From positions 1-64,000 of the forward strand of contig NZ_JNZA01000037.1 in NCBI RefSeq assembly GCF_000717345.1: a stretch of DNA of 64,000 nucleotides, given 5' to 3'. Numbering within the stretch: position 1 is the stretch's first letter; each line of letters begins with the position of its first letter. The notes beneath the pieces were generated by a model. The model did not search any database, was not told the origin of the DNA, and saw only the letters and a program-made list of their open reading frames with translations. Source of the stretch: Streptomyces lydicus (lineage in GTDB: Bacteria > Actinomycetota > Actinomycetes > Streptomycetales > Streptomycetaceae). Shown here piece by piece: positions 1 to 64,000 of the stretch. The translations under genes and the position numbers were made by a program.

Positions 1-59
1 GACCACCGAGATCTACACAGAGTAGATCGTCGGCAGCGTCAGATGTGTATAAGAGACAG
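1..59 (+). other. Illumina Nextera i5 adapter (sequencing contamination)
   Basis: Bases 1-18 are the 3' part of the P5 flow-cell oligo, bases 19-26 (AGAGTAGA) are an 8-base index matching Nextera S504, bases 27-40 are the read-1 primer segment, and bases 41-59 (AGATGTGTATAAGAGACAG) are the 19-bp Tn5 mosaic end. The order and spacing are those of a Nextera library molecule. This is not genomic DNA and shows that the window begins at an untrimmed contig end. Genuine sequence starts at base 60. Confidence 0.98.
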
Positions 60-140
60 CTCTTGCGACGGTGTCGCACCTGGTCATCGGGCGTATGACC
101 GTTGTAGCCGCAATGCGATCGGCGTGCCACGGTAGGCCGT

Positions 141-1469
141 ATGGCAGGCAACCACCCGCATCCGCACGGCCCTGATCGCCACGCCCCCCTCGCCGCCGGC
201 GCCCCCGACGGGCACGACGGCTACGGAGACCCCGCCGGTCACGACAGCCGCCACGAGCACCTCACCGCCGGTGGCCACGCCAATCACGGCCCCGCCGGCC
301 ACGGCAGCCACCACGAGCCCCCCGCCGCCGGTGGCCACGCCGACCACGGCCCCGCCGGCCACGGCAGCCACCACGCTCCCGGCGCCGGCCACCCGCACGG
401 TGCGGCGCACGGGGGACCGGAGGAGGCGCATCCGCATCCGCATCCGCGTCCCCATTCGCATGCGCACGGGCGTGGCGGGTGGTGGGCCCGGGTGTGGCAT
501 CGGGTCGGGCATGTGGTCGTTCCGCACAGTCACGAGACCGTGGACAAGGTCGATGCGGCGATGGAGACCTCACGCGAGGGCATGCGCACGCTGTGGCTGT
601 CGCTCGGTGTGCTGGGGCTGACCTGTGCGGTGCAGGCGGTGATCGTCGCGGTGTCCGGGTCCGTGGCGCTGCTCGGTGACACCCTCCACAACGGTGCCGA
701 CGCCCTCACCGCGGTGCCCCTGGGCATCGCCTTCGTCCTCGGCCGCCGGGCCGCGAACCGCCGCTACACCTACGGCTACGGCCGTGCCGAGGACCTCGCG
801 GGTATCGCCATCGTGCTGACCATCGCGGTCTCCTCTCTCCTTGCCGCCTACGAGGCGGTCGACCGTCTGCTGCACCCCCGTGAGGTGACGCACCTGTGGG
901 CGGTGGCCCTCGCCGCCGTGGCCGGGTTCGTCGGCAACGAGTGGGTGGCCCGCTACCGCATCCGCACCGGCCGCCGGATCGGCTCCGCCGCGCTGGTCGC
1001 CGACGGGCTGCACGCCCGGACCGACGGCTTCACCTCCCTCGCCGTGCTCCTCGGCGCCGGCGGCGCCGCCCTCGGCTGGCGCCTGGCCGACCCGCTCATC
1101 GGTCTGCTCATCACCGCGGCCCTCCTCGTGGTGCTGCGGGACGCGGCCCGCGAGGTCTACCGGCGCCTGATGGACTCCGTCGATCCCGCGCTCCTCGACA
1201 CCGCGGAGCGCACCCTGCGCGCCGTGGACGGCGTGCGCGGCATCGGGCAGGTCCGCATGCGGTGGATCGGGCACAGCCTGCGTGCCGAGGCCGAGATCGT
1301 CGTCGACTCCACCCTGACGGTGGTCCAGGCACACGCCCTCGCCGTCGCCGCGGAACACGCCCTGATCCACGCGGTGCCGCGGCTCACGGCCGCGACCGTG
1401 CACACCGACCACACCGCCGCCGCGGGCACGGACCCGCACGCCGCCCTCGCCCATCACAGCGCCGCCTGA
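141..1469 (+). CDS. Cation diffusion facilitator transporter with His-rich N-terminus
   Basis: The 442-residue protein is a CDF (cation diffusion facilitator) family member, which exports divalent metals such as Zn2+, Co2+ or Ni2+ in exchange for protons at the cytoplasmic membrane. Residues 1-131 are a low-complexity His/Gly/Pro/Ala region with over 30 histidines, probably a metal-buffering tail. Membrane segments run from about residue 150 to 345. The two family metal-site motifs are visible as DTLHNGAD in TM2 and DGLHARTD in TM5. A cytoplasmic dimerisation domain follows, and the C-terminus is again His-rich. The long His-rich head is longer than in most CDF proteins and includes a perfect-period 20-residue duplication. 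ATG 141 is the first in-frame start and leaves only 81 bp of genomic leader after the adapter. Metal specificity cannot be read from the sequence. Confidence 0.93.
   Translation: MAGNHPHPHGPDRHAPLAAGAPDGHDGYGDPAGHDSRHEHLTAGGHANHGPAGHGSHHEPPAAGGHADHGPAGHGSHHAPGAGHPHGAAHGGPEEAHPHPHPRPHSHAHGRGGWWARVWHRVGHVVVPHSHETVDKVDAAMETSREGMRTLWLSLGVLGLTCAVQAVIVAVSGSVALLGDTLHNGADALTAVPLGIAFVLGRRAANRRYTYGYGRAEDLAGIAIVLTIAVSSLLAAYEAVDRLLHPREVTHLWAVALAAVAGFVGNEWVARYRIRTGRRIGSAALVADGLHARTDGFTSLAVLLGAGGAALGWRLADPLIGLLITAALLVVLRDAAREVYRRLMDSVDPALLDTAERTLRAVDGVRGIGQVRMRWIGHSLRAEAEIVVDSTLTVVQAHALAVAAEHALIHAVPRLTAATVHTDHTAAAGTDPHAALAHHSAA
270..389 (+). repeat. Two 60-bp in-frame tandem repeats in the CDF His-rich region
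   Basis: Residues 44-63 and 64-83 are near-identical 20-residue units (GGHANHGPAGHGSHHEPPAA and a variant with N to D and changes at the end). The DNA copies are nearly identical over the first 45 bases, so they look like a recent slippage duplication adding metal-binding histidines in blocks. Confidence 0.9.
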
Positions 1470-1533
1470 GCGAGGGCTTGTTCTTCTCCTCCCGGGGTGT
1501 CCGGTTCTGCTGTCGGGCTTTCCTGTGCTGCGT

Positions 1534-1560
1534 GTCCTCCGTGTCCTCCGTGCCCTCCGT
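1534..1560 (+). repeat. Triplicated 9-bp repeat (GTCCTCCGT) between convergent genes
   Basis: Three head-to-tail 9-bp units (the third has one change, GCCCTCCGT) lie in the 109-bp gap between the convergent ends of the CDF and peptidase genes. No clear terminator hairpin is seen here. Confidence 0.7.
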
Positions 1561-1578
1561 GGGCCGGTGGGCCCTGGG

Positions 1579-3513
1579 TCAGGGCTGCTGGGCCGCGGGG
1601 GGCTCGTGGTGCTCCGTCTTGGGCTTGAGGTGGCGTTGGGCGAAGTCGAGTTCCAGGCGGACCTGCTTGATGCGCTCCTCCACCACGAGGGAGCCATGAC
1701 CGGCGTCATAGCGGTAGACCTCGTGCGGGTGGCCGCGCTGCTCCAGCCGCTTGACGTAGTTCTCGACCTGCCGGATCGGGCAGCGGGGGTCGTTGACGCC
1801 CGCGGAGATGTAGACCGGGGCCCGGACCGCCTCGACGTACGTCAGCGGGGACGACGCCTCGAAGCGCTCGGGGACCTCCTCGGGCGTGCCGCCGAGGAGG
1901 GTGCGGTCCATCGCCTTGAGGGCCTCCATCTCGTCGTTGTACGCCGTGACGTAGTCCGCGACCGGGACCGCCGCCAGGCCCACGGCCCACGCGTCCGGCT
2001 GCGTGCCGAGGCCCAGGAGCGTGAGATAGCCGCCCCAGGAGCCGCCGGCCAGTACCAGGCGCTCGGGATCCGCCAGGCCGGACGAGACCGCCCACGCGCG
2101 CACCGCGGCGATGTCCTCCAGCTCGATCAGGCCCACGCGGTGCTTGAGGGCGTCCGTCCAGGCCCGGCCGTAGCCCGTCGAGCCGCGGTAGTTGACGCGG
2201 ACGACGGCGAAGCCGTGGTCCACCCAGGCCGCCGGGGACGAGGCGAAGGCATCGCTGTCGTGCCAGGTCGGGCCGCCATGGATGTCGAAGACCGTCGGGA
2301 AGGGCCCGTCGCCGGACGGCTGCTGGACCAGGGCGTGGATCCGGCCGCCGGGGCCCTCCACCCACACGTCCCGCACCGCCACCGAGGCGGGCGCCGCCGC
2401 GCCGGGCGGGTCCAGGACGACCTTGCCGCTGGTCGAGCGGACCTCCGGGGGCTGGGCGGCCGACGACCAGAGGAACTCGACGGTGCCGTCCGGCCGCGCC
2501 GTCGCGCCCGCGACCGTGCCGGCCGGGGTCTCGACCCGGGTCAGGGGCGGGCCGGCCGCGCCGGACAGGTCGAAGCGCCACAGTTCGCTGCGCGCCTGGT
2601 ATTCGTGCTCCACCAGCAGTGCGGAGCCGTCCGGATACCAGTCGGCGCCCACATCGCCGGGGAGGTCGATCTCCAGCGGCGTCTCCACGCCCGTCAGCGG
2701 GTCCCAGATCATGGGCTCCCAGCGGCCCCGCCGCTGATGTCCCACCAGCAGCCGGGAGTCACCGTCCACCGGCGCGAAGCCCATCACCGACAGGCCCAGC
2801 TCCTCGGTCCCGCCGTTGGTGTCGTCCAGCTCCGCGACCGTGGAGCCGTCGGGGCGCACCACACGGATCGCGGAGTGCATCGCGTCGCCGTGCTCGGTGT
2901 GCTCCAGGGCGATCAGCGAGCCGTCGTGCGAGAGGTCGCCGACGCCCGCCGACTCACGGTGGCGGTAGATCTCCACCGGCGGCTGTCCCGGCCGGACGAG
3001 GTGGACCGTCGAGCCGTCCTCGTCGGTCGAGCGCCCGACGACCGCCGTGCCGTCCCGGCCGATCGCCAGGCCGCCCGGGTACGAGGGGTCGAGGCCCGGG
3101 GTGGCGGGCTCGTCCGGGCCGCCGGCGAACGGCTGCCGCATCCAGACGCCGAACTCGTCCCCGTCGGTGTCCGAGAACCACCAGATCCACTCGCCGTCCG
3201 GCGACAGGGTGCCGTCCGTCGTGCCGTTCGGCCGGTCCGTGACCTGGCGCTGCCCGCCGGTCGCCCGGTCCCAGGCGTACAGCTCGAAGGTGCCGGTGGC
3301 GTTCGAGACGAACAAGGAGCGGTCCGGGGCGTCCTCGGCCCAGTCCGGCAGGCCGATCCGCGGGGCGCGGAAGCGCTTCTCCCAGTCCGGCACGGCGTCG
3401 CCCGCTATCGGGGCGGCCTGGCCCGACACCGTCACGGAGGAGCGGCCGGCTTCGGTCGTCGGAGGGTTCGGCTCGGTGGAGTGGTCGGGGCCCGCGGTCG
3501 TCTCGTCAGTCAT
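1579..3513 (-). CDS. S9 family prolyl-oligopeptidase-type serine peptidase
   Basis: The 644-residue protein has an N-terminal TolB-like beta-propeller (roughly residues 60-385) followed by an alpha/beta-hydrolase domain, the layout of S9 acylaminoacyl/prolyl oligopeptidases. The nucleophile elbow GGSWGGY is near residue 491, the Asp lies in GVNDPRCP near 573 and the His in AGHGS near 605, so the triad is complete. These enzymes cleave short peptides in the cytoplasm. There is no signal peptide. The reading frame continues far upstream, but ATG 3513 is chosen because it begins the part that resembles the family and leaves a 69-bp divergent gap to the methyltransferase gene. Longer versions would run antisense through that gene. 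Confidence 0.92.
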   Translation of the reverse strand: MTDETTAGPDHSTEPNPPTTEAGRSSVTVSGQAAPIAGDAVPDWEKRFRAPRIGLPDWAEDAPDRSLFVSNATGTFELYAWDRATGGQRQVTDRPNGTTDGTLSPDGEWIWWFSDTDGDEFGVWMRQPFAGGPDEPATPGLDPSYPGGLAIGRDGTAVVGRSTDEDGSTVHLVRPGQPPVEIYRHRESAGVGDLSHDGSLIALEHTEHGDAMHSAIRVVRPDGSTVAELDDTNGGTEELGLSVMGFAPVDGDSRLLVGHQRRGRWEPMIWDPLTGVETPLEIDLPGDVGADWYPDGSALLVEHEYQARSELWRFDLSGAAGPPLTRVETPAGTVAGATARPDGTVEFLWSSAAQPPEVRSTSGKVVLDPPGAAAPASVAVRDVWVEGPGGRIHALVQQPSGDGPFPTVFDIHGGPTWHDSDAFASSPAAWVDHGFAVVRVNYRGSTGYGRAWTDALKHRVGLIELEDIAAVRAWAVSSGLADPERLVLAGGSWGGYLTLLGLGTQPDAWAVGLAAVPVADYVTAYNDEMEALKAMDRTLLGGTPEEVPERFEASSPLTYVEAVRAPVYISAGVNDPRCPIRQVENYVKRLEQRGHPHEVYRYDAGHGSLVVEERIKQVRLELDFAQRHLKPKTEHHEPPAAQQP

Positions 3514-3545
3514 GGGCCCATTCTGCGCCCGGCAGCCCAAATGCG

Positions 3546-3576
3546 TTGGCGAGGGCCCCAAGCCTGTGGATAACTT
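3546..3576 (+). promoter_or_regulatory. Candidate promoter for a leaderless transcript
   Basis: TAACTT (3571-3576) fits a -10 element (TAnnnT) and TTGGCG (3546-3551) a weak -35 with 19-bp spacing. The -10 ends six bases before the ATG at 3583, and no Shine-Dalgarno sequence precedes that ATG. Together these suggest transcription starting at the start codon itself. Confidence 0.45.
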
Positions 3577-3582
3577 CGTGAT

Positions 3583-4416
3583 ATGCGAAGACACAACGGC
3601 CCCGACGACTGGCGAGAGGCCAATCGCGCCAGGTGGGACGAGCGGGTCGCCCTCCACACCGCGAGCGATTTTTATGACCAGGACCGGTTCCGCCGGGTCC
3701 GGGATGTGCTCAGGGCATTCGAGACCGCCGAGGTCGGTGACGTCACCGGCCGGTCCCTGCTGCACCTGCAGTGCCACTTCGGCCAGGACACCCTCTCGTG
3801 GGCGCACCGCGGCGCCGCCCGCGTCGTCGGCCTGGACTTCTCCGAACCGGCCGTCGAGGCCGCCCGCGAACTGGCCGCCGAGCTCGGCTACGGCCCGGAC
3901 CGCGCGGCGTTCGTCGCCGCCGACGTCTACGACGCCGCCGAGGCCGTCCCGGACGACGCCTACGACATCGTCTACACCGGCATCGGCGCCCTGAACTGGC
4001 TCCCGGACCTGGAGCGGTGGGCCGACACCGCCGCCTCGCTCGTGGCCCCCGGCGGCTTCCTCTACCTCGCCGAGTTCCACCCGCTGTGCGACGCCCTGGA
4101 CGACGAGACCGGCTCGCGCATCGTCCACGACTACTTCAGCCGCGACGCCTGGGTCGACGAAGTGCCCGGCAGCTACACGGACTTCGACGCGCAGACGGTC
4201 AACAACCGCAGCGTGGAATGGCAGCACCCGATCGGCGAGGTCGTCTCCGCCCTGGCCGGCGCCGGCCTGCACCTGGAATTCCTGCACGAGCACGACATGA
4301 CGATGTTCCAGCGTTTCGGCACGCTGCGGCGAGCCGACGACGGCTTCTACCGGTTCCCCGGCGACCGCCCCCGCGTCCCGCTGATGTACTCGCTGCGGGC
4401 CCGCCGCCCGCGCTGA
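3583..4416 (+). CDS. Class I SAM-dependent methyltransferase
   Basis: The 277-residue soluble protein shows a Rossmann-fold methyltransferase core. The SAM-binding motif I region is LLHLQCHFGQDTL (about residues 59-71), the acidic end of beta-2 is in VVGLDFSEPAV, and a motif resembling post-motif II is in DIVYTGIGALNWLPDL. This sub-family is widespread in actinobacteria as an uncharacterised methyltransferase, so the substrate is unknown. The gene diverges from the S9 peptidase gene. The ATG at 3583 has no recognisable ribosome-binding site and probably serves a leaderless mRNA. It does not look linked to the lipoprotein gene 160 bp downstream. Confidence 0.85.
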   Translation: MRRHNGPDDWREANRARWDERVALHTASDFYDQDRFRRVRDVLRAFETAEVGDVTGRSLLHLQCHFGQDTLSWAHRGAARVVGLDFSEPAVEAARELAAELGYGPDRAAFVAADVYDAAEAVPDDAYDIVYTGIGALNWLPDLERWADTAASLVAPGGFLYLAEFHPLCDALDDETGSRIVHDYFSRDAWVDEVPGSYTDFDAQTVNNRSVEWQHPIGEVVSALAGAGLHLEFLHEHDMTMFQRFGTLRRADDGFYRFPGDRPRVPLMYSLRARRPR

Positions 4417-4575
4417 CACCCGCCGGGGGCACCACAGGTCGGCCCCGCACGGGGCGGCTAATCTGTCCGCCCGGCGCTGCCGCGCGTCGTCACGGGCGGC
4501 GGTCGCCGGTCGGACAGGGAAGAGCCAACGCCGTGCGGCCGGGCGCCGCACGGAACGGAACAACGGGGGTCAGTT

Positions 4576-5649
4576 GTGCGGATGCCGATACGTCTCGCGG
4601 GTGCCGCGGGCATGGGCGCGCTCCTGCTGCTGGCGGTGGGATGCGCGGGCGGTGACACCGGCCGGAAGCCGGGAGCGGCGGAATCCGTCACGCCCGCCCA
4701 GCCGCTGCCGATGAAGCCCACGCCGCGCCGGGCCACCTGGACCGGCTCCGACCACACGGCGCATCCCCTGCGGCTCACGCCCACCCGGCTGGCCCGCGGC
4801 TCGGACTCCGACCTGTCGCACATCCGCCTGGACGACGACCTCAAGGGGATGGTGCCGTACTACCTCACCTTCTCCTACACCAACACCGGCAAGGCCACGG
4901 TGAAGAACCTGTCCCCGGAGCGGAACTTCTCCGTCAACAGCTCGGACGGCCAGGCCGCCCAGGCCGTCTCGCTGTTCCGGACCGACCCGCTCGCCACCGG
5001 CTCCGGGCTGCCGCCCGAGTGCCGTGAGAGCGGCACGTCCGAGCTGGCGGCCGGTGCCACCTCCGCGATCTGCCAGATCTTCATGCTGCCCAAGAGCCGG
5101 CCGCCGGCCACCGTCTCCTACAAGGACGACGGCGGTGACACCCTCATGTGGCAGGTCGGCGGCGCCAAGGGCGGCTCCAATGGGCTGCTGGCCCCGGACG
5201 TGCCCGCCGACGGCATCACCACGGACAGCCGCGACCGCCCCGTGTCGCTGCGCATCACGCCCAAGGGCGTGCGGACCGGCTCGCTGGCCGACCTGAGCCG
5301 CTTCGACCTGGACGCGGACCAGAAGAAGATGATCCCGTTCTACGTCACGATGCAGTACCGCAACAGCGGCAAGTACGACGTGCTGCCGAGCATGAGCGAC
5401 GGGGTGACGCTGCGGACCGCCGGCGGCCGGACCGTGCGGAAGATGACGCTGCTCGACATCGGCGGCCCCGGGGTCGCCAAGTGCCCCGAGGCCGTCCCCT
5501 ACAAGATGGTGAAGCCGAACGGCGTGGTCACCGAGTGCTCCGTCCATCTGCTGCCGAAGGGCGACGCCCCGGCCGCCGTCGTCTTCACCGGTGCGGGCGC
5601 GGGCTCCCCGTCGGTCACCTGGCGGGCGCAGGTCGACGGCGGGGAGTAG
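4576..5649 (+). CDS. Secreted lipoprotein with internally duplicated domain
   Basis: The 357-residue product starts at GTG 4576, five bases after GGGGG. An ATG two codons later is a weaker alternative. A basic N-terminus, a hydrophobic stretch and the lipobox LAVGC (Cys near residue 23) predict a lipid-anchored extracellular protein. The mature part contains two related halves. Each has a LRLTP/LRITP strand, a conserved D-L-S-x-[IF]-x-L-D segment, and K-x-M-[VI]-P-[YF]-Y before a beta-strand ending Y-x-N-[TS]-G-K, at about residues 75-120 and 217-270. This resembles DUF4352-like immunoglobulin folds, though the family is not firmly recognised. The function is unknown. It is convergent with the P450 gene. 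Confidence 0.82.
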   Translation: MRMPIRLAGAAGMGALLLLAVGCAGGDTGRKPGAAESVTPAQPLPMKPTPRRATWTGSDHTAHPLRLTPTRLARGSDSDLSHIRLDDDLKGMVPYYLTFSYTNTGKATVKNLSPERNFSVNSSDGQAAQAVSLFRTDPLATGSGLPPECRESGTSELAAGATSAICQIFMLPKSRPPATVSYKDDGGDTLMWQVGGAKGGSNGLLAPDVPADGITTDSRDRPVSLRITPKGVRTGSLADLSRFDLDADQKKMIPFYVTMQYRNSGKYDVLPSMSDGVTLRTAGGRTVRKMTLLDIGGPGVAKCPEAVPYKMVKPNGVVTECSVHLLPKGDAPAAVVFTGAGAGSPSVTWRAQVDGGE

Positions 5650-5728
5650 GCGACGGCGGCGGCAAGTCGGCTGCGGTGGGCCGCAGTTGACCGTGCGGGG
5701 CGGTGCGTGGCGCCGATCCGGTGGCGGC

Positions 5729-7021
5729 TCAGCGCAGACGCAGCGGCAGCGCATTCAGCCGCCAGCTGCCCGGTACCGGTGTGCGCTCCAGGGCGTCCGG
5801 CGCGACGGCCAGCGACAGCTCGGGGAAGTGCCTGAGCAGGGCGCCGAGGGCGACCTCGCCCTCCTGCTTGGCGAGCGTGGCGCCCAGACAGTAGTGCGCC
5901 CCGTGGCCGAACCCCACATGGTTCTCGGCGTGGCCGGCGGGGTGCCGGGTCAGGTCCAGACGGTCGGGTTCGGTGTAGTGGCGCGGATCGCGGTTCGCCG
6001 ACACCAGGATGAGCTGGACGGCGTCCCCCTTGCGGATCCGGACGCCCGCCAGCTCGACGTCCTCGGCGGCGTAGCGCAGCTGGGTCATGTGCACCGGGCC
6101 GCACCAGCGCATCAACTCGTGCACCGCGCGCGGCAGCAGCGCCGGGTCGTCCTTGAGCAGCCGCAGCTGGTCGGGGTGGGTGAGCAGGGCCGCCGTGCCG
6201 TTGCCGATGAGGTGCGCGGTGGTCTCGTGGCCGGCCAGGACGACGGTGAGGACCATGGTGACCATCTCGACGTCGCTGAGCCGGCTGCCGTCGTCGTCAT
6301 GGGTTCGGATCAGCTCGCTGAGCAGGTCGTCGGTGAGCGCCCGGCGCCGCGCCGCGATCAGCTCGTGGATGTGGTCGATCATCGCCGGGAAGGACCGGCT
6401 CATCCGGTCCGGCTGCAGCGAGACCAGGTCGGCGCCCCAGGTGCGCCACTGCGGGCGGTCCTCCTCGGGGATGCCGACCAGTTCGCAGATGACGGTGATC
6501 GGCAGGGGATAGGCGAAGTGCTGGATCAGGTCGACGACGCCGTCCTCGGCGTGCTCCGGCAGCCGGGCCAGCAGCTCGTCGGCTATCTGTGCGACGCGCG
6601 GCCGCAGATCGGTGATCTTCCGCGCGGTGAAGGCCCGGGAGACCAGGCGGCGCAGCCGGGTGTGGTCGGGGGCGTCGTTGTTGAGGATCGAGCCGAGCAG
6701 ATAGACGCGCAGGTGCTCGGGGAAACCCATCATGTCCATCAGCCGGGACAGCGGGGTGTCCTCGGGGTCCGCGTCCGGCGCCGAGGAGACCGGATTGTTC
6801 CGGAACCGCTGGTCCCGCAGGACCTCGCGGACCTCCTCGAAGCGGGTCACGAACCACACGGGGGAGTCGTCCACGAACCGCCCCCGCACGACCGGGCCCT
6901 GCTCGCGCAGCGCGCCGTAACCGGCGAACGGATCACCGATCAGCGCCGGATCCATCACGTTCGGTTCGCCCGGGTGCTTGCCGACGTGCTCGGTGAACGT
7001 GTTGCTGGGTAATGCCGACAT
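5729..7021 (-). CDS. Cytochrome P450
   Basis: The 430-residue soluble class I P450 has all the hallmarks: an I-helix oxygen-activation motif AGHETT, the K-helix ExxR (ELMR), and the heme-ligand loop FGHGAHYCLGA with the axial Cys. It should need ferredoxin and a reductase from elsewhere, since neither is adjacent. ATG 7021 is preceded by GAGGAG at good spacing. Codon 4 is TTA (ATG TCG GCA TTA), the rare leucine codon read by the bldA tRNA in Streptomyces, so translation may be tied to development. A TetR regulator lies 92 bp upstream on the same strand and may share the promoter. There is no sign that it acts in the mpp pathway, and the substrate is unknown. Confidence 0.95.
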   Translation of the reverse strand: MSALPSNTFTEHVGKHPGEPNVMDPALIGDPFAGYGALREQGPVVRGRFVDDSPVWFVTRFEEVREVLRDQRFRNNPVSSAPDADPEDTPLSRLMDMMGFPEHLRVYLLGSILNNDAPDHTRLRRLVSRAFTARKITDLRPRVAQIADELLARLPEHAEDGVVDLIQHFAYPLPITVICELVGIPEEDRPQWRTWGADLVSLQPDRMSRSFPAMIDHIHELIAARRRALTDDLLSELIRTHDDDGSRLSDVEMVTMVLTVVLAGHETTAHLIGNGTAALLTHPDQLRLLKDDPALLPRAVHELMRWCGPVHMTQLRYAAEDVELAGVRIRKGDAVQLILVSANRDPRHYTEPDRLDLTRHPAGHAENHVGFGHGAHYCLGATLAKQEGEVALGALLRHFPELSLAVAPDALERTPVPGSWRLNALPLRLR

Positions 7022-7113
7022 CGTTCGTTCTCCTCGGGTTGGGAGTGGCGGTGTGGCGGGGCGGACCCGGCGCGGTGCCGTTGTGCGGGCGGGCGGCCGG
7101 GGAACGGCCGGGG

Positions 7114-7818
7114 TCAGCGGCGCAGTTGCCGGCGCATCTCCTGCTCGCTCAGCTCGGTCAGCTCCTCGTAGAGGGCGATGACGTCCGGAGCGGCGGCTGC
7201 GGCGGCGCGCTGCCGGCCGGCGCCGGCGGGGGTCTCCAGCGCGCAGTGGACGGCCCGGGCGAGGAGCTCGGTACGCACCTCCGCGGGCTCCGGGGCGCGG
7301 TCGCCGTGCAGCGCCTCGGACGTGACGAAGCCGGTGGCGATCGCCAGCAGGGTGTACCGCTGGTGCCGGACGTCGGTGTCGTCGCGCACCAGGCCGTGCG
7401 CGCGCAGCACCTCCAGATGGCGGCACAGGGTCCGGTCGCTGTGCGCCACCAGCTCCGCGAACTCCTGCTTCGCGGTGTCGTTGAGCCGGCCGAGGGTGTC
7501 GGAGTCGGCGGTGTAGACGGCGCGCAGCGCCGGCTCGCCCAGGAAGTCACGGAACAGCCCGCTGACCACCCGGCTGGGCAGGACCTCCAGCGGGTCGGCG
7601 CGCATCCGCGCCAACTGGCGCTGCCGGCCCCGGGACTGGACCTTCAGCACGACCGCCAGCAGCAGCGCGTCCTTGGTCCTCCAGTGCAGATACACCGTGC
7701 CCTTGCCGACCTTGGCGCGCCGGGCGATCTCGTCGATGGTCACCCGCCCGTACCCCCAGGCGAGCAGCAGCTCCTCGGCCGCCTCCAGGATGCGCTCGGC
7801 GCGCTCCGCGCGTTCCAC
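7114..7818 (-). CDS. TetR-family transcriptional regulator
   Basis: The 234-residue protein has an N-terminal TetR HTH (residues about 8-50, with VTIDEIARRAKVGKGTVYLHW spanning the recognition helix region) and a variable ligand domain. The start is GTG 7818, just after a GGAGGGGG ribosome-binding site. A perfect 17-bp inverted repeat lies 12 bp upstream of the start, so autorepression is likely. The P450 gene follows 92 bp downstream in the same direction, and co-regulation by release of this repressor is the simplest reading. The ligand is unknown. Confidence 0.92.
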   Translation of the reverse strand: MERAERAERILEAAEELLLAWGYGRVTIDEIARRAKVGKGTVYLHWRTKDALLLAVVLKVQSRGRQRQLARMRADPLEVLPSRVVSGLFRDFLGEPALRAVYTADSDTLGRLNDTAKQEFAELVAHSDRTLCRHLEVLRAHGLVRDDTDVRHQRYTLLAIATGFVTSEALHGDRAPEPAEVRTELLARAVHCALETPAGAGRQRAAAAAAPDVIALYEELTELSEQEMRRQLRR

Positions 7819-7830
7819 GGTTCCCCCTCC

Positions 7831-7867
7831 GACTCCGTGACCAGATTTCGAATCTGGTCACGGAGTC
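7831..7867. promoter_or_regulatory. Perfect 17-bp inverted repeat, candidate TetR operator
   Basis: The arms GACTCCGTGACCAGATT (7831-7847) and its exact complement (7851-7867) flank a 3-bp TCG spacer. It sits immediately upstream of the TetR start codon, where a repressor would block transcription of TetR and P450. An RNA hairpin is an alternative reading, but the position and length fit a TetR-dimer operator. Confidence 0.8.
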
Positions 7868-7934
7868 AAAGGTAGGCCGGTGCCCGTCCGGGGGAAATGC
7901 GCTTTCCGGCCAGCCGGGGCCGGCACGGAAGGAA

Positions 7935-7970
7935 GCCCCGACCAGGGACGGGGGAACACCTGGTCGGGGC
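7935..7970 (-). terminator. Terminator hairpin after the SGNH hydrolase gene
   Basis: A 12-bp perfect stem (GCCCCGACCAGG at 7935-7946 with its complement at 7959-7970) and a 12-nt loop lie 22 bp beyond the stop of the gene ending at 7993. There is no U-run, as is common in Streptomyces. Confidence 0.75.
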
Positions 7971-7992
7971 GGTCAGGGGGCGGGCGACGGGG

Positions 7993-9345
7993 TCAGAGGG
8001 CGTTCAGCCGGACGGCGGAGGCCATCGCCAGATAGCCGGCGTCGCTGGGGTGCAGACCGTCCTGGGAGACGTAACCGGGGCGGGAGCGGGCGGGCTGCCG
8101 CGGGTCGGTCAGCACCCGGTCGGCGTCCAGGACGGCGTCGTAGGCGTGGCTGGTACGGATCCAGTGGTTGAGCTCCCGGCGGACCTTGTCGCCGGCGGGG
8201 GTGGTGAACGGGAAGACCGCGGCGGTGAGCGGCAGGATCGTCACGCCGATGGCCTTCACACCGTGCGCGTGCGCCTCGCGGATGAGGGCACGGTGGCCGT
8301 CGATCAGCTGCCGGGCGGTGACCGGCGGGCGGCCCTTGGCGCACCGGTCGCCGTCCCGCGGGCGGGACAGGTCGTTCGCGCCGAGGTGGATGAAGACCGT
8401 GCGCAGGGCGGCGCGTTCGCGCAGTTCCCGCTCGAAGCGGGCGATGCCCTTCTCGCCGTAACAGGGGGAGTCGTGCAGCAGCCGGTCGCCGGCCAGGCCG
8501 GCGTTGGTCATGCCCTGCGGGCGGCCGGCGGCGATGAGGCGCTCGACGAGCTTGTCGGAAAAGCGGTTGTCCGTGCCGGGGCTGGTTCCCACGCCGTCCA
8601 TCAGGGAGTCGCCGAAGACCATCAGGGACGAGGTGGAGCCGGTCACCTCGGCGGCGGTCAGGTAGTACCAGGCGTGCGAGGTACGGCGGTCGAAGGCGGC
8701 GGCGGCCGGGCTGCGCAGCAGGTCGCCGGGGGCGCGGTAGGAGGTGGCCGTGGTGAAGCGGTGCAGGGTGGCCGGGCCGGTGGGGGCGGTGAAGCGCAGC
8801 GAGACGGTGAGCTTCTCCAGGTTGCTGGTGGGCAGGTCGACGGCGTCGGTGACGGTGTCCCGGCCGGTGGGGACGGTGACCGTGGAGGCGCCGTGGAAGG
8901 TGAGGGTGCGTACGGTGCCGGGGCGCGCCTTGGCGTCACCGTCCGACCGGGCGACGGTCGCACCGGCCAGGTGCAGCGGCCGGGTGCCGTAGGCGTTGGA
9001 GAAGCGCAGCCGCAGGGTGGGGCCGCCGACGCTCAGGCGGATCACCTGGCGCAGCGTCTCGTCGCCGAAGCCCTTCCGGGACCAGTTGGGGCCGTCCTGC
9101 GCGTCGTCCGTCGCCTGCTGCACGGCGGCCCCCCAGGTGGCGGTCCACTGCGGGGCCCGGGCGGCGGCGGGCGCGGCCCGTTCGGCGCGCGGCTGCGGCG
9201 CCACGGGGGCGCAGGCGCCGGTCAGTGCCACGGCCAGGGCCGTGGCCAGCGTCATCACGGCGGTGGCCTGAAGAGGGCGGGCGGCCGGGTGCGGGTGCCG
9301 GCCGGTTGCGCGGGGCGCGGTGGTGCGTCGGCGCCGGAATCGCAT
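7993..9345 (-). CDS. Secreted SGNH/GDSL hydrolase
   Basis: The 450-residue product is an exported esterase/lipase-type hydrolase. A twin-basic, hydrophobic N-terminus (to about residue 43) is a signal sequence. A Cys occurs in LTGAC, but the lipobox is imperfect, so free secretion is equally possible. SGNH block I is GDSLMDGVG, block III is HLGANDLSRP and block V is DGLHPSDAG, giving the Ser-Gly-Asn-His set. A beta-rich domain of about 200 residues precedes the catalytic part. The start ATG 9345 is chosen over upstream frames because AAGGAGC lies six bases before it. A strong hairpin terminates the gene. Substrate unknown. Confidence 0.88.
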   Translation of the reverse strand: MRFRRRRTTAPRATGRHPHPAARPLQATAVMTLATALAVALTGACAPVAPQPRAERAAPAAARAPQWTATWGAAVQQATDDAQDGPNWSRKGFGDETLRQVIRLSVGGPTLRLRFSNAYGTRPLHLAGATVARSDGDAKARPGTVRTLTFHGASTVTVPTGRDTVTDAVDLPTSNLEKLTVSLRFTAPTGPATLHRFTTATSYRAPGDLLRSPAAAAFDRRTSHAWYYLTAAEVTGSTSSLMVFGDSLMDGVGTSPGTDNRFSDKLVERLIAAGRPQGMTNAGLAGDRLLHDSPCYGEKGIARFERELRERAALRTVFIHLGANDLSRPRDGDRCAKGRPPVTARQLIDGHRALIREAHAHGVKAIGVTILPLTAAVFPFTTPAGDKVRRELNHWIRTSHAYDAVLDADRVLTDPRQPARSRPGYVSQDGLHPSDAGYLAMASAVRLNAL

Positions 9346-9424
9346 CGAAAGCTCCTTGGTTCTGTGCGGATCGAGTTCGTTGATCACCCCCGTTGTCGGT
9401 GTGTGCCGGGGCGCTGACGGAAGG

Positions 9425-9658
9425 TCAGCGGTCGCCGGCATCCGGGGAAGGTATCCCCGGACTGCCGGGCAGGTCATGGGAGTTGGCGCGGTGGAAGTAG
9501 GTCGCCACCGATAACAGGATCGCGTTGGCGCTGCGCAACTCGTCCAGCTCGTCCTCCAGTTCCGCGATGCGGCGTTCGGCCTGGAGGGGCCGGGTGTGGC
9601 GGGTGTGGTCGACGACGAGGCGGCGGCGGGCGGGGTGGCCGTGGGCGGGATCGGGCAC
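9425..9658 (-). CDS. Small coiled-coil protein resembling an IS3 OrfA C-terminus
   Basis: A 77-residue protein starts at GTG 9658, seven bases after GAGAGGAG. Residues about 28-58 form a leucine-zipper-like segment (AELEDELDELRSANAILL) ending in VATYFHRA. This matches the general form of the IS3-family OrfA C-terminal zipper (ELRRANEILK..AFF). The OrfA helix-turn-helix and the whole OrfB catalytic protein are missing and no inverted repeats were found, so this is either a decayed transposase remnant or a domesticated small protein. The intact ribosome-binding site argues that it can still be translated. Confidence 0.5.
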   Translation of the reverse strand: MPDPAHGHPARRRLVVDHTRHTRPLQAERRIAELEDELDELRSANAILLSVATYFHRANSHDLPGSPGIPSPDAGDR

Positions 9659-9700
9659 GGTGTTCTCCTCTCTCGGGCGCGCGGGGTGCGCGGGCCCCGG

Positions 9701-9734
9701 CCCGTCGGCGGGGGACGGGGCGGTTGCCGACGGG
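9701..9734 (-). terminator. Possible terminator after the ABC permease gene
   Basis: CCCGTCGGC (9701-9709) can pair with GCCGACGGG at 9726-9734, or with a second copy at 9735-9743. The position just after the permease stop (9745) suggests a terminator. The stem is only 9 bp and sits in very GC-rich sequence. Confidence 0.4.
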
Positions 9735-9744
9735 GCCGACGGGC

Positions 9745-11352
9745 TCAGTCGCGGCTGAAGCGGCGCAGGACGCCGGCCATGAAGACGACGGTCAGCAGGG
9801 CGGCGGACACCACCACCGTGACCGGCGGCTGGACGGTGGCCAGTTCGCTGCTGTCGCGCAGCGCGCCCATGAAGTCGAAGATGGGCAGGCCGTTGGCGAC
9901 GGAGTACCACAGCGGCACGTAGACCGCCTGGAAGAGCCGGTGGGTGCGGCTGAGGGTGCCCAGGGCCATGGCCAGGGACGGGATGAACAGGGCTCCGCCG
10001 GTCCAGCCCGCGAGGCCCAGCCAGTCGGCCGCGGCGATCAGCCGGATCAGCGGGCCGGCGCCGGCCACGACGGTGACGGTCAGACCCGCGGCCCACTCGG
10101 CGAGGATCCGGCGGCGCACCGCGGGATAGGCGCCCAGCATGCCCTCGACGCCGTGTTCGTGGCGCTGGGTGCCCAGCCGGGACCAGATCAGCACCGGCCA
10201 GATCCAGGACAGCGGCAGCATCACACGGATGATGCCGTGCAGCTCCGGCGCGGTGAGCCCGCACAGGAAGAGGAACCCGGCGCCCAGCCACCACCACCAG
10301 CGCACGCCCTGCAGCAGGATCCGCACCTCGCCGGCCCACAGCCGCAGGGACACCGCGCCCGGCTCCGGACGGGTGCGCAGCAGGGTGGCGACGGAGGGCC
10401 GCGACGCGGCGTCGTACGGGCCGACCTCGTCGATGAAGACCGGCTGGACGGTGCCGGCGGCCGGCTCCTGCTTCTCGGCGGCCGACCGGCCCGGGCGGCT
10501 GCGCGCGGGGTCGAAGCGGCCGAACCACAGCGCAGGGAGGACGGCGATCGCCGCGGCGATCAGCAGCAGCGTCACCCGGCCCAGCACGTACCCGGCGGTG
10601 GGCGTGAAACCGTCCCAGGTGAAGAGCCCGAGGGGCTTGTCGAGGTAGGTCAGGCCGAGGCTGAACGAGCCGTCGACCTCGATGTGCTGGGCGACCATGT
10701 CGGCGTACATCGACCGGACCACGCTGTTGACGCCGATGCCGTCGAGCGGCAGCCCCGGGCCCTGCCCCGCCGTGGAGACCACCATCCAGCAGCAGAACCA
10801 CAGGATGTTGCCCAGGCCGGTGCGCAGCACCGGCAGCGACTCGAAGAGCAGCGCCAGGGCGGCGGTCATCGCCACCAGCGGCAGCGCGATCAGCACGAAC
10901 GGCTGCCACAGGGCCAGCAGATCGACGTCGCGGGACTCGCCGCGGGCCAGCTGCATGATCAGCGCGGTGACGGCGAGCACGCCGAGCATCGACGTCAGCA
11001 GCATCAGATTGCTGAGGAACTTGCCCAGCATGTACGCGGAGGTGCGCAGCGGGGTGGCGGCGAGCAGCTGGCCGACGCGGGTGCTGCGGTCGCGCTCGAT
11101 GGAGTTGCGGACGATGTAGAAGCCGCCGAGGGTGATCCACAGGCCGGCGGCCAGCGCGGTCACCATGCCGACGTAGGCACTGTTGTAGACCCCGCGGTGA
11201 TCACCGATCTGCATGATCATCCATTTGGCGTCCGAGTCCGGCACCGCGACGTACCCCAGGGCGACGGCCGCGGCCAGCACCACGACGTACGCGGGACGGC
11301 GTACCCGGTCGCGGAAGTCGGCCACCGCGAGGCCGGTGAGCATCTGGAGCAT
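9745..11352 (-). CDS. ABC transporter permease (ABC-2 type)
   Basis: The 535-residue membrane protein has about 12 hydrophobic segments. It resembles ABC-2-type permeases and partners the ATPase gene that ends 4 bp upstream. Two halves are visible: about residues 20-300, and 370-535 after a hydrophilic charged loop. ATG 11352 is used, and a second ATG lies three codons in. It is the last gene of the lipoprotein-ATPase-permease operon controlled from near 12750. The substrate is not shown by the sequence. The adjoining lipid-II-targeting antibiotic cluster makes self-protection or envelope-stress response possible, but that is inference. Confidence 0.85.
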   Translation of the reverse strand: MLQMLTGLAVADFRDRVRRPAYVVVLAAAVALGYVAVPDSDAKWMIMQIGDHRGVYNSAYVGMVTALAAGLWITLGGFYIVRNSIERDRSTRVGQLLAATPLRTSAYMLGKFLSNLMLLTSMLGVLAVTALIMQLARGESRDVDLLALWQPFVLIALPLVAMTAALALLFESLPVLRTGLGNILWFCCWMVVSTAGQGPGLPLDGIGVNSVVRSMYADMVAQHIEVDGSFSLGLTYLDKPLGLFTWDGFTPTAGYVLGRVTLLLIAAAIAVLPALWFGRFDPARSRPGRSAAEKQEPAAGTVQPVFIDEVGPYDAASRPSVATLLRTRPEPGAVSLRLWAGEVRILLQGVRWWWWLGAGFLFLCGLTAPELHGIIRVMLPLSWIWPVLIWSRLGTQRHEHGVEGMLGAYPAVRRRILAEWAAGLTVTVVAGAGPLIRLIAAADWLGLAGWTGGALFIPSLAMALGTLSRTHRLFQAVYVPLWYSVANGLPIFDFMGALRDSSELATVQPPVTVVVSAALLTVVFMAGVLRRFSRD

Positions 11353-11356
11353 CGCG

Positions 11357-12277
11357 TCACACCGCCCCGGCCCGCAGCGGCCGTTCGCCGAAGCCCCGGG
11401 CGGGCCGGCCGCCCTCGGACTGCCGGATGATGCCCAGGTAGGCGTCCTCCAGGTCGGGCGTCAGCTGCACGGCGCCCTCGTACGGAAGCTCCTTCGACAG
11501 CAGCCGGATGCGGACACCCTCGGTGGTGCGCACCAGCCGGCTGACGGTGTACTGCGCCTGCACCGCCGGTACGGACGACGGGTCGACCAGCACCTCCCAC
11601 ACCTGGCCCGCCACCGAACGCAGCAGGTCCTCGGGGGTGCCGCGGCGCTGGAGGCGGCCGCCGGCCATCACCGCGATGTCGGAGGCCACCGACTCGACGT
11701 CGGAGACGATGTGGGTGGAGAGCATCACGACCTTCTCGGCCGCCAGCTCGCTGAGCAGGTTGCGGAAGCGGACCCGCTCCTCGGGGTCGAGCCCGGCGGT
11801 GGGCTCGTCCACGATGATCACCTGCGGGTCGGCGAGCAGCACCTGGGCGATGCCGACCCGGCGCAGCATGCCGCCCGAGTACTTGCCCAGCGGCCGCTTG
11901 ACCGCCTCGGTGAGGTTGACCAGCTCCAGGAGCTCGTCGATCCGGGCCTTCGCGGTCCGGGCCGAGACGCCCTTGGCGGCGGCCATGTAGCGCAGGAACT
12001 CGCGGGACGTCAGATTCGGGTACACGCCGAAGTCCTGCGGGAGGTAACCGAGCGCCCGGCGCAGCGCGTTGGGCCGGGCCACCGCGTCCTCGCCGTGGAA
12101 GAGGACCTTGCCCGACGTGGGGCGGGTGACGGTGGAGGCGATGCGCATCAGCGACGACTTGCCGGCGCCGTTGGGCCCCAGCAGGCCGAGCATGCCGGGC
12201 TCCAGGCGCATCGTCAGGTCGTCGACGGCGCGTTTGCCGCCCTTGTAGACCTTGGTGATGTCGACGAGGTCGAGCAT
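11357..12277 (-). CDS. ABC transporter ATP-binding protein
   Basis: The 306-residue ATPase has Walker A GPNGAGKSS (about residues 35-43), signature YSGGMLRRVG, Walker B QVIIVDEPTAGLD and the H-loop STHIVSDVE. The C-terminal 80 residues are the extension typical of ABC-2 exporters. The start ATG 12277 follows the upstream lipoprotein stop by 2 bp and the stop is 4 bp before the permease start, so the three genes are one operon, probably translationally coupled. It energises the permease at the membrane; the cargo is unknown. Confidence 0.95.
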   Translation of the reverse strand: MLDLVDITKVYKGGKRAVDDLTMRLEPGMLGLLGPNGAGKSSLMRIASTVTRPTSGKVLFHGEDAVARPNALRRALGYLPQDFGVYPNLTSREFLRYMAAAKGVSARTAKARIDELLELVNLTEAVKRPLGKYSGGMLRRVGIAQVLLADPQVIIVDEPTAGLDPEERVRFRNLLSELAAEKVVMLSTHIVSDVESVASDIAVMAGGRLQRRGTPEDLLRSVAGQVWEVLVDPSSVPAVQAQYTVSRLVRTTEGVRIRLLSKELPYEGAVQLTPDLEDAYLGIIRQSEGGRPARGFGERPLRAGAV

Positions 12278-12279
12278 GG

Positions 12280-12675
12280 TCAGTTCTTCCCGCTCAGGGT
12301 CTTCTCGCCGTCCTTGGTCACCGCGATGCCCTTGGGGACCTCGACCTTGAACTTGGCGTCGCAGATCGCGATGCCGCTGCAGCCGGCGTCGATGTCGAGG
12401 GTGTCGCCCTTGAGGGTCCACTTCAGGTGCTCGCTGCCCGCGGCGGAGTCGAACCAGCGGGTGACCTTGATGTCCTTGCGGTCGGCGGCGACGACCTTGG
12501 TGGCGACCTCGTGCGTGGTCAGCTTCAGGGACTTGCCGGCGTACGCGAAGGTCTTTGCCTCCGGCTTCGCCTTCGAGGCGTCCACGGAGCAGCCGGTGAG
12601 GCCGAAGGTGGCGGCGACGGCCGCCACCGCGACGACGAGCGTGGCGGGCCGCTTCGAGATGGTGCCTGAGAACAT
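12280..12675 (-). CDS. Small lipoprotein, first gene of the ABC operon
   Basis: The 131-residue product starts at ATG 12675, seven bases after GGAGG. It has a signal peptide and the lipobox GLTGC (Cys near residue 28). The mature part is short, with two Cys in a DIDAGCSGIAICDAKF segment and a KVEVPKGI motif like the end of DUF4097-type beta-helix proteins. It may act as an extracellular accessory or sensor for the ABC pair encoded just downstream. An 18-bp palindrome 65 bp upstream is shared with the neighbouring kinase gene. The role is inferred only from position. Confidence 0.82.
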   Translation of the reverse strand: MFSGTISKRPATLVVAVAAVAATFGLTGCSVDASKAKPEAKTFAYAGKSLKLTTHEVATKVVAADRKDIKVTRWFDSAAGSEHLKWTLKGDTLDIDAGCSGIAICDAKFKVEVPKGIAVTKDGEKTLSGKN

Positions 12676-12739
12676 CGGTTCCTCCAGGGAGACGGGGTGC
12701 TGCACTGCAGTGAGCATCCCGTTTCCCGGCGGCCGCCAC

Positions 12740-12757
12740 ATCTGCCGATCGGCAGAT
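12740..12757. promoter_or_regulatory. Palindromic operator upstream of the lipoprotein/ABC operon
   Basis: ATCTGCCGATCGGCAGAT is a perfect 18-bp palindrome. Its 8-bp arms with 2-bp centre recur at 13996-14013 ahead of the kinase gene. It lies 65 bp before the lipoprotein start at 12675. NarL-type response regulators bind inverted repeats with a 2-bp centre, so the regulator encoded at 14072-14746 is the likely binder. Confidence 0.75.
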
Positions 12758-12763
12758 ATCGGC

Positions 12764-13933
12764 TCAGCGGATCGCGGGCGCCGGCAGCAGGCAGCGCACC
12801 CGCCACCCCGGGCCGTGCGGGCCCGCCTCCAGCCGGCCGCCGAGGGCGCCGACCCGCTCCTCCAGGCCCGCCAGGCCGGTGCCGCCGCCCTGCCGGGTGC
12901 CCGCGGGCGCCCCGGGGCCCGCGTCGTCGGCCACCGCGATCTCCACCGCCCGGTCGGCGGTCCGGCCGGCGAACACCTCGACCCGCCCCGCCTGCGGAGC
13001 GTGCCGCCGTACGTTGGTCAGCGCCTCCAGCACCACCCGGTACGCGGTGTCCTCGGCCTCCCGCGAGAGGGTGCCGGCCACCTCGTCCTCCAGGGACAGC
13101 GCCACCTCGGCCGCGGCCATCGACGAGAACCGGCCGACGAGCTCGGGCAGGTCCGCCAGGCCGTAGAGCCGGGTGGGCGGCGGCTCGCCCCACTTGCGGC
13201 CGTCCGCCTCCCGCAGCGTGGTCACCGTCTGGTCCATGGAGTCCAGGGCCCGCAGCCCGGCCTTCTCGATGCGCTGCAGCAGCGCCCGGGTCTCCTCCGG
13301 GCTCGCGTCGCCGAGCTGCGCCGCCTGGGCCTCCAGCACGATGCCGGTCACCTCGTGGGCGACGAAGTCGTGCAGGTCGCGGGCCACTTCGAGGCGCTGC
13401 TCGCGCCGGGCCGACACCACGGCATGCGCCCGGCGGTTGTCCAGCGACCGCAGATACAGGCCGATGCCCGTCGCGACGGCGGCCGGGAAGAGGGCCACCG
13501 AGGTGGCGAACACCGACTCCTTCAGGCCCGCGGCGGGCGCGTGCAGGGTGAACCGCAGCGGCAGCAGGACCGCGGCGGCGCCGGTCAGCGCGCCGGCGAA
13601 GGCCACCCGGCGCCCCGGCACATGGCGCACCACCCGCTCCAGCAGGACGAGCAGCGCGACCGTCTCGAACGGGTACCACAGGATCACCAGGCCGGGCTGC
13701 CCGAAGTAGCCGCCGTCCGCGGCGAGGGAGAGCAGCGCGGCGCCGCCCGCCGCCTGCGCCAGCGAGATCCGGCCGGCCGGCCAGGCCAGGATCGCCACGG
13801 CCAGCGTCACCGCGGCCAGCACCGCCAGCAGCCAGGCACTCGGGGGCGATATCACGGCGGGGGCGAGCATCAGCGCCGCGGCCACTCCGGCCCACCGGCC
13901 GCGCCTTTGCCGGGGAGGAATGTCGTCATTCAT
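12764..13933 (-). CDS. NarL-type sensor histidine kinase
   Basis: The 389-residue kinase has six predicted membrane segments in the first 165 residues with almost no extracellular loop, suggesting sensing within the membrane. The HisKA_3 dimerisation domain follows, with the phospho-acceptor His in ARDLHDFVAHEV (about residue 190). The HATPase domain has the N-box LTNVRRHAP and the G-box GGGTGLAGLEERV. It should phosphorylate the response regulator encoded just upstream. An operator-like palindrome lies 63 bp before its start, pointing to autoregulation of the kinase separately from the regulator gene. ATG 13933 is the only reasonable start. Confidence 0.93.
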   Translation of the reverse strand: MNDDIPPRQRRGRWAGVAAALMLAPAVISPPSAWLLAVLAAVTLAVAILAWPAGRISLAQAAGGAALLSLAADGGYFGQPGLVILWYPFETVALLVLLERVVRHVPGRRVAFAGALTGAAAVLLPLRFTLHAPAAGLKESVFATSVALFPAAVATGIGLYLRSLDNRRAHAVVSARREQRLEVARDLHDFVAHEVTGIVLEAQAAQLGDASPEETRALLQRIEKAGLRALDSMDQTVTTLREADGRKWGEPPPTRLYGLADLPELVGRFSSMAAAEVALSLEDEVAGTLSREAEDTAYRVVLEALTNVRRHAPQAGRVEVFAGRTADRAVEIAVADDAGPGAPAGTRQGGGTGLAGLEERVGALGGRLEAGPHGPGWRVRCLLPAPAIR

Positions 13934-13995
13934 GGGGCGAGGCTACGCACATTCCCCGGGCCGCGGGACGCGAAGCACAGGACGGAAATCGCGGC

Positions 13996-14013
13996 ATCTG
14001 CCGTTCGGCAGAT
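13996..14013. promoter_or_regulatory. Operator-like inverted repeat upstream of the kinase gene
   Basis: ATCTGCCGTTCGGCAGAT has the same 8-bp arms as the site at 12740-12757, with TT in place of AT at the centre. It lies in the 138-bp gap between the response regulator and kinase genes, 63 bp before the kinase start. That distance nearly equals the one at the ABC operon. Confidence 0.75.
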
Positions 14014-14071
14014 TTCCCTGCGGACGGCTCCGGACCGGCGCCACGGCGACCGGCCCGGAGCCCGCGGGAAA

Positions 14072-14746
14072 TCAGCCGGGAGTCTGCCCGGTGGCATATC
14101 CCAGCTCCCAGGCCCGCACCGCGACGCCGACGCGATTCCGCACCTGGAGCTTGCGCTGAATGCTGGCGACATGCGTCTTGACGGTGCCCGCCGAGATGAA
14201 CAGCTCCCGTGCGATATCGGAATTGGTCTTGCCCTCGGCGACCTTTCCGGCGATCTCCACCTCACGCTCGGTCAGCACCGTGTCGCGCTGCCGCCGGGGC
14301 CGCCGGCCGCCGTTCGTCGGACCGGTGACGTGCTGGAGCAGCCGGACCGTGATCGAGGGGCTGATCAGGCTGTCCCCGGCCATCGCGGCCCGCACCGCCT
14401 CGACCAGCAGGGTCGGCCCGGAGCGCTTGAGCAGGAAACCGGAGGCGCCGAAGCGCAGCGCGGGATAGACGTATTCGTCGAGGTCGAAGGTCGTCACGAT
14501 CACGATGCGGACCGGGTGGGCGGCGGCCGGGTCGGCCAGCCGGCGGGTCACCTCCAGGCCGTCCATCCGCGGCATGCGGATGTCGACCAGCGCGACGTCC
14601 GGGGTGAGCGTGCGCCCCAGTTCCACGGCCTCCACGCCGTTCGCCGCCTCGCCGACCACTTCCATGTCGGGCTGGCTCTCCACGATGCGGCGTATTCCCC
14701 GACGGACCATCTCCTGGTCGTCGGCAATGAGTAGACGAATAGTCAC
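14072..14746 (-). CDS. NarL/FixJ-family response regulator
   Basis: The 224-residue protein has an N-terminal receiver with the acidic pair D9/D10, the phospho-acceptor D55 in VALVDIRMPRMDG, and the conserved K in LLKRSG. The C-terminal LuxR-type HTH contains LTEREVEIAGKVAEGKTNSDIA and the recognition region SAGTVKTHV. It pairs with the kinase at 12764-13933 and probably binds the two ATCTGCCG-N2-CGGCAGAT sites. It is divided from the MbtH gene by a strong terminator, so it is transcribed independently of the biosynthetic genes. A role in mannopeptimycin regulation or resistance is possible but unproven. Confidence 0.94.
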   Translation of the reverse strand: MTIRLLIADDQEMVRRGIRRIVESQPDMEVVGEAANGVEAVELGRTLTPDVALVDIRMPRMDGLEVTRRLADPAAAHPVRIVIVTTFDLDEYVYPALRFGASGFLLKRSGPTLLVEAVRAAMAGDSLISPSITVRLLQHVTGPTNGGRRPRRQRDTVLTEREVEIAGKVAEGKTNSDIARELFISAGTVKTHVASIQRKLQVRNRVGVAVRAWELGYATGQTPG

Positions 14747-14791
14747 GTGCAGGAATTCTGCCGTACGACGGGGAAGAACGGGACTTCTTCC

Positions 14792-14833
14792 CCGGGACCG
14801 CCGGTGAACTTCTCGGAAGGCCGGCGGTCCCGG
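14792..14833 (-). terminator. Terminator ending the mppP-mbtH operon
   Basis: A perfect 13-bp stem (CCGGGACCGCCGG at 14792-14804 with its complement at 14821-14833) and a 16-nt loop lie 17 bp beyond the MbtH stop codon. It separates the biosynthetic operon from the response-regulator gene. Confidence 0.8.
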
Positions 14834-14850
14834 AGAAAGAACCTGGTAGG

Positions 14851-15099
14851 TCAGACCGACTCGGCGGTCGTTTCCATCGCCTTCACCAGGCTGCGCGGCC
14901 GCATGTCGGTCCAGTTCTCGGTGACGAAGTCCAGCGCCGTCTGGCGGTCGGTCTCCGCGAGGGCCACCGTCCAGCCCGCGGGCACCTCGGCGAAGGCCGG
15001 CCAGAGCGAATGCTGGTCCTCGTCGTTGACCAGCACCAGATACCTGCCGTCGGGGTCGTCGAAGGGGTTAGCGCCCACTGTCGTGTCCTCTCCTGTCAT
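14851..15099 (-). CDS. MbtH-family NRPS activator protein
   Basis: The 82-residue protein carries the family signature: [19 protein letters not shown] (residues about 11-29), the SLWP motif, VPAGW and a final [10 protein letters not shown]. MbtH-like proteins bind adenylation domains and are needed for their folding or activity, so it should serve the A domains of MppA and MppB. It is the last gene of the mppP-Q-R-arsR-mbtH transcription unit, 48 bp after the regulator gene, and is followed by a strong hairpin. No second mbtH is seen in the window. Confidence 0.96.
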
Positions 15100-15147
15100 G
15101 GGTGCGGGGGCGGCCGCCCGCCGGAGCGGGGCCGGCCGCCCGGACGG

Positions 15148-16137
15148 TCAGACCGCCTGCCGGTCGGTGCCGGGGCCGATGCGATTGAACTGCACGGACC
15201 GCACCCGCTGAGCGGGTACGCGCGAAACCGGTACGGAAAGCGGGGCGACGAGGTGTTCGCTGCTGCGGAGCAGCGCGGTGCCGAGGGGCGTGAGGGCGTG
15301 CAGCGCGGTGTTGCGGTTGCGGGACGTGGTCACCAGCCCGGATCTTCGCAGCACCGCCGCGTGCTTGCTGGCACCGGCCAGCGAGATGCCCAGCCGGTCG
15401 GCCAGCTCACCCGTCGAGCAGCCCTCGGTGAGCGCTTCGAGCGCGGCCGCCCTGGTGTGCCCCACCAGCGCGCCCAGCGCCTGCTCGTCGTGCTCCGGCG
15501 TCCCCCAGATGTCCCCTCGCGACGAGGCCTTCACCGGGAAGACCAGCGCCGGCATGGCGTCCTTGCCGACCGCCGTGACGAACGAACAGGACTGCTCCGA
15601 CAGGAAGAACGACGGGCACAGCAGCAGCCCGCGGCCGTCCAGATGGACGTCGCGGTTGGGTCCGTGGCGCACCTCCAGCACCGGCGCGCGCCAGCGGACC
15701 TTGGGGTGCACCGACCCGAGCAGCCGCTCGACGCCGTGCGAGATGGCCACCCTGCCCCAGCCCTCGCGGGCACCGTCGAGGTGCCCGCGGATCTGGCTCC
15801 AGTGCGGCAGCACGGCCACCCGGCACAGCTCGGCCAGCAGCCGGGCGCCGGTGCGCTCCTCGCCCGCCGTCACATGGTCGGGATCGGGTCCCGAGGTGAA
15901 GGCGTCGGCAAAGGCGGCAGGTAATTCGTCCAGGGTGCGGAACTGCTGCGACAGCGCCGTGAACCGGGCCGCGTCCCGGCCCAGTTCCGCCCGGACGCTG
16001 CGGCGCCATTCGTGGAAGGCGACGTCTCCGTTGCGGCCGAAGAGGTACAGCGCGAAAGCGCTCTCGGCGAGCGGCCCGAGAGTCGCCAGCATGCGGGTAT
16101 GGGCTATGTCCTCAACTGTGAAATGGATCCTCAGCAC
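15148..16137 (-). CDS. ArsR-type HTH regulator with DUF5937-like N-terminal domain
   Basis: The 329-residue protein has a long N-terminal ligand-type domain and a C-terminal winged helix. The helix segment TGELADRLGISLAGASKHAAVLRRSGLV is ArsR-like, without an obvious metal-binding Cys cluster. Relatives typically begin with an [ML]LRIHFT sequence, so GTG 16137 is preferred. It has GGGGGA six bases upstream, whereas ATG 16155 has no ribosome-binding site. The start lies inside the mppR coding region (26-bp overlap), so it is co-translated with the enduracididine genes. It could be a pathway-specific regulator or a product sensor. Its targets are unknown. Confidence 0.83.
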   Translation of the reverse strand: MLRIHFTVEDIAHTRMLATLGPLAESAFALYLFGRNGDVAFHEWRRSVRAELGRDAARFTALSQQFRTLDELPAAFADAFTSGPDPDHVTAGEERTGARLLAELCRVAVLPHWSQIRGHLDGAREGWGRVAISHGVERLLGSVHPKVRWRAPVLEVRHGPNRDVHLDGRGLLLCPSFFLSEQSCSFVTAVGKDAMPALVFPVKASSRGDIWGTPEHDEQALGALVGHTRAAALEALTEGCSTGELADRLGISLAGASKHAAVLRRSGLVTTSRNRNTALHALTPLGTALLRSSEHLVAPLSVPVSRVPAQRVRSVQFNRIGPGTDRQAV

Positions 16138-17017
16138 TTGGTCCCCCGTGGTCATGGCTGATGCCGTTCGATACCGAGTAGTCGCTGAGCAGCCGGCCTC
16201 CGTGCAAGGTCTCCCCGTACGAGAACACGTGGCCGGCGACTGTCTCCAACGGTGCGAGCGCCTGGAAATCATCCCCCAGACCGGCAAAGAATGTGAGATC
16301 TCCTGATCCGGTCCAGATCGGGGAGAATTCCACGTCGCTGACCTCGGAGGCGACCAGCTTCGGCCGCGGTCCGTCTCCGGAGGGCACCCACTCCGGGAAC
16401 ATCAGCGTGTGTGCGAGCGGCACGTCGTGCAGTGCCGGCCGCTGGTCGGTCGAGCGCTCCACGGTCACCGACGCCTCGACGACCCGCCGGCCGTTGACGG
16501 TCAGTGCGCCGTCGAAGCGGCCGCCCGGTGCCAGGCGGGAGCCCGCCTTGCCGACCGTGATCGGCCAGCTCTGGTGGACCACCCCGAACTGCTTGGGCAT
16601 CCCCTGCACCCAGCCGCGCATCATGGGCACGGCCTGGTCCACCCAGGCGTACGGGGCGCGGGCCATCGGGCGGCCCTCGAACTCGCAGCTGAGGAGGATC
16701 AGGAACTCCCCGAACTGGCAGTGCCCGGGGTCGGTCAGCTCCGCTCCGTCCGCAGAGCACCACTGCCAGGTGGCGAACACCGCGGCCGCGGCCCCCGGGT
16801 CGGCCCCCGGCTCCAGGCCCGGTGGCAGGAAGCGGCGGGCGGCGTCCGGGTCGACGCGGTAGTCGACCATGATCACCTCGCCGGAGAAGTGCCACGGCGG
16901 CGGGGTGAGCATCGCCGACTCGCCGGTCGGCGAGAGCGGCAGGCTGTAGCCGACGGGACCGGTGCTGCCCGGACCGGCCGCTGAGGGCCTGCCGTGGGTC
17001 CCGATGCTGGTCGTCAC
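16112..17017 (-). CDS. mppR: MppR, acetoacetate-decarboxylase-like cyclase of enduracididine biosynthesis
   Basis: The 301-residue protein belongs to the acetoacetate decarboxylase superfamily. The Schiff-base lysine is visible in VQGMPKQFG (Lys142 here). In the mannopeptimycin pathway MppR does not decarboxylate. It is reported to close the guanidino side chain of 2-oxo-4-hydroxy-arginine into the five-membered ring of keto-enduracididine. GTG 17017 follows GGAGTGA and overlaps the mppQ stop as GTGA, indicating translational coupling. Its placement directly after mppP and mppQ is the diagnostic P-Q-R order found in enduracidin and mannopeptimycin clusters. Confidence 0.93.
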   Translation of the reverse strand: MTTSIGTHGRPSAAGPGSTGPVGYSLPLSPTGESAMLTPPPWHFSGEVIMVDYRVDPDAARRFLPPGLEPGADPGAAAAVFATWQWCSADGAELTDPGHCQFGEFLILLSCEFEGRPMARAPYAWVDQAVPMMRGWVQGMPKQFGVVHQSWPITVGKAGSRLAPGGRFDGALTVNGRRVVEASVTVERSTDQRPALHDVPLAHTLMFPEWVPSGDGPRPKLVASEVSDVEFSPIWTGSGDLTFFAGLGDDFQALAPLETVAGHVFSYGETLHGGRLLSDYSVSNGISHDHGGPSAEDPFHS

Positions 17018-18261
17018 GATCTCACTCCGATCTCGGGCGCCGGCGTGCTGCCGGCCCATGCGGTGGTCAGCTGCTGTGCGGCCTGCTGCAATAAAGCGGG
17101 CGGGTTGAAGCTGTAGGCCAGCCGGACGCCCGTTCCCCGGGGCGTGCCGAAGCGCGAGCCCGCGGCGATCCTGACGCCGGCCCCGGCGGCACGGTCGAGC
17201 AGCCCGGGCTCGTCCTCGCCGTCCTTGAAGCGCAGCCACAGGAAGAACCCTCCCTGGGGCGTGCGAAGTTCCAGCCGGTCTCCCGCCGTCGCGCGCAACG
17301 TTCCCGCGAGGGCATCCCTACGGGCCCGCAACGCGGCCCGGAAGGCCGTCAGATGGCGGTCGTAGGCGCCGCTCGCGAGCAGGGTGCTCACGGCGAGGGA
17401 CGTGGTGTGGTTGAGCGAGCCACCGCTGACGAACAGGCCGTGCGAGGCCAGCCGGGCGGCCAGCGCGCGGTCGGTGAGCAGCCAGCCCAGGCGCAGGCCG
17501 GGGCCGAGCGTCTTGGAGAAGCTGCACAGCCGGACCACCCCGCGGTAGCCGGCCAGGGCGGCCAGCGACGGCGGGGGAGTGCGGCCCTCGTCGAGGGACA
17601 GTTCCGCGTAGGCGTCGTCCTCCACGATCAGTACGTCGTGCCGGGCGGCCACCTCCAGCAGGGCGCGGCGGCGCGCCGGCGGCATGGTGCGGCCGGTGGG
17701 GTTGTGGTGGGTGGGGGTGAGGTAGATGAACGCGGTCCGCTCGCCGGCGGCCGCGGCCCGGGCCAGGGCGTGGTCCAGCGCCTCGGGCAGCATGCCCGAG
17801 TCGTCCGTGCCGACGTCGCCCAGCCGCAGCCGGCAGTCCCGGAAAATCTGTCGGCCCAGGTCGTAACAGAGCTCCTCCGCCAGCACTGTGTCGCCCGGGG
17901 CCGCCAGTGAGGTGGCCAGCAGGTAGAGGGCCTGGGACGTGCCGGACGTCAGCAGGACCTGTTCCGCGTCGCAGGGGTGGCCGTCCGCCGCGGCGGCCCG
18001 GGCGGCCAGCAGGGCGCGCAGCGGCTGCGCGCCCGGATCGTGGCCGTAGCCCAGCGCCGCCGCGCCGTACTCCGCCAGCGCCTGCCCGTACGCCTCCTTG
18101 AGGAGGTGTACGGGCAGCAGGGCCGGCTCGATGTAGCCGGGCCCCAGGTCGAGCACGCCGGCGGGGGCGACCTCCTGCACGACGCCGGGACGCCACTGCC
18201 GGACGTGCGACAGCGCGGACGCGGAGCCGTGCGGGAGCCCTGCCTGGTCGAGTCGGGTCAT
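17014..18261 (-). CDS. mppQ: MppQ, PLP aminotransferase of enduracididine biosynthesis
   Basis: The 415-residue fold-type I aminotransferase has the PLP lysine in SFSKTLGPGLRLGW, the cofactor-ring Asp in VEDDAYAEL and the THHNPTGRTM segment. It resembles alpha-aminoadipate/MocR-type aminotransferases without the GntR head. It should transaminate 2-keto-enduracididine, the MppR product, to L-enduracididine. The start ATG 18261 overlaps the mppP stop by one base (TGATG), so translation is coupled. Assignment rests on the conserved P-Q-R gene order together with the family. Confidence 0.92.
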   Translation of the reverse strand: MTRLDQAGLPHGSASALSHVRQWRPGVVQEVAPAGVLDLGPGYIEPALLPVHLLKEAYGQALAEYGAAALGYGHDPGAQPLRALLAARAAAADGHPCDAEQVLLTSGTSQALYLLATSLAAPGDTVLAEELCYDLGRQIFRDCRLRLGDVGTDDSGMLPEALDHALARAAAAGERTAFIYLTPTHHNPTGRTMPPARRRALLEVAARHDVLIVEDDAYAELSLDEGRTPPPSLAALAGYRGVVRLCSFSKTLGPGLRLGWLLTDRALAARLASHGLFVSGGSLNHTTSLAVSTLLASGAYDRHLTAFRAALRARRDALAGTLRATAGDRLELRTPQGGFFLWLRFKDGEDEPGLLDRAAGAGVRIAAGSRFGTPRGTGVRLAYSFNPPALLQQAAQQLTTAWAGSTPAPEIGVRS

Positions 18262-19391
18262 CAACGGTTTTTCAGGACGTGGCGCAGGGCGCGGACGGAC
18301 TGGGCCAGCGGGTCCGTGGAGCGGGCCAGTGCCAGGCGCAGGGTGTGGTCGCCCTCGGTCGGGTTCGCCCAGTGGAACGGGCGGCACGGCAGCGCGTAGA
18401 CGTTGTGCTCCCGCAGCCGGTCCCAGACCTGGGTGCCCGTCAGGTCGTCGATGCCGACCCGCTCGACGCTGGCGCGGCTGTCGGGGTCGGGAACGGTGAC
18501 CCCGGGCAGCCCGGCCAGCTCGGCGCGCACCATGGCGCGGTTGCCGGCGATGAAGCGGTGCAGCTCCTCCAGGCCGCCGGCCGCCGCGTCCTCCGAGAAG
18601 CGCCGCACCATCGCCAGGATCAGCGGGGAGACGCCGAGCAGGATGTCGGAGTAGATCTTCTCGACCGGCAGCCCGAGGTTCTCGGAGTGGACCAGCATGC
18701 CGACCTTGAGGTCCAGGGTCGGCCAGAGCTTGCCGGTGTCCTCGATGACGACCCAGCGCACGCCACTGGCCTCGAGGACCTCGTAGTGGTCGTAGTGGGC
18801 ACGGGTGTCGAAGCCGCGGAAGGACGTGTCCAGCGCCAGGATCACGCCGGCGGCGGCGCACTGCTCGGCGAGCCGGGTCAGGCGCTCCTTGGAGACGACC
18901 CGGCCGGTGGGGTTGTTCGGGGTGGTCAGGAAGACGCAGCCCACCGACGCGAGCAGGCTCGCGTCCAGGTCGTCGCCGTGCAGCGGGTCCTCGGCCAGCG
19001 GCACCAGCTTCAGGCCGTTGCCGCGCAGCAGGTCGGCGATGTTGTCGAAGGTCGGGTGGACCAGGGCCACCGTGTCGATGGTCTCCGCCAGCGAGCGGGA
19101 GAGGATCTCCATGGCGACCGAGGACGAGTAGCAGCTCAGCACCCGGCCGGGGGCCGAGGGGTAGCTGTGCTGGCCCAGGGCGGTGAAGAAGGCGGCGTGC
19201 GCCTCCTGTTCGAGCTCCTCGACGGGGCGCTTCTCGCCCTCGGCGAAGAGCAGCGGCAGATCGTCGACGATCTTGCTCTGGCCGGCCGTGAGCGCCTGCC
19301 GGGCGTGGCCGTCAGCGATGTTGAACTCGCTGTTCAGGGCCAGGAACTCCAGTTGGGTGAGGTTTCCGGTGTCACCTTCGGACTCCCCCAT
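18261..19391 (-). CDS. mppP: MppP, PLP-dependent L-arginine oxidase/hydroxylase
   Basis: The 376-residue aminotransferase-fold enzyme uses O2 and PLP, with no metal, to convert L-arginine to 2-oxo-4-hydroxy-5-guanidinovaleric acid, the first step to enduracididine. With the start at ATG 19391, Thr12, Glu15, His29, Asp188 and the PLP lysine Lys221 (in IEDTGKLWPT) fall at the numbers I recall for the studied S. wadayamensis MppP, which supports this start. PNNPTGRV is present. AAAGG lies a few bases before the ATG. It heads the P-Q-R-arsR-mbtH unit. No copy of the 28-bp cluster motif was found upstream, unlike the other mpp units. Confidence 0.95.
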   Translation of the reverse strand: MGESEGDTGNLTQLEFLALNSEFNIADGHARQALTAGQSKIVDDLPLLFAEGEKRPVEELEQEAHAAFFTALGQHSYPSAPGRVLSCYSSSVAMEILSRSLAETIDTVALVHPTFDNIADLLRGNGLKLVPLAEDPLHGDDLDASLLASVGCVFLTTPNNPTGRVVSKERLTRLAEQCAAAGVILALDTSFRGFDTRAHYDHYEVLEASGVRWVVIEDTGKLWPTLDLKVGMLVHSENLGLPVEKIYSDILLGVSPLILAMVRRFSEDAAAGGLEELHRFIAGNRAMVRAELAGLPGVTVPDPDSRASVERVGIDDLTGTQVWDRLREHNVYALPCRPFHWANPTEGDHTLRLALARSTDPLAQSVRALRHVLKNR

Positions 19392-19544
19392 TGCGGCCTT
19401 TACTTGCTGCGTTCCGGACACAGGTACCTCGCAGAGACGTAAGGATTCCCAGTTGCGGGATGACATGGGCCCGCGCGGCGACCGCCACGGGAAGGCTCCC
19501 GGGCGGCGCCGTGCGAAATGCGGCGTGCGGTCACGCGGTTCCGA

Positions 19545-19565
19545 CGGCCGGGGGTCAGCCGGCCG
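19545..19565 (-). terminator. Possible terminator after mppO
   Basis: CGGCCGG (19545-19551) and CCGGCCG (19559-19565) form a 7-bp stem with a 7-nt loop, 29 bp beyond the mppO stop. It is short but well placed between mppO and the mppP unit. The rest of the 202-bp gap shows no gene. Confidence 0.45.
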
Positions 19566-19593
19566 GCGGGTGCGGCCACGCCGCGGCGTGAGG

Positions 19594-20619
19594 TCAGTAG
19601 ATGACGCGGGTGTGCGCGGCGAGCCTGGCCTCACGCGACTTGCGCAGGTCCCGGGCCACGTTGAGCCGGCGCAGCCAGCGGTCCGTACCGTCGAAGCGGG
19701 CACGGAACGGCTTGCGTCCGTGGACGACGCGGTAGTTGTCGATGAAAACGATGTCACCGGGGCTGAGGACGACACCGGACATGGCGTCGTCGATCGCGGC
19801 ACCGATGGTGTCCAGCGCCTGCTGCTCGGCCTCGCCCTGGACGCCCTGCATGTAGTGCGGGTCGATCCGCAGGTACGGGGCGTCGGGGTCGCCGAAGAGC
19901 ACGGCGACCGGCTCCGGCGACTCCATGGCCGAGGCCACCCGCTGCCGGCTGCGCTCGCGCAGCTCGCGCTCGCGGGCGCTCTCGTCCCCGGCCTGCCCGC
20001 CGGCGATGCGGTGCGCGTCGTCGGGCAGGATCCGGAAGCGCTCCTGGGAGAGGACCTCCCGGGTCTCGTCGTCGAGCACCACGTCGGCGATGTCGCAGGC
20101 GGTGGTCTCGACGCCGTCCGGATTGCGCAGGCACATCAGGCCGAGGTAGTCCGTGCGCAGCGGGTGGAAGGCGTCCTCGGTGTGCCAGGTCAGCGTCTCC
20201 TCGCTGCCCCAGCCGATCTGCTCGTGCTCGAAGCCCTGGACGGGGTAGACGTCGTGCATGATGAAGCCGTCCTGCTGGGTGGCCCACCCGATGGGGTCGC
20301 CCAGCAGATTGGCTATCAGGTAGAACGCGATGTCCTGCCGCAGCGAGGTGGACGGCACCGGCTTGTGCCGGCGGTCCGCCGGGGTCTCCCCGAGCGCCGC
20401 GTCGTCGACGGACAGGCCGCTGACGACGAGGATGCCGGACTTCTCGGTGCTGCGGTACTCGTGCAGCGCCCGGCGCACCCGCCGCGGCAGCTCGTCCGCG
20501 TAGAGCCGGCTCTCGGCCTGGAACTCGGTCGATTCCACGGTGTCGTAGCGGCGGCTGAGTTCGTCGGCCACTGCTTCGATTGCGGCGACGTCGTCATCCT
20601 GCAGATGGTGCGTGAGCAC
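19594..20619 (-). CDS. mppO: MppO, Fe(II)/2-oxoglutarate-dependent enduracididine beta-hydroxylase
   Basis: The 341-residue protein belongs to the VioC/MppO/OrfP clavaminate-synthase-like arginine hydroxylases. The iron facial triad is visible as His146-Thr-Glu148 in TWHTEDAFHP and the distal His in RVVHGRKPF. The 2-oxoglutarate-binding Arg is in DRWLRR. MppO hydroxylates C-beta of L-enduracididine to give the beta-hydroxyenduracididine found twice in mannopeptimycin. GTG 20619 is preferred because GGAGGGAC precedes it; GTG 20643 would add eight residues without a good ribosome-binding site. The gene has its own copy of the cluster motif about 93 bp upstream. Confidence 0.95.
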   Translation of the reverse strand: MLTHHLQDDDVAAIEAVADELSRRYDTVESTEFQAESRLYADELPRRVRRALHEYRSTEKSGILVVSGLSVDDAALGETPADRRHKPVPSTSLRQDIAFYLIANLLGDPIGWATQQDGFIMHDVYPVQGFEHEQIGWGSEETLTWHTEDAFHPLRTDYLGLMCLRNPDGVETTACDIADVVLDDETREVLSQERFRILPDDAHRIAGGQAGDESARERELRERSRQRVASAMESPEPVAVLFGDPDAPYLRIDPHYMQGVQGEAEQQALDTIGAAIDDAMSGVVLSPGDIVFIDNYRVVHGRKPFRARFDGTDRWLRRLNVARDLRKSREARLAAHTRVIY

Positions 20620-20711
20620 TGCACGTCCCTCCAGATAGGGCACCCCGATTGATCGAATCCGGTGCCGAACGCCTGGTCAGAAGAGATCTTTGCCGGTTTC
20701 GAGCGGGTGTT

Positions 20712-20739
20712 CCAGAACCTTTACTTCCCAGCTAAATTG
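20712..20739 (-). promoter_or_regulatory. mpp cluster 28-bp motif, copy upstream of mppO
   Basis: On the minus strand this copy begins CAATTTAGCTGG and ends GTAAAGGTTCTGG. It aligns without gaps to five other copies. It overlaps the mppN stop codon (the TAG within TTTAGCTG) and ends 93 bp before the mppO start. Confidence 0.75.
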
Positions 20740-21907
20740 CCCCGTCCTTCACAGGGAGCGCACTGGCCACTTCAGTCACAGGAGTCTTGGTCCGGGCCCG
20801 CGACCAGCGGCGCATCGCCTGCTTCTCCACCCCGTTGTGCAGCAGCCACGCGAGCAGCAGCGAGACCGCGAAACCGGCGGCGATCAGCGCGATGCCGGTC
20901 GGCACGCTCCAGGTGTGGCCGACCAGTTCGCCCTCCTCCTCGGTGTGGCCGAGCAGCAGGTGGCCGTACTTGAGGACCAGGTTGTGCAGCAGGTAGAAGG
21001 CGAAGGAGAGCTCGCCGAACCAGACCATGACCTTGCCGCCGAACAGGGTGCCCCGGCCGTCGGCGTCCGCCACCGCGCAGGCGGCGGTCAGCAGGGCGAC
21101 CGGCAGCACGGTCACCGCGCTCAGCCGGAACAGGTACGGCACCTGCTGGGCGGCCCAGTACGCCGCCACCACCAGCAGCGCGGCCGGCAGCACCGGCAGG
21201 CGTATCCACTTGCCGGTCAGCACGATCCGGGCCATCAGCATGCCCAGTACGCACTCCAGCAGCCGGAAGAGCGGGAAGAAGTAGGCGAACCAGTACTGGC
21301 TGACGGACACCCCGCCGAGCGGCATCTGCGGGGTGTCCGGCAGCGCGGTCAGCGCGATCGCGGGGACGGCGGCCACGCCGACGACCGCGGCGCCGACCCA
21401 GTACCACAGCCGGGCCGGAGCGATCTTGTTCACCAGGACCAGCAGGGCCGGGAACAGCGCGTAGAACACCACGTCCACCGCCAGCGACCAGCTGACGCTG
21501 TTGCCGGTGTCGGTGAACGCCGGGTCGGGCACCCAGGACTGCACGAGGAAGAGCTGGGTGACCGACGGCAGCAGCCCGACGCTCAGCCCGACCGACGTGA
21601 TCAGCACCAGGGCGAGCACGTACGTCGCCAGGTGGTTGGGGAAGACCCGGAAGAAGCGCCGCCGCCAGAACTTGCGCGGGGTGTCCGTCGGCCGGTACGA
21701 CCACGTGATCACGAAGCCGCTCAACACGAAGAAGAACGACACCGCGACATAGCCGGTGTTCCCCATCGCGTCGAGGAAGCCCCAGCTCGCCTTCGCGTCG
21801 CTGAAGACCCCCTCGAACGCGGCATGGGTGAGGAAGACCGGCAGCATGGCGATGAAGCGCAGCCCGGTCAGGGATCTGAGGTTCGGGTTGGATGGTCGTG
21901 TCTGCAT
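20732..21907 (-). CDS. mppN: MppN, acyltransferase family 3 membrane protein (isovaleryl transfer)
   Basis: The 391-residue integral membrane protein has about ten hydrophobic segments and is of the OafA/acyltransferase-3 family. The R-X10-H motif is visible at the start of TM1 (R in LRFIAM, H in FLTHAAFEG). These enzymes move acyl groups onto sugars across the membrane. Mannopeptimycins carry an isovaleryl ester on the terminal mannose, which fits. ATG 21907 follows GAGGGG. It is a close tandem paralogue of mppM, with long blocks identical or nearly so. The symbol is given from family and gene order; which paralogue places which acyl group cannot be told. Confidence 0.85.
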   Translation of the reverse strand: MQTRPSNPNLRSLTGLRFIAMLPVFLTHAAFEGVFSDAKASWGFLDAMGNTGYVAVSFFFVLSGFVITWSYRPTDTPRKFWRRRFFRVFPNHLATYVLALVLITSVGLSVGLLPSVTQLFLVQSWVPDPAFTDTGNSVSWSLAVDVVFYALFPALLVLVNKIAPARLWYWVGAAVVGVAAVPAIALTALPDTPQMPLGGVSVSQYWFAYFFPLFRLLECVLGMLMARIVLTGKWIRLPVLPAALLVVAAYWAAQQVPYLFRLSAVTVLPVALLTAACAVADADGRGTLFGGKVMVWFGELSFAFYLLHNLVLKYGHLLLGHTEEEGELVGHTWSVPTGIALIAAGFAVSLLLAWLLHNGVEKQAMRRWSRARTKTPVTEVASALPVKDGAI

Positions 21908-21933
21908 GCGGACCCCTCGCCAGATGGGCGACA

Positions 21934-21978
21934 GGTGGTGCGGGCGGGACGGTGCGCTGCAACGGCGGCCGCACCACC
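21934..21978 (-). other. Hairpin in the mppN leader
   Basis: GGTGGTGCGG (21934-21943) pairs perfectly with CCGCACCACC (21969-21978) across a 25-nt loop, in the 197-bp stretch between the 28-bp motif and the mppN start. It could be an mRNA leader structure or a transcription terminator of mppM read-through. Function unknown. Confidence 0.45.
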
Positions 21979-22104
21979 GTCTGCTGTTGGATGACCCGGG
22001 TGCGGTCGCCGGCACCGGACCTCCACGGCGCGCGCGGACTTCTGGCAGCGGTCAGCCTTGCTCCCCCGTTGTGCGGGAAGTTTGGCCGAGACCTTTCGCA
22101 CACT

Positions 22105-22132
22105 CCACACGTTTCACTTCGCAGCTAAGTTG
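22105..22132 (-). promoter_or_regulatory. mpp cluster 28-bp motif, copy upstream of mppN
   Basis: The minus strand reads CAACTTAGCTGC at the start and GTGAAACGTGTGG at the end. It contains the TAG stop codon of mppM and lies about 198 bp before the mppN start. Confidence 0.75.
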
Positions 22133-23309
22133 CCGGCACCTTCGCCGGCGGGCGCGGTGCCGCCTGGCGCCGCGGACGGGACCACCGACGCATCACCGGC
22201 TTCTCCACGCCGTTGTGCAGCAGCCAGGCGAGCGCCATCGACACCACGAACGACAGCGCGATCATCCCGATGCCGCCGGCGGTGCCCCAGGTCCGGGGCA
22301 GCACCCCGCCGTCCGCGTCGCGCGGGCTGAGCAGGACGTGCCCGTACGCCAGGATCACCTGGTGCACGAGGTAGAAGGCGAAGGAGAGCTCACCGAGCCA
22401 CACCATCGCCCGGCTGCCCAGGGGAGTGCCCCGGCCCTCGGCGTCCGCCACCGCGAGGGCGGCGGTCAGCAGCGCGAGCGGGACGACCAGCACCGCGCTC
22501 AGCCGGTAGAGGAAGGGCAGCTGCTGGGCGACGACGTACCCGACGGCCACCAGGGCCGCGGCGGGCAGCACGCCCAGGCGTATCCACTTGCCGGTCAGGA
22601 CGATCCGGGCCATCAGCATGCCCAGCACGCACTCCACGGCGCGGGAGAGCGGGAAGAAGTAGGTGAACCAGTACTGGCTGCGCGAGACACCGCCCACCGC
22701 CATCGCCGGGGTGTCCGGCAGCAGGGTCAGCGCCACCGTGGGGAGGGCGACGACCAGCAGGGCCACCGCACCGGCCGCGTACCACAGGCGAGTTGGCTTG
22801 ATCTTGTTCACCAGGAGCAGCAGCACCGGGAACAGCGCGTAGAACGCCACATCGGCGCCCAGCGACCAGGTGACGGTGTTGCCGGTGTCGATGAACAGCG
22901 GGTCGGGCACCCAGGCGTGCACCAGGAAGAGCTGGGCGACCATGCCGGGAACGTCGAACGCGGTGCCCGCCGCCAGCATCAGCGCCACCGCGAACACATA
23001 GGCCACGAGGTGGTTGGGGAACACCCGGAACGCCCGCCGCCGCCAGAACCGGCGGGTGGTGTCGGTGGAGCGGTACGACCAGGTGATGACGAAGCCGCTG
23101 AGGATGAAGAAGAACGACACCGACGCGTAGCCGGCGGAGCCCATCGCGTCGAGGAAGCCCCAGCTCTTCCTCGGATCGGTGAAGACGCCCTCGAACGCCG
23201 CGTGGGTGAGGAAGACGGGTAACAACGCCACGAACCGTAAGCCCGTCAGGGACCGCAGGTTCGGGGTCGGTGGTGTCGGGCGTGCGGTGTGGGGGGTGGT
23301 GGTCGGCAT
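22125..23309 (-). CDS. mppM: MppM, acyltransferase family 3 membrane protein
   Basis: The 394-residue multi-pass protein is a paralogue of MppN in the same family, with the R-X10-H motif in its first membrane helix. It is probably a second acyltransferase acting on mannose residues of the glycopeptide. ATG 23309 has AAGGG upstream. Codons 24 and 30 are both TTA (at 23238-23240 and 23220-23222), in positions where MppN uses common Leu or Met codons. Two bldA-dependent codons so early make this gene a likely developmental checkpoint in acylation. The symbol is given from gene order and family. Confidence 0.83.
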   Translation of the reverse strand: MPTTTPHTARPTPPTPNLRSLTGLRFVALLPVFLTHAAFEGVFTDPRKSWGFLDAMGSAGYASVSFFFILSGFVITWSYRSTDTTRRFWRRRAFRVFPNHLVAYVFAVALMLAAGTAFDVPGMVAQLFLVHAWVPDPLFIDTGNTVTWSLGADVAFYALFPVLLLLVNKIKPTRLWYAAGAVALLVVALPTVALTLLPDTPAMAVGGVSRSQYWFTYFFPLSRAVECVLGMLMARIVLTGKWIRLGVLPAAALVAVGYVVAQQLPFLYRLSAVLVVPLALLTAALAVADAEGRGTPLGSRAMVWLGELSFAFYLVHQVILAYGHVLLSPRDADGGVLPRTWGTAGGIGMIALSFVVSMALAWLLHNGVEKPVMRRWSRPRRQAAPRPPAKVPAT

Positions 23310-23451
23310 ACGGGACCCTTCGCCGGCCGCGCGGCGCACCGCCGAAGTGGCCCGGACGGGTCCTGAGGACCGACCCGGGACCCCCGCACCGAGGTCGCGC
23401 GGACATCTCCAGTTGGTGATCTCCGAGCATCGCCGGAACCCCGCGGTGGTT

Positions 23452-23479
23452 CCATGTCCTTTACCGTGGAGTCAAGTTG
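23452..23479 (-). promoter_or_regulatory. mpp cluster 28-bp motif, copy upstream of mppM
   Basis: The minus strand begins CAACTTGACTCC and ends GGTAAAGGACATGG. It lies in the intergenic region after mppL and 143 bp before the mppM start, with no overlap of a coding sequence. It is therefore not conserved for protein-coding reasons. Confidence 0.75.
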
Positions 23480-23519
23480 GCAGCTCACCGGCCGGTCCGG
23501 CGCACCGGCTGCGGGCCGG

Positions 23520-24857
23520 TCAGGAGGCGCGGGGTCCGGGGGCCGGGAACCGCCGCAGGGTGGGGCTGGCGGTCGCCGCGAGCGCGACCAGCACCAGGCA
23601 GCCGGCGCAGAGCAGCACCGCGGCCGTGCCCCCGCCGGCCAGACCGGTCAGCGCCCCGCCGAGCGCCGGGCCCGCCACACCGGCGCCGCCGGAGCAGAAC
23701 CCGGCGACCCCGCTCATCCGGCCCCGCAGCGCGTCCGGCGTGACCGTCAACTGGTACGTGAGGACCGTGGTGTTGGCGAGCGGTGCGAAGAAGGCCATGA
23801 CGGCCAGCAGCGCACCCTGGGGCAGGCCGGTCGGCACCACCGCCATCAGGGCGGCGCCCAGGGCCGCGGTCCAGGTGAAGCCCAGGAGGATCACCGGCGG
23901 CCGGGCCACGGCGTGCAGCCGGGCCGCGAAGAGCCCGCCGAGCAGCCCTCCGGCGCCGAAGCAGGCCATCGTCAGGCCCAGTTCGCCCGGGCCGACCCGG
24001 TCCTCGCCGGACATGGCGAGCAGCACGATCAGCAGGGCGCTGAAGACCAGGTTGGTGACCATCATCCACGCCATCGTCGTGCGGATCACCGGCTGCCCCA
24101 GCACCCAGCGGAACCCGGCCGCGATGTCCCGGCCGGCCGGCTCCCCGGCACCGTCCGCGCCGTCCGTACCGTCCGCCTCACCCGTACCGTCCGCACCGTT
24201 GGCGGCCGGCGTGCCCGCCCCGGCCGCCGTGCCGGCCCGCCCGCGCGGCAGCCGCAGGAAGCACAGCGCCACCGACGACAGCGCGAACATCACCGCGTTG
24301 GCCAGGAACGGGCCGAGCGGCAGCGCGGAGAAGAGGAAACCGGCGACGCCCGGCCCCACCAGGGTGGCGACGTACGGGCGGGCCGCGTTGCGGGCCACCG
24401 CCGTGGACAGCTGATCGGGCGGCACCACCTGCGGCAGTGCCGCATGCTCGGCCGGGTCGAAGACCGAGCCGAGGAGCCCCTCCAGCACCACCACCAGCAG
24501 CACGTGCCAGAACGCGTACCGGTCCAGCAGCAGCGCACCGGCCAGGCTCGCCATGCCCAGCACCCGCAGCAGCTGGCAGCCCAGCATCAGCGCGCGGCGG
24601 TCCCAGCGGTCGGCGATCATCCCCGCCGGCACCACCGCGACCATGTGCGCGGCGGCCAGCGCGGAGGACGCCAGCCCCAGCTGGAGGGGCGAGCCGTGGC
24701 GGGCCAGGATCAGCAGCGGGACGGCCACCGCGGCCACTTCCATGGCCAGTTCGGACATCAGCTGGCTGGACCACAGGATGTTGTAGGCGCGGTTGCGGGA
24801 CAACGGCACGGCCGCGCCACCGCGGGCCGCCGCCGTCTCCGTGGGGGCGGTGGTCAT
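23520..24857 (-). CDS. mppL: MppL, major facilitator superfamily exporter
   Basis: The 445-residue protein has about 12 membrane helices of the MFS, most like DHA3/enterobactin-exporter-type transporters. The loop 2-3 signature GMIADRWDRRALML is present and a Gly/Ala/Thr-rich hydrophilic loop divides the halves near residues 210-245. It is likely the drug:proton antiporter for the finished antibiotic or a late intermediate, and may contribute to self-resistance. ATG 24857 is 18 bp after the mppK stop, so it belongs to the mppJ-A-B-K-L unit. The symbol is inferred from gene order. Confidence 0.85.
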   Translation of the reverse strand: MTTAPTETAAARGGAAVPLSRNRAYNILWSSQLMSELAMEVAAVAVPLLILARHGSPLQLGLASSALAAAHMVAVVPAGMIADRWDRRALMLGCQLLRVLGMASLAGALLLDRYAFWHVLLVVVLEGLLGSVFDPAEHAALPQVVPPDQLSTAVARNAARPYVATLVGPGVAGFLFSALPLGPFLANAVMFALSSVALCFLRLPRGRAGTAAGAGTPAANGADGTGEADGTDGADGAGEPAGRDIAAGFRWVLGQPVIRTTMAWMMVTNLVFSALLIVLLAMSGEDRVGPGELGLTMACFGAGGLLGGLFAARLHAVARPPVILLGFTWTAALGAALMAVVPTGLPQGALLAVMAFFAPLANTTVLTYQLTVTPDALRGRMSGVAGFCSGGAGVAGPALGGALTGLAGGGTAAVLLCAGCLVLVALAATASPTLRRFPAPGPRAS

Positions 24858-24875
24858 CCCGGTTCCGTCCCTGTC

Positions 24876-26213
24876 TCAGGCTCGGGGGGCGAGGCGCCCG
24901 GTGATCTGGAGGTAGTCGATGCGCCCGGTGGCCGGGTCGGGCACGAAGCGGCCCGGGGAGCGGGCGCCGCTGCCCAGCTCCCGCATGACGAACCGCAGGT
25001 CCGGGGTGCACAGCAGCTCGGAGTGCGGGGCGCCGCCGAAGCTCAGGAGCAGCCCGCCGCCGTCCTCGCGCAGCACCTCGAACGTGGTGTCGCCGTTGGT
25101 GTAGCGGCCCAGGCAGCCGTCCGGGGGCGGCGGTGCCGCGGCGCCGGCCGGCGGCTCCGGGTCCGGCCGGTCGCCGACCGCCAGGCCCAGTTCCCGCAGC
25201 CGGGGCACCAGGTCGTCCCACAGCGCCTGGCCGGTGTTGGCGTTGGTGGTCAGGGCGACCGCGGAACCGTTGACCGGGTCGAACCGCAGATGGCAGGAGG
25301 TGCCGTCACCGGTGCCGTTGTGCCCGTAGACGTCCTCCGCGCCGTCGTCGAACCGCGCCCAGCCCAGGCCCCAGCCGTCGGCCATGCCGTACGGCCCGAC
25401 GGCCATCGAGGCGAGCTGGTCGAAGCACATGTCGTCGGCGGTCGCCCGGTCCAGCGGCTCGGGATCCGGACAGCCGGCGAAGTACAGCCCGGCGAACGCC
25501 AGGAGGTCCCCGGCGCTCAGGGCCAGCGCGCCGTTGGGCATCTCGACCTCGGGCAGGTCCTGCTCGGGCACCGGCACGATCCGGCCGCGGGCCGCCTGCA
25601 CGGCGTGCCCGGCGGCCACCGGCCGCCCGGTGCGCTCCGGCCCGGCGACGAACGCCGGCCGCAGCCCCAGGGGTTCGAGCAGGACCGCGCCGATCGCCTC
25701 CTGCCAGGTCATCCCGGTCACCGCCTCGATGAGCCGGCCCACGACGACGTAGCCCACGTTGGAGTACGAGAAGACCGTGCCCGGCGGATGGGTCAGGTCC
25801 GTCCTGCGGCAGTGCCGGGCCACCCACCCGGCGCGGTCCCCGCCGGCCTCCGCGGTGCCCTCGGCCACGTCGGACGGCAGGCCCGCGGTGTGGCTGAGCA
25901 GCTGCCGGAGGGTGACCAGGGCGCCCGCGCCGAACTCCGGCAGCTGGTCGATCAGCGGCTCGTCGAGGTCCACGTCCCCGTCGGCCACCAGGATCATCGC
26001 CAGCGCCGCGGTGAACGGCTTGGTCAGCGAGCCGACCGGGAAGGCGGTGTCCGGCCCGACGGGCGCGCCGGAGGCGGTGTCGGCCACCCCCGTGTGCACC
26101 AGGAACCGCGCGCCCTCGTGGAAAACGGCGAGCTGCGCGCCGGGCACCCGGTGGCGGGCGGTCAGCTCGGTCAGGATGCCGTGCAGTCTGTCGTGGTCCA
26201 TTGCGTTGTCCAT
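24876..26213 (-). CDS. mppK: MppK, penicillin-binding-protein-like peptide cyclase/esterase
   Basis: The 445-residue serine hydrolase is of the class C beta-lactamase/PBP fold. The nucleophile motif is Ser62-Leu-Thr-Lys65 in FPVGSLTKPF, the second motif Tyr150-Ser-Asn152, and a GHNGTG segment stands where the third motif is expected. A C-terminal lipocalin-like extension (about residues 370-440) is present. There is no signal peptide, so it acts in the cytoplasm. PBP-type thioesterases such as SurE release and cyclise peptides from NRPS lines that end in an E domain, and MppK has been grouped with them. MppB ends in E and lacks a TE, so MppK is the expected macrocyclase. ATG 26213 is 3 bp after the mppB stop. 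Confidence 0.9.
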   Translation of the reverse strand: MDNAMDHDRLHGILTELTARHRVPGAQLAVFHEGARFLVHTGVADTASGAPVGPDTAFPVGSLTKPFTAALAMILVADGDVDLDEPLIDQLPEFGAGALVTLRQLLSHTAGLPSDVAEGTAEAGGDRAGWVARHCRRTDLTHPPGTVFSYSNVGYVVVGRLIEAVTGMTWQEAIGAVLLEPLGLRPAFVAGPERTGRPVAAGHAVQAARGRIVPVPEQDLPEVEMPNGALALSAGDLLAFAGLYFAGCPDPEPLDRATADDMCFDQLASMAVGPYGMADGWGLGWARFDDGAEDVYGHNGTGDGTSCHLRFDPVNGSAVALTTNANTGQALWDDLVPRLRELGLAVGDRPDPEPPAGAAAPPPPDGCLGRYTNGDTTFEVLREDGGGLLLSFGGAPHSELLCTPDLRFVMRELGSGARSPGRFVPDPATGRIDYLQITGRLAPRA

Positions 26214-26216
26214 GCC

Positions 26217-29200
26217 TCATCGCTCCGATATGTGCCGGGCGATGGCGCGCAGCGCGTCGGCGAAGTCCTCGGCCACCTTGTCGATGGTGGCCCTGTGGTG
26301 AACGTTGCGGGAGAAGTACCAGGTGAAGCGGAGCCGCCCGGCCTGGACGGCGCCGACCACCTCCACCGGGTGCCCGGTCAGCTCGTCCGGCCGCTGCTCC
26401 CTGCCGATGGGGTCGCCGAACGCGTGGTAGAGCTCGCTCTCCCCGGCGCGCTGGGCGTCGTCGGCCTGCCCGTGGTAGTTGAACACCACCTGCGCCGGGG
26501 CCCGGTCGGCGAGGGCGGCCCCCGGGGTGCCGGCCGGGCCGAGCCGGCGCAGCGCGCCGTAGCCGAAGCCGTTCCCGGGCAGCGACCGCAGCTGCCGGCG
26601 GACGGCCTTGATCAGCGCCGGCCAGTCGTCGCGGTGCTCGCCCACGTCGAGGGCGACGGGGTACTCCGTGGTGAACCAGCCGACGGTCCGCGACAGGTCG
26701 ACGTCGTCGAAGAGTTCCTCCCTGCCGTGCCCCTCGGTGTCGAACACCACCCGGCGCTCACCGGTCCAGCGGGCCAGCACCCCGGCCAGCGCGGCGTACA
26801 GCACCTCCTGGAAGCGGGTGCGGAACACCCCGGCGGACCGGCGCAGCAGCACCTCGGTGAGGTCCTCGGGCAGCTCCACCGTGACGGTCTGCACCGACTC
26901 GACCAGCGGCGGTCCGCCGCCGTCGCGGGGGATGTCGGTGGCGGGCGGCAGCGCCTGCCAGTACGCGGCCTGGCCGTCGAGCCCGCCGTCGGCGACGTGC
27001 CCGGCGAGCCGGTGCGCCCACTGCCCGAACGAGCTGCCCGGGGCGCCCAGCGACACCGGTTTGCCGTCGCGGGCCTGGACGTAGCCGGCCTCCAGGTCCG
27101 CCAGCAGGATCCGCCAGGAGACCCCGTCGACGACGAGGTGGTGGGCGGTGAGGAACAGCGTGGGCCGCTCCCCGGGCCCGAAGACGAACAGCAGGGCGGC
27201 GAACAGCTCACCGGCGGCCAGGTCGAGCCCGGCGTCGGCCGCCGCAGCCAACTTGTCCATCGCGGCGGCGCGTTGGCACGGCTCCAGCGCCGACAGGTCG
27301 TGCCGGCGCAGCACGTCCACCGATCGGGGCGGCGTGGCGTACTGGTGCCACGCTCCGTCCTCGCGGACGAAGCGGTGCCGCAGTGCCTCGTGGTGGCCGG
27401 TCAGCGCGGTGAGCGCCTGCCGCAGCGCCGCCTCGTCGGTCTCCGGGTGCAGCTCGACCACGACCGACTGGGTGAAGTGGTGCGGGGCGAGCGGCCCGGC
27501 GGCGAAGTAGTCGTGCTGGACGGGGGTGAGCGGGATCGCCGCACCGCCGTCGTACGCCACCGGCGCCGGCGCGGACTCCGCGGGCCGGGCGGCGGCCCGT
27601 TCGGCGGCCAGCGCGGCCAGCGGCCGGATGCTCTGGTGGACGAACAGGTCCTTGGTGGTGACCGCGAGGCCGGCCTGCCGCATGCGCTGGACGGCCTGGA
27701 TGCTCAGCAGCGAGTCGCCGCCCAGCCGGAAGAAGTTGTCGTCCGTCCCCACCCGGGAGACGCCCAGCACCCCGGCCCAGATCTCCGCCAGCGCCCGCTC
27801 GGCCTCGGTCTCCGGCGCGCGGTAGGCGGCGGGCGCCCCGTCCTCGTCCGGGTCCTCGGGCTCCGCGGCGGACGCGGCGTCCCGCAGGGCCGCGGCCCGC
27901 CGCTCCTCCGCCGCGTCCGCCGGCGCGAGGCCGTCGAGCGCGTGGTGGTCCTCCAGGACCGCGGCGAGCAGCTCCTGGAAGCGGGCGGCCAGCCGCTCCA
28001 CGGTGCCGGGGTCGAACAGCGCGGTGCTGTAGCCGACCGCGGCGCGCAGCCCGTCCGGCTGGTCGACGAAGTCGAAGCTGAGGTCGTGGCTGACCTCCCC
28101 GCTGACGAACGGGACCTCGGTGACGGTCAGCCCGGGCAGCTCCGGCGGGGCCGACCGGTCCGCCTCCAGCCCGACGAACACCTCGACCACCGCGTTGCGG
28201 CTCGGGTCGCGGCGCGGCCGCAACACCTCCACCAGCCGGTCGAACGGCACCTCCTCGTGCTCGAAGGCTTCCAGGACGGTGGACCGGACCGTGTCGAGGA
28301 GGTCGCCGAAGGTGCGGCTCTCGTCGACGGTGGTGCGCACCGCCACGGTGTTGACGAACAGGCCGACGAGCCCCTCGAGTTCCTGCCGCGAGCGGCCCGC
28401 CGACGGGGTGCCGACGACGATGTCGCGCTGACCGGTCCAGCGGGCCAGCAGCAGCTGGACCGCGGCGGTGAGCACCATGAACAGCGTCGCGTCGTGCCGG
28501 CGGGCCAGGTCCTTCAGGCCGGCCGCCACCCGCGGCTCGATGTCCAGGAGCAGCATCCGGCCGGCGGAGCTGCGGACCGCCGGGCGCGGCCGGTCGGTGG
28601 GCAGCGCCAGCGGCCGTACGTCGGCCAACTTCCGCTGCCAGTACGCGAGATGGCCGTCGAGGGCCGGGCCGGACAGCATCCGGCGCTGCCAGACCGCGTA
28701 GTCCGCGTACGTCACCGGAAGCGGCGGAAGGGCCGGTTCCGTGCCGTCCAGGGCCGCGGCGTACAGGACGCCGAGCTCCTCGCAGAGCACCGCCATCGAG
28801 CCGCCGTCGGTCGCGATGTGGTGGATGACCAGCAGCAGCAGATGATCGCGGGCCCCGAGCCGGAACAGTTCGGCGCGCAGCACCGGCCCGTCGGTGAGGC
28901 TGAACGGGCGGGCCGCACTCCGCTCGACGTGCGCGCGCAGCGCGTCCTCACGCCGCTCCTCGGGCACCCCGGTCAGGTCGGTGAGCGCACAGGCCACCTC
29001 GCCCGCCGGGTGCACGATCTGCCGGGCGCCGCCGTCGGCCGCCGCGTAGGTGGTCCGCAGCGCCTCGTGCCGGGCGACGAGCCCGGTCAGTGCCTGCCCC
29101 AGCGCCGCGCGGTCCGGCTCACCGCCGAGCCGCAGCCCGGTGACGATGTGGTACTCGCTGCTGTCCGGGTCGAAGTCGTGCAGGAACCACTGGCGTTGCT

Positions 29201-32200
29201 GGGCGGACGACAGCGGCAGCGGTGTGCCGCGGTCGGCCGGCTCCAGCGGGACGTCGACGGCCGTCGAGGGCGACTCCTCGGCGAGGACGGCGGCCAGCGC
29301 GGCCACCGTCGGGGTGTCGAAGAGCTGGCGGGGCGAGGGGGCGAGCCCCAGCGCCGCCCGGATCCGGGAGATGACCCGGATGCTGAGGATCGAGTCGCCG
29401 CCCAGCTCGAAGAAGTTGTCGTGCACGCCGACCCGTTCGACGCCCAGGACCTCCTGCCAGATCCCGCAGAGCAGCAGCTCGGTGCCGCTGGACGGCGGGG
29501 CGTACGGGCGGGCCGGGTCCTGCGCGCCGGCCGGGGCCGGCAGGGCGCGCCGGGAGACGGTGCCGCTCGGCGTCATCGGCAGCGCGTCCAGCACCACGTA
29601 CGCGGTGGGGACGGCGGGCGCGGGCAGCCGTTCGGTGGCGAACGCCCGCAGCTCGGCGGGGTCGGGGGTGCCGCCCGCGGCGGGCACCACGTAGCCGACC
29701 AGCCGGGCCGGACCGCCGTCGTCCTTGCGCACCGCGGCGGCCGCCGCGGCGACCGAGGGGTGCCGGGCCAGTACCGCCTCCACCTCGCCCAGTTCGACCC
29801 GGAAGCCGCGGATCTTGACCTGGTCGTCGACCCGGCCCAGGCATTCGAGGTTGCCGTCGGCGCGCCAGCGCGCCAGGTCGCCGGTCCGGTACATCCGGGC
29901 GCCCGGCTCCGGTGCGAACGGGTCGTCGAGGAACCGCTCGGCGGTCAGCTCCGGGCGGCCCAGATAGCCGCGCGAGACGCCGTCGCCGCCGATGTAGCAC
30001 TCGCCGACGACGCCGGTGGGCACCGGCCGCATCCGCCCGTCCAGCACGTAGATCCGGGTGTTGGCGAGCGGCCGGCCGACCGGGACGAAGGCGGCGTCGC
30101 CCAGCGGGTCGCGGCCGAGCTGGAAGACCGTGGAGTCGACCGTGGTCTCGGTCGATCCGTACGCGTTGACCAGCACCGTGCCCGGTGCGAGGCCGGCCAG
30201 GATCTCGGTGGCGGCGTCGGCCGGCCAGCCCTCGGAGCCGACCATCAGCACCCGCAGCTCCTCCGGCCGGACACCGCGCCAGGTCAGCTCGGCGACCACC
30301 GCGCGCGCCAGCGTCGGCACCGTCACCATCAGCTGCGCCCGGCTCTCCAGCAGCAGGTCGGTCAGCGCCACCTGGTCGGCGACGGCGTCCTGCGGGCAGA
30401 TCACCATCGTGCCGCCGAAGAGGGCGGAGAGCAGGAAGTCGCTGAAGAACAGGTCGACGGAGATGCTGGAGACCGACAGGGCGCGCGGCCGCAGCGCGGC
30501 CAGCCCGTAGCGCCGGTCCCAGGCGTGCACCATGTGGTGGACGTGCCGGTGCTCGACCATCACGCCCTTGGGGCGCCCGGTGGTGCCCGAGGTGTAGACG
30601 ACGTACGCCAGGTCCTCCGGCGTCACCGGGACGTACGGCGGGCGGGCCGGCAGCTCCTCCAGCAGGGGCAGATCGCGGTCCAGGCACACGGTGACCGCGT
30701 CGTGCCCGGCGGTCCGGTCCAGCAGCCGTTCCTCGGTCACCACGACCGGTACCGCGGCGTCCTCCAGCATCACCCGCAGCCGCTCCGCCGGATAGGCGGG
30801 GTCGAGCGGGACGAAGGCGCCGCCGGCCCGCAGCACGCCCAGCAGCGCCACCACGGCGTCCACGCCGCGGTCGGCGCACACCCCGACCAGCGTGCCCGGG
30901 GCGACGCCTAGGCCGACGAGGTGGTGCGCCAGCCGGTTGGCGCGGGCCTCCAGCGCGGCGAAGGTCAGCTCCCGTCCGGCGTCGCGGACCGCCACCGCGT
31001 CGGGGGTGCGGGCGGCCCGTTCGGCGAACAGCTCGTGGACCGGCCGCGGCGGCGGGAACGCGGCGGTGGTGTCGTTCCACCCGTCGAGCAGCCGCGCGCG
31101 CTCCTCGGCGTCGAGCAGCGGGAGATCGTCCACCGGGGTGTCCGGCGCGGCGGCGATGCCGTCGAGCAGCGTCGCCAGGTGCCCGGCCATCCGCCGCGCG
31201 GTCGCCTCGTCGAACAGGTCGGGGTCGTAGCCCAGGTTGAGGTGCAGCTCGTCGGCCGCGTACGCGGTCAGGGTGAGCGCGTAGTTGGTGACCTCGTCGC
31301 CCTGGAAGGTGCCGAGGGCGAGGCCGTGCGCGGCGGCGGCGTCCTCGTCGTAGGGGTAGTTCTCGAAGACGACGATGCTGTCGAAGAGGTTGGTGCCGGC
31401 CGGTACGCCGCTCCAGCGCTGGATCTGCGCCAGCGAGACGTGCTCGTACTGCCGGGAGTCGAGCTGGTCGCCCTGGAGGCGGCGCAGCCAGTCCACGGCC
31501 GGGGTGCCGTCGAGCCGGGCCCGCACCGGAACGGTGTTGATGAACAGGCCCGCCATCGACTCGGCGCCGGGGAGGGTCGCGGGACGGCCCGAGACGGTGG
31601 TGCCGAAGCACACGTCGTCGGTGCCGCCGTAGCGGGCCAGCAGCACCGCCCAGGCGCCCTGGACCAGCGTGTTGACGGTCAGCCGGGCCGCCCGGGCGGC
31701 CTCGGTCAGCCGTCCGGAGCGGGCCGCGGACAGCCGCAGCCGGACCTCGCGGGAGGAGCGGGTGCCGTGCGCCTTCACCGGCAGCCGGTCGAAGGGCAGC
31801 GGGGTCGGCACGCCGAAGCCGTCGACCACCGACCGCCAGTGCGCCTCGGCGGCCTCGCGGTCCTGCTCTGCGAGCCAGCGCACGTAGTCGCGGTACGGGC
31901 GGCGGGCCGGGGCCGCCGGGGGCGGGCCGCCGGTCAGCGCGGCGTAGCGCGCGCACACCTCGGACAGCAGGCCGGCGAAGCTCCAGCCGTCCATCAGGAT
32001 GTGGTGCGAGGTCCAGTACAGCTGCACCGCGGTGTCGTCGAGCCGGGCGATGGTCAGCCGCAGCGGCGGGGCCTCGGCGAGGTCGATGACGGTGTCCGTG
32101 CGCCGCTCCCACAGCTCGTCCAGGGCGGCCTGCCGGTCCTCCTCGGAGCGCGCCCGCAGATCGAGGTGGGTGACCGGCACCCGGACGCCCGCGCGGACCA

Positions 32201-35200
32201 CCTGGAGCGGCTCGGCGACGTCCTGCCAGACCACACAGGTGCGCAGCGCCGGGGTCCGGTCGACGACCTGCTGCCAGGCATCGGCCAGCGCCCCGGGGTC
32301 GCCGACCCCGTCGATCCGGACGCCGAAGTGCCCGGTGTACGGGTCGCGGCCGGACTCGCTCAGCGCGTGGAAGAGCATGCCGCTCTGCATCGGCGTCAGC
32401 GGGTAGATGTCCTCGACGGTGCGGCCGTCGCCGGCGATCCGGTCGACGGTGGCCTGGTCGAGGGCGGCCAGCGGGAAGTCGGACGGGGTGGCGCCGCCGG
32501 AGCCGGGCGCGGCGCAGTGCGCCACGATCGCCTCCAGCGCGGCCATGAAGGCTCCGGCCAGCCGCTCGACGGTTTCGGTGCGGTGCCGGTCGGCGGAGTA
32601 GGTCCAGTGGAACTCCAGCCGGCCGCCGGTCACCTGGCCGTTGATCTCCAGCAGCTGGGGCCGGGCCTGTGTCGCGGCCCGCTCGGCGCCCTCGCTGTCC
32701 AGCAGGGCGCGGGCCAGCCCGCCGGGGGCGGCGTCCACGTCCATCTGGCCCAGGTAGTTGAAGCTGACCTCGGGTTCCGGGGTGTCGGCGAGCGGGCTGC
32801 CTGGCCCGGTGAGGTGGCGCAGCGCGCCGTGGCCCAGGCCGTTGCGCGGCACCGCCCGCAGCTGCTCCTTGACGCTCTTGAGGACCGCTCCCCAGTCCCG
32901 GTCGGCGGGCATCCGCAGGGCGACCGGGAAGACAGTGGTGAACCAGCCGACGGTACGGGTGAGGTCGACGTCGTCGAAGAGGTCCTCGCGGCCGTGGCCC
33001 TCCAGGGCGACCAGCACCCGGTCGCCGCCCGCCCAGTCGGCGAGCACCCGGCCGAGCGCGCTCAGCAGCACGTCGTTGATCTGCGTGCGGTACGCCTCGG
33101 GCACCTGCCGCAGCAGCGCGTCGGTGCCGTCCGCGGAGAGCCGTACGGAGACCGTGCGGGCCGAGCCCGCGGTGTTCTCGCCCTCCGGCGCCGGTCCGTC
33201 GAGGGGCAGCGGGGCGGCCCGCCGCGCCTCCTCCTGGACGCCCTGCCAGTACGGGAGTTCGTCGTCCAGGCCGCCCTCGGCGGTGTGCCGGGCCAGCCGG
33301 TGCGCCCAGTCGCGGAACGAGGTGGTGCGGGGTCCCAGGTCGACCGGCCGTCCGGCCGCCGCCTGGCGGTAGGCGGTCTCCAGGTCGGCCAGCAGGATCC
33401 GCCAGGACATGCCGTCGACGACGAGGTGGTGCGCGACGACGTAGAGCCGGGGCGGGCGGCCGGCGCCCAGGGTGAACAGCCGGGCCCGCAGCAACGGCCC
33501 CTCGGCCAGCCGGAACCCGCGCTGCGCCGCGTCGGTCGCGGCCGCCATCGCGGCGTCCTGCGCCTCGGCCGGTTCACCGGACAGGTCGGTGTGGACGAGG
33601 AGTTCACCGGTCTCCGCCGGGGCGTTGTGCAGCCGCCACCCGCCGTCACCGTCGGGCGTCGCGCGCAGGCGCAGCGCGTCGTGCTGTGCGGTCAGCGCGG
33701 CCAGGGCGGTGCGCAGCGCATCGTGGTCGGGGGTCTCGGCCAGCTCCAGGTACAGCGACTGGTTGAACTGCTCCAGGCTGTCGCCCAGGGTGGCGAAGAA
33801 CCAGTGCTGGATGGGGGTGAGCGGCAGCTCCCCGGAGACCGGGCCCCGGTCCGCCGCCCGCGGGGCGGCGTCCGCCTCGGCGACGGCCTCGGCGGCCAGG
33901 TCGGCGATCGTCTGCCGCAGGAAGGTCTGCTTGGCCGTCACCCGCAGCCCGGCGGCCCGGGCCCGCGCCACGACCTGGAGGCTGAGGATGGAGTCGCCGC
34001 CCAGGTCGAAGAAGTTGTCCTCCACGCCGAGGTCGGTGACGCCCAGCACCTCCGACCAGATGCGCGCCAGCGTCTCCTCCGCCGGGGTGCGCGGGGCGAT
34101 CCGGGCGTTGCTGCCGTCGCGCCGCAGGTCGGGTGCGGGCAGCGCCCGCCGGTCGACCTTCCCGTTGGCGTTCTGCGGCAGCCGGTCCAGCAGGACGAAC
34201 ACCGACGGCACCATGTGCTCGGGCAGCGCCTGCCGGGCGAACTCCCGGAGCCCGGCGCTGACATCGGTGTCCGCGGCGCGGGCCGGCACGGCGTACGCCA
34301 CCAGGCGGCGGGTGCCCCGCTCGTCCTTGTGGACCGCGGCGGCCACCGCGGTGACCGCGTCGTGGCGGGACAGCACCGCCTCGACCTCGCCGAGCTCGAT
34401 CCGGAAGCCCCGCAGTTTGACCTGGTCGTCGGTGCGGCCCAGGTAGTCCAGGTCGCCGCCGGGCAGCCAGCGGGCACGGTCGCCGGTGCGGTACATCCGG
34501 CTGCCGGGCGGGCCGTAGGGGTCGGCGACGAACCGCTCGGCGGTCAGCGCCGGCCGCCCGAGGTAGCCGCGGGCCAGCGCGGTGCCGGAGAGGTACACCT
34601 CGCCGGGCACGCCGGCCGGCACCGGGCGCAGCCGGTCGTCCAGCACCTGCACCCGGACGCCGGACAGCGGGCGGCCGATCGGCACGGACTCGCCCACGCC
34701 GTCCGGGTCCAGCGGCCGGCTCATGGTGGCGCAGACCGTGGACTCGGTGGGGCCGTACGCGTTGATCATGCGGTGGTGGGCGGACCAGGCGCGGGCCACC
34801 GCGGGCGGGCACGCCTCGCCGGCCACGATCAGCGTCAGGTCCGCCGGCAGCGTGCCCGGGGTGAGCGCGGACAGCGCGCCCGGCGGCAGCGTCACATGGC
34901 TGACCCGGTGCTCGGCGAGCACCCCGGCGAGCGGCTCGCCGGGCAGGATCCGCTGCTGGCCGACGACGACCAGCGCACCGCCCGCCAGCAGCGCCATCCC
35001 CAGCTCGGAGAAGGCCGCGTCGAAGCCGAGCGAGGCGAACGACAGCACCCGCGCGCCGGGACCCGTACGGAAGTGCGCCGACTGCGCGGCGACCAGGCCG
35101 TGCACACCGGCGTGGGTGACCACCACGCCCTTGGGGCGGCCGGTGGAGCCGGAGGTGTAGATGACGTACGCGGGGTGGCCGGGCAGCAGCGGGCCGGCCA

Positions 35201-37169
35201 GCTCGCCGGCGGTCAGCGGAGCGGTGGAGTGCCGGCCGGCGGCGGCGCGCACGCCCGGGTCGTCCAGGACCAGCGCGGGCGCGCCGAGGTCCGTGCCGCC
35301 GTCGAAGCCCGACGCGGTCAGCACCAGCAGCGGGCGGGCGTCCTGCACCATCATGCGGTGGCGTTCCGCGGGGTTCCTCGGGTCCAGCGGCAGATACGCG
35401 GCGCCGGCCTTCTGCACCGCCAGGATCGCCTCGACGGTCAGCGCGGAGCGGGGCAGCGCCAGCGCCACCAGCGTCTCCGGGCCCGCCCCGTGCTCCAGCA
35501 GCAGCCGGGCCCACCGGTTCGTGCGGGCGTCCAGCTCGGCGTAGCTGAGGGTCTCCTCGTCGGAGACCAGCGCGTCCGCCTCCGGGGCGCGGGCCACCTG
35601 CGCGGCGAACAGCTCCGGGGTGGTGCGCGCGGGGGCGCCGGACCCGGTCTGCGCCCAGTCCTCGGTCACCTCGCGCAGTTCGTCGTCCGGCAGCACGGCC
35701 AGCTCCGCCACCGGGGTGGCGGGACGCAGGGCAAGGTCCGCCAGCAGGGTCAGCAGCTGCGCCGCGATCCGCGCGGCGTCGTCCGCGTCGAACAGGTCGG
35801 TGTTGTACGTGAGATGGCCGTCGAGCCGGCCGTCGTGCTCGGTGAAGTCGAAGGACAGCTCCATGCTGGAGGTGACCACCGGCGGCGGCACCTCCTCGAT
35901 CCGCAGCCCCGGCAGCCCGGTCGTGCCGCCCGGGGTGTTGTGCAGGTTCACCGCGACCTCGGCCAGCGGCGGCCGGCTGGGGTCGCGCTCGGGGCGCAGC
36001 GCCTCGACGACCCGCTGGAACGGCACGTCCTCGTGCGCGAAGGCGTCCAGGACCGTGTCGCGCACCGCCCGCAGCAGCTCGGTGAAGGAGCGCGTCTCGT
36101 CGATCCGGGCCCGCAGCACCAGGTTGTTGACGAAGAAGCCGATCAGGTTCTCGGTCTCCGGCCGGCCGCGGCCGGCCGCGGCGGTGCCCACCGCGAGGTC
36201 CCGCTGCCCCGTCCGGCGCGCCAGCAGCAGCTGCACCGCGGCGACCAGCGTCATGAACAGGGTGGCGCCGCTGTCCCGGCCCAGCTCCTTGAGCCGGGCG
36301 GTGAGCTGCTCGGGGACCGTGAAGGAGTGCAGCGCGCCGGCGCTGGTGCGCACCGGCGGCCGCTGCCGGGTCGTCGGCAGGTCGAGCGGGACCAGCCCGG
36401 CCAGCTCGCGGCGCCAGTGGTCGAGGCCCTCGGTGAGCCGCGCGGAGGTCAGCCGCTCGCGCTGCCACACCGCGACATCGGTGTAGCGCACCGGGAGTTC
36501 CGGCAGCGCGGCCGGCTCGCCGCGCAGTGCCGCGGCGTAGTGGGCGGTCAGCTCGCGCAGCAGCACGCCCATCGACCAGCCGTCGGTGACGATGTGGTGC
36601 AGGCCCAGCGCGAGCACGTGGTCGTCGGCCGCCAGCCGGATCAGCTGGGCCCGCAGCACCGGGCCGCGGCGCAGGTCGAAGGGGCGCCGTGCCTCCGCCA
36701 GCAGCAGGGTCGCGAGCGCGTCGTCCCGCTCGTCGCCGTCCGCCGCCGACAGGTCGACCAGCGGCAGCGGCGGCCGGACGGGCGGATGCACGGTCTGCTC
36801 GGCGTGCCCGTCACGGGAGTCGAAGGTGGTGCGCAGCGCGCCGTGCCGGGTGACGACCGCGGCCAGCGCCCCGCGCAGCGCGACCGGGTCGAGCTCGCCG
36901 CGCAGCCGCAGCACCCGCAGGGTGTTGTACTCGTTGCTGTCCGGGTCGAGTTCGTACAGGTACCACAGGCGTTCCTGGGCGGGCGAGAGCGCGACCGGCC
37001 CGTCGTGGTCCAGGCGCGGGACGCGGTCCGCGCCGCCGGCCGCGGGGGCCCGGCCGGCGAGCCGGGCGCGCAGCAGCTCCTGGACGTGGGCGGGCAGGGC
37101 GGCGGTGCGCGCGGCGCGCGACGCGGGGGCGGTGGGGTTCTCGGGCTGGTCCGCTGCAGAGCTGGTCAT
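26217..37169 (-). CDS. mppB: MppB, NRPS modules 4-6 (C-A-T-E-C-A-T-C-T-E)
   Basis: The protein has 3650 residues. Active-site markers by residue: C4 HHIVTDGWS ~194, A4 [11 protein letters not shown] ~675, T4 LGGDS ~1057, E4 [10 protein letters not shown] ~1250, C5 HHILMDGWS ~1725, A5 [11 protein letters not shown] ~2193, T5 LGGDS ~2590, C6 HHIATDGGS ~2785, T6 LGGDS ~3149, E6 [10 protein letters not shown] ~3345. Module 6 has no A domain; only a linker of about 75 residues joins C6 to T6. A4 binding-pocket positions read as D-A-S-T..A-A-V-C, the tyrosine-type code, fitting D-Tyr with E4. A5 should load beta-hydroxyenduracididine on both T5 and T6, giving L then D residues. No thioesterase is present. 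ATG 37169 overlaps the mppA stop as ATGA. Confidence 0.96.
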
Positions 37170-40100
37170 AGGGCGCCGCCTCCGACGGCTTCTTCCAACT
37201 GCGCCAGGATCGTGTCCTCCAGGCGCTCGGCTAGGGCGGCGATGGTGGGGGCGTCGAAGAAGTCGCGGGGTGAGACCTCCACGCCGAACGCACCGCCGAT
37301 CCGCGACATCAGTCGCAGGCTGGTGACGGAGTCGCCGCCGAGGTCGAAGAAGTCGTCCTCGACGCCGACCTGCGGCAGGCCCAGCAACTCCGCCCAGATG
37401 ACGGCGAGGGCCTCCTCGGTGGGCGTGCGGGGGGCGACCGGCTCGGCTGTGCCGTGGCCGGCCGGATCCGGCGCGGGCAGCGCCCGCACATCGACCTTGC
37501 CGGTCGGCCCCAGCGGCAGCGCCGGGAGCACGACGAGCGCCGAGGGCACCATGTAGCCGGGCAGTTCGCCCGCCAGGGTGCGCAGCAGCGCGGCGGTGTC
37601 CGGTGCCGCGTCCCCGGCGGCCGCGTCGTCCGCCACGACGTAGCCGACCAGCCGTTTGTGCCCGCTCCCGTCGTCCCGGGCGACCACCGCCGCCTCCGCG
37701 ACGCCGGGCCGGCGCAGCAGGGCGCTCTCCACCTCGGCGGGCTCGACCCGGTAGCCGCGGATCTTGACCTGGTTGTCCACCCGCCCGGCGAACTCCAGTT
37801 GCCCCTCGGCCGTCCAGCGCACCAGGTCACCGGTGCGGTAGAGCCGGGTCCCGGGCGGGCCGAACGGGTCGGCGACGAAGCGCTGCGCGGTCAGATCGGG
37901 CCGGCCGAGGTAGCCGCGGCCCAGGCCCGCCCCGCCGAGGTACAGCTCGCCGGTGACCCCGACCGGGACCACCGCCAGCCGCTCGTCGAGCACGTAGAAG
38001 CGGGTGTTGGGCACCGGCGGCCCGAGCGGCACCCGGCGACCGGACGCCGCGGGGTCGACGCGGTGCAGCGCCACCGACAGGGTGGCCTCGCTGGGACCGT
38101 AGATGTTGAACAGCCGGCGGCCCCGCGCCCACTCGCGGGCGAGTTCGGGTGCCAGCACGTCGCCGGCGAGCCCCAGACTGCGCACGCCGGGCAGCGCGGC
38201 CGCGTCCAGCACCGCCGCGACGGCCGGCGGCAGGGTCAGCGCGGTGACCGCCTCCGCCCGCAGCTGCTCGGCGAGCCGGGCCGGGCTCTGCCGGGCCTCG
38301 GGGTCCGCGATCACCAGGGTCGCTCCGGACGCCAGCGTCAGGAAGACCTCCCAGACACCGCCGTCGAAGCTCATTGTGTAGAACTGCAGCATCCGGCTGT
38401 CCGGGCCGAGGTCGTACAGCCGGATCGCCTCGGTGACGATGTTGTACAGCGACCGGTGGGTGATCATCACGCCCTTGGGGCGGCCGGTCGACCCCGACGT
38501 GTAGGTGACGTACGCCAGGTCGCCGGCGTCACCCACGGTCTCCGGCGCCCCGTCCGGGTGCGCCTCGACGGCCGCCAGGTCCCGGTCCACGCACACCACC
38601 GTGGCGTCGGTCGGCGGCAGCCCGGCCAGCAGGTGTTCCTGGGTGAGCAGCACCGCGGGCCGGGACTCGGCCAGCATCGCGGCCAGCCGCTGCGCGGGGA
38701 ACTCCGGGTCGAGCGGCACGTACGCGGCGCCCGCCTTGAGGGTGCCGAGGATGGCGACGACGACCTCCGCGCTGCGTTCCACGGCGATCCCGACCAGCGC
38801 CTCCCGGCCCACGCCCGCGGCGCGCAGGTGGTGCGCGAGCCGGTTGGCCCGCCGGTCCAGCTCGCGGTAGGTCACCTGCCGGCCGCCGTCGACGACGGCC
38901 ACCGCGTCGGGCCGGGCCGCGGCCCGTTCGGCGATGACCGTGTCCAGCCGGCGGTCGACCGGGTACGCCGAGGCGGTGTCGGTCCAGCTCTCGACGAGGG
39001 TGTGCCGCTCGGCCGCGGTGAGCATGGGCAGCTCACCGACCCGCCGGTCGGGGTCGTGCGCGGTCTCCGTCAGCAGCGTGCGCAGATGACCGGCCAGCCG
39101 CGCCACGGTGCCGGCGTCGAAGAGCGCGGAGTCGTAGCGCAGCACCACGGTCAGCTCGTCGCCGCCGTAGACGATGGCGTTCAGCGGGTAGTTGGAGGTG
39201 TTGGTGGCCTCGATCGCCGCCAGCCGCAGGCCGTACTTCGCGGCGATGCCGACGTCGGCGGGGAAGTTCTCGAAGGCCAGCACGCTGTCGAAGAGCCCGC
39301 CGTCCGCGCGCTCCGGCGCCCACCCCTGGACCTGGGGCAGCGAGACCTGCTCGTGCGCCCGCGCCTCGGCCTGTCCGTCCTGCACCCGGCGCAGCCAGTC
39401 GGGCAGAGCGGCGTCCGGGTCGACGTCGATCCGCACCGGGAGGGTGTTGATGAACAGCCCGATCACCGACTCGGCGTCGGCCAGGTCGTCCGGGCGGCCG
39501 GCGACGGTGGCGCCGAACAGCACGTCCCGCTCACCGCTGTGGCGGGCCAGCAGCAGCGCCCACAGGCCCTGCACCACGGTGTTCAGGGTCACCCCGGCCC
39601 GCTTGGCCACGGCACCCAGCCGGGCGGTCTCCGCGGCCGGCAGCCGCAGCTCCAGCCCGGCGTCGGGCGTGGCCTGGCGGACGTCGGTGCGCGGCCGGTC
39701 GTACGGCAGCGGGGTGGGCGACTCCCAGCCGGTGAGCGCGGTGCGCCAGTACTTCTCGGCGGCCGTGCTGTCCTGCCCGGCCAGCCAGCCGACGAAGTCG
39801 GCGTAGCTGCCGCGTTCCCGGGGGGTGTGCGGTACGCCGTCGGCGAGCGCGGCGTACTCGGCGAGCACCTCCGCGAGCACCTGAAGGGCGCTCCAGCCGT
39901 CCAGCAGCAGATGGTGGAAGGTCCACACCAGCCGGAGCCGGCCGCCGCCGAGCCGGGCCAGGGCGAGCCGCATCAGCGGCGCGCGGTGCAGGTCCAGGGC
40001 CCGGGCGCGGTCCGCGGCCAGGTGGCGCGCCAGCTCGGCGCGCTGCCCGTCCTCGTCCAGCGCCGTCCAGTCGAGGTGGGTCACCGGTATCCGCACGTCG

Positions 40101-43100
40101 GAGCGGATGACCTGGAGGGGCTCGGCGAGGCCGTCCCAGACCAGGTCGCTGCGGAGCACCGGGGTGCGGGCGGCGACCCGCTGCCAGGCGTCGGCGAGCA
40201 GTTCCGGCTCACGGATGTTGTCCAGGGGCAGCTGGAACTGCTCGACGTACAGGCCGTGTTCGGCGTCCATCAGGTGGTGGAAGAGCAGGCCGCTCTGCAT
40301 GGGCGTCAGCGGGTAGGCGTCCTCGGCCGGGCCGCCGGCCGCGGACAGCCGCGCCACCCCGGTCGCGTCCAGGCCGCTCAGCGCGAACGCCGGGCGGGCC
40401 GGTGCGTCCGGCGCGTCCGCCGGCTCCCGCTCCACCGTCACGACGGGGGCCAGCGCCGCGATGGTCTGCCGCCGGAACAGGTCCTTGGAGGTCAGCCGCA
40501 GACCGGCCCGGCGGGCGCGTACGGCGACCTGGAGCCCGGCGATCGAGTCGCCGCCCAGGGTGAAGAAGTTGTCGTGCACGCCGATCCGTTCGAGGCCGAG
40601 CACCTCGGCCCAGACGGCGGCCAGCGTCTCCTCGATCTCGCCGCGGGGCGCGACGTAGGGGGCGTCGCCGCCCGCGGCCGGCTCCGGATCGGGCAGCGCC
40701 CGCCGGTCGATCTTGCCGTTCGCGGTCAGCGGCAGCGCGTCGAGCAGCACGAAGGCCGACGGCACCATGTACTCCGGCAGGGCGGCGGCGAGGTGCCCGG
40801 CGAGCTCCCGCGGGTCGGGTGCGGCGTCCTGGGCGGCGACGACGTAGGCCACCAGGGACCGGCGACCGGGGGCCGGCTCGCGGACCGTGACGAAGACCTG
40901 CGCGAGGTCCGGGTGGCGGGCCAGCTCGCTCTCGATCTCGCCGAGTTCGATGCGGTAGCCGCGCAGCTTGACCTGGTTGTCGACCCTGCCGAGGAAGTCC
41001 AGCGTGCCGTCCGGCAGCCGTCGCACGATGTCTCCGGTCCGGTACATCCGCGCTCCGGGCGGCCCGAAGGGGCAGCCGACGAACCGCTCGGCGGTCAGGT
41101 CGGGGCGGCCGAGATAGCCGCGCGCCAGGCCCGCGCCGGCGAGGTACAGCTCGCCGGGCACCCCGACGGGCACCGGGCACAGCCGGTCGTCGAGGACGTA
41201 GACGGCGGTGTTGTACAGCGGGGCGCCGATGGACGGCAGCCCGGGCGGCGCGGTGGGGCCGAGCGGCTCCACCACCGCCTGGGTGGCGGCGACCGTCGCC
41301 TCCGCCGGCCCGTAGGCGTTCACCAGCGCGAACGGCAGTCCGGGCTGCGGCCGGCGGCGCAGCGCGTCACCAATGACCAGGACGGTGCGCAGCCGGGTGG
41401 TGGCGATCGCGGGGACGTCCAGCAGGGATTCGATGCGCGGGGTCGGCAGGTAGGCGACCGTGGTGCCGCGCTCGGCGAACCACTCGACCAGCGCCGTCGG
41501 GTCGTCCAGCGTCTCCTGGTCGGGCTGGTCCACCCGGGCGCCCGCGCACAGGTACGGCCACACCTCGCCGACCGCCACGTCGAAGGCCAGCCCGACCACG
41601 GAGGAACCACGGTCCTCGGGGCCGACGGCCAGTGCGTCGTTGTGCCAGGCGCAGTAGTCGGTCAGCGCGCTGTGCGGCACCGCGACACCCTTGGGCCGCC
41701 CGGTGGACCCGGAGGTGTAGACGATGTACGCGAGGTCGTCGGGGCCGGTCTCCACCAGGGGGTCGTGCCCGGGGCAGCGGGCCACGTCCGGCGCGGCCGC
41801 GTCGAGGTCGATGACGGCGGCTCCGGTCGGCGGCAGCAGACCGGCCTGCCGCCCGGTGGTCAGCAGCACCGGGGTGCCGGTCTCCGCCAGCAGGTTGCCG
41901 AGCCGCGCCGCCGGGGTCTCCGGCGCGGTCGGCACGTACGCGCCGCCCGCCTTGAGCACCGCGAGCATCGCCACGATCAGCTGCGGCCTGCGCTCCAGGT
42001 TCAGCACGACGGGCGTGCCCCGGCCGACGCCCAGCGCCGTCAGGTAGTGCGCCAACCGGTTGGCGTGCAGCTCCAGTTCGGCATACGTCAGGGTCCCCTC
42101 GCGGTGCGTGACGGCGAGCGCGTCGGGGGTCCGGCGGGCCCGCTCGGCGAACTGCCGGTGCACGGGGAGCGTGGTCGGCGGCTCGACGGCGGTGTCGTTC
42201 CAGACGGTCAGCAGCGTCTCGCGCTCGTCCGCCGTCAGCAGCGGCAGGTCGCGCACCTGGGCGCGCGGCGCGGTGCGGACGGCGTCCAGCAGCTCCCGCA
42301 GATGGCCCGCCAGCCGCTCGACGGTCGCCGCGTCGAACAGGTCGGTGTTGTACTCGACCATCACGTCCAGCGCGCCGGCCCGCTCGGTGAACTCCACCGT
42401 GAGGTCGAAGATCGCGGCCGGCCGCGGCAGCGCGACGGTCGCGGTGCGCAGCCCGGCGAACTCCTCGGCGCCGGCCGGGGCGTTCTGCAGCAGCAGCATC
42501 GCCTGGATCACCGGCGTACGGCTCGGGTCCCGCTCGGCGCCCAGCGCGTCCACGACCTGGTCGAACGGCACGTCCTGGTGCGCGAAGGCGCCCAGCACGG
42601 TCTCCCGCACCTCGCCGAGGAAGTCGCCGAACGGCAGCTCGCCGCGCACGTCGGAGCGCAGCACCACGGTGTTGATGAACGAGCCGACCAGGCGCTCCAC
42701 CTGGGGGTGGTCGCGGCCGGAGACGGCGGTGCCCAGCGCGATGTCCTGCTGCCCGGACCAGCGCGCGAGCAGGACCTGCAGCGCGGCGGTCAGCGTCATG
42801 AAGAGGGTCGCACCGTGGGCGGCGCCGACCTCCTTGAGACCGGCCACCAGCCGGCGGTCGAGGGTGAAGCGGTGCGCCGCACCGGACGAGGTCTTCACCG
42901 CGGGCCGGGGCCGGTCGGTGGGCAGCTGGAGCGGGGCCACGCCCGCCAGCCGCTCGCGCCAGTAGGTGAGCTGCGGCGCCAGCCGGCCGTCGTCGGCGGT
43001 GGCGCGCTGCCAGGCGGCGTAGTCGCCGTAGCGGACCGGCAGCGGCTCCAGGGCGGCGGGCACCCCGCGGCACGCGGCGTCGTAGCGCAGGCTCAGCTCG

Positions 43101-45451
43101 TCGGCGATCAGCCCCATCGACCAGCCGTCGGTGGCGAGGTGGTGCAGGCCGATGACCAGCACGTGGTCGCGTTCGCTGCGGCGGATCAGCAGCACCCGCA
43201 GCACCGGCCCGGCGGCCAGGTCGAACGGCCGGCCGGTCTCCTCGGCCAGCAGCCGCTGCAGGGCGGCCTCCTGCTCCTCGCCGGTCAGCGCGGAGAGGTC
43301 CTCCAGGGTCAGCGGCACCGGGAAGCCCTCGGCGGGGGCGATCACCGCGGCGGGCCGGCCGTCCTCGGACACCACGGTCGTGCGCAGCGGCTCGTGACGG
43401 GTGATCAGCCCGGCCAGGGCGGTGCGCAGCGCGGCCGGGTCGAGGGGGCCGCGCAGCCGCAGCGCCGAGTGCACGTTGTACTCGACCTCGCCGGGGTCGA
43501 GCTCGTGGAACAGCCAGAAGCGCTGCTGGGTGAAGGACAGCGGCAGCGCCCGGCCGGTGCGCGGCACGGCCGGTATCTCCTCGGCCCGGGCCGCGCCCGC
43601 CGCCTCGGGCCGGCGGGCCAGCGCCCGGACGGTGGGGGCGGCGAAGAACTCCGCGGCCGACAGCCGCAGCCCCAGCGCGGCCCGCATCCGCGACAGGACG
43701 CGGACCACGGACAGCGAGTCACCGCCCAGGTCGAAGAAGTCGTCGTCGGCACCCACCTGTGCCACGCCGAGCACCTCGCGCCAGATGGCGGCGAGCGCCT
43801 CCTCGGCGGGCCCCTCCGGTGCGGTGTACTCCGCGTCGACGCTGTCCTGGCGGGTCGGCGCGGGCAGCGCCCGGCGGTCCAGCTTGCCGTTGGCGGTCAG
43901 CGGGAAGGCCGCCATGGCGTGGAAGGCGGTGGGGATCATGTAGCCGGGCAGGCGGGTGGCCAGCGCGGCGCGCAGCCGGGACGGCGTGGGGCGGGCGGTG
44001 CCCGACGGCACGACGTACGCCACCAGCCGGCGCTCCCCGGACGCCTCGTCGCGCACCACCACCGCGGCCTGGTCAACCGAGGCGTCCTGTGCCAGCGCGT
44101 GGGAGATCTCGCCCAGCTCGATCCGGAAGCCGCGGATCTTGACCTGGTCGTCGCTGCGCCGCAGGTACTCCAGACCCCCGTCGGGCAGCGGCCGCACCAG
44201 GTCGCCCGAGCGGTACATCCGCGCGCCGGGCGGCCCGAACGGGCAGGCCACGAAGCGCTCGGCGGTCAGCCCGGGACGCCCCGCGTAGTTCCGGGCGAGC
44301 CCGGGTCCGGCCACGTACAGCTCGCCCTCGGCGCCCACCGGGACCGGCCGCAGGTCCTCGTCGAGGACGTGGAAGGTCAGGTCCGGAATGGCCACGCCGA
44401 CGGCGCTGCCGGGGGCGTGCGCGGCGAGCTCGCGGTCCAGCGCGAGGAAGGAGGAGTGCACCGTGGTCTCGGTGATCCCGTACATGTTGACCAGCGTCGG
44501 GCCGCCGGCGGTGCCGTCGGGGTGCCGCTCGTACCAGTCGGCGAGCTTGCCGAGGTCCAGTGCCTCACCGGCGAACACCACGTACCGCAGGGCCAGTCGG
44601 TCGCCCAGCTCCGGGTTCTCCCGGTCGGCGGCCATCAGCTGGTAGAACGCCGACGGCGTCTGGTTGAGGACGGTCACCCGCTCCTCGACCAGCAGCCGCA
44701 GGAAGTCGGCGGGGGCGCGGGTGGTGGCGTGCGGGACGACCACCAGCTTGCCGCCGTGCAGCAGCGCCCCCCAGATCTCCCAGACCGACACATCGAAGGC
44801 GAAGGAGTGGAACAGCGGCCAGACGTCTTGCTCATCGAAGCCGTACCAGTGCGCGGTGGACGACAGCAGCCGCCCCACGTTGCTGTGCGGGACGACCACG
44901 CCCTTGGGCCGGCCGGTGGAGCCGGAGGTGTAGATGACGTAGGCGGGGTTCTCCGGCGACCGCGGGGCGGCCGGGGCGGACGGCTGCCGCGCCCCGGTCC
45001 GCTCCCGGAGGTCGGCCGCCTGCCGCTCCCACTCCTCCATGACCAGCCAGTCGGTCCCGGCCGCGCCGTCCGCGGAGTCCGTCCCGGCCGCGCCGGCCAG
45101 CTCGTCCCGCAGGCCGGCGGTGGTGATCGTCGTCACCGGCCGCGCGTCGCCGAGGATGTAGGCGATGCGGTCGGCCGGGTACTCCGGGTCGATCGGGACG
45201 TAGCCCGCGCCGGACTTCAGCACGGCGAGGAGGGCCACGACCAGGTCGGCGGAGCGGGGGAGCAGCAGCGCGATGAACCGCTCGGGGCCCGCGCCCCGTG
45301 CGGCCAGCACGGCGGCGAGGCGCTCGGCCCGGGCGTCGAGCTCGCGGTAACTCACCGCCCGGCCCTCGAAGACGACCGCTGTACGGTCCGGTGTCCTCGC
45401 GGCCTGCTCGGCGAACAATTCATCCAGGCGGCGATCGCGCCACTCACCCAT
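37166..45451 (-). CDS. mppA: MppA, NRPS modules 1-3 (A-T-C-A-T-C-A-T)
   Basis: The protein has 2761 residues and starts at ATG 45451, six bases after GAGGGGG. Markers by residue: A1 [11 protein letters not shown] ~179, T1 LGGDS ~577, C2 HHLATDGWS ~772, A2 ~1246, T2 LGGDS ~1635, C3 HHLLLDGWS ~1849, A3 ~2320, T3 LGGDS ~2705. It starts directly with an A domain, so it is the initiation protein. There are no E domains, matching three L or achiral residues; for mannopeptimycin these are Ser, Gly and beta-methyl-Phe. A2 has the LPTPR segment common in glycine-activating domains, and A3 has D-G-W-T at the pocket start, compatible with an aromatic substrate. Assignments to individual modules are inference. 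Confidence 0.96.
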
Positions 45452-45492
45452 GGAAAACCCCCTCAGCCGACGTGGTCGATGTGCGTGTGCGG

Positions 45493-46633
<1,141 letters not shown>

Positions 46634-46642
46634 GTCGGCAGA

Positions 46643-46680
46643 CGGCCCGGTCCGAAAGCGGAAACTTTCGAACCGGGCCG
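46643..46680 (-). terminator. Terminator after mppI
   Basis: CGGCCCGGT (46643-46651) then CGAAAG (46653-46658) pair with CTTTCG (46665-46670) and ACCGGGCCG (46672-46680) with one internal mismatch and a 6-nt loop. It lies 32 bp beyond the mppI stop and just before the motif that precedes mppJ, so it marks a transcription-unit boundary. Confidence 0.85.
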
Positions 46681-46712
46681 CGGGCGGTGCGGGGTCGGAG
46701 ACCGGAAAACCG

Positions 46713-48248
46713 CTACAGATAGGCGTTGTAGTGCCGGTAGGCCGGCCACAGTGCGGACCACGGCTTCTTGCGGTCGTGGCACACCGTGATCGCCACGCCC
46801 TGCTCGGGGTTGTCGATGCCCAGCCGGTTGTCGACGTGGTCGACGACCTTGCAGGAGGCGAACCCGGCGTCGAGCAGGGACCGTTCGATGTTGCCCACCG
46901 CGACCACCACATCGGCGCTCTGCGGCGGCGGTCCCCACTTGTGCAGCTCGTTGTGGCCGCTGTAGACGGCCGGCAGCCCGTGCCCGTAACGGTCCAGCGC
47001 CCCGGCCTCACCGAAGTTCTCGGTGAGCACCACCGCCCGGGAGCGCTCCCCGGCCGGCAGCGCCCGGTAGGCCGCCTCGGTCTGCTGGACCAACCGGGGC
47101 CAGCCGACCGTCTCCAGCGGCATGCTGGCCACCTGGAAGTCGCGCAGCCCGCTCTTGGGGATCACCGGCAGCGACAGCAGCATCTGCGCCGCCGCGCTGA
47201 GCACCAGCGAGACCGCGAGCACCGACAGCCGCAGCTTGCGGCGCCCCGCCCACCGGTCGGCCCGCACGCACCCGGCGGCGAGCAGCGCGACCAGCAGCCC
47301 ACCGGTGTAGTCCGGCCGCCCGCCCTCGATGAGGTACGACGCCGCGGTGGCCGCCAGGTACCCGACGCCCAGCGCCCGGACCGGCTTCCACTCCGGCACC
47401 CGGAACAGCTTCACCAGCCCGATCACGCACAGCACGAACAGCGCCGGGCCGAACAGCAGGATCAGGTTGGTGGCGAACATGGCCCGGTTGGCCTCGCCGT
47501 CGGTGCCGGCCAGCCCCTCCGCCATCTGGAGCTGCGGGAAGTCGTGGGTGACCTGGTAGATCAGGTTCGGCGCGCCGATGACCAGCGCCAGCGCGATGCC
47601 CGCGTACAGCCGCCGGTCGGCGAACACCTTGCGCGGCCCGACCAGCGCCACGCCCAGCAGCAGCGCCACCGGCAGCAGCAGCACGATGTACTTCGCGTAC
47701 AGCGCCACGCCGACCACGACCCCGGCCCACAGCCACCACTTGCCCTCGCCGCGCAGCAGCACCCGCAGCGCGAACAGCAGCACCGCGGCCCACGCCACGG
47801 TGTCGAAGCTGGTGGTGAGGATCCAGTGGCCGAAGCTCAGCACCATCGTCGAGGTGGCCACCCCGAACGCGGTCAGCGTCTGCGCCCGCCGGGAACCGCC
47901 CAGTTCGGCGGCGATCATCGCGCCGAGCGCGGTGACCGCCGCGGCGCACAGCACCGCCGGCACCCGGATCGCCCACATGCTGTCGCCGAAGACCGCCATC
48001 GCGGCCCGTACGGCCATCGGCAGCAGCGGCGGCTGGTCCACGTAACCCCACGCGAAGCCGTGCTCGCCCAGCAGGCGGAAGTACAACTCGTCGGCGTGGT
48101 AGCCGTATTCACCCGCGAACGCGAACAGCAGCACCGCCAGCCCGGCCACCACCACCGCCACCGGGCGCCAGGCCACCGGCTCGGGCCGCAGCCCGCGCGC
48201 GCCGGCCCCGGCCGCTGCCCTGGTATCCCTGTCGAGGGACGTCGTCAT
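46713..48248 (-). CDS. mppI: MppI, polyprenol-phosphate-mannose-dependent mannosyltransferase (GT39-like)
   Basis: The 511-residue integral membrane glycosyltransferase has about 10-12 membrane segments and the GT-C fold of PMT/ArnT enzymes. The catalytic acidic pair is in the first external loop (HADELYFRLLGEHG) followed by WGYVDQPPLLP, and a soluble C-terminal domain ends the protein. It transfers mannose from polyprenol phosphate on the outer membrane face, onto Tyr-O, the enduracididine ring N or a first mannose. ATG 48248 and GTG 48251 are both possible; GAGG precedes them. It is a tandem paralogue of mppH, with near-identical C-terminal blocks. Which paralogue uses which acceptor cannot be told. 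Confidence 0.9.
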   Translation of the reverse strand: MTTSLDRDTRAAAGAGARGLRPEPVAWRPVAVVVAGLAVLLFAFAGEYGYHADELYFRLLGEHGFAWGYVDQPPLLPMAVRAAMAVFGDSMWAIRVPAVLCAAAVTALGAMIAAELGGSRRAQTLTAFGVATSTMVLSFGHWILTTSFDTVAWAAVLLFALRVLLRGEGKWWLWAGVVVGVALYAKYIVLLLPVALLLGVALVGPRKVFADRRLYAGIALALVIGAPNLIYQVTHDFPQLQMAEGLAGTDGEANRAMFATNLILLFGPALFVLCVIGLVKLFRVPEWKPVRALGVGYLAATAASYLIEGGRPDYTGGLLVALLAAGCVRADRWAGRRKLRLSVLAVSLVLSAAAQMLLSLPVIPKSGLRDFQVASMPLETVGWPRLVQQTEAAYRALPAGERSRAVVLTENFGEAGALDRYGHGLPAVYSGHNELHKWGPPPQSADVVVAVGNIERSLLDAGFASCKVVDHVDNRLGIDNPEQGVAITVCHDRKKPWSALWPAYRHYNAYL

Positions 48249-48302
48249 CACGCCTCACTTCCCGCTGAGTTGTCGGTTCGCACCCGCCCCGGCCGGGGCA
48301 CC

Positions 48303-49802
48303 TCAGCCGCTCAAGTAGTGGTAGGCGGGCCACAGCCGGGCCCAGGAGTCCTTGCGGCCGTGGCAGACCGTGACCGGCTTGCCCTGCTCGGCGTTCGCCA
48401 CGCCGACGCCGTTGTCGATCCGGCCGACGACGCGGCAGGAGCGGAACCCGGTGTCGAGCAGGGACCGTTCGATGCCCACCGCGACCACCACATCGGCGCT
48501 CTCCGGCGGCGGGCCCCACTTGTGCAGCTCGTTGTGGCCGCTGTAGACGGCCGGCAGCCCGTGCCCGTAGCGGTCCAGCGCCCCGCTCTCGCCGAGGTTG
48601 CCGGCGAGCACCACGGCCCGCGCCCGCTCCTGCGGCGACAGCGCGTCGTACGCCGCGCGCACCCGCTCCGCCAGCCGGGGCCAGCCCACGCTCTCCAGGG
48701 AGATGTTGTTCAGCGGGACGAACGGGGAGTTCTGCGGCAGCACCGGCAGCGCCATCAGCACCTGGAGCACCGCACCGGCCGCCAGCCCGGCGCACAGCAG
48801 CGCCCGGCGCAGCCGGCGTCGCCCCATCCACCGGTCGGCGGCCACCGCGCCCGCCGCGAACAGCCCGATCAGGAAGCCGCCGACGTAGTCGGGCCGGCCC
48901 CCGCCGTAGATCGTCAGCGCCACCCCGACCGCGAACGCCGGCGCCAGTGCCCGCACCGGCCGCCACGCCGGGTCCCGCACCAGCTTCACCAGCCCGGCCA
49001 CCCACACCACCGTCAGCACCGGCCCGAGCAGGATCACCAGGCTCGGCAGGAAGATGATCCGGTTCATCGGCCCGTCGGTGGCCCCCAGGGCGTCGGCCAT
49101 CTGGAGCTGCGGGAAGCCGTGGGTGGCCTGGTAGACCAGGTTCGGCGCGCCGACGACCAGCGCCAGCGCCGCGCCCGCGTACAGCCCGCGCGACCGGAAC
49201 ACCGTGCGCGGCCCGGCCAGCGCCAGCCCCACGGGCAGCGCCACCGCCGGCAGCGCCACGATGTACTTGGCGTACAGCGCCAGGCCCAGCACCGCCCCGG
49301 CCCACAGCCACCACTTGTCCTCGCCGCGCAGCAGCGCGCGCACCACGCACAGCAGCAGCGCGGTCCAGGCGAGCATGTCCAGGGTGGTGGTCACCATGAT
49401 GTGGCCGACGCTGAGCACCAGAAACGAGCTGCCCAGTCCCAGCGCGGCCAGCGTCTGGGCCCGCCGGGTGCCGCCCAGTTCGGCGGTGATCAGTGTCCCG
49501 AGCACCACCACGGCACCCGCGCACAGCGCCGCCGGCACCCGGATCGCCCACACCGAGTCACCGAGCACCTGCGCGGTGGCGTGCACCAGCGCCGGCACCA
49601 GCGGCGGCTGGTCGGTGTAGCCCCACGCCCAGCCGTGCTCGCCCAGCAGCCGGAAGTACAGCTCGTCCACGTTGTAGCCGTACCTGCCGGACACCGCGAG
49701 CAGCAGCACGACGACGCCGCTCGCGACGCCGGCCGCCGGCCGCCAGGCCGGCCGTACGGCAGGGCCGGTGTCCGCCCGCACCTCTTCAGGGACCGTCAGC
49801 AC
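48303..49802 (-). CDS. mppH: MppH, polyprenol-phosphate-mannose-dependent mannosyltransferase (GT39-like)
   Basis: The roughly 499-residue GT-C membrane enzyme is paralogous to MppI. It has the DELYFRLLGEHG loop with the Asp-Glu pair, WGYTDQPPLVP, multiple membrane helices, and a C-terminal domain with YGHGLPAVYSGHNELHKWG. It should mannosylate the cyclic peptide using donor made by MppG. The start is uncertain. GTG 49802 gives a protein whose N-terminus aligns with MppI; GTG 49823 and GTG 49913 are in frame upstream, and none has an ideal ribosome-binding site. The mppI start follows 54 bp after the stop. Confidence 0.88.
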   Translation of the reverse strand: MLTVPEEVRADTGPAVRPAWRPAAGVASGVVVLLLAVSGRYGYNVDELYFRLLGEHGWAWGYTDQPPLVPALVHATAQVLGDSVWAIRVPAALCAGAVVVLGTLITAELGGTRRAQTLAALGLGSSFLVLSVGHIMVTTTLDMLAWTALLLCVVRALLRGEDKWWLWAGAVLGLALYAKYIVALPAVALPVGLALAGPRTVFRSRGLYAGAALALVVGAPNLVYQATHGFPQLQMADALGATDGPMNRIIFLPSLVILLGPVLTVVWVAGLVKLVRDPAWRPVRALAPAFAVGVALTIYGGGRPDYVGGFLIGLFAAGAVAADRWMGRRRLRRALLCAGLAAGAVLQVLMALPVLPQNSPFVPLNNISLESVGWPRLAERVRAAYDALSPQERARAVVLAGNLGESGALDRYGHGLPAVYSGHNELHKWGPPPESADVVVAVGIERSLLDTGFRSCRVVGRIDNGVGVANAEQGKPVTVCHGRKDSWARLWPAYHYLSG

Positions 49803-49919
49803 GTCTCCCGCCGCCTCCCGCACTCCGCCTGCCCGTCGTCGCCGGTCCCCGTCCGCCGGTCGGCGTCCGGGTCCCGGTGAGATCACCGCTCGGAGTCTGC
49901 GGTCCGGCCCCACGGCCCG

Positions 49920-49947
49920 CCACGAGTTTGCGTTGTCAGCTAAGCAG
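49920..49947 (-). promoter_or_regulatory. mpp cluster 28-bp motif, copy upstream of mppH
   Basis: The minus strand begins CTGCTTAGCTGA and ends CGCAAACTCGTGG. The TAG stop codon of mppG lies within TTAGCTG. It is about 118 bp before the preferred mppH start. Confidence 0.7.
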
Positions 49948-51139
49948 CGCGCTCACCTCGTGCTTCGCGCGCCGCGGCGGTGCGGGCCACCGCCTGTTCC
50001 TGGCGCGCCGCGGCGCCCCTGCGCCGGTAGATCAGCGTGTCGACGAGCAGGAACCGCGCCAGGAACACCACCACCAGGCTGACCACGGTCGCCGGCACCG
50101 GCCCGATCCCGGCCTGCTCCACCAGCACCATCATCAGCGGGATCCGCGCCAGCAGGTCCGCGTTGCTGAGCGCCGCGAACCCCAGCAGCCGGCCCGCCCA
50201 GTGCCCCTGCTTCGCGCTGCGGTAGACCAGGAAGTCCAGCAGGACGAAGTTCCACAGCACCCCCAGCTGGTTCGCCAGCACCTCCGCCACCGCGTAGTGC
50301 AGCGACGTGGCGCCGGTCAGCGCCCACAGCGCCAGCAGGTTCGGTACGAACCCCGAGACCCCGATCAGCCCGAAGGCCACCATCCGGGCCCGCTTGTCGC
50401 TGCTGCGCAGTTCCGCGAGGTGCCGCAGGAACCGCAGCCCCTCGCGCACCGTCGACTTCGACTCGCCGGCGAACCGCTCCCCGAACTCGTACGGCACCTC
50501 GGCCACCCCGCGCGGCCGGCAGCGCACCGCGAGCTCCAGCAGAATCTTGTACCCCAGCGGCCGCAGCCCGCCGTCCTGCCCGGCCCCGTCCTCGCGCCCG
50601 GCGCGCTCGATCGCCTCCCGGCGGATGGCGAAGAACCCGCTCATCGGGTCGGAGACGCCGCGCAGCAGGCGCGGGAACAGCGCCTTGGTCACCGCGGTCG
50701 ACACCCCCGACACCGCCATCCGGTACCCGCCGTCCAGACCGCCCCGGCTGCCGCCGTCCGCGTACCTGCTGGCGACCACCAGCTCCGCCCCGGCCCGTTC
50801 CCCCGCCTCCACCAGCTCCGGCAGCAGCCGCGGCGGATGCTGGAGATCGGCGTCCATCACCACGATCCACGGCGCGCTGGTCCGCGCGATCCCGGCCACC
50901 ACCGCCCCGCCGAGGCCCCCTTCGGGCTCGTCCCGGTGCAGCACCGACACCGGCATCGGGCACCGCACGGCCGCCTTCTCGATCACCTCCGGGGTGTCGT
51001 CCGTCGAGTCGTCGACGAACAGCACCTCGACGTCCCACTCCGCCGGAAGCGCCGCACACACACCGTCCAGCAACTCATCGATGTTCCCCGCCTCGTTGAA
51101 CGTGGGCACGATCAACGACACCGCCGGCACGGATGCCAT
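49940..51139 (-). CDS. mppG: MppG, polyprenol-phosphate-mannose synthase (GT2 with GtrA-type membrane domain)
   Basis: The 399-residue protein has an N-terminal GT-A glycosyltransferase family 2 domain: LIVPTFNEAGN at the start, VDDSTDDT for nucleotide binding and the metal motif DADLQHPP. The C-terminal part (about residues 235-375) has four membrane helices of the GtrA type. This is the layout of bacterial dolichol-phosphate-mannose synthases, which load mannose from GDP-mannose onto a polyprenol carrier for GT-C enzymes, here MppH and MppI. ATG 51139 follows GGAGGAG. Its own copy of the 28-bp motif lies 67 bp upstream. It is the first mpp gene on this side. Confidence 0.92.
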   Translation of the reverse strand: MASVPAVSLIVPTFNEAGNIDELLDGVCAALPAEWDVEVLFVDDSTDDTPEVIEKAAVRCPMPVSVLHRDEPEGGLGGAVVAGIARTSAPWIVVMDADLQHPPRLLPELVEAGERAGAELVVASRYADGGSRGGLDGGYRMAVSGVSTAVTKALFPRLLRGVSDPMSGFFAIRREAIERAGREDGAGQDGGLRPLGYKILLELAVRCRPRGVAEVPYEFGERFAGESKSTVREGLRFLRHLAELRSSDKRARMVAFGLIGVSGFVPNLLALWALTGATSLHYAVAEVLANQLGVLWNFVLLDFLVYRSAKQGHWAGRLLGFAALSNADLLARIPLMMVLVEQAGIGPVPATVVSLVVVFLARFLLVDTLIYRRRGAAARQEQAVARTAAAREARGERAA

Positions 51140-51205
51140 GGCTCCTCCTGAGGGGTCCGCAACTGTCACCACAGCAGTCACAAGAGCCCAGGAGAAACCG
51201 GAACT

Positions 51206-51233
51206 CATCATGTTTTACGGAGAAGTCAACCTG
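51206..51233 (-). promoter_or_regulatory. mpp cluster 28-bp motif, copy upstream of mppG
   Basis: The minus strand begins CAGGTTGACTTC and ends CGTAAAACATGATG. It lies in the 264-bp divergent gap between mppG and the conflict-type operon, 67 bp before the mppG start, so it is entirely non-coding. Confidence 0.7.
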
Positions 51234-51403
51234 GTCCCGGGCGCGTTGGCGGCCCTGACCGCCGTACGGAAGACGGGCATGTCCCCCCATGGCACCCATC
51301 TCCCGGGTGAGAGTGCGCAGTTCCCCCGCAACGGAAGGTGAGCTGTGCCACAGTGGGAGCTCTGGTATCGGTACCGGCCTCAACGGCTGTTGATCGGGGG
51401 AAA

Positions 51404-52309
51404 ATGATCACTGGTAGCGGGACGCCCCTCCCGGGTTGGCGCGGCGGCGACGGAAACGCCGCCTACCTGGACAAGACGCTGCGCCACGAGCCCATCGAGA
51501 TGGCCCTCAACGAGAGCGTCAGCGGAAAGACGATCTTCCGGCTGTGGCTGCGGGCCACCCTCGCGTCGATCGTCGTCTCCGCGATCCCCGGCTTCATCGG
51601 CATCCTCACGCTCATGGCGAGCGTGGGCCAGCAGTCGTCGGACTCGTTCGGCTACGGCGGGTCCGACGCCGGATCCAGCGGCAGCTCCGGCTCCGGCTGG
51701 CTGGTGTTCGCCTCCTTCGCCTCGTTTGTCGTGTTCTGGGTCGTCCTGCTCATGAGCCGGCTGCCCGAGCCGGTCGCCGAATGGCGGGTCCTGCTGGCCG
51801 ACCGCCCCGACCGGGCACCCGCGGTCTACGCCACGATCGTCCAGACGCTGAGCTCCCGCCGCTACCCCCTCGCCCCCAAGGGCCTGGGCACCCGCGTCAC
51901 GCTCAACGACCCGCCGTACACCGCCTACGTCTCCGTCTTCAACTACGGCAGCAGCCTCTACCTCGGCTGGATGATGTGGCGTTCGCGCCGCGGCACGGAG
52001 CTGATGGGCCAGTTCATCGGGGACTTCTTCCGCACGCTCAAGGGCGAGAACGGCATCGAGCACCAGCTGCTGCGCAGCGAGGGCGCCCGCGCGATGCGGG
52101 AGGCCGTCCACCTCGCCTGCCGCGAGGGCCTGATGGTCGCCGTCGACGGAACACCGGTCGCGACCGCACCGGCCGCCGCGCCCGCCGCGGGCGCCACCCC
52201 GCCGCCCCCTGCCGTCCCGCCCGTCGTTCCGCCCGCCCCCACCAAGGTGCCGCAGCCCGCCCCCGAGGCGCAGCCGCGGCCCGCCGGCGAGGCCGACCCC
52301 GCGGGATGA
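51404..52309 (+). CDS. Two-helix membrane protein of the EACC1-caspase operon, unknown family
   Basis: The 301-residue product starts at ATG 51404 just after GGGGG. Two membrane helices lie at about residues 42-75 and 103-125, separated by a Ser/Gly-rich external loop. A soluble region of about 150 residues follows (RYPLAPKGLGTRV, YVSVFNYGSSLYLGW), then a Pro/Ala-rich tail of about 55 residues. I do not recognise the family. The gene overlaps the next by four bases (ATGA), and all four genes up to 54993 look co-translated, so it may anchor a conflict complex at the membrane. Confidence 0.8.
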   Translation: MITGSGTPLPGWRGGDGNAAYLDKTLRHEPIEMALNESVSGKTIFRLWLRATLASIVVSAIPGFIGILTLMASVGQQSSDSFGYGGSDAGSSGSSGSGWLVFASFASFVVFWVVLLMSRLPEPVAEWRVLLADRPDRAPAVYATIVQTLSSRRYPLAPKGLGTRVTLNDPPYTAYVSVFNYGSSLYLGWMMWRSRRGTELMGQFIGDFFRTLKGENGIEHQLLRSEGARAMREAVHLACREGLMVAVDGTPVATAPAAAPAAGATPPPPAVPPVVPPAPTKVPQPAPEAQPRPAGEADPAG

Positions 52310-53457
52310 GCGTGCTGTCCACCACCGGGCCCTCGGGAGCATGGGCCTGGGCCGGGCTCCGGCTGGAACCGGAACCGGCGATGTCCGAGAACGGCGCCCA
52401 CCTCGGCCTGCCCGAAGACCAGCGGCGCCTGGAGGCCGCGACGCTCGAACAGGTCTGGCTCTCCCGGCAGTGGCTGCCGGACGGCCGGGCCTTCGAGCTG
52501 CGCTACGCCACCGCCCCGGACGCCGGGGTGACCTGCACCCTGCTGTGCCGGACGCACGGAGCGGACGCCCGGTCGGCGTCCGCCGCCGCGCTCGCCCTGC
52601 GCGACGCCCTGGCCGACACGCCCCGGCACGTACGGGCCGATCCGGTCGAGGACAGCGCCGAACTGCACGCGGCCCTGGTCCCGTTCGCCGGGACGCCGGC
52701 CGGCCTCGCCGAGGTCCGCAAGCGCCTCTCCTGGGCGTGGCTGCAGCGCCGCGACACCGACTTCCCGCTCGGCGTGGCCTTCACCCCGCTCGTCGGGGAG
52801 GCCGTCAGCTGGGAGCCGGTGTGGGAGGCGCTGGCCCGCGAGCGCACCCGCACGGTGGTCGGCATCTGCCTGGAGCCGTATGCGCCCCCGCAGGAGCTGC
52901 TCGGCTACCTCCGCTACCTCACCCAGGAGTACGGCCGGCTCGCCCAACCGGGCCGGCCCAGCCCGGTGTTCACCCAGTACATCGCGCCCGACCCGTTCGC
53001 CGTGCACGCGGCGGCTCGCTACGGGGAAGCGCTGGCCGCCTGCGCGGGCCGCGCCTACCGCCTGCGGATCTCGCTCGCCGGCGAGGCGGCGGCCCCGCTG
53101 CCGCTCGCCGAGTTGCTCGCCGCCACCGTCGCACCGGCCACCGCCGCCCCCAGCGGCGCGGTCGCCCGCGTGGTGCCGCCGCACGAGGCGGCGGCCGCCT
53201 GGGCCGGCCTCTCCGGGATGCAGCACACCTGGCTCGACACCACCTACCGGCAGGAGGTGCCGCAGCCGCTCGGCGGCTGGGAGCAGATCCTCGCCGACCT
53301 GGTCGACGTACCGCAGGCGTCGGCCGCCTTCCGCTTCCCGTACGAGATCCCGGGCCGCCCCCCGCTGTTCAGCACGGCGCGGCGGGGGGCCGGGCCGGCC
53401 CCCGGCGGGAGCACCGCCCCCGCCGGCGGCCGCGACCCGTACGCCCCGCGGTTCTGA
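52306..53457 (+). CDS. Unrecognised 383-residue protein of the EACC1-caspase operon
   Basis: ATG 52306 overlaps the previous stop as ATGA. The sequence is soluble and mixed alpha/beta, with RLEAATLEQVWLSRQWLPDG at the N-terminal side, a VRKRLSWAWLQRRDTDFP segment and a C-terminal AFRFPYEIPGRPPLF. No P-loop, protease triad or nuclease motif is visible. The general layout faintly recalls the non-ATPase N-terminal region of large HerA/VirB4-type conflict ATPases, whose adjoining segment often ends in an FRLP-like strand, but here no ATPase follows. I treat that as a guess only. Co-translation suggests that it partners the membrane protein and the caspase. Confidence 0.78.
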   Translation: MSVLSTTGPSGAWAWAGLRLEPEPAMSENGAHLGLPEDQRRLEAATLEQVWLSRQWLPDGRAFELRYATAPDAGVTCTLLCRTHGADARSASAAALALRDALADTPRHVRADPVEDSAELHAALVPFAGTPAGLAEVRKRLSWAWLQRRDTDFPLGVAFTPLVGEAVSWEPVWEALARERTRTVVGICLEPYAPPQELLGYLRYLTQEYGRLAQPGRPSPVFTQYIAPDPFAVHAAARYGEALAACAGRAYRLRISLAGEAAAPLPLAELLAATVAPATAAPSGAVARVVPPHEAAAAWAGLSGMQHTWLDTTYRQEVPQPLGGWEQILADLVDVPQASAAFRFPYEIPGRPPLFSTARRGAGPAPGGSTAPAGGRDPYAPRF

Positions 53458-53495
53458 CCCCCGCCCGCCCCCGACCTCCGGAGCACCGCACCGTC

Positions 53496-53876
53496 ATGAC
53501 CACTCTCACCTTTGCCTTCGACGGACCGGCGGACGACGCCGACGGCCTGGCCCAGTCGCTCGCCGAGTGGCTGAACGACGACGAGGACCTCACCGGCTCG
53601 GCCCGGCTGCGCATGGTCCCGCCCGCACCCGGCCACCAGGGCGGGCTCGCGGACGCGGCGGAGGTGCTGGGCGCGGTCGGCCCGGTACTGGAGGCGGTGG
53701 TCAGCGCCGTGGCGGTGTGGCTCGCCCAGCGGGCCAGGTCCCGGCGGATCAGCTTCAAGGTGACCCGGCCGGACGGCACCGCCCTCGAACTCTCGGCCGG
53801 CAGCCCCGAGGACGCCGCCGCCGTGGAGCAGCAGCTGCGCCGCTTCCTGGAGCCGGGTTCCGGTGACGGGAGCTGA
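53496..53876 (+). CDS. EACC1-type effector-associated small protein
   Basis: The 126-residue protein matches the pattern of effector-associated constant component 1 (EACC1). A short beta-strand start is followed by a helix with LAQSLAEWLNDDEDL, a GGLADAAEVLGAVGPVLEAVVSAVAVWL hydrophobic helical middle, an SRRISFKVTRPDGTALEL strand pair and a C-terminal helix ending QQLRRFLE. EACC1 is known from computational studies as the constant partner of caspases and other effectors in bacterial conflict systems. It overlaps the caspase gene by 14 bp, as expected for that pairing. Confidence 0.85.
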   Translation: MTTLTFAFDGPADDADGLAQSLAEWLNDDEDLTGSARLRMVPPAPGHQGGLADAAEVLGAVGPVLEAVVSAVAVWLAQRARSRRISFKVTRPDGTALELSAGSPEDAAAVEQQLRRFLEPGSGDGS

Positions 53877-54993
53877 GCCACCGGCCGTCTCCCCGGTGCC
53901 CTGGCCGCCGCTGGTCCCCTCGCCGCGGCGGTCGGCCGCCGTCCTGGTGGGCACCGCCACCCACGTCGTGCCCAGCACCCTGCTGCCGCTCCCGCAGGCC
54001 GCCGGCAGCGTCGCCGCGCTCGCCGACGCGCTCACCGGCCCGTCGGGCGGCTTCGATCCCGCCGCGGTCCACCGCCGGGTCGACCCGCGGACCCCGGCCG
54101 ACGTCTTCCGGCTGCTGCCGGCGCCCGCCGGCGACCCCCTCGACGTGCTGCTCTTCTACTTCGCCGGCCACGGGCTGCGCGGCGCGGACAAGCGGCTGTG
54201 CCTGGCCCTGCCCGGCTCGGTGGACGACGGCCGGCGCACCGAGCGCACCGCACTGCCGGTCACGGCCGTCTTCCAGGCCATGCGGCAGGTGCGCGCCGAG
54301 TACCGGATCGCCGTCCTGGACTGCTGCTTCGCCGGGCTGGCGCTGGACGCGCCCGACGCGTCCGACATCCACCTGCTGGTCGCCGCCGGCCGCGGGAAGC
54401 GGGCCTTCACCCCCGAGGACCACACCCGCACCGGCTTCACCACCGCCCTGCTCCGCCTGCTCACCGAGGGCGTCCCGGACGGACCCGAACACCTCGACCT
54501 CACCACGCTCTACCGGCACCTGGCCGTCACCCTCCCGGCCGCCCGCCTCCCCGAGCCCCTGCAACGCGCCTTCAACGCCACCGGCGACCTCGCCCTGTTC
54601 CGCAACCCGGCCCACGGCACCGCGCACACCCGCCCGGGGCTGCTCGCCCGCGCCCGCTTCGCGGACCAGGTGAAGGCCCTGGGACTGGCCGGCCGCCCCA
54701 GGCGCCTCGCCCAGGCGGCCCGGCTGTTCGAGGCCGTCGCCCGCGACGCCGCCGCGCACCTCGGGCCCGTCGACCCGGACACCCTCCGCTTCCGCCACGT
54801 CCACGCCTCCGCCCTCGGCGAGGCCGGCGACCCGTACACCGCCTGCGCCCTCCTGGAACGGACCCTCACCGACTGGCAGCCGCTGGCCCCGCCGGACGAC
54901 CCCGCCCTGGCCGCCGCCCGGGCCAGCCTCCACCACTGGCGCACGGCCCTGCCGCACCCGCGGCCCCCGGACCACGAGGCGAGCCTCACCTGA
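53863..54993 (+). CDS. Caspase-fold peptidase, EACC1-associated type
   Basis: The 376-residue C14-type peptidase starts at GTG 53863 inside the EACC1 gene. The catalytic His103 is in FYFAGHG and Cys155 in LDCCFAG, both in the canonical places after the p20-like beta-strands. The C-terminal half (about residues 260-370) is helical and could be a TPR-like adaptor. The enzyme is likely the effector of a triggered cell-death or anti-phage module whose other parts are the three genes upstream. No STAND or kinase sensor lies inside the operon. A bidirectional hairpin follows the stop. Confidence 0.92.
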   Translation: MTGAEPPAVSPVPWPPLVPSPRRSAAVLVGTATHVVPSTLLPLPQAAGSVAALADALTGPSGGFDPAAVHRRVDPRTPADVFRLLPAPAGDPLDVLLFYFAGHGLRGADKRLCLALPGSVDDGRRTERTALPVTAVFQAMRQVRAEYRIAVLDCCFAGLALDAPDASDIHLLVAAGRGKRAFTPEDHTRTGFTTALLRLLTEGVPDGPEHLDLTTLYRHLAVTLPAARLPEPLQRAFNATGDLALFRNPAHGTAHTRPGLLARARFADQVKALGLAGRPRRLAQAARLFEAVARDAAAHLGPVDPDTLRFRHVHASALGEAGDPYTACALLERTLTDWQPLAPPDDPALAAARASLHHWRTALPHPRPPDHEASLT

Positions 54994-55003
54994 TACCTGA
55001 CGG

Positions 55004-55033
55004 CGCGCGGCCGCTTCCCCCCCCGGCCGCGCG
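55004..55033. terminator. Bidirectional terminator between caspase and DoxX genes
   Basis: A perfect 10-bp stem (CGCGCGGCCG at 55004-55013 with CGGCCGCGCG at 55024-55033) and a 10-nt loop fill the 42-bp gap between the two convergent stop codons. Confidence 0.75.
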
Positions 55034-55035
55034 GG

Positions 55036-55485
55036 CTACCGGAAGAGCCCGAGGGCCCCGTCGAGCGACCAGCTCTGCCAGCTCACGGCGCCCAGGGCCG
55101 CCAGCGAGATCAACGCCATCATCAGGTTCTGTCCCTGCTCCGCCCAGTCGTGGATCATCAGCACCAGGTAGACCAGATTGAGCGCCGCCCCCGCGACCAG
55201 GGCGATCGGGGACAGCAGGCCGAGGACGAGCCCGAGACCGAGCGCCAGCTCCGCGTAGGCGACGACGTACGCCATCAGCCGGGGGCGGGGCTTCACCAGC
55301 CGGTCGAAGCCCGTGCGGACCACCCGCCAGCGGTGCTTGTCGGCGATGCCCGCCGCCCAGGTGATGCCGCCACCGGCGAACCAGGTCTTCTTGTCCTTGT
55401 GGCGCCAGCTCTCCAGCCACCACAGGCCCAGCCCGATGCGGAGGACGGCGCACCACTCGGCACCGCTGAGCCAGATCGTCTGCAT
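55036..55485 (-). CDS. DoxX-family membrane protein
   Basis: The 149-residue protein has four hydrophobic segments and the DoxX layout, with an RIGLGLWWLESWRHK segment after the first helix start and a VVAYAELALGLGLVLGLLSP helix. The biochemical role of this family is poorly defined; membrane redox stress is one proposal. ATG 55485 follows a GAAGGGGG ribosome-binding site. The gene diverges from the amidohydrolase gene across two matching palindromes, so the pair is probably co-regulated. Confidence 0.88.
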   Translation of the reverse strand: MQTIWLSGAEWCAVLRIGLGLWWLESWRHKDKKTWFAGGGITWAAGIADKHRWRVVRTGFDRLVKPRPRLMAYVVAYAELALGLGLVLGLLSPIALVAGAALNLVYLVLMIHDWAEQGQNLMMALISLAALGAVSWQSWSLDGALGLFR

Positions 55486-55510
55486 GCTGCCCCCTTCGAC
55501 CCGCCACCTG

Positions 55511-55531
55511 GAACTGACACTCCGTCAGTTC
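55511..55531. promoter_or_regulatory. Operator-like palindrome, DoxX side
   Basis: GAACTGAC and GTCAGTTC form 8-bp perfect arms around ACTCC. It lies 26 bp upstream of the DoxX start. The core AACTGA-N6-GTCAG recurs exactly 100 bp away at 55612-55630. Confidence 0.7.
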
Positions 55532-55611
55532 AGCGGACGCCGGCCCGTCCCCGCAAGGGGTGGAGTTCCCGGCATCGCCTTGTCGTCGCACGGCCGACCC
55601 CATAACCTCGA

Positions 55612-55630
55612 AACTGATGGATCGTCAGAA
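55612..55630. promoter_or_regulatory. Operator-like palindrome, amidohydrolase side
   Basis: AACTGAT-GGATC-GTCAGAA is an imperfect copy of the site at 55512-55530, same spacing and orientation. It lies 48 bp before the amidohydrolase start. The form is typical of a TetR-family operator, but no tetR gene is adjacent. Confidence 0.65.
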
Positions 55631-55677
55631 ACCGTGCAACCGGGCGGGACGCGCCGCCACGCAGTTGGGGGTACAGG

Positions 55678-56913
55678 GTGATCAGCAACGAGAGCGGCAC
55701 AGCGGAGCTTCCCAAGGTCATCAGCGTGGACGATCACGTGATCGAGCCCGCGCACCTCTTCGAGACCTGGCTCCCGAAGAAGTACCGGGACCAGGGGCCG
55801 AAGCCCTTCACCGCCGGCATCGGTGGGCTGGAGTACGTGGCCGGCAAGTACCGCTTCAGCACCGACCCGGACGGCCAGATCACCGACTGGTGGGAGTACG
55901 AGGGCCTGCTCTTCCCGTACAAGCGCATCATCGCCGCCGTCGGCTTCTCCCGCGACGAGATGACCCTCGACGGGATCACCCGCGAGCAGATGCGCCGCGG
56001 CTGCTGGGACCCCAAGGCCCGGCTGGCCGACATGGACGTCAACCACGTCGAGGCGTCGCTCTGCTTCCCGACGTTCCCCCGTTTCTGCGGCCAGACCTTC
56101 GCCGAGGCCGCGGACAAGGAGGTCGGCCTCGCCTGCGTGCGGGCGTACAACGACTGGATGGTGGAGGAGTGGTGCGGGGACAGCGGCGGCCGGCTCATTC
56201 CGCTCTGCCTCATCCCGCTGTGGGACATCGACCTGGCGGTCGCCGAGATCCGCCGCAACGCCGCCCGCGGGGTCCGGGCGGTCACCTTCAGCGAAATCCC
56301 CACCTACCTCGGACTGCCCTCCATCCACTCCGGGTACTGGGACCCCTTCTTCGCGGCGTGCCAGGAGACCGGCACGGTCGTGAACATGCACATCGGCTCG
56401 TCCTCGCAGATGCCGGCCGCCTCACCGGACGCGCCGCCCGCGGTCCAGGCGTCCCTGAGTTTCAACAACGCCATGGCCTCGATGATGGACTTCCTCTTCT
56501 CCGGCGTCCTGGTGAAGTTCCCCCGCCTCAAACTGGCTTATAGCGAGGGTCAGATGGGCTGGATTCCGTACGCCCTGGAACGCGCCGACGACGTATGGGA
56601 GGAGCACCGCGCCTGGGGCGGGGTGCAGGACCTCATCCCCGAGCCTCCGTCGACGTACTACTACCGGCAGGTCTTCTGCTGCTTCTTCCGCGACAAGCAC
56701 GGCATCGACGCGATCGAGAAGGTCGGCGTCGACAACGCGACCTTCGAGACCGACTATCCGCACGTCGACTCCACCTGGCCGCATACGAAGCAGGTCGCGG
56801 CCGACCACGTGGCCGGCCTCCCGCAGGACGTGACCTACAAAATCCTCCGCGGCAACGCCATTCGGATGCTGGACCTTCCGTTCGACCGCGATCGGACGGC
56901 GGCCGGCGCCTGA
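55678..56913 (+). CDS. Amidohydrolase 2 family metal-dependent hydrolase
   Basis: The 411-residue protein is a TIM-barrel amidohydrolase of the ACMSD-like (amidohydrolase 2) type. The N-terminal metal motif has the form D-D-H (VISVDDHVIEP), a barrel His is in VNMHIGSSS, and the late Asp is in ETDYPHVDST. Members decarboxylate or hydrolyse aromatic or ring compounds; the substrate here is unknown. GTG 55678 is used, with GGGGG about six bases upstream. It diverges from DoxX and is convergent with the GntR gene 107 bp beyond its stop. Confidence 0.9.
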   Translation: MISNESGTAELPKVISVDDHVIEPAHLFETWLPKKYRDQGPKPFTAGIGGLEYVAGKYRFSTDPDGQITDWWEYEGLLFPYKRIIAAVGFSRDEMTLDGITREQMRRGCWDPKARLADMDVNHVEASLCFPTFPRFCGQTFAEAADKEVGLACVRAYNDWMVEEWCGDSGGRLIPLCLIPLWDIDLAVAEIRRNAARGVRAVTFSEIPTYLGLPSIHSGYWDPFFAACQETGTVVNMHIGSSSQMPAASPDAPPAVQASLSFNNAMASMMDFLFSGVLVKFPRLKLAYSEGQMGWIPYALERADDVWEEHRAWGGVQDLIPEPPSTYYYRQVFCCFFRDKHGIDAIEKVGVDNATFETDYPHVDSTWPHTKQVAADHVAGLPQDVTYKILRGNAIRMLDLPFDRDRTAAGA

Positions 56914-57020
56914 CGCCGATATCGGCGGCGGGATTCCTGCGGCGGTGGGAACCGGGAATTCCGCACGCGAGCCGGCCGCGCCCGGTTTTCTCGCCTTCCT
57001 TGTGCCGGGCGGCCCGGCGC

Positions 57021-57809
57021 TCACCACCTTTCCAGGGGAGTGGTGAACAGCAATTCCGTGCGATCGCCGGGCAGGATGACGTCGGAAACGTCCACCGCGC
57101 GGTCATCGATGTCGTACGAGGTTTTCCGGAGCACCAGCACCGAGGTGCCGGACGGCAGCTCCAGCTCTTCCGCCTCTTCGGGGGTCGGCGGGCGGGCGGT
57201 GACCCGCTCCTCGACGCGGTCCACCTCGATTCCCACGGTGCGGAGCTGGTGGTGCGTGCCGCCCGGCCACGGCTCCTTGGTCTCGTCCAGAAGGTCGGGA
57301 TTCCCGGCGATCCGGTCGTGGACGAGATACGACGTCGCGAGCTGGAAAGGGGCCGTCTCGGCCGCGTACCGCGTGCGGTAGCTGCGTTCGAGGAGGGTGG
57401 CGCCTTCCGCGATGCCGAAGGCCCGGGCGAGTTCCTCGGTGGCCGTGACCTCGCGGTAGGAGGCGGAAAAGACCAGATCCTCGCCCCGCAGGCCGGTTTC
57501 GTGCTCGGTGGCGCCCGTCTCGGCGCGCTCCTTCAGCGGCACCCGGGCACGGTTCTTTTCCCACTGGTGCCGCATATTCGTGCGCAGCGTCTTCGTACGG
57601 GGACGGCGCACGAACAGCCCCGCTTCATGCCGTCTCTCGATGAGCCCTTCGTCGTGGAGAACCCCCAGTGCGTCGCGGACCGCGGGCACGCTCTTCCGGA
57701 ATTCCTTTGCCAGGGCCGTCTCCGAAGGCAAGCGTTCACCGGGCTTCAGCCGACCCGCGCGGATGGACTTCCGGAGGGTGTCTGCGATCGGCTCGTATGC
57801 CGGTGCCAT
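57021..57809 (-). CDS. GntR/HutC-family regulator with UTRA domain
   Basis: The 262-residue protein has an N-terminal GntR winged helix (residues about 5-70: YEPIADTLRKSIRAGRLKPG and LPSETALAKEF) and a C-terminal UTRA ligand domain with LERSYRTRYA and the final TELLF strand. Such regulators respond to small metabolites, and several in actinobacteria sit on integrative elements, but no integrase or att site is seen here. ATG 57809 has only a weak ribosome-binding site. Its promoter should lie in 57810-57990. Confidence 0.92.
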   Translation of the reverse strand: MAPAYEPIADTLRKSIRAGRLKPGERLPSETALAKEFRKSVPAVRDALGVLHDEGLIERRHEAGLFVRRPRTKTLRTNMRHQWEKNRARVPLKERAETGATEHETGLRGEDLVFSASYREVTATEELARAFGIAEGATLLERSYRTRYAAETAPFQLATSYLVHDRIAGNPDLLDETKEPWPGGTHHQLRTVGIEVDRVEERVTARPPTPEEAEELELPSGTSVLVLRKTSYDIDDRAVDVSDVILPGDRTELLFTTPLERW

Positions 57810-58145
57810 GGGTGTTCACCGTTCCGTTCCTCGGACGGCGTGGACGGGCCGCCTCAATGCGCAGCATAGGCGTCGGCACAACGAATAGCGCCCGGCCGGG
57901 ATATCCGGCGGGGAATGAGCCGGCGGCACTCACCGGGCCGGCGGAACGGGCCGTTCCGGCCCCCGGTGTTCGCGCGCCGGGAGCATGAAAACGCCCGATC
58001 GCTGGCGACGGGGGATGCACCAGCGATCGGGCTATGGCCAAGAGTAGCAAAGGCTGCTGCTGCAACGGGAGTCAACTGCTGCATTAATTCGTGGAGTTGT
58101 GAGCGGAGTCACGCGGTCCGGCTCCGGTCGGACCGCGTGACTCCG
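57810..58145. other. Non-coding region between the GntR and nSTAND genes
   Basis: This 336-bp stretch holds no credible gene. It contains two strong hairpins (57993-58032 and one starting at 58102). Between them on the minus strand there is a TTGACT box with a poor -10 18 bp downstream, and an 8-bp direct repeat CTGCTGCA 19 bp apart. A short RNA starting here and ending at the hairpin at 57993-58032 is possible but unsupported beyond this. Confidence 0.5.
57993..58032 (-). terminator. Rho-independent terminator (minus strand)
   Basis: A perfect 13-bp stem (GCCCGATCGCTGG at 57993-58005 with its complement at 58020-58032) and a 14-nt loop are followed on the minus strand by GTTTTC. It would stop read-through from the nSTAND gene or end a short RNA. 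Confidence 0.8.
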
Positions 58146-58147
58146 CT
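58102..58147 (-). terminator. 19-bp perfect hairpin at the end of the nSTAND gene
   Basis: The arms AGCGGAGTCACGCGGTCCG (58102-58120) and its complement (58129-58147) flank an 8-nt loop. The stem overlaps the stop codon of the nSTAND gene. It is the strongest hairpin seen in the window and is probably that gene's terminator. Confidence 0.85.
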
Positions 58148-61100
58148 AATCACCGCACGGAGGCGCGTACGAGAGATGCGGCAGATACTCGTGCCACTTT
58201 TCCGGCGTCAGAACACCCCGCGTGGTCGAACAGATACGGCGGATGGCGTCATCGGCGTCCAGGTTCCACAACCGGATGGTGTCGGCGCCGCTGGAGACGC
58301 CGAGCATGTGGCTGTTGGGGTTGAACGACAGGAAGTTGCCGGTCTTGGCGTTGGGACTCATCGACTGCCCGATCGGGGCGGCCTCGGAGGGGTCTGCCAC
58401 ATTCCAGAGGCGGACCGTGTTGTCGTTGCCGCCGCTCGCCAGGGTACGGCCGTCCCGGCTGAACGTGAGCGACACGACCGCCTCGGTGTGACCGGTCAGC
58501 GGCCTGCTCAGCTCGGTCGCGTCGAGGGGGTCGGCGACGTCCCACAGCCGGACCGTGTCGTCGTCGCTGCCGCTGGCCAGCGTCCGGCCGTCCGGGCTGT
58601 AGGCGAGCGCGTTGACGGGGGCGGAATGCCCCTTGAGAGGTTCGCCGAGCGGGGCGGTGCGGCCCGGGTCGGTGATGTCCCAGAGCCGGACGGTGCCGTC
58701 CGCGCTGCCGCTGGCGAGGGTGTGCCCGTCCGGGCTGAAGACGAGGGCGTTGATGTAGCCCCGGTGCCTGGAGAGCGGCTTGCCGAGCGGGACGGCACGG
58801 GAGGGGTCGGAGACGTTCCACAGCTGGATGGTGTGGTCGCCGTAGACGGTGGCCAGGGTCCGGCCGTCCGGGCTGTACGCGAGTGCGTGAGTGCCCGCGA
58901 AGCGGGTGCGCAGGGCCAGGAGCGGCCCGGCCAGGACCGGACGGGCCGGGTCGGTCACGTTCCACAGGGACAGCTTCGCGTTCCCGTTCAGTACGGCGAG
59001 GGTGTGGCCGTCGGGGGAGAACACGAGCGAACGCTGGCCGCCGTCCGCTGCCATGAACGGCCTGCCCAGCGCCACCGGCCGGTCGGGGTCCGTCGCGTTC
59101 CACAGCCGGATGCGCCCGTCGCTCCCCGCCGTGGCGAGCACCCGCCCGTCCGGGCGGAACGCGCCACTGCGGCCGACCATGTCCGCCGTCGGTACCGACC
59201 ACAGGCGGGCCTTGCTGTCGCCGCTGCCGGTGGCGAGGGTGCGGCCGTCCGGGCTGAAGCTGACGGCGTACATCTCGCCGCTGCTGCCCGCGAGCGGCTC
59301 GCCGACCTGTGAGGGGAAGGCCGGGTCCCGGACATTCCACAGACTCGCCGTGCTGTCCGCGCTGCCGGCGGCGAGCATGCTGCCGCCGGGGCTGAAGGCC
59401 ACCGACCACACGGGACCGGTGTGGCCGGTGAGCGGCGCGCCGAGCTGGGTGGCGTGGCGCGGGTCGGTGACGTCCCAGAGCCGCATGGTGTCGTCCGCGC
59501 TGCCGCTGGCGAGCGTATGGCCGTTGGGGCTGAAGGCCACCGAGTGCACCGTGTCCGTGTGGCCTCTCAGCACCGCGTCGATCGGCTTCGGCCGACGCGG
59601 ATCGGCCGTGTTCCACAGCCTGATCGTGTGGTCGTCGCCGCCGGCTGCCAGCACGCGGCCGTCGGGGCTGAACGCCACGGAACGCACGGCGGCGGTGTGG
59701 CCGGTCAGGGCACCGAGCGCCTTCGGCCGGCTCCGCTCACTCATGTCCCACAGACGGACGGTGTGATCCTCGCCGGCCGAGGCCAGGCTCCGGCCGTCCG
59801 GGCTGAAGGCGAGCAGATAGATCGTGCCGGCATGGCCGGTCAGGGGCGCGCCGAGCGGCTCGGGGTGGCCGGGATCCCGTACGTCCCACAGCCGGATGGT
59901 GCCGTCGTCCCCGGCGCTGGCGAGGGTGCGGCCGTCGGGGCTGAAGACCGCGCTGCTCGTCCAGCTCGTGTGCCCGGTGAGCGGCTTGCCCAGCGGCTTG
60001 GGGCGCGAACGGTCACTCACGTCCCACAGTCGCACCGTCCGGTCGTAGCTGGCGGTGGCCAGGACCTTCCCGTTCGGGCTGAACGAGGTGAGGTAGACGG
60101 CGCCGGTGTGGCCGAGCAGCGGCGTGGCCATCGGCGCGTTCACGATCGAGACCAGCCGGTTGTTGACACCCGCGTCGTCCGGCCGCAGGTCATGTGCCGC
60201 CAGATCCAGCTGGGCGGAGAGCGAAGGGTCGGTGTACTGGACGCGGTCGGCCTCGGCCACCACCTGTTCGAACACCGCGTCGTTGCGCTGCTGCCACGCC
60301 ACGACCGCCGCGCCGACGGCGAGCATCGCCAGCACGACCAGCGCGGACACCGCCCCCCGGCTGAGCAGGACGGTGCGCTTCCGGAGCCTGACCGAAGCCG
60401 CCAGGAACTCCACCGCGCTGCGGGTCAGAAAGGTGTCACCCGCGGACTGCGCCCAGTTGCGGGCCTGTTCCAGACGCGAGCCCCGGTAGAGCAGCGACGC
60501 GTCGCGGCCCGAGCCCTCCCAGGCCCAGCCGTCCTCCTCCAGCCGCTGGCGCAGCAGATTGCCGTTCCGGTCCTCGTCGATCCAGTCGCGCAGGCGCGGC
60601 CAGGCGTGCAGCAGCGCCTCATGGGTGATCTCCACCGCTTCCGCATCGAGCGTCACCAGCCGGGCGTGCACCAGCGCTTCGAGCGATTCCTCCGTCTTGT
60701 GCGGATCCGTCGACTCGTCCGCCAGCTGGCGCCGCGTCCCCCGCCGCCGGGTGGCCTGGGTGTCCTCGCCCAGCCGGACCAGCCTGAGGAGGAGCAGCCG
60801 CGCGGCCGTGCGGGCCGTCGGGTCGAGACCGGACCAGGCCCGCTCGGCGGTCGCCGCGACCGCCCCCTGGATACCGCCCGCCGCGCGGTAGCCGGCCAGC
60901 GTCAGCCGTCCCGCCTTCCGTCGCTGCCAGGTGGCGAGCAGGGCGTGGGAGAGGAGCGGCAGCACCCCCGCGTCGTGCGTCCCGCCGGGACCGTCGGCGC
61001 TCACTTCCCGGACGATCAGCTCCGTGAGCCCCGGTTCGAGCTCCAGGCCCACGGCCTTGGCCGGCCCGGTCACCGCTTCCCGCAGCTCCGTGGTGGTCAG

Positions 61101-62153
61101 CGGTCCGAGCACCATGTGCCGGTGCTGAAGCGCGGCGGCCAGTTCGGGATACCCGAGGCACGGCTCGTAGAAGTCGGCGCGTATGCCGAGGATGACGAGT
61201 ACGGGGGCCGGGGCGCCCGGGCCGGCGGGGGTGCACGCGGCATGCAGGAGCTGGATGAACGCGCGCCGGGCCGCCTCGTCGGCGCAGAGCGTGAACGCCT
61301 CCTCGAACTGGTCCACGATCACGACCGGCCGGGCCGCACGGGGCGTCCCGCGCTCCGCCCACGCCGTGACGGCCTCCCGCACCGCGTGCGCGAAGTGCCG
61401 CGTACCGGGCTCCTTCGCCGCCGACGCCCGCGCGTCGGCGACGACGGGGGCGAGCCCGGGGATCCGTTGGGTCAGTTCCCCCAGCGGATCGCCTCCCGGT
61501 ACGAGTTGCAGGACCTCCCTCTCCTCGCCGGTCCCGTCGTCCAGCGCGCCGCTCCGCAACGCCGGCACCAGACCGGCGTTCAGCAACGAGGACTTTCCGG
61601 CACCCGAGGCACCCACGAGCATGACCAGACCGCCGGTCTTCTCCGCCGCGCGGAGCTGCGCGACGAGAGCGTCCGTGCTGCGCTCCCGGCCGAAGAACCA
61701 CTGGGCGTCCTGCTGACGGTACGAAGCCAGCCCCCGGTAGGGGCACACACCGGGAACGGTCGCGGCGTCGGCCGGCGGACGTTCCTCCGCCGTCGCCGGG
61801 CCGCGGTCACCGACCGGGTCGGCGACCGCTCGCTCCCACAGCCGCTGCCACTGGGCCAGGTCGTACAGGCCCGCGGACACCGCGGTGGGCCGCGTGCGCC
61901 GTGCTTGGGGAATCAGGATGTGCAGCACCGCCGCCAGGGCGGCGAACTGCGCAGGCACGTTCTTGGCCCGCCGCCAGTCGCTGATCCGCTGCACGGACAC
62001 CCGTACGGGCCGCCCTCGTTCGTCGACCCGCTGCAGCCGGACGACCGCCTCGGCCACCTTCTTGAGGGGAGGGTTGCCGGCTTCCTTGTACAGCAGCGCG
62101 AGCCGTTCCGCGAAAGCTGTGCGTGCCCCTGAGTCGGAACTCAAGGTCTCCAC
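58146..62153 (-). CDS. HTH-nSTAND-WD40 protein with 14 WD repeats
   Basis: About 1335 residues in four parts: an N-terminal helix-turn-helix-like region (about 1-90, with VSVQRISDWRRAKNVP); an nSTAND NTPase domain with Walker A GASGAGKSS and Walker B VVIVDQFEEAF; a single membrane helix (ALVVLAMLAVGAAVVAW, near residue 620); and a C-terminal array of 14 WD40 repeats, most ending RLWDV or RLWNV, enough for two seven-bladed propellers. This layout is a signalling/conflict sensor in which the propellers detect a ligand and the NTPase oligomerises. GTG 62153 is preferred (GGGG adjacent); the frame is open further upstream and TTG 62144 is an alternative. No effector domain is visible. Confidence 0.9.
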   Translation of the reverse strand: METLSSDSGARTAFAERLALLYKEAGNPPLKKVAEAVVRLQRVDERGRPVRVSVQRISDWRRAKNVPAQFAALAAVLHILIPQARRTRPTAVSAGLYDLAQWQRLWERAVADPVGDRGPATAEERPPADAATVPGVCPYRGLASYRQQDAQWFFGRERSTDALVAQLRAAEKTGGLVMLVGASGAGKSSLLNAGLVPALRSGALDDGTGEEREVLQLVPGGDPLGELTQRIPGLAPVVADARASAAKEPGTRHFAHAVREAVTAWAERGTPRAARPVVIVDQFEEAFTLCADEAARRAFIQLLHAACTPAGPGAPAPVLVILGIRADFYEPCLGYPELAAALQHRHMVLGPLTTTELREAVTGPAKAVGLELEPGLTELIVREVSADGPGGTHDAGVLPLLSHALLATWQRRKAGRLTLAGYRAAGGIQGAVAATAERAWSGLDPTARTAARLLLLRLVRLGEDTQATRRRGTRRQLADESTDPHKTEESLEALVHARLVTLDAEAVEITHEALLHAWPRLRDWIDEDRNGNLLRQRLEEDGWAWEGSGRDASLLYRGSRLEQARNWAQSAGDTFLTRSAVEFLAASVRLRKRTVLLSRGAVSALVVLAMLAVGAAVVAWQQRNDAVFEQVVAEADRVQYTDPSLSAQLDLAAHDLRPDDAGVNNRLVSIVNAPMATPLLGHTGAVYLTSFSPNGKVLATASYDRTVRLWDVSDRSRPKPLGKPLTGHTSWTSSAVFSPDGRTLASAGDDGTIRLWDVRDPGHPEPLGAPLTGHAGTIYLLAFSPDGRSLASAGEDHTVRLWDMSERSRPKALGALTGHTAAVRSVAFSPDGRVLAAGGDDHTIRLWNTADPRRPKPIDAVLRGHTDTVHSVAFSPNGHTLASGSADDTMRLWDVTDPRHATQLGAPLTGHTGPVWSVAFSPGGSMLAAGSADSTASLWNVRDPAFPSQVGEPLAGSSGEMYAVSFSPDGRTLATGSGDSKARLWSVPTADMVGRSGAFRPDGRVLATAGSDGRIRLWNATDPDRPVALGRPFMAADGGQRSLVFSPDGHTLAVLNGNAKLSLWNVTDPARPVLAGPLLALRTRFAGTHALAYSPDGRTLATVYGDHTIQLWNVSDPSRAVPLGKPLSRHRGYINALVFSPDGHTLASGSADGTVRLWDITDPGRTAPLGEPLKGHSAPVNALAYSPDGRTLASGSDDDTVRLWDVADPLDATELSRPLTGHTEAVVSLTFSRDGRTLASGGNDNTVRLWNVADPSEAAPIGQSMSPNAKTGNFLSFNPNSHMLGVSSGADTIRLWNLDADDAIRRICSTTRGVLTPEKWHEYLPHLSYAPPCGD

Positions 62154-62774
62154 CCCTTTACTTCCCCCGCACTCGGACATCCGGACCGGAAAACTCACCT
62201 TAGTGGTCTGACCTGTGGTTTCGCCGTTCCCCCCGGACCGGAACCTCCTCGTCAGGAGCCACAGCTGACAGGATCCCACTCAGCGGCGCACCAACCGGGC
62301 CCTGCCCGGCCAGGCAACCAGCTCAGCGCTCGGAGACAGAGACCCCAGATGCGTGTTCCCGGCCACCTTCCGCCGGAATCGCGAGCCGGTCACGGTTTCC
62401 GCGCACGGGCCCCACGGACCTGAGAAGTCGGCCCCGCCCACGGCTCCGGCCTCTCCGAACCCGCGCCGGTACGGCGCGAACCGCCGCGCCCGCGCCGTTC
62501 GGCACCGGTCCCCACGAGGGGAGGGACCGGCGCCGATACGGCGCGGCGCCGTGTCCACCGCACGGGCGCGGCCCCGCCCCGCCGAAACCACCGGCGCGAT
62601 GCGCGCACTGCCGCCCACTGCCCGGCGGAGCCACCGCGCCATGTGGCGCGCATCACTTCTTCTGCTCCCGTGTGCGGTCCACTGCCGCTGAAGGAACGTC
62701 AGAGAGCCGCCGCCGGACGGGCGCGCAGTCAAGATCCACACCCCGCGCCCTCCCGGACCAACCCGCAGAAACGC
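62154..62774. other. Gene-free region upstream of the nSTAND gene
   Basis: About 620 bp without a supportable gene; open frames here overlap on both strands and have no family resemblance or ribosome-binding sites. It should contain the nSTAND promoter. One hairpin is seen: GGCACCGGTCCC (62501-62512) with GGGACCGGCGCC (62523-62534), one mismatch, 10-nt loop. Confidence 0.55.
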
Positions 62775-62812
62775 GTCAGGCCCGGTTTCCGTTTCCGAAA
62801 ACCGGGCCTGAC
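62775..62812 (-). terminator. Terminator of the tRNA-Pro gene
   Basis: A perfect 14-bp stem (GTCAGGCCCGGTTT at 62775-62788 with its complement at 62799-62812) and a 10-nt loop lie 14 bp beyond the 3' end of the tRNA, followed on the minus strand by GCGTTTC. Confidence 0.88.
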
Positions 62813-62826
62813 CTGCTACTTCTCAG

Positions 62827-62900
62827 TCGGGGTGGCGGGATTTGAACCCACGACCTCTTCGTCCCGAACGAAGCGCGCTGCCAAGCTGCGCTACACCCCG
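62827..62900 (-). tRNA. tRNA-Pro (anticodon CGG)
   Basis: The minus strand folds into a 74-nt cloverleaf. The acceptor stem CGGGGTG pairs with CACCCCG and discriminator A, and the anticodon stem CTTCG/CGAAG encloses the loop TTCGGGA with anticodon CGG. The T-arm GTGGGTTCAAATCCCGC is standard. CCA is not encoded, as usual in Streptomyces. It reads CCG proline codons, very frequent in this genome. Confidence 0.97.
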
Positions 62901-62912
62901 AAGCAACGAGCT

Positions 62913-63656
62913 CTACTTTAGCGGACTGATCCCCGTAGGTGAAATCCGGTTGTTGTGGAGCCGGGGAGAGGGCCTGACCTGGTCGATCGCGAGGGCGATC
63001 AAGGGGAGCAGGCACGCGGTGAGGGCGGCGGCGAGAGCGGTGGCCAGGTGGGGGGACGGGGCGCCGGTGGCGGCGGGGAGAGCCAGGGCGAAGCAGAGGT
63101 AGAGGAGGGGGTAGGCCGGCCACTGCCAGACGTGGCGGAGGCGGAAGCCGCGCGGGGCGGTGAGCAGAAGCCAGTCGGTGAGGGCGGCGAGCGGGACGAC
63201 CGCGAGAAGGAGGGCGCGGGCCAGGGCTCCCGTACCCGCGGCGCCGGGTGCGGCGGCGGGGAGGGCGAAGGCCGTGGGCGGGGCGGCCGGGAGGAGGTGG
63301 GGCAGGACGTGGTGGAGGAGGGCCGCGAGGGAGACGTACGAGAGGAGCGCGCCGGAGACGCGGGGGCTCACGGGGTGGCGGCCGGTCCAGGCGCGATGCG
63401 CGGACCAGGCCGAGACCAGGGCCAGTGCGAGGGCCGTCTGTGCGGTGAACGAGGCGACGAGGTGTGCCGGCGAGGGAGTACTGAGGGCCGCCAGGACGAG
63501 GCCGGCGAGGGCGGCCGCCGAGAGGAGGAGGCGGAACGCGGCCGCCAGGGGGCGGCGCAGCGTGGGGGCGACCGCGGTGGCCGGAGTGCGGGCGGCGGCT
63601 CCGGCCGGGCCGGTGGCATGGCGTGTGGACTGCGAGGTCCGGGTGGGGTCGGACAT
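62913..63656 (-). CDS. Pr6Pr-family membrane protein
   Basis: The 247-residue protein has about six membrane helices and resembles the Pr6Pr / FAR-17a/AIG1-like integral membrane family. It has the conserved His pair in [11 protein letters not shown], the [13 protein letters not shown] segment near the C-terminal side and LTDWLLL. Function in bacteria is unknown. The N-terminal 35 residues are low-complexity Thr/Ala/Pro. ATG 63656 has GGAGGA directly adjacent, closer than ideal, so translation could begin slightly downstream. It ends 12 bp upstream of the 5' end of the tRNA-Pro gene on the same strand. Confidence 0.82.
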
Positions 63657-63756
63657 TCCTCCACGTTAGGGGGGAGGAAGGGGCCGTGGGACCCCCGGGT
63701 CGGACAAGGTGACCATGAAACGGGGGCCCGTTACCGGGGCGGACCGGGGCGAGTTG

Positions 63757-64000
63757 TCAGGGACGCGCCGTGAGGGTCAGCAGGGTTGCCTCCGGGGGGC
63801 AGGCGAAGCGGACCGGAGTGTACCGGTTGGTGCCGCAGCCGGCGGAGACATGGAGGAAGGAGGTGCGGCCGGCGGCCGTGTGGGTGGAGAGGCCCTTCAC
63901 CCGGTCGGGGTCGAGATCGCAGTTGGTGACGAGCGCCCCGTAGAAGGGGATGCAGAGCTGGCCGCCATGGGTGTGCCCGGCCAGGATCAGCGGGTACCCG
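63757..64000 (-). CDS. Metallophosphoesterase, C-terminal part (runs off the window)
   Basis: A frame open to the window edge encodes the last 80 residues of a calcineurin-like phosphoesterase. The final metal-binding motif LAGHTHGGQL lies at its start, followed by a VSAGCGTNRYTPVRF segment typical of YaeI/YkuE-type membrane-associated phosphoesterases. The stop TGA is at 63757-63759. The 5' part lies beyond 64000, so start and full length are unknown. Confidence 0.9.
   Translation of the reverse strand, partial: GYPLILAGHTHGGQLCIPFYGALVTNCDLDPDRVKGLSTHTAAGRTSFLHVSAGCGTNRYTPVRFACPPEATLLTLTARP

Follow-up and report, generated by a model that had tools for sequence, protein, structure and literature searches.

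Gene groups of the mpp cluster and the six motif copies

The window (the whole stretch of 64,000 nucleotides of Streptomyces lydicus DNA that was analysed) holds an antibiotic cluster of the mannopeptimycin type (mpp), in which the genes, all on the minus strand, are ordered mppG; mppH-mppI; mppJ, two NRPS genes, mppK and mppL; mppM; mppN; and mppO-mppP-mppQ-mppR, a regulator gene and an MbtH gene. From this layout, the six groups are presumed to be operons. Genes were called with a simple script of our own, not a published caller, and domains were assigned with Pfam and NCBIfam in 36 of the 38 called genes, i.e. all but the two NRPS genes. The gene list of Streptomyces lydicus 103 in PMC5357945 includes, in order, MppS (putative transcriptional regulator), MppT, MppU (response regulator), MppV (sensor kinase), MppW and MppX; as the same order is found here, the regulator can, as far as that list goes, be identified as MppS. 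The regulators inside the block common to four such clusters are MppS and the pair MppU/MppV.

12764-13933, minus strand: mppV, histidine kinase (the mppU-mppV pair spans 12764..14746)
14072-14746, minus strand: mppU, NarL-type response regulator, the rival candidate binder (domain scan; name from the list in PMC5357945)
14851..15099, minus strand: MbtH gene after mppS, mppT by its order (domain scan)
15148..16155, minus strand: mppS, the proposed binder, a regulator of 335 aa whose C-terminal part is an ArsR-type winged helix; codon 78 is TTA; ATG inside mppR
16112..20619, minus strand: mppO-mppP-mppQ-mppR, behind the mppO box and running into mppS (gene calls and domain scans)
20732..22015, minus strand: mppN, acyltransferase (domain scan)
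22125..23339, minus strand: mppM, acyltransferase (domain scan)
23520..46512, minus strand: mppJ, two NRPS genes, mppK and mppL, behind the mppJ box (gene calls and domain scans)
46713..49913, minus strand: mppH and mppI, mannosyltransferase-like, behind the mppH box; probable start of mppH near 49802-49823
49940..51139, minus strand: mppG, polyprenyl mannose synthase-like, behind the mppG box (domain scan)

A sequence-only reading of this DNA had reported a gapless 28-bp motif ahead of six transcription units, and the copies at 20712-20739, 22105-22132, 23452-23479, 46606-46633, 49920-49947 and 51206-51233 are all exact on the minus strand. They precede mppO, mppN, mppM, mppJ, mppH and mppG, such that every group has a single box, all six pointing the same way. 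The bases described as invariant (C1, TT5-6, CT9-10 and AA19-20) are indeed present in all six copies, with GT16-17 and TGG26-28 in five. That at least three copies are wholly non-coding holds for those of mppM and mppJ, and for a third only if mppG starts at 51139; the copies before mppO, mppN and mppH share 8 nt with the end of the preceding gene, the TAG stop of which forms motif positions 6-8. The supposed terminator directly before one copy is discernible by eye as a hairpin ahead of the mppJ box, but a terminator scan of 46560-46760 was negative because this hairpin lacks a T run.

In leave-one-out tests, a matrix built from five copies ranked the sixth above every other site outside the training set, among 127,946 window positions, in all six cases, implying that the likeness of the copies exceeds chance. 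The genome-wide search for the motif that had been proposed found the strict core TTNNCTNNNNNGTNAANNNNNTGG four times in 8.18 Mb, always inside the mpp cluster, against one match for a control with the pattern written backwards. A looser pattern gave 18 matches in the same 8.18-Mb genome, comprising the six cluster boxes and others that are scattered, against 12 for its control. With a final A added to the strict core (TGGA), matches occurred in 25 of 392 Streptomyces genomes: three or four in each of the four cluster-bearing genomes (14 in total), and one each in the other 21. The mppH and mppG copies depart from the strict core. A seventh candidate, on the plus strand at 20305-20332 (six-site matrix score 17.9), falls within mppO, which is read from the opposite strand, and was judged a coding coincidence.

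Architecture of the box and its promoter

The motif consists of two joined parts, an imperfect inverted repeat TTNRC-N6-GYNAA (positions 5-20) and TGGA.. (26-31) at the place of a -35 element. The half-sites of the repeat are 11 bp apart, and the dyad is centred near -48. A -10-like NANNNT is found at fixed motif positions 49-54, 17 bp beyond the -35-like element. Among 71 downstream offsets, this was the sole one at which A2 and T6 of NANNNT were present in at least three of the six promoters, and there they are present in five, the exception being mppG.

20686..20739, minus strand: mppO box and core promoter; operator 20735-20720, -35-like TGGAAC 20714-20709, -10-like AAAGAT 20691-20686
22079..22132, minus strand: mppN box and core promoter; operator 22128-22113, -35-like TGGAGT 22107-22102, -10-like CAAACT 22084-22079
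23426..23479, minus strand: mppM box and core promoter; operator 23475-23460, -35-like TGGAAC 23454-23449, -10-like GATGCT 23431-23426
46580..46633, minus strand: mppJ box and core promoter; operator 46629-46614, -35-like TGGATC 46608-46603, -10-like GAGACT 46585-46580
49894..49947, minus strand: mppH box and core promoter; operator 49943-49928, -35-like TGGCGG 49922-49917, -10-like CAGACT 49899-49894
51180..51233, minus strand: mppG box and core promoter; operator 51229-51214, -35-like ATGAGT 51208-51203, weakest -10 TCTTGT 51185-51180

As the hexamers at 26-31 are placed 17 bp upstream of the -10, the motif's TGG opens a poor -35. Five of the six promoters have a -10 with A2 and T6 at 16-18 bp from the -35, as in sigma-70/HrdB-type promoters, with the -35 itself degenerate; a standard sigma-70 scan at the mppJ box did not find a consensus promoter. 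When box and -10 were searched for as a single pattern, 19 matches were found in the 392 genomes, 15 of them in the four mpp clusters and four as singles elsewhere, against seven in the control. The fixed orientation and spacing before genes could also be expected if the motif were the -35/-10 of an alternative sigma factor, as the sequence-only reading had allowed. However, the core of the motif is a dyad, the sigma-70-type -10 lies separately downstream, and the domain scan of 36 of the 38 window genes revealed no sigma domain, so that this explanation can be given virtually no credence. What had been read as a possible sigma factor site is instead an operator dyad followed, at fixed spacing, by a separate degenerate -35/-10. 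The placement of a dyad just upstream of a poor -35, a usual position for an activator, would suit a protein of that kind.

A homologous cluster in the genome designated G137 has 96% DNA identity over 62 kb, and those in G311 and G175 about 86% in the main blocks; each of these three Streptomyces keeps all six boxes in the corresponding positions. In G311 and G175, the boxes retain 21-28 of the 28 bases of those in the window, without gaps, while the 60 bases before them retain 15-31, or 39-42 before mppO, where the DNA is coding. The mppH -10 is one base more distant in these two genomes. In G311, the mppM box forms a perfect palindrome (CTTGACT-CCAC-AGTCAAG), by which the dyad is shown. In the related cluster of G318 and G291, only two boxes were found, one before an NRPS gene and the other before the homologues of mppP-mppQ-mppR; they account for two of the three genome-wide matches in each genome (controls two and four), and one of them has C at position 16 despite a Lys in the recognition helix of the regulator.

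Boxes beside MppS homologues

The regions around 79 MppS homologues in the Streptomycetaceae, Pseudonocardiaceae, Streptosporangiaceae and Micromonosporaceae were searched over 10 kb to either side (1.57 Mb, some regions ending early at contig ends). A general form of the box was found 60 times, 51 of these having the -10 in place to within one base; the corresponding counts were eight and zero in reversed sequences, and two and zero in 130 kb of other DNA. In non-coding DNA alone there were 53 boxes, 50 with a -10, against one and zero in the control, and for 48 of these 50 the following gene is no more than 400 bp away. The strict pattern places a box in 39 of the 79 loci, and a matrix match above every control maximum adds 25 of the other 40, giving 64 of 79, where the matrix cut-off of 17 was set after the output had been seen (the highest control maximum being 16.9) and each locus was scored with a matrix trained on sites from the remaining loci in the set. 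Amycolatopsis bullii, Actinokineospora, Goodfellowiella and Streptoalloteichus each have a lone box directly before a homologue of mppO, with MppS and MbtH genes nearby and no MppU. By neither the strict pattern nor the matrix was a convincing box found within 10 kb in the remaining 15 loci, which counts against MppS as the binder, as does the finding of only two boxes in the G318/G291 cluster.

The recurrence of the box next to MppS relatives across many actinobacterial clusters indicates that it is most likely the MppS on-switch. A competing possibility is that it is the operator of MppU, the NarL-type regulator paired with the kinase MppV, and that MppS merely travels with it. NarL-type response regulators also bind inverted repeats, so the form of the site would be compatible with MppU, which is conserved with the mpp clusters proper and in some of their relatives, a further point against MppS. 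However, the regulator of a NarL-type regulon should be present wherever the box is, and 25 of the 39 box-bearing loci lack an MppU-like match (E<1e-4) within 10 kb, a gene farther away being possible. These comprise 12 of 21 loci of the Lys type described below and 13 of 18 of the Gln type, and none of all 18 Gln-type loci has an MppU-like match of at least 60% identity in that interval. Conversely, the loci L105, L107 and L112 have a close MppU yet no strict box, with a near-match in two of the three. Binding by MppU therefore appears improbable.

The recognition helix (residues 259-271 in the structure model of MppS, which has a pLDDT of 84) reads GAS-K-H in one clade of homologues and GAS-Q-H in the other, the residue in MppS being Lys264. 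At Lys-type loci, box position 16 is G in 30 of 31 sites, while at Gln-type loci it is C in 19 of 19; by locus, the counts are 20 of 21 and 18 of 18, with L116 as the exception. The associated p value of 3e-10 (Fisher) overstates the case, as the Lys types form one clade in the tree and a single evolutionary change is seen repeatedly; that the pattern amounts to one split of the tree also weighs against the MppS reading. Sites were counted where they had G or C at positions 9 and 16, an exact TGG, a non-coding location and a -10. Left out of the count were three of the 53 non-coding sites, for lack of a -10, the locus L170, for which there was no helix match, and L105 and L107, both of the Lys type with T at position 16 in their best sites. 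It is possible that the Lys or Gln of the helix sets the G or C at this position.

Among 21 Streptomyces genomes that encode an MppS homologue, about 185 Mb in all, the Gln-type pattern with its -10 had nine matches, against one in the control. Eight of these are within 36 kb of an MppS homologue and one is on another contig; several had served for motif discovery, although G177:C7:124334 and the match in G015 had not. An earlier version of the pattern, without the -10, gave 15 matches against five in its control, of which 11 were within 10 kb, two farther off on the same contig and two on other contigs. A TTAAG motif, at first considered separate, at homologues of approximately 35-47% identity proved to be the same box on the other strand in its Gln-type form, having a TGG and a TANNNT -10 when read in promoter orientation. 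A blind seed search run on 15 of the 20 loci at this level of identity also recovered the box, with start-of-gene words ranked higher.

MppS as a proposed activator, and comparable regulators

On the basis of its HTH_20, profile and structure matches, MppS contains an ArsR-type winged helix. It passes the Pfam model HTH_20 (29.3 bits against a cut-off of 27) and falls below the NCBIfam ArsR/SmtB model HTH_metalloreg (35.4 bits against 55), while its C-terminal part has profile matches to HlyU, SrnR and NolR with E values of 1.8e-8 to 6e-5. A structure search with the model of MppS was weak, NolR being the top match (E 2.1e-4, TM by target 0.63, rmsd 8.1). ArsR/SmtB proteins are small, about 100-120 aa, a size that the 335 aa of MppS far exceeds. 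Unlike NolR, HlyU and SrnR, it has approximately 210 additional N-terminal residues, for which no Pfam match was found even at E 10, and its proposed role is the activation of a biosynthetic cluster.

Considered together, these comparisons make it very probable that the 28-bp motif is the MppS operator joined to the upstream edge of a core promoter, and that MppS acts as an activator specific to its cluster and reinforces its own expression. Comparison lends good support to MppS as the binder. The box, with its geometry, conservation, confinement to this cluster and association with MppS homologues, is what has been shown; binding itself, activation, the start sites, operon structure, feedback and control by bldA are what we infer. 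A dimer of MppS would bind TTNRC-N6-GYNAA and adjoin RNA polymerase positioned on the degenerate -35 and the -10, a weak core promoter that would need bound MppS to fire well. Because mppS is at the end of the box-bearing mppO-mppP-mppQ-mppR group, MppS would also raise its own expression. The earlier interpretation thereby stands in part: there is one common cis-element before six mpp units, its binder is most likely an activator, and no published site was found for it. Among open-licence papers no description of the box was found, and the matches listed for MppS as a literature term concern unrelated meanings only.

ArsR-type proteins are mostly known as repressors. The same is said of them in PMC4572928, which also mentions that deletion of a cluster-situated ArsR-family gene caused no change. 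It might accordingly be supposed that MppS binds the box as a repressor until released by a metabolite or a late signal. Yet the dyad is upstream of the -35 rather than over the core promoter, the core promoter is poor, and a repressor at these sites would shut off its own group along with all biosynthesis; on these arguments, repression is considered most improbable.

SARP and StrR proteins are cluster-specific activators with several operators per cluster, and MppS as an activator would resemble both in this respect. In agreement with the sequence-only reading, neither system fits: no BTAD domain was found in the 36 of 38 window genes that were scanned, and by eye the six copies, with their short half-sites and 6-bp centre, do not match the StrR box, a long inverted repeat TTCGACTG-N11-CAGTCGAA. 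In the sansanmycin cluster, as described in PMC4572928, one activator, SsaA, has one consensus box in five promoters, although it is of the FHA/LuxR type and so of another family than MppS. Two cluster-situated proteins are similar to MppS by description: FlkW of cyclofaulknamycin, an ArsR-family regulator with a TTA codon in a mannopeptimycin-like NRPS cluster, for which the account in PMC8399532 only proposes a regulatory role and does not describe a DNA site; and BtmL of bottromycin, which lacks a metal site and is predicted to have an ArsR-like winged helix, and which differs in that this winged helix is predicted at the N-terminus and the cluster is of the RiPP type (PMC7113386). Aurantimycin ArtB, a protein of 240 aa, was rejected as a lead since its published description places it in another regulator class.

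The observation is larger than originally stated, as the promoter architecture of dyad, poor -35 and fixed -10 is common to clusters with MppS-type regulators. It is likely, with somewhat less assurance than for the operator itself, that MppS represents a large undescribed family of cluster-situated activators, combining an ArsR-type winged helix with a new N-terminal domain and extending beyond Streptomyces as far as Amycolatopsis, Nonomuraea, Umezawaea and Kutzneria, and that it has a protein-DNA code that can be read from the fixed box geometry, the -10 offset and the correspondence of GAS[K/Q]H to G or C at position 16. Many antibiotic clusters stay silent for want of a known switch; were the family real, the regulator alone would predict the gene groups that it switches on in such a cluster, and over-expression of MppS-type regulators would be a rational route to waking them. 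An orphan class of regulators gains a specific target box with fixed promoter geometry at 64 of 79 homologues, the ArsR-type fold would be seen to serve as a pathway activator, and the two clades are offered for the study of how winged-helix specificity changes.

Through the TTA codon in mppS, the switch may come under the control of bldA, with which the distribution of such codons would be consistent. They are present in 26 of the 79 MppS homologues, compared to 38 of 401 further genes of similar length from these loci, and are also found in mppM and mppQ.

Stop codons within the boxes

At the mppO, mppN and mppH boxes (copies of the 28-bp minus-strand motif), positions 6-8 form the TAG stop codon of the preceding gene, the end of which overlaps the box as follows:
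20739-20732, mppO box, TAG at box positions 6-8
22132-22125, mppN box, TAG at box positions 6-8
49947-49940, mppH box, TAG at box positions 6-8

mppS and its homologues

Codon 78 of the regulator gene mppS (15148-16155, minus strand) is a TTA (bldA) codon; TTA is present in 26 of the 79 MppS homologues, compared with 38 of 401 other genes of similar length. A further mpp-like cluster is found in two genomes, G318 (loci L091, L060 and L092) and G291 (L093, L064 and L094), encoding homologues of MppK, L, O, P, Q and R, a mannosyltransferase and an MppS homologue (42%).

Repeats opposite Gln-type boxes

The strand opposite to that of the Gln-type box (C at position 16) carries direct repeats that look SARP-like on visual inspection:
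GTCAG-N6-GTCAG, on the printed strand, downstream of L061:3260, L062:1797, L063:19353, L066:1908, L067:554, L068:13937, L069:882

In L062, a SARP gene lies at the repeat. Repeats and boxes together perhaps constitute divergent promoters with two activators.

Genes beyond the mppG border

Domain scans identified, past this border:
53496-54993 (plus) and 58146-62279 (minus), EACC1-domain, caspase-like (Peptidase_C14) and nSTAND1-WD40 genes

These are predicted effector-type conflict genes adjoining the antibiotic cluster.
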